NCBI RefSeq assembly: GCF_005222955.1
Contig: NZ_LWUA01000253.1
Span: forward strand, 1-35,297
Direction: 5' to 3'
From: Blastococcus sp. CCUG 61487
GTDB lineage: Bacteria; Actinomycetota; Actinomycetes; Mycobacteriales; Geodermatophilaceae
DNA length: 35,297 nt
Shown: positions 1-35,297 of the stretch, one piece after another
Layout of the letters: each line of letters opens with the position of its first letter
Numbering within the stretch: the first letter of the stretch is position 1
Notes under the pieces: model-generated
The model's database searches: none
Seen by the model: only the letters and a program-made list of their open reading frames with translations
Told to the model about the DNA's origin: nothing
Translations under genes and position numbers: made by a program

Positions 1-178
1 CGTGGTCAGTACAGCTAGGCCCAGCGCCCGGATCGCCCCGCGGCGCGGCCCTCCTCCCCCTGGTATGCATCACCCCCGGCCCGCCGGCCGTGAGGACCAG
101 CACCAGCGCGGCGGGCGCGGGGCCGAGCGTTCCGCGCATCTGGTTCGCCTGGGTGGGGGCGCAGCGGCGTCCGTGCAT
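1..178. other. Window edge, no supported gene
   Basis: This stretch lies downstream of the DUF1931 gene. A minus-strand reading from an ATG at 139 runs off the window edge and begins with a short hydrophobic stretch that could be a signal peptide, but it has no clear ribosome binding site and is too short to judge. I see no other feature here. Confidence 0.3.
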
Positions 179-622
179 TCAGAGCAGCAGCCGGAAAAGG
201 GCGAAAGAGCGCTCCCAGTGCCCGGTGTTCGGGTTGCCCACCTCCGGGTCGATGATCCGGAAGCACCTGGCCAGCGCGATCCCGAGACCGCCGAACACTT
301 CGGTGAGGACGTCCTCGGTTTCCTCGCCGAACGTCACGTCGTCCGGGGGACGGCGCAGCGTCTGACCGATCCAGTCGCGCATGTCGCTGACCGACTCGAG
401 TTTGGCGAACTCGCGCATGCGGTCCTGCAGGCCCTTCGTGATCGGCAGGTCCTGCGGGGCGATGACGTCCCGGCCGTTCCAGCGGGCGCGGTCGCGCGCG
501 GCGATCGCCAGGTCGTCGATCTTCTCGTCCACGAACGCCCGGAAGCGGTCGATGTCCGACTTGTCGACGTCGACGTCCCCGGCCTCGCGGAAGAACCGCT
601 TCACCTCGGGTATGCCGGCCAT
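179..622 (-). CDS. DUF1931 family histone-fold protein
   Basis: The 147-residue product matches the DUF1931 family in length and sequence (start MAGIPEVKRFFREAG, then DVDKSDIDRFRAFVDEKIDD, end WERSFALFRLL). Structures from Thermus and Aquifex members show two histone folds in one chain. Its role in actinobacteria is not established; DNA binding or packing under stress is a guess from the fold. I chose the ATG at 622 because GGAGG lies seven bases upstream; the reading frame continues further upstream without family-like sequence. It stands alone, with the Gfo/Idh/MocA gene divergent across a 318-bp spacer. A stress-type box and a -10-like hexamer lie upstream at 771-816, giving a predicted leader of about 140 bases. 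Confidence 0.85.
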   Translation of the reverse strand: MAGIPEVKRFFREAGDVDVDKSDIDRFRAFVDEKIDDLAIAARDRARWNGRDVIAPQDLPITKGLQDRMREFAKLESVSDMRDWIGQTLRRPPDDVTFGEETEDVLTEVFGGLGIALARCFRIIDPEVGNPNTGHWERSFALFRLLL

Positions 623-748
623 GAGTCGCCTCCGGATCGTTCCTGTCCTGCGCATCGGTCTTGTAGGTGAGCGGGGCCCCACCCCGTGGTTCCCGTCCAC
701 GGACACGACCGCCGCCACCACCCCCGGCTGGGCGGCCCGCGGACCCTT

Positions 749-784
749 GTCAATAACAGCCAGCGAGTCAATAACAGCCAGCGA
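749..784. repeat. 18-bp tandem repeat, two copies
   Basis: The unit GTCAATAACAGCCAGCGA is repeated twice without mismatch (749-766 and 767-784). It is AT-richer than its surroundings. Read on the minus strand, each copy contains TGTTAT, the hexamer placed 22 bp from the upstream box, so the repeat duplicates the likely -10 of the DUF1931 promoter. Confidence 0.9.
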
Positions 785-816
785 GCGCCCCCGAGAACAT
801 CGGCAGACCTACCCAT
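771..816 (-). promoter_or_regulatory. Stress-type box and -10 for DUF1931 gene
   Basis: The 18-bp box at 799-816 reads ATCGG-CAGACCTA-CCCAT on the plus strand, one mismatch from the window consensus ATCGG-N8-CCGAT. Going toward the DUF1931 gene, TGTTAT (771-776 on the minus strand) follows after exactly 22 bp, the spacing seen at the other sites. Confidence 0.55.
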
Positions 817-871
817 CCTCGGTCGTGCCGGCGACGCGGGCGACGGACGCAGATCCCCGGCGCGCTCCTCC

Positions 872-889
872 ATCGGCAGTGCTGCCCAT
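872..889. promoter_or_regulatory. Second stress-type box upstream of Gfo/Idh/MocA gene
   Basis: ATCGG-CAGTGCTG-CCCAT has one mismatch to the consensus. It lies 73 bp centre to centre from the box at 799-816, and 51 bp before the ATG at 941. No -10-like hexamer sits 22 bp away in either direction, so it may be an auxiliary site for the DUF1931 promoter or may serve the oxidoreductase gene from another promoter. Confidence 0.45.
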
Positions 890-940
890 TTCGCCCGGCA
901 GGCAGCGACGCCACGGCGGCCGGGCTCTACCGTGAGGAAC

Positions 941-1819
941 ATGGTTCCGGTCGGCCTGGTCGGCGCGGGTGCCCGGGCGGCCGAGGTGTACGCGCCGGCG
1001 CTCGAGACCTGCCCCGACGTTGACTTCGTCGCCGTGTGGGGGCGCTCCCCAGAACCCGCTCGACGGCTCGCCGAGCGGCACGGTGCGGTGCCGTGCCCGC
1101 GGTTCGATGACCTGCTGAAGCGATGCAGCGCGGTGGTCTTCGCGGTGCCACCGCCCGTCCAGGCGGAGTACGCCTCGACCGCCGCCCAGCACGGCTGCGC
1201 GCTGTTGCTGGAGAAACCCATCGCCGGCGACCTGACCGGCGCCGAGCAACTGACCTCGGCCGCCCTCCGCCAGAAGGTGCCGACGATGGTCGCGCTGCCC
1301 TGGCGGCACACGGACGACGTCCGCCGGTTCCTGTCAACCGACGTCCCCGACGTCGACCCGGCCGGCGGCATAAGGCGGGTGCTGTCGAGCACGCCCGCCG
1401 GCGAAGCACCGGCTCCACCGTGGCGAGGGGCCCGCGGGGTCTTGCGCACCTACGGGGCCGACCTGCTTGACCTCCTGGAGGCCGCCCTGGGGCCGGTCGT
1501 CGGCATGCACGCGCACGGGGACCCGCGCAGCTGGGTCGGTATGTCCCTCGATCACTCGGTGGGCCGGTTCTCCGAGGCGTCGCTCTACGGCGGGCGCACA
1601 CGAGGCCCGGACGTCGCCTTCGTCGAGGTCAGCGGCCCACGGGGGACGGCGGACATCGAGGCGCTGGCCGGCCTGGGCCCGAACGCGTACCAGGGGATGG
1701 TGGCCGAGTTCGCGGGCACCGTGGCCGACGGTCGATCGCACGGCCTCGGCATCGAGCATGGTCTCCACCTGCAGCGGCTGGTCGAGTCGGCGGAGACCGA
1801 CCTGGTCCTGCACGGCTGA
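941..1819 (+). CDS. Gfo/Idh/MocA family oxidoreductase
   Basis: The 292-residue protein begins with a Rossmann dinucleotide-binding motif (GLVGAGARAAEVYAP) and carries the family's EKP motif in LLLEKPIAGDL near residue 95. Such enzymes use NAD(P) to oxidise or reduce sugars, inositols or similar substrates; the substrate cannot be told here. It is somewhat shorter than the usual 330-380 residues, so the C-terminal substrate domain is compact. The ATG at 941 was chosen because the Rossmann strand starts right after it and GAGGA precedes it; the frame is open upstream but unlike the family. It stands alone and converges on the AraC gene downstream. Confidence 0.8.
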   Translation: MVPVGLVGAGARAAEVYAPALETCPDVDFVAVWGRSPEPARRLAERHGAVPCPRFDDLLKRCSAVVFAVPPPVQAEYASTAAQHGCALLLEKPIAGDLTGAEQLTSAALRQKVPTMVALPWRHTDDVRRFLSTDVPDVDPAGGIRRVLSSTPAGEAPAPPWRGARGVLRTYGADLLDLLEAALGPVVGMHAHGDPRSWVGMSLDHSVGRFSEASLYGGRTRGPDVAFVEVSGPRGTADIEALAGLGPNAYQGMVAEFAGTVADGRSHGLGIEHGLHLQRLVESAETDLVLHG

Positions 1820-1880
1820 CGGGTGGGACCTTTCACGCTTCCTCGTACTGCCGATCTCGGCTCCCGCCGCCACGACCCCG

Positions 1881-1895
1881 GGGCGGCTCACGCCC
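1881..1895. terminator. Weak hairpin between convergent genes
   Basis: GGGCG-GCTCA-CGCCC forms a five-pair stem between the oxidoreductase stop and the end of the convergent AraC gene. There is no T run, so this is only a possible terminator. Confidence 0.25.
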
Positions 1896-1917
1896 AGCAC
1901 GCACGACACGTGGTCGT

Positions 1918-2892
1918 TCAGCGACGCAGCGTCTCCTCCGGGAGGCGGCCGTACGCGTCCCGGTAGGCGGCCGCGAAGCCGCTGTGGTCGGCGAAGCCCC
2001 AGCGTGCCGCGATCATCGGCACTGCGTCGGGTCCTCCGGGGTCGGTGTCCACGAGGTCCCGGTGCGCCCGCGCCATCCGGACCCGTTCGGCATAGGCGGT
2101 CGGTGTCGTGTCCCGGTGGCGCAGGAAGCATGCCTGGAGCCCCCGAGCGCCGACCCCCGCGGCGTCCGCGATCTCGGTGAGCGTCATCGCGCGGTGCGCG
2201 TTGCCCTCGATGTGCTCGACGGCGCGCCGCACGACCGCCGGCGTGGCGTGGTCGGGCGGCAACCGTCGGTGGCTGACCAGGGTCGTGCTGGGGAACGTCG
2301 CCAGGACGGCTCGGGCCAGTCGCTCGGTCAGCGCAGTTGCGACCAGCGGGGCGCCCCCGACCTCCGGACGGTCCACGAGGACGTCGACGACGCGGCGGAC
2401 CGCTTCGCCCCAGCGCCGGCCCAGCTCCGGGGACATCGGCCGGAGCCCGGTGAAGCGCAGCGCGGTGCGTTCGAGTCCGGTCGTCTCGACGGCGACTCGC
2501 TCGACATCGGCGCTCTGCACACCGACGCAGTCGGCCACGGTGTCGGCCCACAGGACGCTCACCGCCTGGTGGGCAGGCAACAGCACGGGGGAACCCGGGA
2601 GCACGGCCTCCTCGTCGCGTCCCAGACTCACCTTCATGCCGCCGTCGTCCGGCTGGGCGACGACCATGACGCCCGAGAGCACGACGTTGTTGTCCGCACT
2701 CGACGAGTAGCAGAGCCGGGCGAGGCTCCCGTTGCCGACGCGGACGTTCCGGCTTCGGAAGCGGAAGTCACGGTGACTGTTGGACTCCTCCGGCCGGTAG
2801 CCGGAGTAGGCGGCCTCCAGCCACCGGTGGGCCGCGTCGGGGTCCGACGTGGCGACGCCGTCCATGGTGGGGGGCGGGACAGGTGATGACAT
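1918..2892 (-). CDS. AraC family transcriptional regulator (copy 1)
   Basis: This 324-residue protein ends in a typical AraC/XylS double helix-turn-helix domain (MTLTEIADAAGVGARGLQ, then IAARWGFADHSGFAAAYRD). The N-terminal two thirds resemble the sensory domain of the AraC-binding-2 type. It is nearly collinear with the regulator at 25565-26539, the same length and about four residues in five identical. The ATG at 2892 has GGGGAGA seven bases upstream, and the paralogue's start aligns with it. It is divergent from the SRPBCC gene. The promoter carries a stress-type box with TAGCGT, the same arrangement as in front of its paralogue, so the two probably answer to the same signal or to each other. 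The ligand is unknown. Confidence 0.9.
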   Translation of the reverse strand: MSSPVPPPTMDGVATSDPDAAHRWLEAAYSGYRPEESNSHRDFRFRSRNVRVGNGSLARLCYSSSADNNVVLSGVMVVAQPDDGGMKVSLGRDEEAVLPGSPVLLPAHQAVSVLWADTVADCVGVQSADVERVAVETTGLERTALRFTGLRPMSPELGRRWGEAVRRVVDVLVDRPEVGGAPLVATALTERLARAVLATFPSTTLVSHRRLPPDHATPAVVRRAVEHIEGNAHRAMTLTEIADAAGVGARGLQACFLRHRDTTPTAYAERVRMARAHRDLVDTDPGGPDAVPMIAARWGFADHSGFAAAYRDAYGRLPEETLRR

Positions 2893-2935
2893 GGTGTCTC
2901 CCCGGCTCGATCGCTCCGGTGGGCTGACGCATCCC

Positions 2936-2981
2936 ACGCTAGGACCGCCGGTGTCCGGACGGCATCCGTCGAATGACCGAT
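2936..2981 (-). promoter_or_regulatory. Stress-type box and -10 for AraC copy 1
   Basis: The box at 2964-2981 reads ATCCG-TCGAATGA-CCGAT (one mismatch). On the minus strand TAGCGT (2936-2941) follows after 22 bp, inside CCTAGCGTGG. The same block with identical spacing precedes AraC copy 2. Confidence 0.65.
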
Positions 2982-3047
2982 CAAGCCCAGCCCCTGGGCC
3001 GTACGCCACGGCATGCCGGTTCGGGGAGTCGTCGCTGGAGCGGCGCA

Positions 3048-3093
3048 ATCGGTCGTCCTGCCGATGGAGGTCAGCCAGCCGACGGACTTGGCT
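3048..3093 (+). promoter_or_regulatory. Stress-type box and -10 for SRPBCC-adh
   Basis: An exact box, ATCGG-TCGTCCTG-CCGAT, occupies 3048-3065. TTGGCT (3088-3093) follows after 22 bp and is itself followed by GGA, as at several sister sites. The hexamer is a poor -10 by usual standards; the case rests on its position. Confidence 0.55.
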
Positions 3094-3129
3094 GGACACG
3101 CTGCCGCCACCCTTCCCTCAGGAGCTCGC

Positions 3130-3686
3130 ATGGAGCTGACCTCGACGACGACCGTCAACAAGCCCCCGCAGGAGGTGTTCGACTTCTGGCACCGGTTGGA
3201 GAACCTGGACGCGTTCATCGCCCACCTGGACGAGGTGCGGGTGACCGGCCCGCGCTCCAGCCGCTGGACGGCGAGCGCACCGTTCGACACCGTCATCGAG
3301 CGGGACGTCGTGACGACGGCCGACGTCGCCGCGGAGCGCATCGCCTGGGTCTCCGTCGAGGGCGCCGACGTCCACACCTCGGGCAAGGTGACCCTCGTGC
3401 CCGCACCGGGCGGGCGGGGCACCGAGGTGCGGGTCACGCTGCGCTATGACATGCCCGCGGGCCCGTTGGGCAGGGCGCTCGCCACGTATTTCGGCGACGA
3501 CCCGTCCCAGCTGCTCGACGACGACCTGCGGCGCCTCAAGCAGGTGATGGAGACCGGCGAGGTGGTGCGTTCCGAGGGCGCCCCCTGGGCAAGCGGGCCC
3601 GCAAGGAGTTCCCGCAGCGTCCGGCGCGGCCGCTGAGTGAGGAGGAGCTGCAGGAGCTCCGGGGTCGCAAGGAGGTGCTGGCGTGA
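3130..3686 (+). pseudogene. SRPBCC family protein, frameshifted near its end
   Basis: The product is a START/Bet v1-like SRPBCC (polyketide cyclase/dehydrase-like) protein that probably binds a hydrophobic ligand. It starts at ATG 3130 with AGGAG seven bases upstream, reading MELTSTTTVNKPPQEVFDFW. The fold is complete to about residue 150. In the C run at 3580-3585 the frame slips: the open frame stops at 3636, whereas the next frame continues as [20 protein letters not shown] to a TGA at 3684-3686. That tail fits the family, and its stop overlaps the GTG start of the adh gene (GTGA), showing the original end. Restoring the frame needs one base more. This may be a real lesion or a sequence error. 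It is the first gene of an operon with the adh pseudogene. Confidence 0.8.
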
Positions 3687-4679
3687 AGGCCAACTGCTTC
3701 GTCGGCGCGAACAAGGTCGAGGTGCAAGACGTCCCCGACCCGACGATCCTCAACAGCCGCGACGCCGTCGTGGAGATCACGTCGACGGCGATCTGCGGCT
3801 CGGACCTCCACCTCGTCGACGGCTACGTGCCGACGATGGAGAAGGGCGACGTGCTCGGCCACGAGTTCATGGGCGAGGTCGTCGAGGTCGGTCCCGGGGT
3901 CGACGGGTCGAGGCTGCGCGTGGGCGACCGCGTCGTCGTCCCCTTTCCGATCGCCTGCGGGGCCTGCCTCGCCTGCCAGGCCGCGCTCTACTCCTGTTGC
4001 GAGAACACGAACCCCAACGCAGGCGTCGCCGAGAAGATGTTCGGGCACCCCGTTGCCGGGATCCTCGGCTACTCACACCTGACCGGTGGCTTCGCCGGCG
4101 GGCAGGCCGAGTACGCCCGGGTGCCGTTCGCCGACGTGGGTCCGATCCGCATCGGGAGCGGCCTCGCCGATGAGCAGGTGCTCTTCCTCTCCGACATCCT
4201 CCCCACCGGCCACATGGGCGCGGAGATGTGCGACATCCAAGACGGCGACGTCGGCGCGGTCTGGGGGCCCGGACAAGTGCATCGACGCGGTCGGCATGTA
4301 GGCCACGCACGGTGCCGCCCACGTGCACCTCTTCGACCGGCTCAAGCAGGCGGTCCGCGCGGAAACCGACCGGCCGCACGCTCTCCGCCAGGCGATCCTG
4401 TTCTGCCGCAGCGGCGGCATCGTCTCGGTCGTCGGGGTCTACGGCGGGCTGATCGACAAGTTCCCGGCCGGCGCCTGGATGAACCGGTCGCTCACCCTTC
4501 GCACCGGCCAGTGCCACGTACAGCGGTACATGCGGCCGCTGCTGGACCGGATCGAGCACGGTCAATTGGACCCGACCCGGGTCATCACCCACCGGCTGCC
4601 CCTGGCCGATGCCCCGCACGGCTACGAGATCTTCAAGAACAAGGAGGACGGCTGCGAGAAGGTCGTCCTGACGCCCTGA
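3683..4679 (+). pseudogene. Zinc-dependent alcohol dehydrogenase, NAD domain deleted
   Basis: The N-terminal half is a GroES-like catalytic domain of a zinc alcohol dehydrogenase ([12 protein letters not shown], then GHEFMGEVV, then a structural zinc cluster [15 protein letters not shown]). After GDVGAVWG at about 4265 the sequence jumps directly to [11 protein letters not shown] in another frame. The Rossmann NAD-binding strand and roughly 60-80 residues usually lying between are absent. A TAG at 4299-4301 then interrupts the frame, where relatives usually have Glu, and the family C-terminus continues ([14 protein letters not shown] to [14 protein letters not shown]) to 4679. A GGGGGCC-like repeat at the junction suggests short-repeat deletion. 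It starts with GTG at 3683, coupled to the SRPBCC stop. No active dehydrogenase can come from this gene. Confidence 0.85.
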
Positions 4680-4776
4680 TCGGCCCGGTCCCGGGTGACG
4701 AATTCGCTCCTCCCCCTGTCCGGCCGGCGTCGCCCGGGTGGCCGGCGACCACGAGATACCCCAACGAGGATGTGTC

Positions 4777-5064
4777 ATGACCGACCCCGACCTGAAGCAC
4801 GCGGCCTTCCGTCTCGAGCACACCGTCCGGTGGAACCCGCACGTCCCCCTCGTCCGGACCATCCGTGTGGATCCTCCGGTGACGCTGGACGACGCTCGCA
4901 TCTTGGTCGCCGACAACCTCGGATCGATGACCGGCCACGACGTGTGGTCCCTGATGGACGGCGCACAGCTGATCCGGTCGGCCGACGTCGTCGCCATCAA
5001 GGTCGTCCCGGTCGGCTCGGTCCCCGATGACCACGGCGAGGGGTTCGGCCTGACCGTCAGTTAG
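4777..5064 (+). CDS. Unknown 95-residue protein
   Basis: I do not recognise this protein. It starts at ATG 4777 with GAGGA six bases upstream and reads [19 protein letters not shown]. It has no transmembrane segment, cysteines or signal peptide. The second half alternates hydrophobic and acidic residues ([14 protein letters not shown]), which suggests a small alpha/beta fold. It follows the broken adh gene by 97 bases and converges on the SMP-30-like gene, with two hairpins between them. Good start context and typical codon use make it a probable gene. Confidence 0.6.
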
Positions 5065-5098
5065 CGGACCGTCGTCCGCCGCCTCAGTCACCTGAGGC
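5064..5098. terminator. Two hairpins between convergent genes
   Basis: GCGGAC-CGTC-GTCCGC (5064-5079) and GCCTCAG-TCAC-CTGAGGC (5081-5098) are two perfect stems side by side. The second spans the stop codon of the SMP-30-like gene. They probably act as a terminator in both directions; neither has a T run, which is usual for high-GC actinobacteria. Confidence 0.55.
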
Positions 5099-6010
5099 GT
5101 TCGTCAGGCCGCGCAGCGGACCCCCGTACCGGAAGGCGCCCCGGCCGACGACATCGGGGATGCCCACGGTGAACAGCCGGCCGGCATCGGGCTGGGCCAC
5201 CAGCTCCGGACCCGGCAGCCCCTCGGTCGACGTCGTCACGACCAGCAGGTCGAGATCGGGGCCGGCGAAGGTGCACCCGGACGTCTGTTTGGCCGCCACG
5301 CGCACCGCCTCCTCGGGCCGTCCCGCGGAGCTGTACCGGCGCACCTGACCACCGCCTTCCAGCGCGACCCAGAGATGGCCGGCCCGGTCGACGGTCAGGC
5401 CCGCGGGGATCATGGGCTCGTCGACGGGGAAGTCGAGCACGACCCGCGGACGATCGAGCACGCCGAGGTCGACGTCGTAGTCGTAGGCGGTCACCGTCCG
5501 GGCGCCCGAGTCGGCGACGTAGAGGAGGTCGTCGTCGGGCGACCAGGCGATCCCGGCCGGCTCGATCAGACCGGTCGCGGCGACGCTGACCACTCCGTCG
5601 ATGTCCACCCGGTACAGGGCCCCCGGCCCCTCCTCTTCGTGCTCGAGCGTGCCGGTCACGCCGGCGAAGAACCGGCCGGCGCGGTCGCAGGCCCCGCCGC
5701 ACATCCGGCCGCCCCCCTCCAGGTCCAGCGCGACGCGCACCGCGCCGTCCGGGCTGAGCACGCGGAAGCCGCTCCCGGCCGCGACGAGCCAACCGGGGCT
5801 CGTGGTCAGGGCCACGGCGGCGACCGGCTCATCCACTGCCCGCATCGCCACGTCGCGCACGCCGGCGGCGGTGTCGACCCGGCCCCACCGGACCTCCCCG
5901 GCGGTGTCCACCCAGAGCAGTTCGCCGGTGCCGTCGTCCCACACCGGTCCGACCCCGCGTCGCGCGGGGTGGACCGGCGAGGGCGCGGCCTCGAGGACGG
6001 GGTCCATCAC
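5084..6010 (-). CDS. SMP-30/gluconolactonase-like propeller lacking the metal ligands
   Basis: The 308-residue protein aligns along its length with SMP-30/gluconolactonase/LRE six-bladed propellers, for example GPVWDDGTGELLWVD, GRFFAG, GIAWSPDDDLLYVADS and LTVDRAGHLWVALE. Against human SMP30, the residues that hold the divalent metal are all changed: Glu18 is Val20, Asn103 is Cys104, Asn154 is Ala152 and Asp204 is Ala203. The substrate-binding arginine (Arg101 in the human protein) appears kept. Canonical lactonase chemistry is therefore unlikely; it may bind a ligand or use another mechanism. It starts with GTG 6010 or ATG 6007, overlapping the stop of the 201-residue protein, so the two are translationally coupled. 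Confidence 0.8.
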   Translation of the reverse strand: MMDPVLEAAPSPVHPARRGVGPVWDDGTGELLWVDTAGEVRWGRVDTAAGVRDVAMRAVDEPVAAVALTTSPGWLVAAGSGFRVLSPDGAVRVALDLEGGGRMCGGACDRAGRFFAGVTGTLEHEEEGPGALYRVDIDGVVSVAATGLIEPAGIAWSPDDDLLYVADSGARTVTAYDYDVDLGVLDRPRVVLDFPVDEPMIPAGLTVDRAGHLWVALEGGGQVRRYSSAGRPEEAVRVAAKQTSGCTFAGPDLDLLVVTTSTEGLPGPELVAQPDAGRLFTVGIPDVVGRGAFRYGGPLRGLTNASGD

Positions 6011-6612
6011 CGGCTAGTGCACCGGCCGGTATCCGTCGGACCCCACGTGCGCCACCTCGCCACGCTCCGGGCGCCGGCGTAGACCGCTCCGGCCGCGGCG
6101 ACCCAGGGCCCCGCGACGATCACCGGGTCGAGCGGCAGGTGCTTGAGGTCCGTGCGGTGCTGCCCGAGCCGCGACCGCACGCCGTGGTGGGTGAACTCGG
6201 CCTTGACCCCGGTCTCGGTGATTGGGTTGTCCGGGCGCAGGGCGAGGAAGGACGTCAGATGGTGCTCCCACGCATCCACCCGGTCGGCGAACATGAGCAG
6301 CAGCCAGTGGACCGCGCGCCCCTCGCTGTAGTGGTAGGCGTAGCGGCGGATGGCGCCCGAGACGCCCGTCGGTGGCTGGGCGGTGCCGAAGACCGGGGTG
6401 AGCATCCCGTGCTCGACCGAGCGCTCCCGCGGGTACTTCTCCGGCTGCCGCTCGGGGAACTCCCAGTGCGCCCCGGTGAAGTCCTCCTGGAACTGCAGCT
6501 TCGGCACAGACGGGCGGTCCTTGGGGTCGAGGTCGACGCCCCAGCCCGGGATGCGCTTCCTCAGCTCGTCGGGGGACTCGGCCATCGGCGGCTTGTGCGG
6601 TGCGTAGGTCAT
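6007..6612 (-). CDS. Unknown 201-residue protein linked to alcohol dehydrogenase
   Basis: I know of no assigned function for this protein. It starts at ATG 6612 with AGGAG six bases upstream (MTYAPHKPPMAESPDELRKR). It is rich in charged and aromatic residues in the first 60 positions, has a short hydrophobic stretch near residues 80-95 (HWLLLMFADRVDAW), and a second near the C-terminus (PVIVAGPWVAAAGAVYAGA) that could be a membrane helix. It sits between the zinc alcohol dehydrogenase (16 bases upstream) and the SMP-30-like gene (overlapping), so the three probably work in one pathway, perhaps aldehyde or alcohol oxidation. Confidence 0.65.
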   Translation of the reverse strand: MTYAPHKPPMAESPDELRKRIPGWGVDLDPKDRPSVPKLQFQEDFTGAHWEFPERQPEKYPRERSVEHGMLTPVFGTAQPPTGVSGAIRRYAYHYSEGRAVHWLLLMFADRVDAWEHHLTSFLALRPDNPITETGVKAEFTHHGVRSRLGQHRTDLKHLPLDPVIVAGPWVAAAGAVYAGARSVARWRTWGPTDTGRCTSR

Positions 6613-6628
6613 CGGGGTCTCCTGTCGC

Positions 6629-7773
6629 TCACGCCGCGGTCGGGACGACGAGGGGCTTGATGCAGCCGTCGAGCTTGGCCGAGAAGATGTGGTAGCCCTC
6701 GGCGATGTCCTCGAGGGGCACCCGGTGGGTGGCCAGCTCGCTGGGCCTGAGGTAGCCGTTGCGCACGTGCTCGAACAGCCGGGGCCACTGCCGTTTGACC
6801 GGGCACTGGTTGGTGTGGATCGTCAGCCCCTTGTTCATCGCGTCGCCGAACTTGACGGCGCTGAACAGCGGGCCGTAGGCGCCCATCACCGAGATGGTTC
6901 CGCCCTTGCGGACGGAGTCGATGGCCCAGTTGAGCGCGACCGGGGAGCCGCCCTGCAGCTTGAACTTGGCCGAGGTGACGTGCTGGAGGAAGTTGCCGTC
7001 CGCCTCGGCGCCGACGGCGTCGATGGCGACGTCCGCACCCAGCCAGTCGGTGGTCTTCTTCATCTCCAGGACGATGTCGCCGTACTCGGTGAAGTTGTAG
7101 GTCTCGGCATGCGCGAACGTGCGCGCCGTCTCCAGCCGGTAGTCCAGGTGGTCGATGACGATGACCCGGCCGGCCCCCATCAGCCAGGCCGACTTCGCCG
7201 CCACGAGTCCGACGGGCCCGGCGCCGAAGACGACGACGACGTCGCCCTCGACGATGTCGCCGAGCTGCGCCCCGAAGTAGCCGGTCGCCGTCATGTCAGC
7301 AGGACCGCGTCCTCGTCGGCCATCCAGTCCGGGATCTTCGACGGACCGACGTCGGCGAACGGCACCCGCACGTACTCGGCTTGGCCGCCGTCGTAGCCGC
7401 CGGTGGTGTGGGAGTAGCCGTAGATGCCCCCGACGGCGGTGGCGTTCGGGTTGACGTTGTGGCAGTTGGAGTACAGACCGCGAGCGCAGTACCAGCAGGT
7501 GCCGCAGAAGATGTTGAACGGCACCATCACCCGGTCGCCGACGGCGAGGTTCTGCACGGACGACCCCGCCTCGTCGACGACGCCGATGAACTCGTGGCCG
7601 AAGGTATGACCGATCCGGGTGTCCGGCATCATGCCGTGGTAGAGGTGCAGGTCCGAGCCGCAGATCGCGGCGAGCTGCACCCGGACGATGGCGTCGTTGG
7701 GGTGCTCGACCGCCGGCCGTTCCTTCTCCTCCATCCGGATCTTGTAGGGACCTCTGTACACCATCGCTCGCAT
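6629..7773 (-). pseudogene. Zinc-dependent alcohol dehydrogenase split into two overlapping ORFs
   Basis: A complete zinc alcohol dehydrogenase is encoded but in two frames. The first part (7773-7291) is the GroES-like catalytic domain with [19 protein letters not shown] and the CGTCWYCARGLYSNC zinc cluster; it ends ...DEDAVLLT at a TGA. The second part (7294-6629) starts at an ATG overlapping that TGA (ATGA) and is the NAD-binding domain (VVVFGAGPVGLVAAKSA) and C-terminus. Relatives read straight through. The pattern CTGACATGA against an expected CTGACCGACATGA suggests loss of four bases between two GAC repeats. The overlap could still allow coupled translation of the two domains as separate chains. 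The start ATG 7773 has AGGAG eight bases upstream. It heads a unit with the 201-residue protein and the SMP-30-like gene. Confidence 0.8.
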
Positions 7774-7927
7774 CCGACCGGCTCCTGACGCGTGGGCCCC
7801 GAGGCCCCTAGGGAGCACCACGGGGCGCCCAGCGGCCGGCTCTGCTCACCGGCCCCCGTGACTCTGCACCGGCTGCCCGACCCGGGCCACCGCAGAACCG
7901 GGGCTTCCCGCGGTGGGCCGCCGAAAG

Positions 7928-7945
7928 AACGGCAGAACTACCCGG
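7928..7945 (-). promoter_or_regulatory. Degenerate stress-type box upstream of adh
   Basis: AACGG-CAGAACTA-CCCGG resembles the box at 799-816 in 14 of 18 positions but the arms are poor. No -10-like hexamer follows at 22 bp. It may be a decayed site for the adh operon, whose start is 154 bp away. Confidence 0.25.
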
Positions 7946-7995
7946 GGGCCGGCGACCCTCCCTCCCACGCGAGGAAGCTCGTCCCAGCAGAGTGC

Positions 7996-8551
7996 TCACC
8001 CGCCGGTCCCGCTGGCGAACTCCTGGACGATGCGCTTGCAGAATGCCGGCAGGTCGTCCGGTGAGCGGCTGGTCGTGACGTTGCCGTCGGTCACGACCCC
8101 CTCGTCGACCACCTCGGCGCCCGGCGTTGCGCAGGTCGGTGCGCACACTGGGCCAGGACGTCAGCCGCCGGCCGCGGACGCGGTCCGCCTCCACCAGGTT
8201 CCAGGGTCCGTGGCAGATCGAGGCCACCGGTTTGCCGGAGTCCACGAAGTCGCGGACGAAGCTCACCGCGGTCTGGTTCATGCGCAGCTTGTCGGGGTTG
8301 ACCGTGCCCCCGGGCAAGACCAGCGCGTCGAAGTCGTCCGGTGACACGTCGCCGCCCAGCCGGTCGACGGCGAAGGTGCCGGCGTCCTCCAGGTCGTGGT
8401 TGCGCGCCGCGATCTCGCCGTCGTGGATCGAGAGCAGCGTGGTCCCGGCCCCGGCCTGGTCGAGCACCTGGCGGGGCTGCTCGAGCTCGACGCGCTCCAC
8501 GCCGTCGGCTGCGAGGATCGCCACGCGCCGCCCGTTCAGTTCGCCTGCCAT
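7996..8551 (-). pseudogene. DJ-1/PfpI family protein, frameshifted
   Basis: The gene encodes a PfpI-type member of the DJ-1 superfamily, close to general stress proteins of that group. It starts at ATG 8551 with GGGAG upstream (MAGELNGRRVAILAADGVER), and has the nucleophile elbow SICHGPW and the conserved Glu region (DGVERVELEQP). The frame breaks after VRTDLRNAG at about 8120, where CCGGG replaces an expected CCGG, one base too many. In the shifted frame the family C-terminus follows ([20 protein letters not shown] to a TGA at 7996). Read as is, the protein runs on into unrelated basic sequence. The active-site residues lie before the break. A stress-type promoter is at 8622-8667. Confidence 0.85.
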
Positions 8552-8621
8552 CTCATGCTCCCGCCATCGCCGGCTCGAGACGCCCCCGAGCTTTGGCCGG
8601 GGGGATACCGGACGCCCCTCC

Positions 8622-8667
8622 ATTCGACGTCGGGCAGGGAGGCCGCAGTATCGGCAGACATGCCGAT
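8622..8667 (-). promoter_or_regulatory. Stress-type box and -10 for PfpI gene
   Basis: The exact box ATCGG-CAGACATG-CCGAT lies at 8650-8667. On the minus strand TCGAAT (8622-8627) follows after 22 bp and is followed by GGAG, the same pattern as at 8908. Confidence 0.6.
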
Positions 8668-8867
8668 ACCGCACTGCGGCGATGCGGATCGGCCGCTTTG
8701 CCGGCCAGGGGATCAGGGGATGGCCATGGGCCGAGGCACGCTCGCAGCCCCGGAGGGGCCCGAGATCACCGCGCCTCCTACCGCGCGTGGCGATGGTTGC
8801 CGGCCGATCAGTCGGCACGTACCGCACCGGCCCGGCCACCGAGTGGGAGGCGGCCGGTAGGCACGGG

Positions 8868-8913
8868 ATCGGCACGTCTACCGATATCGCATCAGGGCCC
8901 GGGGGCCTGGAAT
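8868..8913 (+). promoter_or_regulatory. Stress-type box and -10 for 121-residue gene
   Basis: The exact box ATCGG-CACGTCTA-CCGAT lies at 8868-8885; TGGAAT (8908-8913) follows after 22 bp within CCTGGAATGGAG. A transcript starting near 8920 would have a leader of about 38 bases. Confidence 0.6.
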
Positions 8914-8957
8914 GGAGCAGGTCGGGGCCGATCGTCGAGAGGGACAGGAGACCGGGG

Positions 8958-9323
8958 ATGACCAGGACGGCCGATCTCTCGCTCAGGAACTCATATGCCG
9001 CGCAGAAGCAGATGGCGGAACTGGCGTTCTCCCTCCTGCGGATGCAGGCGGACACGCCGGCCGGGGTGTGGGTCGACGAGCACTTCCGAACGGAGTACCG
9101 GGAGATCTGGGAACGTGCTAGCTCCCTCGCCGGCGAGAGCGCCGCGGAGGCGCTGTTGCTGACCGTGCTCACCCATGCCCACGTCCTACTCGCCTACCTG
9201 GTCGCCGCGACCGGGATCAGCGAGGTCGAGTGGCTCGACCGCCTGCGTGCTGACTACGTCGACCGCATCCCCGCCAGCGGCACGGGCGTGTGGGGCCCGC
9301 GCACCCTCCGGCTCGGCGCCTGA
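8958..9323 (+). CDS. Unknown 121-residue helical protein
   Basis: I do not recognise this protein. It starts at ATG 8958 with AGGAG eight bases upstream (MTRTADLSLRNSYAAQKQ). Most of it is predicted helical by eye, with an alanine- and leucine-rich stretch around residues 60-85 (AAEALLLTVLTHAHVLLAYL) that may be a buried or membrane-associated helix. It has no cysteines. A stress-type promoter directly upstream ties it to the hsp20-dnaK operon and the PfpI gene. The upstream reading frame is open but lies across the promoter. Confidence 0.6.
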   Translation: MTRTADLSLRNSYAAQKQMAELAFSLLRMQADTPAGVWVDEHFRTEYREIWERASSLAGESAAEALLLTVLTHAHVLLAYLVAATGISEVEWLDRLRADYVDRIPASGTGVWGPRTLRLGA

Positions 9324-9445
9324 CCGGAGATCGGTCCACGGCGACGGCCCGGCTCCTCCCAGGGTCACGGCGAGCGGGGGGACAGGACAGCCTCAAGCGC
9401 GGCCATGGCTCGCTCGGTGACCTCCCCGACCGCACAGGTCGCGTG

Positions 9446-9592
9446 GTTGGTCATCGACCTCCAGGTGGTGACCGTCTCGCGGGCGCCGCCACGCGGGCCG
9501 GCACCGGCGATCCGGACACAGACCTTCGCGTCCCGCTTCGAGACATCGACTCCCGCGCACTGGTCATGCACGACATCCACCACGACCTCTCC
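9446..9592 (-). mobile_element. IS110 family transposase, N-terminal remnant
   Basis: About 49 residues (DQCAGVDVSKRDAKVCVRIA, then ETVTTWRSMTN) match the N-terminus of IS110-type transposases, where the first Asp of the DEDD RuvC-like site lies. The similarity stops after that, and the remaining 350 or so residues are missing. It lies in the 500-bp spacer before the IS256 remnant, and marks a spot of repeated insertion and loss. No function is expected. Confidence 0.8.
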
Positions 9593-9825
9593 ATGCTGGC
9601 GATCTCGGAGTCCGTCCCGGGGGGGGCAGGAAAATCGGAAGTCTGACGCTCGTGCTCGAAGGCAACACTCCACGGTTCCCGTGGAGCCCTCCACCACCAT
9701 GCTGACCTACAGGCTCGCAGGCACTACAGAGAAACCGGTGTCCGACCGGGGCGAACAGGTCCATCGTGGGCGGGCGCGTGCGGGCAGTCCAGCCCCGTTC
9801 CTACCCGCACCCGCCGATCGAATCT

Positions 9826-10278
9826 TCACGAGCCACAGTGAGCCTTCGCCGAAGGCTCAAGGCCGCTGACCTGGGACTTGCTCAGCCGGGTGATGCCCAA
9901 GGACTCGACGAGCTTCTCCATCCGCCGCGTCGAGACACTCAGCAGGTAGCAGGTGGCCACCACGGTGGTCAGCGCCCGCTCGGCCCGCCGGCGGCGCTCC
10001 AGCAGCCAGTCGGGGAAGTACGACCCGGAGCGCAGCTTCGGGATCGCCACGTCCAGGGTGCCGGCGCGGGTGTCGAACTCACGGCTCTGGTAGCCGTTAC
10101 GCACATTCGTGCGCTCGGCGCTGCGCTGGCCGTACTCGGCCCGGCAGACCGCGTCGGCCTCGGCCGACATCAGCGTGTTGATGAACGTGGTCAGCATCTG
10201 CCGCAGCAGATCCGGGCTGGCCTGGGCCAGCTGCTCGTCCAGGAAGCGGGCAGGGTCGATACTGCTCGGAGCGGTCAT
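9826..10278 (-). pseudogene. IS256 family transposase, C-terminally truncated
   Basis: The 150-residue frame matches the N-terminal third of IS256/Mutator-type transposases (DLLRQMLTTFINTLMSAEAD, RNGYQSREFDTRAGTLDVAI, then LGITRLSKSQV). Similarity ends at about 9865, and the last 14 residues are unrelated. The DDE catalytic core, which lies further downstream in full-length proteins of about 400 residues, is missing. The ATG at 10278 has AGGAG upstream. The sequence at 10296-10330 (containing GGAAGGTTTTCCAGAAGATC) is likely the outer end of the element. The other end is lost. Confidence 0.85.
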
Positions 10279-10295
10279 CGCGTTCTTCTCCTGGG

Positions 10296-10330
10296 GTTCC
10301 GTGGAAGGTTTTCCAGAAGATCACGCGGTG
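10296..10330. mobile_element. Probable outer end of the IS256-type element
   Basis: The AT-richer segment just upstream of the transposase start contains GTGGAAGGTTTTCCAGAAG, which looks like a terminal repeat of an IS256-type element. The partner repeat is not present because the other end has been deleted. Confidence 0.4.
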
Positions 10331-10481
10331 GCCGCCTCTACGTGGAGGGCCCGCTGGTCACCGGGGCCGTCGCGCACCACCTTGGTGGACGCCACTCCGC
10401 TTTCCCGGTATGAAGATCTGGTCGGTCTCTACCCCGACCGGTCGAGCAGCCGGTGCGGTCGCGGCTGAGGGATCGCCCAGC

Positions 10482-10487
10482 TAGCGC
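10482..10487 (+). promoter_or_regulatory. Possible -10 (TAGCGC) of LuxR gene
   Basis: TAGCGC lies 22 bases before the ATG at 10510 and resembles the TAGCGT hexamers of the stress promoters. A loose palindrome, GTCGG-TCTCTACC-CCGAC, is at 10421-10438, but 43 bp away rather than 22, so I do not count it as a member. Confidence 0.25.
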
Positions 10488-10509
10488 TGAGTTTCTCGAA
10501 GGGGCGGCC

Positions 10510-11529
10510 ATGCGCTCGGAACAGGCAAGTGAGCTGCTGCTGGCCGAGACCGCCGCCTCGATCGGCAGCACGTCCGAGCGCGCGCACGCGATGCTCGAGG
10601 TCCTCCGTCGGATCATCCCGTTCGACGGCGCCTTCCTGGCGTTCGCCGACCCGCTGGGCCACGGCTACCACTCCCTGGTGAGCGTCGACCTGGACGTGCG
10701 GACCGCGGAGTTCCTCGCCGGCCCCCAAGTCGCGCGGGACATCGAGGCCACCGGGACCGATCGGGCACGTCCGCCGTTGGGCCCGTCGGACCTGCCCTAC
10801 CCGGCCGAGGAACTGCCGACCTGGGCCGAGTGCCTGATCCCCTCCGGTATCCACCAGGGGCTGGGCGTTGCCCTGTTCGCACCCGGGAGGCGGCACGTCG
10901 GCCATCTCGCAGTGCTATCCGGCAGCCGGCAGCCTCCGTCTCCGGCCATCCGGCGCCGGCTCGGGCGGCTGGCGCCGGTGTTCGCGCGCGGAATCGACCC
11001 GATGCGTTCCCTGATCGCTGCAGCGCGGCTGGTCCGGGGGGCCACCGCAGCTGTGGTGCTGCGGGCGGACGGCGGCTGCCAGGCGCTGCCGGGCATGCCG
11101 GTGGATGCGCGGCTCGTGGACCGCTCCCCCGTCCTGGCCGCCGCACGCGAGCGGATTGCCGACGGGCACCTCTACTCCTCGTTCCTCTGGCCGGTGGGTG
11201 GCTCGCACGCCCCCGGCGGGCACGTGCGTCTCACCGTCCTGGCGGCACCCGAGGACGTGCCGCCGGGCCTGACCGCCGTGGCCCTGCTGTCACCGGCGCC
11301 CGACCTGCACGGGCTCACCCCCCGGGAACTCGAGGTGCTGGGCTTCCTCGTCGAGGGGTGCTCCAACCACGAGATCGCTCGTGCGCTCGTCGTGGCGGCG
11401 CGGACCGTGGCCGCCCACCTGGAGCACATCCTCGTCAAGCTCGGGGCGCCGACCAGAACACTCGCCGCGGTCCGCGCCGAACGGGACGGTCTCTACGTTC
11501 CGGCCGCTCGCGCCGGCGGGCATGCATGA
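10510..11529 (+). CDS. LuxR family transcriptional regulator
   Basis: The 339-residue protein ends in a LuxR/FixJ-type helix-turn-helix (LTPRELEVLGFLVEGCSNHE, then ARTVAAHLEHILVKLGAPTR, about residues 275-325). The N-terminal 200 residues look like a GAF-type sensory region, with no receiver domain, so it is probably not a two-component response regulator. The ATG at 10510 has GGGGCGG upstream. It stands alone between the IS256 remnant and the DUF2267 gene. Since it lies among genes sharing the stress-type box and is intact, it is one candidate for the factor that reads the box; there is no direct evidence. Confidence 0.85.
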   Translation: MRSEQASELLLAETAASIGSTSERAHAMLEVLRRIIPFDGAFLAFADPLGHGYHSLVSVDLDVRTAEFLAGPQVARDIEATGTDRARPPLGPSDLPYPAEELPTWAECLIPSGIHQGLGVALFAPGRRHVGHLAVLSGSRQPPSPAIRRRLGRLAPVFARGIDPMRSLIAAARLVRGATAAVVLRADGGCQALPGMPVDARLVDRSPVLAAARERIADGHLYSSFLWPVGGSHAPGGHVRLTVLAAPEDVPPGLTAVALLSPAPDLHGLTPRELEVLGFLVEGCSNHEIARALVVAARTVAAHLEHILVKLGAPTRTLAAVRAERDGLYVPAARAGGHA

Positions 11530-11630
11530 GCCTGCGCGCGAGCCCGGGCCGGCCATAGCGGTCCGTCCCGGACCAGAGCGGCGACCGGCGACGCGGGCTG
11601 AGCGAGGCCGCGCCCCCGGGGGTTCACGAC

Positions 11631-11675
11631 ATCGGCCGATCGACCGATGCCATGCGCGCTGAACGGTCATAGCGT
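11631..11675 (+). promoter_or_regulatory. Stress-type box and -10 for DUF2267 gene
   Basis: The exact box ATCGG-CCGATCGA-CCGAT lies at 11631-11648; TAGCGT (11670-11675) follows after 21 bp. The same 18-mer, inverted, precedes AraC copy 2. An ATG at 11647 lies inside the box, upstream of the predicted transcript start, and so cannot be the start codon if this promoter is used. Confidence 0.65.
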
Positions 11676-11703
11676 CGGACTCGCGGAGGCGGAGGCGTTC
11701 GGC

Positions 11704-11880
11704 GTGGACGAGTTCGTGGGCCGCGTCGCTGTACGTGGGGACGTCGGGCCCGCCGAGGCCCGGAACGGGGCCGCGGCCGTCCTGACGACGGTGCGGCAGG
11801 CAGTCACCCCTGGCGAGTTCGACGACGTCCTCTCCCAGCTGCCGCAGGAGTACCGGGAGCTGGTCGGGCCGATGGCCTGA
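11704..11880 (+). CDS. Short DUF2267 family protein
   Basis: The 58-residue product covers one DUF2267-type repeat (DEFVGRVAVRGDVGPAEARN, then LTTVRQAVTPGEFDDVLSQL). Most DUF2267 proteins have about 130 residues with two such repeats, so this one is half-length. Their function is unknown; they often lie in stress clusters. I chose GTG 11704 because GGAGG lies eight bases upstream and because the stress-type promoter predicts transcription from about 11683. The alternative ATG at 11647 would add 19 residues unlike the family. Confidence 0.65.
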   Translation: MDEFVGRVAVRGDVGPAEARNGAAAVLTTVRQAVTPGEFDDVLSQLPQEYRELVGPMA

Positions 11881-12127
11881 GCCCAAGCGATCCCGCATCA
11901 ACTGGCGACCGGAGCAGCAGGGGCAGACGCCGCCCGGTGAACGGCCCGCGGGCGGGTCCCACGAGGCCGTGGTCGGCAGCCTCCGGGCCGTCCCGCCGGT
12001 CGAGGACCGCAATCGCGCGGAGGTGATGCGGTCTGTGCCCGTCCACCCCGGACCGGGCCGGTCGGCAAGCCGGCGCCCGGAGCCCGCTCAGTCGGTCGGC
12101 GGAACCGGATGCCCTCCGCCTACGTGC

Positions 12128-12367
12128 TCAGGCTCTCGGCGCCAGTTCGTACCTCGGTCCCAGATCGTTGGGGACCGAGTCGGGCACCTCGTGCAGGATC
12201 TTGGGTTCGCTGTGCAGCAGCCGCTGGACGGCGGCGCGCGTCCGATCCAGGTCGAGGCCCGCCCGGCGGGCGATGTCCTGCAGGTGCGGAGCGCCGTCCT
12301 CGACCTCACCCTCGGCCACGCTCCGGTACACCGCGGCGTCCTCGCCCGACAGGTCCTCGACTCGCAT
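12128..12367 (-). CDS. 79-residue winged-helix-like protein (copy 1)
   Basis: I do not know a function. The protein begins MRVEDLSGEDAAVYRSVAEG, and its middle (LQDIARRAGLDLDRTRAAVQ) has the pattern of a helix-turn-helix with a recognition helix; the end is conserved ([16 protein letters not shown]). A second copy of equal length lies at 26694-26933, more than half identical. The fold suggests a small DNA-binding protein, perhaps a regulator that works with the AraC proteins, but this is inference. The ATG at 12367 has AAGGA six bases upstream. It follows the chaperone operon on the same strand, 140 bases from its end. Confidence 0.75.
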   Translation of the reverse strand: MRVEDLSGEDAAVYRSVAEGEVEDGAPHLQDIARRAGLDLDRTRAAVQRLLHSEPKILHEVPDSVPNDLGPRYELAPRA

Positions 12368-12429
12368 GATCGTCCTTCCCGGAGAGGCAGCCCGACACCG
12401 CGTCCGGCGTCGGAGCGGACCTACCCGGC

Positions 12430-12471
12430 TACCGGAACCGGTATGTGGTCGGCGCCGGAGAAATCTCGGCG
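12430..12471. terminator. Palindrome and hairpin after the chaperone operon
   Basis: TACCGG-AA-CCGGTA (12430-12443) is a perfect inverted repeat, and CGCCGGAGAAATCTCGGCG (12453-12471) can fold into a second stem. They lie just beyond the last gene of the operon and may end its transcript, or the first may be an operator for the 79-residue gene. Confidence 0.35.
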
Positions 12472-12507
12472 TCGACACCGAGGGCCGACACCTCCGGGGT
12501 ACGCCGG

Positions 12508-13755
12508 TCAACCGTCACCGTGCTCGGTGGCGCGACTCGTGCGATAGGTGTACGCCGCCCGTCGAACCGCCTCATCTGATTCGAGGCCGGCACCGAGCGC
12601 ACCGCCGACGGTGGCCAGCGAGGCCGTCAGCCAGGCGACGTCGACGTAGTGCACGAAAGCCACCGGATGCGCGATCGCTTCGGCGAAGCGTGACGGGACG
12701 ACGAGCAGCAACCCGGCGACCAGGCTGAGCACGAAGAGCGCGGCATAGAACACCGCCACCCCGATCACGACCGTCGCCGTGGTCGCGATGTTGAACAGCA
12801 CGATCTGCTGCCTCGCGCGAGGCGCGACGACGTGCTCCCACAGCCCAGCACCGACGATCAGCGTTACGCCGATCGCGACGACCGAGCACAGGGTGACGAC
12901 GGCCAACCGCTGCCACCCGAGGGCAACGGCCAGGCTCCAGATGTCCGGGGTGACCAGCGCGAAGACACCCGCAGCAGTGGCCGCCGTCAGGGCACGGGAG
13001 AGGCGAGCGGCCAGCTGCCACGGACGATTCGCCCGCACCATGCCGAACAGCAGCTGCAGGTGGCCGGTGACCACCCGAGTCGTGTACCGGAGCGCCTGTC
13101 CCTGGTCGTCGACGTCGGAACCGAGTTCTGACAACCGGCTGCTGATCCGCCGCAGCGCCGCATCCCCGAGACCGTCGGCGCCTCTTCTGCGGTCCTCACC
13201 CAACAGGGCGCCGACCAAGCTGAGCACGGCGTCACGGAGACGCCGTCGCACAACGAAGGTTCCCAGTGCGGGGATCGACAGGACCGCGACCCCGTGCATC
13301 GGGCTCGCGTGGGCAACCTCCGGCCGTCTGGCCACCCGCAGGGGCAGATCGGTCAGGACCACGACGAAGTCCCAGCCGCGCGCCAGGAGGAGCTGCCGAG
13401 CTGCGGCGACGATCTCGCTGTCTTCCGCCGGTGGCTCCACCAGACCGTTCTCGAGGACGTGAAAAGCCCACTTCACGTCCGGGAAGAGCGCTTCGAGCTC
13501 ACCGCGGATGCCATCGACGAGCTCTGCAGTCAGCTCGTCAGAGACCGCGGGGGCGTTGACCACCCCCACTCGCACGTCGGGCATCCCGGCCTCCACCGGC
13601 ACGATCAGACGCCCAGCCGGAAGAGGTCGATCGCTTTCTCCCGCTGGTCGATCGACCGGCTCTACACCGTCTGCAGTTGGCGTGATCACATCGCGATCGG
13701 CCCCTCGCCCTGAGCCGCGTCCGGGAACGTCGGTCTCCTCCCCGTCGTCGGTCAC
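12508..13755 (-). CDS. Unknown membrane protein, last gene of chaperone operon
   Basis: The 415-residue protein is not one I recognise. The first 260 residues look soluble and carry conserved-looking stretches (VGVVNAPAVSDELTAELVDG, VVVLTDLPLRVARRPEVAHA). The C-terminal part has four or five membrane helices (for example LAVVTLCSVVAIGVTLIVGA and IATTATVVIGVAVFYAALFV). It starts with GTG 13755, overlapping the TGA of the flavoprotein gene (GTGA), so it is translationally coupled and belongs to the operon. Its place after redox and chaperone genes suggests a membrane role in the stress response, but nothing in the sequence shows a reaction. Confidence 0.75.
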   Translation of the reverse strand: MTDDGEETDVPGRGSGRGADRDVITPTADGVEPVDRPAGESDRPLPAGRLIVPVEAGMPDVRVGVVNAPAVSDELTAELVDGIRGELEALFPDVKWAFHVLENGLVEPPAEDSEIVAAARQLLLARGWDFVVVLTDLPLRVARRPEVAHASPMHGVAVLSIPALGTFVVRRRLRDAVLSLVGALLGEDRRRGADGLGDAALRRISSRLSELGSDVDDQGQALRYTTRVVTGHLQLLFGMVRANRPWQLAARLSRALTAATAAGVFALVTPDIWSLAVALGWQRLAVVTLCSVVAIGVTLIVGAGLWEHVVAPRARQQIVLFNIATTATVVIGVAVFYAALFVLSLVAGLLLVVPSRFAEAIAHPVAFVHYVDVAWLTASLATVGGALGAGLESDEAVRRAAYTYRTSRATEHGDG

Positions 13756-15470
13756 CGGCGGGTGGCGAAGTGCTCGTGCACCATGCGGACCGCCATCGCC
13801 CCCTCTCCCGCCGCCGAGACAACCCGCTTCACCGAGCCACTGCGTACGTCGCCGGCCGCGAAGACGCCCGGCAGGCTGGTCTCGAGCAGCAGCGGGTCGG
13901 GACCGTCGGACTCCCCCCGCTCCCGCACCCGGCGCGCGTCCGGCCCGGTCAGCACGTAGCCGCCGGCGTCCAGGGCGATCGTGTCGGGCAACCACGACGT
14001 GCTGGGCACGCCCCCGATGAACACCATGAGTTCGCGTGCGGGCAGGCGCTGACGTTCACCGGTCTCCGCGTCCTCCACCACGACGGCCTCGAGGCGGCCG
14101 GCCTCGCCCTCCAGTTCCTCCACCGTGGTGTGGAGGTGCACCTCGATGCGCGGGTCCTGGGTGATTCGGCCGGCGAGGTAGCGCGACATGTTCTCGTCGA
14201 GTTCGTGCTCGCGGACCACCAGATGGACCTGGGCGGCGTGGCCGGCGAGGAAGACCGCGGCCTGGCCGCCCGAGTTGCCCCCGCCCACGACGACCACCGG
14301 TTCTCCGACGCACTGCTGGGCCTCGAGGGGCGTGGCCGCGTAATACACGCAGGTGTCCTCGAACCGTTCCAGCCCCGAGACCCGGAGCCGGCGGACGCGC
14401 ACGCCGGAGGCGACGAGCACCGTGCGCGCGACCAGCTCACCGCCGTCGCCGAACCGCAGCACGTGGTTCCCGTCCCGCTCCGCGATCCCCACCACCTCCG
14501 ACGGGACGGAGCGCCGCGCCCCGAACTTCTCCGCTTGCAGCACGGCGCGCTCGGCCAGCTCGCCCCCCGAGATCCCGGAGGGGAAGCCGAGGTAGTTCTC
14601 GATGCACGACGTCCGCCCCGCCTGCCCGCCCGCCGCGACGCCGTCGAGCACCGCGGTGTCGAGGCCCTCCGAGGCGCCGTACACAGCCGCCGCCAGCCCG
14701 GCAGGGCCGGCCCCCACGACCACGAGATCGCAGATCCCCCGGGCGTCGCCGAGGTCGCGCAGTCCGAACGTCGCCGCGAGTTCAGCGGTCGACGGGTTCC
14801 TCAGCAGGCGGTCCCGGTACAGCACGACCGGCGTGTCGCCGGGACCGAGCCCGAGGGATCGGAGCAGCTGTTCCGCCATCGGGTCGGTCTCCAGGTCGAG
14901 GAACCGGTGCGGCAGGCGGTTGCGGGCGGCGAACTCGCGCAGCTCCCGTGTGCCGGCCGAGTACCTGGAGCCGATGATCCGGAAGCCGGTGCCCTCGCCC
15001 AGCGCCAGCCAGCGTCGGACGAGGTAGGCCCGCAGCACGAGATCGCCGAAGGGGTGGTCCCGCGCCGCGAGGGCGCGTAGCCGATCTGCCGGAACCGCGA
15101 GGACTTCGCCCCCGTCGACGACGACGACACTCAGGAAGGCCGGTTGCCCCGTGAGGACGCCGAGCTCGCCGAGGAAGCGGCCGGGTCCGTGCAGCCGGAC
15201 CACCCGCTGGTCGGACGTCCCGAATGCCTCGACGACGGCGACCCGGCCGGAGAGCACCACGTAGAAGGTGTCCTCCGGTTCGCCCTCGGCGACGAGCAGG
15301 TCCCCGGGCGTCGTGGGCCGCCGCTCCCCCCACGTCTCCAGCTGCCGGATGCGCGTCTCCTCGAGGCGGGGGAAGGCCCCCGACACGTCCGGTGTCTCAC
15401 CAGGCGGCACGTCGGCCAGCAGCTGCTCGACGCCGTGGCCCTTCTGGTCGGCCGGCGCCTGCGTCGCCAC
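13752..15470 (-). CDS. cNMP-binding/thioredoxin-reductase-like flavoprotein
   Basis: The 572-residue protein has three parts. Residues 35-150 form a cyclic-nucleotide-binding-type domain (VVLSGRVAVVEAFG, GPGRFLGELGVLTGQPAF). Residues 161-235 resemble a glutaredoxin/thioredoxin-like fold without a CxxC. From 248 on it is a thioredoxin-reductase-type FAD/NADPH module (VVVGAGPAGLAAAVYG, VVVVGGGNSGGQAAVFLA, GVFAAGDV). The redox CxxC of true thioredoxin reductases is replaced by TCVYYAATP, so electrons must leave by another route. The start is unclear; GTG 15470 has GAGG upstream and fits the first family-like residues. The gene lies between the UBP zinc finger and the membrane protein (overlap GTGA). 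Since it follows trx, a redox role with that protein is likely. Confidence 0.8.
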   Translation of the reverse strand: MATQAPADQKGHGVEQLLADVPPGETPDVSGAFPRLEETRIRQLETWGERRPTTPGDLLVAEGEPEDTFYVVLSGRVAVVEAFGTSDQRVVRLHGPGRFLGELGVLTGQPAFLSVVVVDGGEVLAVPADRLRALAARDHPFGDLVLRAYLVRRWLALGEGTGFRIIGSRYSAGTRELREFAARNRLPHRFLDLETDPMAEQLLRSLGLGPGDTPVVLYRDRLLRNPSTAELAATFGLRDLGDARGICDLVVVGAGPAGLAAAVYGASEGLDTAVLDGVAAGGQAGRTSCIENYLGFPSGISGGELAERAVLQAEKFGARRSVPSEVVGIAERDGNHVLRFGDGGELVARTVLVASGVRVRRLRVSGLERFEDTCVYYAATPLEAQQCVGEPVVVVGGGNSGGQAAVFLAGHAAQVHLVVREHELDENMSRYLAGRITQDPRIEVHLHTTVEELEGEAGRLEAVVVEDAETGERQRLPARELMVFIGGVPSTSWLPDTIALDAGGYVLTGPDARRVRERGESDGPDPLLLETSLPGVFAAGDVRSGSVKRVVSAAGEGAMAVRMVHEHFATRR

Positions 15471-15739
15471 ACCGGTGCCTCGTCCACGAAGCACCACCGC
15501 CAGTCCTCGCCCGGCTGGAACGACCGGATGATCGGATGGCCGACCAGGCCGGCGTGCTTGCGGGCGTGCTTCCCCGGGGACTGGTCGCAGCAGCCGACGT
15601 GCCCACAGGTAAGACACAGCCGCAGATGGACCCACGGAGAGCCGGTCCGCAGGCACTCTTCGCATCCCTGAGGGGTGCGCGGCACGACGTCCTCCCGCAC
15701 GAAGGCCAGGTGCGGATCGAGACCTACCGGGATGGTCAT
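15131..15739 (-). CDS. UBP-type zinc finger protein, 3' end uncertain
   Basis: The first 90 residues form a UBP-type (ubiquitin-hydrolase) zinc finger with the expected ligands: Cys26, Cys29, Cys42, Cys45, Cys50/51, His58, His62 and His68 (QGCEECLRTGSPW, LCLTCGHVGCC, GKHARKHAGLVGHP). In eukaryotes this fold binds the ubiquitin C-terminus; its ligand in bacteria is unknown. After CFVDEAPV (about 15470) relatives usually stop, but here the frame stays open to 15131, overlapping the flavoprotein gene by 340 bases with arginine-rich shadow sequence. A one-base change near 15470, or a former fusion of the two genes, would explain this. It starts at ATG 15739, overlapping the thioredoxin stop (ATGA). 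Confidence 0.7.
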   Translation of the reverse strand: MTIPVGLDPHLAFVREDVVPRTPQGCEECLRTGSPWVHLRLCLTCGHVGCCDQSPGKHARKHAGLVGHPIIRSFQPGEDWRWCFVDEAPVWRRRRRPTRRATASSSCWPTCRLVRHRTCRGPSPASRRRASGSWRRGGSGGPRRPGTCSSPRANRRTPSTWCSPAGSPSSRHSGRPTSGWSGCTDPAASSASSASSRGNRPS

Positions 15740-16194
15740 CGAGCGGACCCTCCGGACAGGGCGCCGTCCAGCCAGCTGCGCAACGCCGGCTCGGGGGCCG
15801 CGCCGGGCTGACGGGCCAGCACCTCGCCGTCCCGCAGCACCATCAGGGTCGGGACGGCGCGCACCTCGAACCGCTGGGAGAGCCGGGGTGCCCGGTCGAC
15901 GTCGACCTTGACCAGCTTGAGCTCGCCGGCACGCTCGGTGGCCAGCCGTTCGAGGGCGGGGCTCACCATCCGGCACGGGCCGCACCAGGTCGCCCACAGA
16001 TCCACGAGCACCGGGACCGGAGCCCGCTCGGCGACCTCGGCGAAGTCGTCGTCGCCCGCGTCGGCGATCCATGGCAGGCGCTCGTGGCAGTTGCCGCACT
16101 TCGGGACGCTGTCCGCCACCGTCGGCACCCGGTTCTTCTTCGAGCAGTGCGGGCAGGTGACGACGCTCGTCCGTGCGGTCGCGGGGGCGCTCAC
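15736..16194 (-). CDS. trxC: Thioredoxin with N-terminal zinc ribbon (Trx2-like)
   Basis: The 152-residue protein has a zinc ribbon (Cys14, Cys17, Cys33, Cys36: CPHC and CGNC) followed by a thioredoxin fold with the active site WCGPC at 70-74 and the cis-proline segment [10 protein letters not shown]. This matches thioredoxin 2 (TrxC), a cytoplasmic disulfide reductase tuned for oxidative stress. It starts with GTG 16194, overlapping the clpB stop (GTGA), and its stop overlaps the UBP zinc finger start. The close coupling to clpB suggests repair of oxidised, aggregated proteins. Its electron donor could be the flavoprotein two genes on, though that lacks a CxxC. Confidence 0.9.
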
Positions 16195-18805
16195 GCCTGC
16201 GCTCCGATCGGCTCGTGGGTGACGACCAGCCGGTCGCCGTCCACGTCGACCCGCAGGGTCGAGCCCTCGATCGCCCCGTCACGCAGCAGCGCCCGGGCGA
16301 CCTGGGTCTCCACCTCCTTCGCGATGAACCGCCGCAGCGGCCGCGCACCGTAGACCGGGTCGTAGCCCTCCCGGGCGATGAATCGCTTGGCCTCCTCGGT
16401 GATCTCCACCGTGATGTCGCGCTCGGCGAGGCGGACGCGGAGGTCGGCGAGCATCAGCTCGACGATGTTCTCGATCTCGCGCGGGTTGAGCGGCGTGAAC
16501 AGGACGGTGTCGTCGACCCGGTTGAGGAACTCGGGCCGGAAATGCGCCCGCAGCTCGGCCATCACGAGGTCGCGTGCCTCTGGTTTGAGCTGGCCGTCGT
16601 CGGTGACCCCGTCGAGCAGGTACTGCGAGCCGATGTTCGACGTCATGATGATGACGGTGTTGCGGAAGTCGACGGTGCGCCCCTGCGCGTCGGTGAGCCG
16701 GCCGTCGTCGAGGACCTGCAGCAGCGTGTTGAAGACGTCCGGGTGCGCCTTCTCGATCTCGTCGAAGAGGACGACGGCGTACGGACGGCGACGCACCGCC
16801 TCGGTGAGCTGACCGCCCTCCTCGTAGCCGACGTAGCCGGGCGGGGCACCGACCAGCCGCGACACGGTGTGCCGCTCCTGGTACTCGCTCATGTCGATCC
16901 GGACGATGTTGTCCTCGGAGTCGAACAGCGCCTCGGCCAGCGCCTTGGCCAGCTCGGTCTTCCCGACCCCGGTCGGGCCGAGGAAGATGAACGAGCCGCT
17001 CGGCCGCCGCGGGTCCTTCACCCCGGAGCGGGCCCGGATGATCGCGTCCGCGACCGCCTGCACCGCCTCGTCCTGGCCGACCACGCGCCGGTGGAGCACC
17101 TCGTCCAGGCGGAGCAGCTTCTCCCGCTCCCCCTCGGTGAGCCGCGAGACGGGGATGCCGGTCCACACCGAGACGATCTCGGCGATCTCCTCGGCGGTGA
17201 CCACCTCGCGCAGCAGGCTGTGCTCCCCCTGCTTCTCCGCGAGCCGTCGCTCCTCCACCTCCAGCCTGCGCTCCAGGTCGGCCAGCCGGCTGAAGCGGAG
17301 CTCGGCGGCGCGGTTGAGGTCGTAGGCCCGCTCCGCCTCCTGGATCTCGTGGCGGACCTGTTCCAGCTCCGCGCGCAGGTCCTGGACCCGCTTGATCGCC
17401 TGCCGTTCGGCATTCCACTGGGCGCGCATGGCGTCGGCCTCGCCGCGCAGATCGGCCAGCTCACGGCGGAGCTGGTCGAGCCGCGCCCGGGAGGCTGCGT
17501 CCTCCTCCTGGGCGAGTGCGGCCTCCTCGATCTCCAGCCGCATCACCTTGCGGGTGATCTCGTCCAGCTCGGCCGGCATCGAGTCGATCTCGGTGCGCAG
17601 CCGGGCGCACGCCTCGTCGACGAGGTCGATGGCCTTGTCGGGCAGGAACCGGTCGGTGAGGTAGCGGTGGCTCAGCGTCGCCGCCGCGATCAGCGAGCCG
17701 TCGAGGATCCGGACGCCGTGGAACACCTCGAACCGCTCGCGCAGCCCGCGCAGGATCGAGATCGTGTCCTCCACCGTGGGCTCGTCGACGAAGACGGGCT
17801 GGAACCTGCGCTCGAGCGCGGCGTCCTTCTCGATGTACTTGCGGTACTCGGTGAGCGTGGTCGCGCCGATCATGTGCAGCTCACCACGCGCCAGCATCGG
17901 CTTGAGCATGTTGCCGGCATCCATCGACCCTTCGGATGCGCCGGCGCCGACGACGTTGTGCAGTTCGTCGACGAACAGCAGGATGCGGCCCTCGGCGGCC
18001 TTGACCTCCGACAACACCGCCTGCAGCCGTTCCTCGAACTCGCCGCGGTATTTCGCCCCGGCCACGAGCAGCCCCATGTCCAGGGCGAAGATGGTGCGTT
18101 CGCGCAGGCCCTCGGGCACGTCCCCGTTGAGGATCCGCTGGGCCAGCCCCTCCACGATGGCGGTCTTGCCGACTCCGGGCTCACCGAGGAGCACGGGGTT
18201 GTTCTTCGACTTCCGGGAGAGGATCTGGATCACGCGCCGGATCTCGGCGTCGCGGCCGATCACCGGGTCGAGCCGGCCGGAGCGAGCCGATTCCACGAGA
18301 TCGATCCCGTACTTGGTGAGCGCCTCGTAGGAGCCCTCGGGGGTCGCGGACGTGACCCGCTGGTTGCCGCGCACCTGCGTCAGCGCGGAGAGGAAGGCCT
18401 CACGGGTGACGCCGTGCCGCGCCAGCACCCGACCGGCACCCGCGGCAGAGCCCGTCTCCGCCAGCGCGACGAGCAGGTGCTCGACCGAGACGTACTCGTC
18501 CTTCATGCGCTTTGCTTCGCGGTCGGCGGCCTCGAGCACCTGGGCGACCCGCTGCGTCAGCGAGACCTGCCCGGGTTGAGGGGCCGTGCCGGTCGTCCGT
18601 GGCTTGCGGGAGAGCTCCGCGGCCATGTCCCTGCGCAGGGCCGCAGGATCGGAGCCCATCGCCGAGATCAGCCTCGGGACGAGGCCGTCGGGCTGGTCGA
18701 GGAGCGCCGTGAGCAGGTGCTCGACGTCGACCTCGGTGTGACCGTGCTCGATCGCCAGGGACTGCGCGGCGGCGAGCGCCTCCTGGGACTTCTGGGTCAG
18801 GCGGT

Positions 18806-18815
<10 letters not shown>
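16191..18815 (-). CDS. clpB: ClpB disaggregase
   Basis: The 874-residue protein has all ClpB parts: N-domain (residues 1-150), first AAA+ module with Walker A GEPGVGKT (211-218) and Walker B LLFVDELH, a middle coiled coil rich in Glu, Arg and Leu, and a second AAA+ module with GPTGVGKT (about 615) and [10 protein letters not shown]. It lacks the ClpP-binding IGF loop, as expected for ClpB. It works with DnaK to dissolve aggregates. ATG 18815 begins [18 protein letters not shown], and the gene overlaps cbpM by 10 bases and trxC by 4. The gene is intact over 2.6 kb. Confidence 0.97.
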
Positions 18816-20208
<1,393 letters not shown>

Positions 20209-20802
20209 TCAGCTCCCCTGACGCTGCGCGACGGTGACGGCCGCCGGCCGGAGCTGACGTCCAGGAGCGCCGTAACCAGGCCGGACGACCGCGGCCACCG
20301 AACCGGGCGGGGTGCCGGCGCCGTCGGCATCCACCACCCCGACCACCTCGTGCCGCGCCGGGTCGAACGGCACTCCGCGCTCGTCCTCCCGTTCGTAGCC
20401 CAGCCCCGCGAAGACGGCGAGGGCCTGGTCACGGAGAGCGCGGATGCCCTCGACGATCGACCTCGGGTCCGCCGCGGCGTGTTCGAGTGCGCGATCGATG
20501 GCGTCGAGCACCGGCAGGAACGCCGACGCGACCAGCTCTCGCTCGTTCTCCCGCTCGCGCGCCACCTCCCGTGCGTATCGCTTGCGCAGGTTGTCCAGGT
20601 CGGCGGCGACGCGCCGCCAGCGGTCCTCGGCGACATCCAGCGCCTGCTGGAGTTGCACTTCCGCCGCGTCCTCCGCCGGCGCGAGCGCCCCCTCCCGCGG
20701 AACTTCGCCCTCCCGGTGAGCCGCTGCCTCGGCGGCTTCCGGGTCGGCACCCGGAGAACCCAGCGGCCGGACGGACGGCGTCTTCGATCCGGGCTCAGCC
20801 AT
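20209..20802 (-). CDS. grpE: GrpE nucleotide exchange factor
   Basis: The 197-residue protein fits GrpE: an acidic, disordered N-terminus, a long helix (VAADLDNLRKRYAREVARER) and a compact C-terminal beta domain with GVPFDPARHEVVGVV. It releases ADP from DnaK. ATG 20802 follows the dnaK stop by 10 bases; the ribosome binding site is weak, so translation probably depends on coupling. An open stretch upstream of this ATG overlaps dnaK and is unlike GrpE. Confidence 0.92.
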   Translation of the reverse strand: MAEPGSKTPSVRPLGSPGADPEAAEAAAHREGEVPREGALAPAEDAAEVQLQQALDVAEDRWRRVAADLDNLRKRYAREVARERENERELVASAFLPVLDAIDRALEHAAADPRSIVEGIRALRDQALAVFAGLGYEREDERGVPFDPARHEVVGVVDADGAGTPPGSVAAVVRPGYGAPGRQLRPAAVTVAQRQGS

Positions 20803-20812
20803 CGGTGGAGAC

Positions 20813-22696
20813 TCAGGTCCGGTCGAACTCGGCGTCGATGACGTCGTCGTCCGCGGCCGCCGCCGCACCGCCGGTTCCGTCACCCACATCGGCCGCATAG
20901 TTGGCCGAGGCCGCCTGCAGCCCTGCCAGCACCTGCTGCAGCTCCCCGGTCAGTTCGCGGACGCGATCCATCGGCGCCTGGTCTGCCACCGCCTGCCTGG
21001 CGTCGGTCACCAACATCTCGGCACGGGCGCGCTCGTGCGGAGGTGCGGAGTCGCCGAGCTCCTCCAGCCGGCGCTCCACCTGGTAAGCGACGCTGTCCAG
21101 CGCGTTGCGCGCGTCCACCTCCTGGCGCAGCTGCTCGTCGGCGGTCCGGTTGCGCTCCGCCTCCTGCAGCATGCGCTCGACCTCGGACTGGTCGAGGTTG
21201 GTGCTCTCGGAGATGGTGATGCCCTGCTCGGCGCCGGTGTCCTTGTCCCTGGCGGTGACGTTGAGGATGCCGTTGGCGTCGATGTCGAAGGTGACCTCGA
21301 TCTGCGGCTCCCCGCGCGGCGCCGGCCGGATCCCGGTGAGCTGGAACCGGCCGAGCACCCGGTTGTCGGCCGCCCGCTCGCGCTCCCCCTGCAGCACGAC
21401 GACGTCGACGGCGGGCTGGTTGTCCACCGCCGTGGAGAACGTCTCGCTCCGCCGGACCGGGATGGTCGTGTTCCGTTCGATGATCTTGGTCATCACGCCG
21501 CCCATGGTCTCCAGCCCCAACGACAGGGGTGTGACGTCGAGCAGCAGGACGTCGGACACGTCCCCCTTGAGGACCCCCGCCTGGATCGCGGCGCCGACCG
21601 CGACGACCTCGTCGGGGTTGACGGTCATGTTCGGTTCCTTGCCACCGGTGAGCCGGCGCACGAGTGCCTGGACCGCCGGGATGCGGGTGGACCCGCCGAC
21701 CAGGATGACCTCGTCGATGTCGTCGGCGGCGACCTTGGCGTCCGACATGGCCTGGCGGACCGGCCCCATGGTCCGCTCGACGAGATCGGCCGTGAGCTGG
21801 TCGAACTTCGAGCGCATCAGCGTCATCGTGAGGTGCTTGGGCCCGTTCGCATCCGCGGTGACGAAGGGCAGGTTGACCTGGGTCTGGGTGACCGAGCTGA
21901 GCTCGACCTTCGCCTTCTCGGCGGCCTCGTAGAGCCGCTGGAGCGCCTGCGGGTCCTTCCGCAGGTCGATGCCGTTCTCCTTCTGGAACTCCTCGGCCAG
22001 GTGGTCGACGATCCGCCGGTCGAAGTCGTCCCCGCCCAGGTGGGTGTCGCCGGCCGTGGCCCGCACCTCGACCACGCCGTCCCCCACGTCGAGGACGCTG
22101 ACGTCGAACGTTCCGCCGCCGAGGTCGAACACCAGCACCGTCTCGTGCTGCCGCTTGTCCATCCCGTAGGCCAGCGCCGCGGCCGTCGGCTCGTTGATGA
22201 TCCGCAGGACCTCGAGGCCGGCGATCTTCCCCGCGTCACGGGTGGCGGTTCGCTGCGCGTCGTTGAAGTAGGCCGGAACGGTGATGACCGCCTCGGTGAC
22301 GCGTTCGCCCAGGTGCCGTCCGGCGTCGTCGGCGAGCTTGCGCAAGATCAGCGCAGAGATCTCCTCCGGCGCATGCAGCTTGTCCCGCACCTTGATCCGG
22401 GCGAGCCCGTTCGCATCGGGCACCACGTCGTAGGTGACCTGCCCGGCCTCCTCCTCGACCTCCTCGAACCTGCGGCCCACGAACCGCTTGACCGAGTAGA
22501 TCGTGCCCTTGGCGTTCAGGATCGCCTGCCGACGGGCCAACTGGCCGACCAGGCGCTCACCGTTCTCCGTGAACGCCACCACCGACGGCGTCGTGCGGGC
22601 GCCCTCCGCGTTGGGCACGACCGAGGCCTCGCCCCCCTCCCATGCGGCGATGACCGAGTTCGTCGTCCCGAGATCGATACCAACCGCGCGCGCCAT
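20813..22696 (-). CDS. dnaK: DnaK chaperone (Hsp70)
   Basis: The 627-residue Hsp70 has the phosphate loop [10 protein letters not shown] (6-15), [11 protein letters not shown] (168-178), [10 protein letters not shown] (191-200), [10 protein letters not shown] and an intact substrate-binding domain and lid ending in [15 protein letters not shown] 22696 has GAGG eight bases upstream and lies one base after the stop of the gsp17M-like gene. It works with the grpE, cbpA and clpB products of the same operon. Because there is no CIRCE or HAIR element near and because its first gene is hsp20, this may be a stress-specific second dnaK copy; that needs the rest of the genome. Confidence 0.97.
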
Positions 22697-22697
22697 C

Positions 22698-23243
22698 TCA
22701 GATCCTCTCTGCGAGCAGCCGGGCAGCCTGGTCGGCCACCTCGTCGTCGACGACAAGTTCGAACCGCAGGGGGCGCATGTAGGTCACCGACGCGAAGTCC
22801 CGGCGACCGCCCTGGAGCGCGTAGACGATCATCGCGATGACCGCTCCGATCACCGCCCCGATGAGCAGTCCGTAGAGGGCGAGCAGCAGCGCGCTCACCA
22901 GCGGATCGGCCCAGTCGAAGAGTCCGAAGATCCAGCCGAGCAGCGCGCCCGGGACGGCACCGTTCACCGCACCCCGCCAGGCGGCGGTGGGATAGTCCAT
23001 CTTCCCGGTCACCTGTTCGACGGTCTGCATGTCCTGGCCGACGATGGCCACCCGCTCGACCGGGAAGTCGAGGTCGGCCAGCCGGTCGACCGCCCGCTCC
23101 GCGTCGGCGTAGCTGGTGTACGAGGCGACGGTCCGGCGGGCCGAGCGGGTCGAGGCGCCGGGGCTCCCTGGAGACCAGGGGTCGACCGCGGTGCCCCCTC
23201 GCGGGCCGGTCGGGTCCGCGTCGTGTCGGGCTGACGAGGTCAT
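22698..23243 (-). CDS. General stress protein 17M-like membrane protein
   Basis: The 181-residue protein matches the general stress protein 17M (YflT-like) fold: an N-terminal alpha/beta domain ([32 protein letters not shown]), then two hydrophobic stretches ([15 protein letters not shown], then [18 protein letters not shown]) and a short beta tail. The molecular function of the family is not known. ATG 23243 (or GTG 23246) has AGGGAG upstream. It lies 12 bases after hsp20 and one base before dnaK. Confidence 0.8.
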
Positions 23244-23255
23244 CACTCACTCCCT

Positions 23256-23750
23256 CTATCTGGCGGGGGTCTGCTCGGTGCCCGCGGCTACGGCCTCCTG
23301 GGCGGGCGGGGAGGCGGCGGCGACGTTCGGGGCGTCGGTGGAACGATCGGCGGAACCGAGGGCGACCCGACGCGGCTTGCTCGCCTCGCTGACCGGGATC
23401 GTGAGGGTCAGGACACCGTCCCGCACATCAGCGGTCAGCCGGTCGGCGTTCAGGTTCTCCCCGAGGAGCAGTTGCCGGGCGAACTCGCCGTGCGGCCGCT
23501 CGTCGATGAGCACCTCGTCGCCCTCCTGACGGGCGGGGACCCGCCGGACCCGGATGCTGACGACGTTGCGCTCGACCGTCAGGTCGATGTCGTCAGGGCG
23601 CACGCCGGGCACGTCGAGATGGACGATGAACTCGTCGCCGCGTCGCAGCGCCTCCATCGGCATGCTGCGTAGCGCACGCGCCCCAGCTGACAGGCTCTGT
23701 TCGGCGAGCCGGTCGAGTTCACGGAGCGGGTCGAATCGCATCAGAGTCAC
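23256..23750 (-). CDS. Small heat shock protein (Hsp20)
   Basis: The 164-residue protein has an alpha-crystallin domain from about residue 45 (FIVHLDVPGVRPDDIDLTVE, then RLTADVRDGVLTLTIPVSEA). It holds unfolding proteins until DnaK and ClpB, encoded downstream, refold them. I chose GTG 23750 because AGGAGG lies eight bases upstream; the internal ATG 23741 lacks one. It is the first gene of the operon and has a stress-type box with CAGCGT in front. The C-terminal 30 residues are Ala/Pro-rich and lack a clear I-x-I motif. Confidence 0.93.
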   Translation of the reverse strand: MTLMRFDPLRELDRLAEQSLSAGARALRSMPMEALRRGDEFIVHLDVPGVRPDDIDLTVERNVVSIRVRRVPARQEGDEVLIDERPHGEFARQLLLGENLNADRLTADVRDGVLTLTIPVSEASKPRRVALGSADRSTDAPNVAAASPPAQEAVAAGTEQTPAR

Positions 23751-23834
23751 AGGCTGTTCCTCCTGCCGGATGGGGAACGGAGATCCGCCGAGCGCGGTGT
23801 GGCCACGTCGAAGGTTAGCCGCTCTGTGACGTCC

Positions 23835-23881
23835 ACGCTGGCCGCCCCCCCTCGACGAGGGCAATCGGTCGTTCTGCCGAT
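23835..23881 (-). promoter_or_regulatory. Stress-type box and -10 for hsp20-dnaK-clpB operon
   Basis: The exact box ATCGG-TCGTTCTG-CCGAT lies at 23864-23881. On the minus strand CAGCGT (23835-23840) follows after 23 bp within CCAGCGTGG, almost the same as CCTAGCGTGG in front of both AraC genes. A second possible -10, TAACCT, is at 23812-23817. Confidence 0.6.
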
Positions 23882-23933
23882 GGCGGCGGCGGGCAGAGGG
23901 CCGGAGCGGTCCCGGAGGCGTGCTCCTGCCGGG

Positions 23934-23951
23934 ATGGGCAGTGCTACCGAT
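23934..23951. promoter_or_regulatory. Second stress-type box in hsp20/metallopeptidase spacer
   Basis: ATGGG-CAGTGCTA-CCGAT has one mismatch to the consensus. Its centre is 70 bp from that of the box at 23864-23881. It may be an auxiliary site for hsp20 or serve the metallopeptidase gene on the other side, although no good hexamer lies 22 bp downstream. Confidence 0.45.
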
Positions 23952-24128
23952 GGACGGATCGACGTGGGCACGGTGCCTGAGCGCTGGTGGGCCGTCGATG
24001 GCCGCACCGTCGCCGTGCGGCCCTGCTGGTCGGTCCCACGGGGCTGCACCGGCCGAGGAGGCGCGGGTGGAGCATGCGATGACCGTCCAGCAGGGACCGC
24101 CGCTCCGGCCGGTCGGGACTGCCTCCGG

Positions 24129-25458
24129 ATGAGACGGCCACTGCGTCGCGCGCTGGCCGTGACCGGGGTGGGCGTCGTATTCCTGGCCGGGTGCTCGGGC
24201 ACGAGACCCGACCCGTCCTCCGGCGATCCCCGGCAGCTCGTCGACGTACCCGCCGAGCGGCTGCCCATCATCGGCGCGACCGACTCCCCGACCGATCGGC
24301 TGGTGCGCAACGCGATCGCCGACCGCGAGACCTACTGGGCCGAGACGTTTCCGCGTTCCTACGGAAAGCAGTTCCGACCCCTCGCCGGCGGCTACTTCTC
24401 CGTCGACAGCTCCGCCCTCGACGCGAGCAGGTACCCCCCAAGCGGCATCGGCTGCCCGGACCATCCGATGGACCCGGCGGCCGTGGCGGGGAACGCCCTC
24501 TACAACCCCCGCTGCGACGCCATCGCCTATGACCGGGCGCTGTTGAAGGATCTCGCCGGCACCTACGGGCAGTCGCTGCCCGCCGGAGCATCCAGGACGA
24601 GACGCAGGCCGACTGCTTCGCCGGTGCAAGGGCGGCCTGGGTCAACGACGGCCAGGCGCGGCACATGGCGATCGACGAGCGGGACCTCGACGGCGTCCTG
24701 GGCGGCTACCTCCTGCTCCGTGACCCCGTCGGCAGCGACCCGGACAACAGCCAGGCCCACGGCTCCTGCTTCGACCGGGTCTCGGCGTTCTCCGAGGGCC
24801 ACGACGGCGGCGTCACCTTCTGCCGGGATGACTTCGGTCCCGATCGGCTGTCCACCGCGGAGACCTTCGACCAGGACGAGCTGGCCGACCGCGGCAACGC
24901 CGCGTACGTCGCGACCCTGCGGATCGTCGACGACACGCTGCCTCCGTTCTGGCGCGACGTGCTCTTGCGGGGATTCGGCCGGGAGTTCGACGAGCCGGCG
25001 ATCCGCCCGTTCGACCGCGTGCCGCCGCCGTGCGGGACAGAGGAACTCGATCTCACCTTCTGCGCGGCCGACTCGACGGTGTACTACGACGAGACCGAGC
25101 TGGTGAGGCCCGCGTACCAGCAGCTGGGGACTTCGCGGTCGCCACCGCCATCTCCGTCCCCTACGCGCTCGCCGCCCGCTCGGAGCTCGGCCTGTCGATC
25201 GATGACGAGGCCGCCACCCGCTCGGCGGTCTGCCTCACCGGCTGGTACGCGGCCCAGATCTTCAGCGGTGCCTTCACCGGCGCTGCCGGGGTCAGGATCA
25301 GCCCCGGCCACATCGATGAAGCCGTGACTTCCCTGCTGACCTACGGGCTCTCCGAGCGCGTGTTCCCGAACGTCGACACGTCCGGATTCGAACTGCTCCG
25401 CGTCTTCCGGAACGGGTTTTTACGCGGTGGTGGCCCCTGCGACGTCGGTCTCCCATGA
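24129..25458 (+). pseudogene. Neutral zinc metallopeptidase lipoprotein, active site deleted
   Basis: The gene encodes a secreted lipoprotein (signal peptide RALAVTGVGVVFLAGC with lipobox LAGC) of the neutral zinc metallopeptidase family. Family sequence runs to DLAGTYGQSLPA, then at about 24583 jumps in another frame to SIQDETQADCFAGARAAWVN. The segment that holds the HExxH zinc motif in relatives (HEFGH) is missing. A second break at about 25125, in a G run, moves the frame again; family sequence resumes as DFAVATAISVPYALAARSEL and ends at 25458. CCCGCC flanks the first junction, so short-repeat deletion is likely. No active protease is possible. The start ATG 24129 has a weak ribosome binding site. 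Confidence 0.85.
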
Positions 25459-25494
25459 CCACTGCCGTGTGACGCTGTCACCGACGGCTCTCTG

Positions 25495-25516
25495 GTCGTG
25501 AAGCCATCCTCACGAC
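25495..25516. terminator. Hairpin between convergent genes
   Basis: GTCGTGA-AGCCATCC-TCACGAC is a perfect seven-pair stem between the metallopeptidase pseudogene and AraC copy 2, which converge. It probably ends transcription from one or both sides. There is no T run. Confidence 0.45.
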
Positions 25517-25564
25517 AAGCCGGCCGGCGTATTCCCACGGCGTCCACCGACGTCCGGCTGCCGT

Positions 25565-26539
25565 TCAGCCACGCAGCGTCGCCTCGGGGAGGCGGCCGTA
25601 GGCATCCCGGTAGGCGGCGGCGAAGTGGTTCTGGTCGGCGAAGCCCCAACGCGCCGCGATCGTCGGCACGCCCTCGGGTGCCCCGGGGTCGGAGTCCAGG
25701 AGGTCTCGGTGCGCCCGCGCCATCCGCACCCGTTCGGCATAGGCGGTCGGTGTCGTGTCCAGGTGGCGCAGGAAGCACGCCTGGAGCCCCCGGGCGCTGA
25801 TACCGGCAGAGTCGGCGATCTCGGTGAGCGTCATCCCGCGGTGCGCGTTGGCCTCGATGTGCTCGATGGCCCGCCGCGCGACGGCCGGCGTGGCGTGGTC
25901 GGGTGGCAACCGGCGGTGGCTGGCCAGGGTCGTGCTGGGGAAGGTCTCGAGGACGGCTCGGGCCAGTCGCTGGGTCATCGCGGTGGCGACCAGCGGGGCG
26001 GCCCCGCCCGGCGGACCCCCCACGAGGACGTCGACGACGCGGCGGACCGTGTCGCTCCAGCGCCGGCCCAGCTCCGGGGACATCGGCCGGAACCCGGTGA
26101 AGCGCAGCCCGGCGTCTTCGAGTCCGGTCGTCTCGACGGCGACCCGCTCGACGTCGGCGCTCGGCAGGGCGACGAAGTCGGCCACGGTGTCGGCCCACAG
26201 GACGCTCACCGGCTGGTGTGCCGGCAACAGCACGGGAGATTCCGGGAGCACGGCGTCCTCGTGGCGTCCCAGGCTCACCTTCATCGCGCCGTCGTCCGGC
26301 TGGACGACGACCAGGACGTCCGAGAGCAGGACGTTGTTGTCCGCGCTCAGCGAGTAGCGGAGTCGGGCGAGGCTGCCGCTGCCGATGCGGACGCGGCGGC
26401 TGCGGAAGCTGAAGCCGCGGTGGCTGTTCGACTCCTCCGGCCGGTAGCCGGGGAAGGAGGACTCCAGCCACCGGTGAGCCGCCCCAGGGTCGGTCGTGGC
26501 GAGTGCGTCGATGGTCCACGACGGGACAGGTGATGACAC
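25565..26539 (-). CDS. AraC family transcriptional regulator (copy 2)
   Basis: This 324-residue paralogue of the regulator at 1918-2892 has the same layout: an AraC-binding-2-like N-terminal region and a C-terminal AraC double helix-turn-helix (MTLTEIADSAGISARGLQ, then IAARWGFADQNHFAAAYRD). The start is GTG 26539, in line with the ATG of copy 1, with GGGGAGG upstream. Differences are spread over the sensory domain and spare the DNA-reading helices, so both probably bind the same sites but may sense different signals. It diverges from the second 79-residue gene across a 154-bp spacer with one box. Confidence 0.9.
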   Translation of the reverse strand: MSSPVPSWTIDALATTDPGAAHRWLESSFPGYRPEESNSHRGFSFRSRRVRIGSGSLARLRYSLSADNNVLLSDVLVVVQPDDGAMKVSLGRHEDAVLPESPVLLPAHQPVSVLWADTVADFVALPSADVERVAVETTGLEDAGLRFTGFRPMSPELGRRWSDTVRRVVDVLVGGPPGGAAPLVATAMTQRLARAVLETFPSTTLASHRRLPPDHATPAVARRAIEHIEANAHRGMTLTEIADSAGISARGLQACFLRHLDTTPTAYAERVRMARAHRDLLDSDPGAPEGVPTIAARWGFADQNHFAAAYRDAYGRLPEATLRG

Positions 26540-26612
26540 GGTGCCTCCCCGGCTCTCTCCATCCGGTGGGCTGTCGGCTCCCGTACCTGACGGATGCAGC
26601 CCGCGTCGCTCC

Positions 26613-26658
26613 ACGCTAGGAGCGCGGCGACAGCGGGTGTATCGGTCGATCGGCCGAT
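26613..26658 (-). promoter_or_regulatory. Stress-type box and -10 for AraC copy 2 (and copy-2 small gene)
   Basis: The exact box ATCGG-TCGATCGG-CCGAT lies at 26641-26658. On the minus strand TAGCGT (26613-26618) follows after 22 bp. In the other direction AACGAT (26681-26686) also follows after 22 bp; a start seven bases on would coincide with the ATG at 26694, suggesting a leaderless transcript for the small gene. Confidence 0.65.
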
Positions 26659-26693
26659 GCCGGAGCCGCGGCGGCACGGGAACGATCCAGGGC

Positions 26694-26933
26694 ATGCGCG
26701 TAGAGGAGCTGTCCGGCGTCGACGCCCGGGTGTACCGGGCCGTCGCCGAGTTGGAGCACGACGCCGTCTCGCCGCGGCTCGGAGACATCGTCCGGCACAC
26801 CGGTCTCGACGCCGAGGAGGTTCGGGCCGCCGTTCACCGGCTGCTGCACACCGAGCCCAAGATCCTGCACGAGGTGCCCGACCCCGACCGGACCGATCTC
26901 GGGCCGTTCTACGAGCTCGCCCCGCGCAGCTGA
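26694..26933 (+). CDS. 79-residue winged-helix-like protein (copy 2)
   Basis: This is the paralogue of the protein at 12128-12367, of equal length, beginning [20 protein letters not shown], with a helix-turn-helix-like middle ([20 protein letters not shown]) and the shared [10 protein letters not shown] and ELAPRS end. No function is known to me; the pattern suggests a small DNA-binding protein. The ATG at 26694 has no good ribosome binding site, which fits the leaderless transcript predicted from the box upstream. It diverges from AraC copy 2 and converges on the histidine kinase gene, 25 bases between stops. Confidence 0.75.
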
Positions 26934-26958
26934 GCGTCGCCGCCGCCTGCCGCCGCCG

Positions 26959-28490
26959 TCAGGCGACCGCCGCCGGCGAGGGGCCCGCGGCGGCCTCGTC
27001 CCCCGCCAGACCCTCGACGGGAATGCGCACCGAGAAGGTGGTTCCCTCACCGGGCACGGACTCCACCTCCAGCGTCCCGCCGTGGCCTTCCTGGACCACA
27101 GCACGAGCCAGCGGGAGCCCCTGTCCACTGCCCCGACCGACGTCCTTGGTCGTGAAGAACGGATCGAAGATCTTCGGGCGCACGTCATCAGGGATTCCCG
27201 CGCCGGTGTCCCTGACGCGGACGACGACCTCCGCACCGTCCAGCGCCGTGGCCACCGTGATGACGCCGCGGCGTCCTGTCTCTCCGATGGCGTCCGCGGC
27301 GTTCACTATCAGGTTCAGGAACACCTGGTTGAGGTCGGCGATGTTGCACCGCACGAGCGGCAGGTCAGCCAGGTCCAGCACCAGATCGGCGACCTCGCTG
27401 ACTTGATGCCGGGTCACGGTGACGGTGGCCGCCAGCGCCTCGTTGAGGTCGGCGGGCACCTGCTCCTTGAGACCCGGATGGCTGAACGTCTTCATGGCCC
27501 GGACGATCGTGGACACCCGCTCGATGCCCTCCAGCGTCTGTTCGACGGCGCTGGGGATCTCCTTCTGGAGGTAGTCGAAGTCGATGCCTGCCTCGGCCCG
27601 GCGCACGCGTTCCTGCCGCTCCATCCAGCCGATGGGGTTCGAGGTGTCCAGCAGCCCGCGGTAGACCTCGACCACGCGGATGAGTTCCTGGTAGGCCTCC
27701 TCGAGGAAGCGGGCGTTGTCCCCGACGAACTGGATGGGCGAGTTGATCTCGTGGCCAGGCCTGCGGAGAGCCGGCCCAGCGACTCCAGCTTCGACTCCTG
27801 GTGGAACTCGGCGTCGCGAGCCTTCTGTGCACCGATGTCCCGCCCGACCCCCACGACCCCGCAGGGCACACCGTCCGGGTCGCAGATCCGGGACAGGATC
27901 AACGACGTGTGCACAGTGGATCCGTCCGCGCGCCGATGTGCGATCTCGACCGTGCAGGGCACCCCGTCCATCACCCCGGCCACCGCCTCGACGATGGTCG
28001 CGGCCACATCCGGGTCGAGGGATGTGAACGACCGCCCCAGCACCTCATCGCGCGCGTACCCGTACAGCTCCGTGGCCGCTGGATTCCAGTCGGTGATCAG
28101 TCCGTCCAGCGAGACCGTGACGATGGCGTCCTCGGTGGAGGACAGGATGGCCGCGTAGCGTGCGAGTTCGTCGCTCTGCGCGGCGAGCCGCTCGTCCGCT
28201 TCTTCCAGGTGTCTGCACAGACGGATCGAGACGGTCGAGGTCGTGGCCCTCGCCACCCACAGGAGGCCCGAGGCGAACAGCAGCCCGGCACATGCACCCA
28301 CCTGCCAGAGGCTGCCCATCGGCACGATCAGGAAGATTCCCACCGAGGCCATCGCCATGGCGTAACCGGCCAGGAGATCGATCCTGCCCCGGACGTGGGA
28401 CCAGCGACCGCGCGGCATGGCCGCCCAGGTGGCCAGCCCACCGGCCGTACGTTCCGGCATGGCTGGGGTAGCGACGTCGTTCGTACGCAT
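26959..28490 (-). pseudogene. PAS sensor histidine kinase, frameshifted in the H-box
   Basis: The protein has two N-terminal membrane helices (AGYAMAMASVGIFLIVPMG, VGACAGLLFASGLLWVA), a PAS domain (LSSTEDAIVTVSLDGLITDW), a dimerisation helix and a HATPase domain ([39 protein letters not shown]). The frame slips at about 27753 within the H-box: after LGRLSAGLA the expected GCC CAC GAG reads GCCACGAG, one C short, so the phospho-accepting His codon is lost. The kinase half continues in the next frame to 26959. ATG 28490 has AGGAG upstream. It diverges from a broken response regulator, probably its partner. A one-base sequence error is possible. Confidence 0.85.
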
Positions 28491-28696
28491 GTGAACTCCT
28501 GGCGATCACCGACATGGACCTCCTTCGGAAGCCAGTGAAGGTCTCGACAGCGGCCCTCCCCCGGTTGATCGCGCGTTCTCGATGGAGTCCATCGACGGAA
28601 GTCGGCTCTGCTCTGCTTGAAGCCGGACCTGACCGTGACGAGAGAAGTGGACGGCTGCGTTTCGCCGAGCGCAGACGCCGACAACCAGGAGTACCC

Positions 28697-29870
28697 GTGA
28701 ATTTCTCGAATGGTCTGCCGTCCCGGACGGGTGAGGACTCCGCGTCAGTTCTCCTCGTCGACGACGAGGTCGCCATCCTGGACTGACTGAGGCGTCAACT
28801 CCGCAAGAAGTTCACGGTGCACACCGCCAACGGCGGTGCCGAGGCCCTGGCACTGCTGCAGAACGAGCCGGTCGCCGTCGTGGTCTCGGACATGCGGATG
28901 CCACAGATGGACGGTGCATCCTTCCTGTCCCGGGTCCGCGCCCTCTACCCGGACGTCGTCCGCATCCTGCTGACCGGCCAGACCGACACCCAGGCCGCGA
29001 TCACCGCGGTCAACGGGGGGCCGATCTACCGCTTCCTCACCAAGGCCTGTCCCCCGGAGGTGCTCCTCGAGGAGCTCGGCAACGCCGTCGAGCTCAACCG
29101 CCTCACGGCCGCCGAGAAGGAACTGCTCGGCACGACCCTGCGCCGCACGGTGGAGGCGTTGATCGCCACGCTGTCCTTGGCGCAGCCCGCGGCGTTCGGT
29201 CGCGCGGTCCGGGTGACCCGGACCGTCACCGAGCTCGCCGAGGCCCTGGAGGTCAAGGAGCTGTGGGAACTGGAGTTGACGGCGATGCTGTCGCACCTCG
29301 GGTCCGTGACCCTTCCGCCGACCGTCCTCGCCAAGCTGGACGCCGGACGACCCCTGACCGAGGAAGAGGCGGAGATGGTCGGCCGCATTCCGGCGATCAG
29401 TCGCGATCTGGTGAGCACCATCCCGCGGCTGGAAGGCATCGCTAAGGCGATCGGCTGGCATCGCGCCCGCTACGACGGCGAGGGGTCGAGCATCGGCGTC
29501 CCCCGTGGGGAGGACCTCCCGCTGGCGGCTCGGATCCTCCGGCTGGCGGCCGACTTCGACGCCGGCATGTCGCAGCGGCCGTCGGTGCAGGCGACGATCA
29601 CTGCGCTGCGAGCCGACGCCGGCGCGTACGACCCGCGGGTGCTGGCTGCGCGGGTGACGGCCCACGACGTCCCGGACACCCAGGCTCCGCCCCCGAGCCG
29701 TCGACGTCGACGATCTCGCGCCGGGCATGGTCGGCTTCGACGACGTCTACACGACCGAGGGCGTCCTGCTCGTCAGTCGAGGGACCGAGGTGACCGACGC
29801 GCTGATCCTCCGCATCGAGAACTACGCGCGACAGGATCGGGTCGAGGGCCAGATCCGAGTGCACGACTGA
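28697..29870 (+). pseudogene. Response regulator with HD-type output, nonsense and frameshift
   Basis: The receiver domain starts at GTG 28697 with AGGAG upstream (SVLLVDDEVAILD). TGA at 28784-28786 follows directly, where the family has Gly, and the same frame then continues (LRRQLRKKFTVHTANGGAEA, SDMRMPQMDG with the phospho-acceptor Asp, LLTGQTD, then Lys). The output part resembles HD/HDOD-type domains (LTAMLSHLGSVTLPPTVLAK) without a normal HD pair. A second lesion in the C run at 29690-29694 (one base too many) shifts the frame; the C-terminus (VDVDDLAPGMVGFDDVYTTE) runs on to 29870. Diverges from the kinase gene; both are broken, so this signalling system is probably dead or wrongly sequenced. 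Confidence 0.8.
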
Positions 29871-29882
29871 GTTGAACCGTCC

Positions 29883-31661
29883 TCACAGGCGCCTGGCACG
29901 TGCCGCGCCGTCGTCTCGAACGCCGATGACACTGCGGTCCTGCAGCCAGCTCAGCAGGTCCCCGGCCGGCATCGGCCGGGCGATGTAGTAGCCCTGGGCG
30001 AACGTGCAGCCCAGCGTCGCCGTCAGCGCCAGCTGTTCGACGGTTTCCACTCCCTCGGCGAGCGCACGCATGCCGAAGGCCTTGGCGAGGGCGACGATGG
30101 CGGCGATGGCCGCGGCTGACTCGCTCCGGCGATCGACCGCACCGGCGACCAGGCTGCGGTCGATCTTGAGGATCCCCGCGGGGATGTTGACCAGCTGCCC
30201 CAGCGACGAGAAGCCGCTGCCGAAGTCGTCGATCGCCACCTCGACGCCGGATCGGCGCATGGCAGCGAACTGCGCCGCCGCGCGCTCCGGATCCTCGGCC
30301 ACCGTCGTCTCGGTGAGCTCGACGACAAGTCGTTCCGGCGGGAGACCCGACGCGGCAAGAGCCTCGGCGACGTCGTCCGCGATCGTTCCTGCCGCCAGCG
30401 AGGCGGCACTGACGTTGACGCTCACGCGCAGCGGCAGGCCCTGGTCCGCCCACTCCGTGGCCTGGCGGGTGGCGGCCGAGAGCACCCAGCGGGTGACCGG
30501 GGCGATCAGGTCGTAGACCTCGGCCAGGGCGATGAAGTCACCCGGTGGCAGTAGTCCACGCTCGGGATGCTGCCAGCGGACCAGCGCCTCGACGCCGTGC
30601 ACCCGCCCGGTCGGGAGATGCAGGATCGGCTGGTAGTGGAGGACGAGCTGGTCGGCCTCGATGGCCTCGCGCAGCTCGCCGGCCACCCGAACCTTCTGCT
30701 GCACGGCGTCCCGGAGGTCCCCGCTGAACACGTGCAGCCGACTGCGGCCTCGCCGCTTGGCCGCGTCCATCGCAAGGTCGGCGTCTCGAACCAGCTCGGT
30801 CGGGCGGGCTCCGGAGGGGGCACCGCCCCGCGCGGTCGCGACCCCGATGCTCGCGGTCAAGCGAGCGGCCCGGCCGTCGAGGTCGAACGGCTCGTCGAAG
30901 ATGCCCTGGAAGCGCTCCGCCAGCGCGACTCCACCCGCAGTGTCGCAGTTCCGGCAGACGACGACGAACTCGTCCCCACCGAGTCGCCCGACGCTGTCTT
31001 CCGACCGCGTCCGAGCGACCAGCCGCCCGGCGATCTGACGCAGCAGGTCGTCACCCACCTCATGTCCGAGCGAGTCGTTGACGTCCTTGAAGCCGTCGAC
31101 ATCCAGCAGGAGGACGGTGACCGGCGGTCGGTCCGGCCGCTGCAGTTCGGCGTCGATGAGCTCGTGGAGAGCAGCACGGTTCGGCAGAGCGGTGAGATCG
31201 TCGTGCCGCGCTCGCCACACCGACACCTGCTCCGCCTGCACCCGGTCGGTCACATCGGTATGGGTGACCACGACCTGCCCGTCCTCGCCCACTCGCGAGG
31301 CCTGCAGGTGGTACCAGCGGGCACCGATCGGATGCTTCACCGAGTAGTCCATGGCCACTGATTCACGCTCGCCGCGGGACAGCGCTCGCAGCGAGGCGAC
31401 GATCCTCCGCCCGATGGCATTCCCGCATGCACGCCGGGCCGTGGCGAAGTAGTCGATCCCGGAACCCGCCTCGATGCGGTCGTCGTCGACCATTTCGACC
31501 GCGGCCTCCCACGCGCGGTTGGTCAGCAGGACGATGCCGTCGGAATCCAGCAGGACGGTCGGCGAGGGCAGTGCATCGAGTACTGCAACGGAGAGGACGG
31601 CCGGGTGCCCGCGGGCCATCCTGCCGCGCCTCGGGACGGGGACGAGATGAGTGCTGTGCAC
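29883..31661 (-). CDS. PAS-GGDEF-EAL protein (c-di-GMP synthesis/hydrolysis)
   Basis: The 592-residue protein has an N-terminal PAS-like sensor (LDSDGIVLLTNRAWEAAVEM), a GGDEF domain and an EAL domain. The diguanylate cyclase site GRLGGDEFVVV is intact, and an inhibitory I-site RSED lies five residues before it. The phosphodiesterase part keeps VEALVRW, the Asn in SVNVSA, Glu in VELTET, DDFGSG, the Lys in ILKIDRS and EGVET. Both activities look possible, so it may work either way depending on the sensor. No membrane helix is seen, so it is cytoplasmic. GTG 31661 has GGGAG upstream. It is intact in contrast to its neighbours and stands alone. Confidence 0.92.
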   Translation of the reverse strand: MHSTHLVPVPRRGRMARGHPAVLSVAVLDALPSPTVLLDSDGIVLLTNRAWEAAVEMVDDDRIEAGSGIDYFATARRACGNAIGRRIVASLRALSRGERESVAMDYSVKHPIGARWYHLQASRVGEDGQVVVTHTDVTDRVQAEQVSVWRARHDDLTALPNRAALHELIDAELQRPDRPPVTVLLLDVDGFKDVNDSLGHEVGDDLLRQIAGRLVARTRSEDSVGRLGGDEFVVVCRNCDTAGGVALAERFQGIFDEPFDLDGRAARLTASIGVATARGGAPSGARPTELVRDADLAMDAAKRRGRSRLHVFSGDLRDAVQQKVRVAGELREAIEADQLVLHYQPILHLPTGRVHGVEALVRWQHPERGLLPPGDFIALAEVYDLIAPVTRWVLSAATRQATEWADQGLPLRVSVNVSAASLAAGTIADDVAEALAASGLPPERLVVELTETTVAEDPERAAAQFAAMRRSGVEVAIDDFGSGFSSLGQLVNIPAGILKIDRSLVAGAVDRRSESAAAIAAIVALAKAFGMRALAEGVETVEQLALTATLGCTFAQGYYIARPMPAGDLLSWLQDRSVIGVRDDGAARARRL

Positions 31662-32072
31662 GAGAAACTCCCGGCGATATCCGAAATGGCTCCCCCGGTC
31701 GAGGGCATCTTAGAGTTCGTCGCGCAACGGCATTGAATTGAACGAGCGGTTTCGTTGGATGCTATCGAATGCGCCGATGGCCATGAACCGAGACATCCAG
31801 GAATTCGCACACGGGACACGAAGTGCCAGAAGTGGAGAGCCGAAGATCGGATCCATCGAAGACACATAGCTCGATCACGAGAGAATGGCCAGAGCGACGT
31901 GTCCGCCTGGACCGAACGCGTCCCGGATTTCGGAAGGCCTGCGACGAGGCGCCGGTACGGCACCGGCGGCTCTCACCGTCGTCTGCGGGCTGCGCTTCGA
32001 CGGCCTGATGCACCGATGATCCGGAACGGATGCCATGCTGCACGGGACGACGTCCCACGGGAGGTGTTCGTC
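31662..32072. other. 411-bp AT-richer spacer between divergent genes
   Basis: From 31680 to about 31900 this spacer is clearly AT-richer than the rest of the window. TAAGAT (minus strand, 31707-31712) may be the -10 of the GGDEF-EAL gene, about 46 bases before its start. I find no stress-type box (the nearest ATCGA..CCGAT has the wrong spacing) and no supported gene. Confidence 0.5.
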
Positions 32073-33121
32073 GTGCATCGATCCGGCAGCCGACGGCCGT
32101 CGCCCTCCGCGCCCGTCGACCGACCGCCGCAGGCAGTGCTCGACGTGGTGACGAACTGCCCGTTGCCTCGTTGCTGCTCGCGGTGCCGTCCGAGCAGATC
32201 GTGGCCGCGAGCGGCACGGCAGAGCGCCTGTTGTGCCCGGACGACGGTTCGGTGGTGGGCCGGAACTTCGAGGACTTCGCGGCCGACGAGCCGACTGGCG
32301 CGCTCGACCTTGTGGTGGCCGGCCACCTAGACGGCTGCGAGGCGCGGCGCGTGATTCGCCGCGGCGCACGCGACATCCCGGTGACCGTGTGGATCCGCGT
32401 GGTGGACGGACGAGAGGGACGCAGCTTCGCGCTCGCGATACTGCTGCCCGAGCAGCCAGCCCTCGGAGAGTCGCTGCCGCGACCGGAGGGAACGACCGCC
32501 CAGGCGGTCGTCGGCTCGACCGATGCGCATCTGACGGTGGACCGGGTCAGCACGGACGTCGTCGCGTTGCTGGGCCATTGAGCGGTCGATGTGGTGGGCC
32601 AGTCGTTGTTCAGGCTCGTCGATACGCCTGATGTGGGGCCGCTGTTGAAGGCGCTGGCTCGCAGTTCCGATGCCGGCCGGGGCACGAGTCTCGCGGTGCG
32701 ACCGCAGCTGTTCGGCTTCCGCGCGAGCCGCTGCCTGCTGCTGTTGCTGCCGATGGAGCCCTCACCCAGTTTCGCCTTCGCGTTGCTCGACGATGAAGCC
32801 GCCGATGTGCTGGCGTCCGCGCTCGGCATGGAGCAGGCGCTGTGGCAGTTCGACGAGGTCGTGCGGGCGGCCACCGCATCACGGATGGCCGCGGAACTGC
32901 CGCCGGATCCTGAGCTGGGCCGGTTGTCCGGGCGGGAGCTGGAGATCGTGATGCGGCTGATGAACGGCGACCGCGTGCCGGCGATCGCCGAGGCGCTGTT
33001 CCTCAGCCAGAGCACGGTGCGCAACCATCTCTCGGCGGTGTTCCGCAAGCTGCGCGTCGGCTCGCAGCAACAGCTCATCCATCGGCTGCGCGGAACGGAC
33101 GCTCCGCCTAGTCGATCGTGA
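32073..33121 (+). pseudogene. LuxR family regulator, frameshift plus nonsense codon
   Basis: The C-terminal helix-turn-helix is clearly LuxR type (LSGRELEIVMRLMNGDRVPA, then LSQSTVRNHLSAVFRKLRVG). The N-terminal part looks PAS-like (ELPVASLLLAVPSEQIVAAS, TGALDLVVAG). From GTG 32073 (GGGAGG eight bases upstream) the frame reads to QAVLDVV, then slips at about 32150, where one G is missing. A TGA at 32579-32581 then interrupts between DVVALLGH and VVGQSLFRL in the same frame. Two lesions argue against simple sequence error. The second half (from about 32600) could still be made as a separate helix-turn-helix protein, but no good start is seen. Confidence 0.75.
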
Positions 33122-33256
33122 CAGGCCGTCCATACCGCAGCGGCCGGTGGGCGCCGATCCTCGGCATGTGACCGGCGGACGCACTCCTGGCGGGCATCCC
33201 GCAGAGGGTGTGTCTGCCGGCCGACGGCGGCCGCCGGTCACACATGGTGCGGGTCG

Positions 33257-34222
33257 ATGGCAGACACAGACGGCAAGGGCGCTTCCGGTCGGCACCCTCC
33301 GTCGACCTGTCTCGCTGTGGAGCTGAGGCAGCTCGAGCACTTCCTCGCCGTCGTGGAGGAGGGCTCGTTCACCCGCGCCGCCGCCCGCGTGTACCTGGTG
33401 CAATCCAGCCTCTCGGCGTCGCTGCTGTCCCTGGAGCGCGAGCTGGGCACCGAGCTGTTCATCCGGGGCCACCGCGGGGCAGAGCTGACGGATGCGGGCC
33501 GGGCGTTCCTCGGCCCCGCCCGCGCAGCGCTGCGCGAGGCCAACCGAGCGCGCGACGCCGTCGCGGAGGTCAGAGGGCTGCTGCGCGGCTCGGTGCGCAT
33601 CGCCACCGTGCCGCTCCCCGGGGCATTCGACGTGAGCCAGACCATCAGTGGGTTCCGCGCCGAGCATCCGGGCGTGAAATTGCGCGTCATCCCCTCCGGA
33701 ACGCACGAGGCGGTGCAGCTCGTGGCCGAGGGACAGGCCGACTTTGCCATCGCCCCACCGCCTCCGCAGGCTGGCAGCACGCTGCGGTTCCAAACGCTGT
33801 ACTCCACTCCGCTGGTGGCCATCTGCCCGGCCGGCCATCGGCTCGCCGGAGCACGCGACCTCGACCCACGGGAACTGGTGGAGGAGCACGTCATCGACCT
33901 GCCACGCGGATGGTGGGCCCGCGCCCTGTTCGATCGCCTGCACGAGGAGCAGGGACTCGACCGCGACGTCGGCCTGGAAGTCGCCGACTGGCACTCGATC
34001 CTGTCGATGGTGCAACGAGGCGTGGGGATCTCGTACGGCCCAGAGGCGTGCGTCGATCCGGAGACCTTCGACCGCATCGACCTCGTTCCGCTGGCCGGTG
34101 CACCCAGCTGGGAACTCGGCGTCGTCACCCGGGACGGCGGCCCGCACGGGGCCGCAGGCCGCGCCTTCCTCGACAGCTACCTGTCCCGGTGTCGCCAGCG
34201 GCGGGGCGACGTGCCGGAGTGA
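33257..34222 (+). CDS. LysR family transcriptional regulator
   Basis: The protein has a LysR N-terminal winged helix (VELRQLEHFLAVVEEGSFTR, SSLSASLLSLERELGTELF) and a periplasmic-binding-protein-like effector domain (VRIATVPLPGAFDVSQTISG, then VEEHVIDLPRGWW). The ATG at 33257 gives 321 residues; GTG 33317, directly before the helix-turn-helix, would give 301 and fits the family better. Neither has a strong ribosome binding site. The effector and targets are unknown; no divergent gene adjoins. A short piece of a similar C-terminus reappears at 35041-35130. Confidence 0.88.
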   Translation: MADTDGKGASGRHPPSTCLAVELRQLEHFLAVVEEGSFTRAAARVYLVQSSLSASLLSLERELGTELFIRGHRGAELTDAGRAFLGPARAALREANRARDAVAEVRGLLRGSVRIATVPLPGAFDVSQTISGFRAEHPGVKLRVIPSGTHEAVQLVAEGQADFAIAPPPPQAGSTLRFQTLYSTPLVAICPAGHRLAGARDLDPRELVEEHVIDLPRGWWARALFDRLHEEQGLDRDVGLEVADWHSILSMVQRGVGISYGPEACVDPETFDRIDLVPLAGAPSWELGVVTRDGGPHGAAGRAFLDSYLSRCRQRRGDVPE

Positions 34223-34558
34223 ACAGACCTCGGTACTGGAAGTCGGCCAGCCACTTCGGCCCCGGTCTTCTCGGAGTGGTCGACGTTCCGGCGGGGAGCA
34301 GCTGAGGCCGAGCGCTCGGAGGCTGCCGGAGCTCCAGGTCCCATCGTCGCCGTCGATGGCAGCCACCGAAAGCGCGTGATGCAGCGGACGGCGCGTCGTG
34401 CCGAGTCCATCACCAGGGCCCCTGCGTGAGGGCCGCCGCCGGGACGGCCTGGAGCCGTGCGCGCAGATCGTCCCACCGACGCCGCGCGAGGAGTGGCGAG
34501 CGGTGGGGTCGTGCGCATCCCTCGGGTGCAACCGGCGGGATGACACGAAGGAACCCTG
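34223..34558. other. 336-bp spacer, no gene seen
   Basis: I see no convincing coding sequence, box or hairpin between the LysR gene and the protease fragment. AAGGAA at 34549-34554 is the likely ribosome binding site of the following gene. Confidence 0.4.
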
Positions 34559-35065
34559 ATGGGGATGAACAAGAGGGAGCGGGCCACGACCCCGACGCTC
34601 GCGTTCGACGGGTTCGGGACCGGCGGTGCCCTCCGCGTACGCCGGATCACGACTGTCGCCACCACCGCAGCTCTATCGGTGGGGCTGATGGGTCCGGTGG
34701 CGGCGGTGGCATCGACCGAGGCTGCTGCCGACCCCGTGGAGGTCATCGTCCCGGAGGCCGCCGGCGCCGGCGATCCCCCGGAGCAGGCCGTCGCCGCGCT
34801 CAGTGGCACCGTCGAGGAGCCGCTCGGCATCATCGACGGGTTCACCGCCACCCTTCCGGCGGACCGCCTGCCGGCACTGCGCGCGGCCCGCGGCGTCATC
34901 GCGGTCACCGAGAACGCACCGGTCGAACTGCTCGACGCCGTCCCCGCCGACGTCCAGGACCAGGTGGGTTCGATGTTCCGGGTCACACACGAGGTGATCG
35001 GCGCGACCGCCCTGTGGGAACGCGGCATAAGAAGCTGCGCGGGGCGGCCGGTCGCGCCTTCCTGA
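34559..35065 (+). pseudogene. Subtilisin-like (S8) protease, N-terminal fragment
   Basis: The fragment has a basic N-terminus and signal peptide (TVATTAALSVGLMGPVAAVA) and an inhibitor I9-type propeptide (IIDGFTATLPADRLPALRAA, GVIAVTENAPVEL), followed by the typical start of the S8 domain (SMFRVTHEVIGATALWERGI). At about 35027 the similarity stops, before the first catalytic Asp, and the frame ends soon after at 35065. The whole catalytic domain (Asp, His, Ser) is gone. The downstream DNA belongs to another gene. ATG 34559 has AAGGAA upstream. Confidence 0.75.
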
Positions 35066-35130
35066 ACGCGTATCTGGAGCGATGCACGGACATCCCTCCC
35101 CCGACCTCCCCGTCCCGGTCGGTCCGCTGA
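35041..35130 (+). pseudogene. C-terminal remnant of a LysR-type gene
   Basis: In the frame ending at 35130, GAAGRAFLNAYLERC matches the last residues of the LysR protein at 33257-34222 (GAAGRAFLDSYLSRC), with similar bases. It is joined directly to the cut protease gene, so a recombination event probably joined a lost LysR paralogue to the protease. The 14 residues after the match differ. Confidence 0.65.
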
Positions 35131-35297
35131 CGTCGGTCCCCCCATCGGAGATCGCTCGTCTGGTCGATCCACGGAATCGATGGCCTGTCAGCGCCGTCTC
35201 GCGTGGGTATCGTCGCCCGCCTCTCGTCGGACCACCGCAGCCTTGGACGTGTGCACTCGTGCATCACCGGCCGCGGTGTCAACGACGGTCGAAAGTT
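35131..35297. other. Window edge, no gene seen
   Basis: No supported feature in these last 167 bases. Confidence 0.3.

Follow-up and report, generated by a model that had tools for sequence, protein, structure and literature searches.

Genes and boxes in the window

The window, i.e. the whole stretch of DNA analyzed, comprises 35,297 nt of the soil bacterium Blastococcus sp. CCUG 61487 (Geodermatophilaceae; contig NZ_LWUA01000253.1 of assembly GCF_005222955.1). Genes were predicted with a codon-usage gene finder trained on the genes of the window. An earlier note on this DNA had listed a palindromic box, ATCGG-N8-CCGAT, at six exact (3048, 8650, 8868, 11631, 23864 and 26641) and four one-mismatch positions (799, 872, 2964 and 23934), and all ten were verified. 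The eight hexamers claimed to follow 21-23 bp from a box are likewise present, at 22 bp for six promoters, at 21 bp for the box at 11631 and at 23 bp for the box at 23864.

The one-mismatch box at 799..816 serves the leftward gene of a DUF1931 protein (PF09123; 179..622, minus strand), with the -10-like hexamer TGTTAT (771..776, minus) 22 bases away; a second one-mismatch box (872..889) lies 73 bp from it. The weaker box at 2964..2981, which has an ATCCG half, serves leftward the gene of a first AraC-type regulator (HTH_18; 1918..2865, minus) with TAGCGT (2936..2941, minus) at 22 bases, and the exact box at 3048..3065 serves rightward an SRPBCC/polyketide-cyclase-like gene (3130..3636, plus) with TTGGCT (3088..3093, plus) at the same distance. 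The boxes at 8650..8667 and 8868..8885 each have the exact 10-letter core and one mismatch to the 18-bp pattern given below. The former serves a DJ-1/PfpI gene (7808..8551, minus; TCGAAT at 8622..8627, minus, 22 bases) and perhaps also the dehydrogenase genes after it, where a Zn-dehydrogenase in two frames (7291-7764 and 6629-7294) and then a gene at 6007-6612 were found. The latter serves rightward a small gene without a Pfam match (8958..9323, plus; TGGAAT at 8908..8913, plus, 22 bases), whose start is that of the earlier note, the gene finder having placed it at 9012.

A LuxR-type one-component regulator, the candidate box-binding activator, is encoded at 10510..11529 (plus). It is followed by the exact box at 11631..11648, which serves the gene of a DUF2267-like protein of 58 residues (11703..11880, plus) with TAGCGT (11670..11675, plus) at 21 bases. 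This box overlaps the gene-finder start at 11647 by two bases; because of the hexamer at 11670, the start was replaced by the inferred one at 11703. The label DUF2267 had been given before and is kept for a likeness, seen by eye, to the end of DUF2267 proteins of relatives, but not as a Pfam assignment (no match, E 0.01).

The exact box at 23864..23881 serves an Hsp20 gene and probably also the chaperone genes after it, with CAGCGT (23835..23840, minus) at 23 bases; a second one-mismatch box (23934..23951) lies 70 bp away. Neither this second box nor the one at 872 has a hexamer of its own. The genes form a close-packed run (13752..23750, minus) of Hsp20, YflT, DnaK, GrpE, DnaJ, a MerR-type protein, ClpB, thioredoxin and a cNMP-binding/pyridine nucleotide reductase, which presumably is one operon. 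Its DnaK is the second of the genome, the other copy (contig C112) being 59% identical. The same box-Hsp20 arrangement was found in a further locus (L049). Finally, the exact box at 26641..26658 serves leftward the gene of a second AraC-type regulator, a paralogue of the first (25565..26539, minus), with TAGCGT (26613..26618, minus) at 22 bases.

Sequence and frequency of the box

The expected number of exact chance matches per window, given before as 0.03, was recomputed as 0.03 from base composition and as 0.08 with a first-order Markov model. In 300 simulated windows the maximum was two exact boxes, compared to six observed. One-mismatch sites to the 10-letter pattern number nine in the window instead of the four reported. 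The additional five (5011, 10561, 18243, 27920 and 31327) are all in coding sequence, four inside predicted genes and the one at 27920 inside a PAS-domain reading frame, and none is within one mismatch of the 18-bp pattern. That every site is between genes is thus correct for the exact sites and for the four one-mismatch sites chosen, but not for these five. Nine of the ten sites first listed leave the predicted genes untouched, the exception being the box at 11631 with its short overlap.

The 4.1-Mb genome has ten exact copies of ATCGG-N8-CCGAT. Six are those of the window; the other four are all within predicted genes and all without hexamer. Equal frequency inside genes genome-wide, named by the earlier note as an observation against a regulatory box, was not found. 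The refined box, ATCGGYMG-NN-CKRCCGAT (18 bp), is exact at four places of the genome, every one of them in the window. Nine of the ten listed sites are within one mismatch of it, and the site at 2964 has two. Promoter-facing boxes are asymmetric: of 77, 14 deviate at the third base of the distal half and 2 at the matching base of the proximal half.

An origin by chance, or from the base composition of a G+C-rich genome, would be in line with the abundance of loose matches, of which the window has 52 with ≤ 2 mismatches (26 expected) and the genome 491 with ≤ 3 mismatches (358 for the reversed pattern). The exact sites, the controls, the spacing and the conservation exclude such an origin, which was rejected on the simulation, the Markov model and the permuted palindromes, and its probability is considered virtually nil.

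Spacing to the -10-like hexamer

Outside the window, 288 flanks of 144 boxes were scanned for [CT][AGT]NNNTGG, which was found at offset 22 in 37 flanks and at offset 23 in 21, whereas the other offsets gave a mean of 1.3 and a maximum of 4. The near-constant distance to a -10-like element is seen again at boxes from other genomes. A strict scan for TANNNT, judged too narrow, gave 21-22 for 4 of 66 boxes. In an open motif search the best motif fell at 22-23 for only 22 of 57 boxes, compared to 4 of 57 after shuffling, and for 7 of 33 test boxes; GTGCAAT-type promoters were put at 17-18. The counts are not independent, because many of the compared promoters are orthologous.

The hexamers, presumably the -10 elements, are poor ones. 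The position of the box over the -35 zone would also fit a repressor operator, at which the LuxR-type or another protein would block RNA polymerase. However, weak hexamers and a box in place of a -35 element suit activation, and LuxR/NarL-type proteins bound at the -35 zone usually activate. Repression is consequently regarded as decidedly improbable.

Conservation in relatives

The 18-bp box is exact in 25 of 112 Geodermatophilaceae genomes, the reversed pattern in none of the 112. It recurs upstream of orthologous genes in Pseudonocardia, Cellulomonas, Kineococcus, Microbacteriaceae and others; lack of conservation before orthologues, the other observation that would have spoken against the box, was not found, the box being kept across genera and families. 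The SRPBCC orthologues of two loci (L050 and L051) are preceded by it, and in another locus (L052) a cytochrome bd gene faces it. For the dehydrogenase gene family F1, an upstream box (≤ 2 mismatches) was found in 20 of the 22 island-type copies examined and in 0 of 8 paralogues. All 22 genomes with island-type copies have a LuxR homologue; one genome (G032) has the LuxR gene and no box before F1. Since CCG..CGG-type boxes also occur in genomes without LuxR, other proteins may read similar sites.

Candidate regulator

The regulator of the box, missing from the earlier note, is most probably the one-component protein of LuxR type that the cluster encodes (10510-11529). Its C-terminal GerE helix-turn-helix (PF00196, E 7.7e-15), the mark of the LuxR/FixJ (GerE) superfamily, is well conserved in 17 orthologues. 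No other Pfam domain was found at E 0.001, hence no receiver or autoinducer-binding match, and no NCBIfam model scored above its cut-off. Foldseek gave loose whole-chain matches to SdiA, RhlR and CviR (TM-scores by query length ~0.3-0.4), and the profile of the candidate matched the DevR domain at E 6e-10.

Among the 112 family genomes, LuxR homologues (threshold E 1e-15) were found in 21 of 25 genomes with a box and in 9 of 87 others (both 21, box alone 4, LuxR alone 9, neither 78; Fisher p 4e-12). All 15 genomes with at least two exact boxes have a homologue. Of the nine LuxR-positive genomes without an exact box, some have LuxR hits that are fragments or weak. Another exception is the genome G020, in which a DUF2267 gene is preceded by a good box with its hexamer at 23 and in which no LuxR homologue beyond the helix-turn-helix was found.

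In a class sample of 394 genomes, box and LuxR were searched independently. The box was found in 39 genomes (reversed control: 3), LuxR in 14 and both in 6 (p 0.001; 0.005 without the genome of the window). Each of the six has one or more boxes within ~7 kb on the contig that carries LuxR, and in five of them a box is 33-103 bp from the LuxR gene. Within 1.5 kb, a box with ≤ 2 mismatches is present in four of the other eight LuxR genomes; with 30 permuted patterns this number is 0 or 1. Furthermore, of 66 loci fetched with the LuxR protein, 45 contain boxes with ≤ 1 mismatch, 83 in total, as against 0-2 for each of 20 permuted palindromes. These counts are not independent, because the loci were chosen by this protein. 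The remaining 21 loci have no box with ≤ 1 mismatch; five of these hold a two-mismatch box close before F1. No box is upstream of the LuxR gene in the window, so that nothing there points to autoregulation, and in two genomes (G157 and G204) the nearby box is behind the end of the LuxR gene.

Another regulator of the island might read the box instead, i.e. the LysR-type gene often found beside the LuxR gene or one of the AraC-type genes. The LysR family F6 is present in 19 of the 112 family genomes, 15 of which are among the 25 box genomes. However, F6 was rejected as regulator, as a search at E 1e-40 gave no match in the genome to which the window belongs; moreover, no F6 gene was seen in the seven Microbacteriaceae loci where a box lies between F1 and LuxR. 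The AraC family of the window occurs in 2 of 82 clustered loci. This alternative is considered very unlikely.

Proposed mechanism and meaning

The observed box, its spacing and conservation, and its co-occurrence and linkage with the LuxR-type gene are read here as follows: the box is probably (roughly 0.78, judged from sequence) the operator of the cluster-borne LuxR-type protein, a one-component class II activator. A dimer would bind the 18-bp palindrome through the GerE helix-turn-helix. The box centre lies ~31 bases ahead of the point where the -10 hexamer starts, which would correspond to about -43. The bound protein would stand in for a -35 element and help the housekeeping RNA polymerase to engage weak -10 elements with G-rich bases behind them, as in class II activation. 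A signal sensed by the N-terminal part would thereby turn on at least eight promoters of the window, namely those of the DUF1931 gene, the two AraC-type regulators, the SRPBCC gene, PfpI with the dehydrogenase genes, two small genes and the chaperone-thioredoxin run. Judging from the gene content, the regulon may serve stress.

More tentatively, it could be a stress regulon that has spread horizontally through many actinobacterial families and is governed by a LuxR-type sensor of one component, which would make it a version of DosR without a kinase. A single small molecule, perhaps a reactive aldehyde or some other electrophile, would then control a second set of chaperones together with enzymes that handle carbonyls (DJ-1/PfpI and a formaldehyde-dehydrogenase-like type) and, in one relative, also cytochrome bd. 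Overall, an anonymous repeat has become a testable regulator-operator pair across several actinobacterial families, including Geodermatophilaceae, among which are desiccation- and radiation-tolerant strains. It offers a handle on when the accessory DnaK/ClpB system is used, and the combination of protein, 18-bp site and near-constant distance to the -10 lends itself to assays in vitro.

Comparison with known systems

Actinobacterial dnaK operons are controlled by HspR/HAIR. That system and the run at 13752..23750 both concern dnaK-grpE-dnaJ-clpB genes, and a MerR-type gene stands in the run. However, the run holds a second DnaK and its chaperone genes are not preceded by a HAIR operator: a scan with the HAIR pattern (≤ 3 mismatches) gave no HAIR-like site near the run and a single three-mismatch match in the window (395-415). 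HspR/HAIR control of the run was rejected for this reason.

With quorum-sensing LuxR/TraR proteins the candidate shares the one-component build of sensor part and GerE domain, and lux/tra boxes are dyads of 18-20 bp near -42. In contrast to acyl-homoserine lactone-dependent LuxR, no autoinducer-binding domain was found in the candidate (Pfam, E 0.001); as GerE is its only match at this threshold, membership in the quorum-sensing group was rejected.

The motif, the family and the gene set were not found described in the titles and abstracts listed by one library. To this extent the box may be called undescribed, but its core resembles the published site of OsdR of Streptomyces coelicolor. OsdR and DevR/DosR of Mycobacterium are NarL-type response regulators and have the GerE/NarL helix-turn-helix in common with the candidate. 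Further common points are the clustering of several sites around the regulator for OsdR and a small heat-shock gene, hspX, for DevR (PMC5069765). A two-component regulator of this type encoded elsewhere might bind the box, the cluster then being a DosR-like hypoxia or dormancy regulon. In its favor, the OsdR consensus AGGGCCGATCGGCCCT has a similar inner core to ATCGGYMG-NN-CKRCCGAT, and zinc alcohol dehydrogenase genes are among the targets predicted for OsdR (PMC5069765). DevR sites are palindromes overlapping -35 elements (PMC3029386), and the cytochrome bd gene facing a box would fit as well. However, the outer positions differ from the OsdR site (ATCGG versus AGGGC). A response-regulator gene is not a constant neighbor, the sole clustered family (F46) occurring in 3 of 82 loci, and the distribution of the box follows that of LuxR, a gene of patchy occurrence. 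Binding by such a response regulator is therefore considered unlikely. The operator of a LuxR-type one-component activator remains the preferred reading, with a regulon that, in contrast to those of DevR and OsdR, carries a second chaperone run. Its class II model resembles DevR/OsdR sites or lux boxes, but with a regulator that has no receiver domain.

The palindromic box in the window and in its genome

A pattern scan of the window recovered the palindrome ATCGG-N8-CCGAT exactly at 3048, 8650, 8868, 11631, 23864 and 26641 and with one mismatch at 799, 872, 2964 and 23934, as the earlier note had claimed. Its estimate of 0.03 expected exact matches was reproduced from the base composition; a first-order Markov model gives 0.08. 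Five extra one-mismatch sites absent from its list (5011, 10561, 18243, 27920 and 31327) all lie in coding sequence. Genome-wide (4.11 Mb in 296 contigs), the exact pattern occurs at ten places, six in the window and four elsewhere, the latter all within predicted genes and all without the hexamer, i.e. the -10-like element on the gene side of the box.

The sequence common to the sites exceeds ten letters and reads ATCGGYMG-NN-CKRCCGAT. This 18-bp pattern is found exactly at four places genome-wide, all of them in the window, and with ≤ 1 mismatch at ten places, nine of them in the window; the tenth (contig C279) is intragenic. Site 2964 has two mismatches to it. At ≤ 3 mismatches, 491 places match versus 358 for the reversed pattern used as control, thus loose matches are little informative.

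Spacing between box and hexamer

A spacing of 21-23 bases had been proposed, and the hexamers of the window are indeed found at 22 bases in six promoters, at 21 in one and at 23 in one. Beyond the window, the motif [CT][AGT]NNNTGG was counted in 288 sequences flanking 144 boxes, with 37 occurrences at offset 22, 21 at offset 23 and a mean of 1.3 (maximum 4) at the remaining offsets. An open motif search placed the element at 22-23 in 22 of 57 training boxes (shuffled flanks, 4 of 57) and, for boxes of other families, in 7 of 33. None of these counts represents independent trials, since many of the promoters are orthologous.

From 125 boxes, 77 flanks were selected by their hexamer; among these, the third base of the distal half deviates in 14 cases and its proximal partner in 2, which fits one half being oriented toward RNA polymerase. 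The palindrome centre lies ~31 bases ahead of the hexamer, which would place the box near -43, if the hexamer begins at -12. The bases following the hexamer are G-rich; G-rich bases after the -10 element favour the housekeeping sigma factor.

Conservation among relatives

The exact 18-bp box is present in 25 of 112 Geodermatophilaceae genomes and the reversed pattern in none. Allowing one mismatch, the pattern occurs in 102 of the 112 and alone is no longer discriminating. Twenty neighbourhoods of 18-20 kb each were fetched around boxes of relatives, and 14 contain a homologue of the LuxR-type gene (window 10510-11529, +), the proposed box-binding activator. Four loci (L045, L049, L052 and L062) have none, their genomes carrying one elsewhere; for L046 (genome G020) and L048 (genome G026) the homologue search found none in either locus or genome.

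A set of 99 boxes with ≤ 1 mismatch was compiled from the window, these 20 neighbourhoods and those members of L097-L157 that come from outside Geodermatophilaceae. In this set, 93 boxes face a gene start ≤ 400 bp away and seven lie within predicted genes. The families most often faced, a box between divergent genes being credited to both, are the zinc dehydrogenase F1 (38), the LuxR gene itself (19), the glycosyltransferase F10 (12) and F2, a second zinc dehydrogenase family (11). F1 resembles formaldehyde dehydrogenase, scoring below the curated cut-off of that model.

Conservation before orthologous genes, whose lack would refute the reading of the earlier note, was found for F1, for which 30 loci of 59 matches were compared. 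Of 22 island-type copies (≥ 80% identity), 20 are preceded within 320 bp by a box at ≤ 2 mismatches and 18 by one at ≤ 1; the exceptions come from G032 and from G023, the latter having LuxR matches that are fragments. None of the eight paralogous copies (61% identical) has an upstream box.

A LuxR-profile search gave 66 loci, 45 with a box at ≤ 1 mismatch and 29 with an exact one. In Microbacteriaceae, where the unit is reduced to F2-F3-F1, box, LuxR and DUF1345, the box lies between divergent F1 and LuxR genes in 7 of 13 loci (Plantibacter, Frondihabitans, Curtobacterium salicis, Rathayibacter and three others). Two further loci (L132, L148) have a two-mismatch box there, L156 has a box at another place, and L151, L152 and L154 have none at ≤ 1 mismatch.

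Co-occurrence of box and LuxR-type gene

LuxR homologues were called at a threshold of E 1e-15 among ≤ 19 scored candidates per genome. Exact box and homologue occur together in 21 of the 112 family genomes, the box only in 4, the gene only in 9 and neither in 78 (Fisher p = 4e-12). All 15 genomes with at least two exact boxes have the homologue. In the four box-only genomes the homologue search gave helix-turn-helix matches only; the box is intragenic in G026 and G090 and intergenic without a hexamer in G054. The fourth, G020, has a convincing full box with -10-like hexamer before a DUF2267 gene (L046:9911), which may be a relic or be read by another regulator.

The LysR-type neighbour (F6) was considered as the protein reading the box, being present in 15 of the 25 box genomes; its absence from the window's own genome, according to the homologue search at E 1e-40, makes this very improbable.

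An independent sample of 394 genomes was drawn from the class. The gene is present in 14 of them and the exact box in 39, many of the CCG..CGG type, versus 3 with the reversed pattern. Both occur together in six (p = 0.001; p = 0.005 minus the window's genome), all with at least one box on the gene's contig within about 7 kb, at 33-103 bp in five; G204 has an extra box on a different contig. Four of the remaining eight gene-bearing genomes have a box (≤ 2 mismatches) within 1.5 kb.

Boxes with CCG/TCG inner halves, a few of them with a hexamer at 22, were also seen in LuxR-less actinobacteria (L217, L223 and other class-sample loci), where a related regulator may recognise similar sites.

The candidate regulator and its distribution

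The protein has 339 residues; at E 0.001 Pfam recognises only a GerE domain, which is C-terminal. Across 17 orthologues the DNA-binding part shows good conservation. The best of five AlphaFold models (mean pLDDT 86) predicts a mixed helix-strand N-terminal region, a strand-rich second part and the four-helix GerE domain. The best whole-chain Foldseek matches are SdiA, RhlR, CviR and phytochromes; as TM is only about 0.3-0.4, they give no pointer to a ligand.

The gene is patchily distributed, being found in 3 of 23 Blastococcus genomes. Proteins of Pseudonocardia, Cellulomonas and Kineococcus reach 78-79% identity to that of the window, and those of some Blastococcus metagenome genomes are less similar (60-61%). 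Judged from this distribution and these identities, horizontal transfer would be the simplest reading, paralogues being present.

A Mutator-family transposase fragment (9826-10278) lies directly 5' of the gene, and a second, partial copy (98% identity over residues 1-237 of 339) is found in the same assembly (G000, contig C254:45142-45852). Six islands (L044, L047, L051, L053, L057 and L060) carry a second LuxR paralogue of 35-39% identity, which often has a box close to it; the two proteins may form heterodimers or divide the regulon between them.

Content of the putative regulon

The box at 23864 is followed by Hsp20 and the close-packed genes for YflT, DnaK, GrpE, DnaJ, a MerR-type protein, ClpB, thioredoxin and a reductase; box and matching chaperone arrangement recur in Geodermatophilus africanus (L049). 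This DnaK is the second of the genome, the other copy (contig C112) being 59% identical. A pattern search found no HAIR site near the chaperone run. DUF1931, DJ-1/PfpI and dehydrogenases are further putative members, joined in relatives by cytochrome bd and DUF2267. From this gene content, a stress role of the regulon is likely.

One gene of the window is split and a second appears to be. The zinc dehydrogenase at 6629-7764 consists of two ORFs overlapping by 4 bp, whose counterparts share one frame in L044. The PAS histidine kinase at 26959-28490 appears to be divided between two frames that overlap, with the PAS part at 27492-28490 and the ATPase part at 26959-27675, which suggests a frameshift or an assembly error.

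Comparison with known systems

A literature search across titles and abstract openings, with subscription papers mostly outside its range, found no description of the box or the regulon. The OsdR site AGGGCCGATCGGCCCT, as given in PMC5069765, has the inner core in common with the box and differs in its outer bases. DevR sites overlap the -35 element, according to PMC3029386. By analogy, the predicted mode of action would resemble that at DevR/OsdR or lux-box promoters. DevR and OsdR contain a receiver domain and lux-type regulators an autoinducer-binding domain, whereas neither was found in the candidate protein (Pfam, E 0.001). The candidate is grouped with the LuxR/FixJ-type activators.
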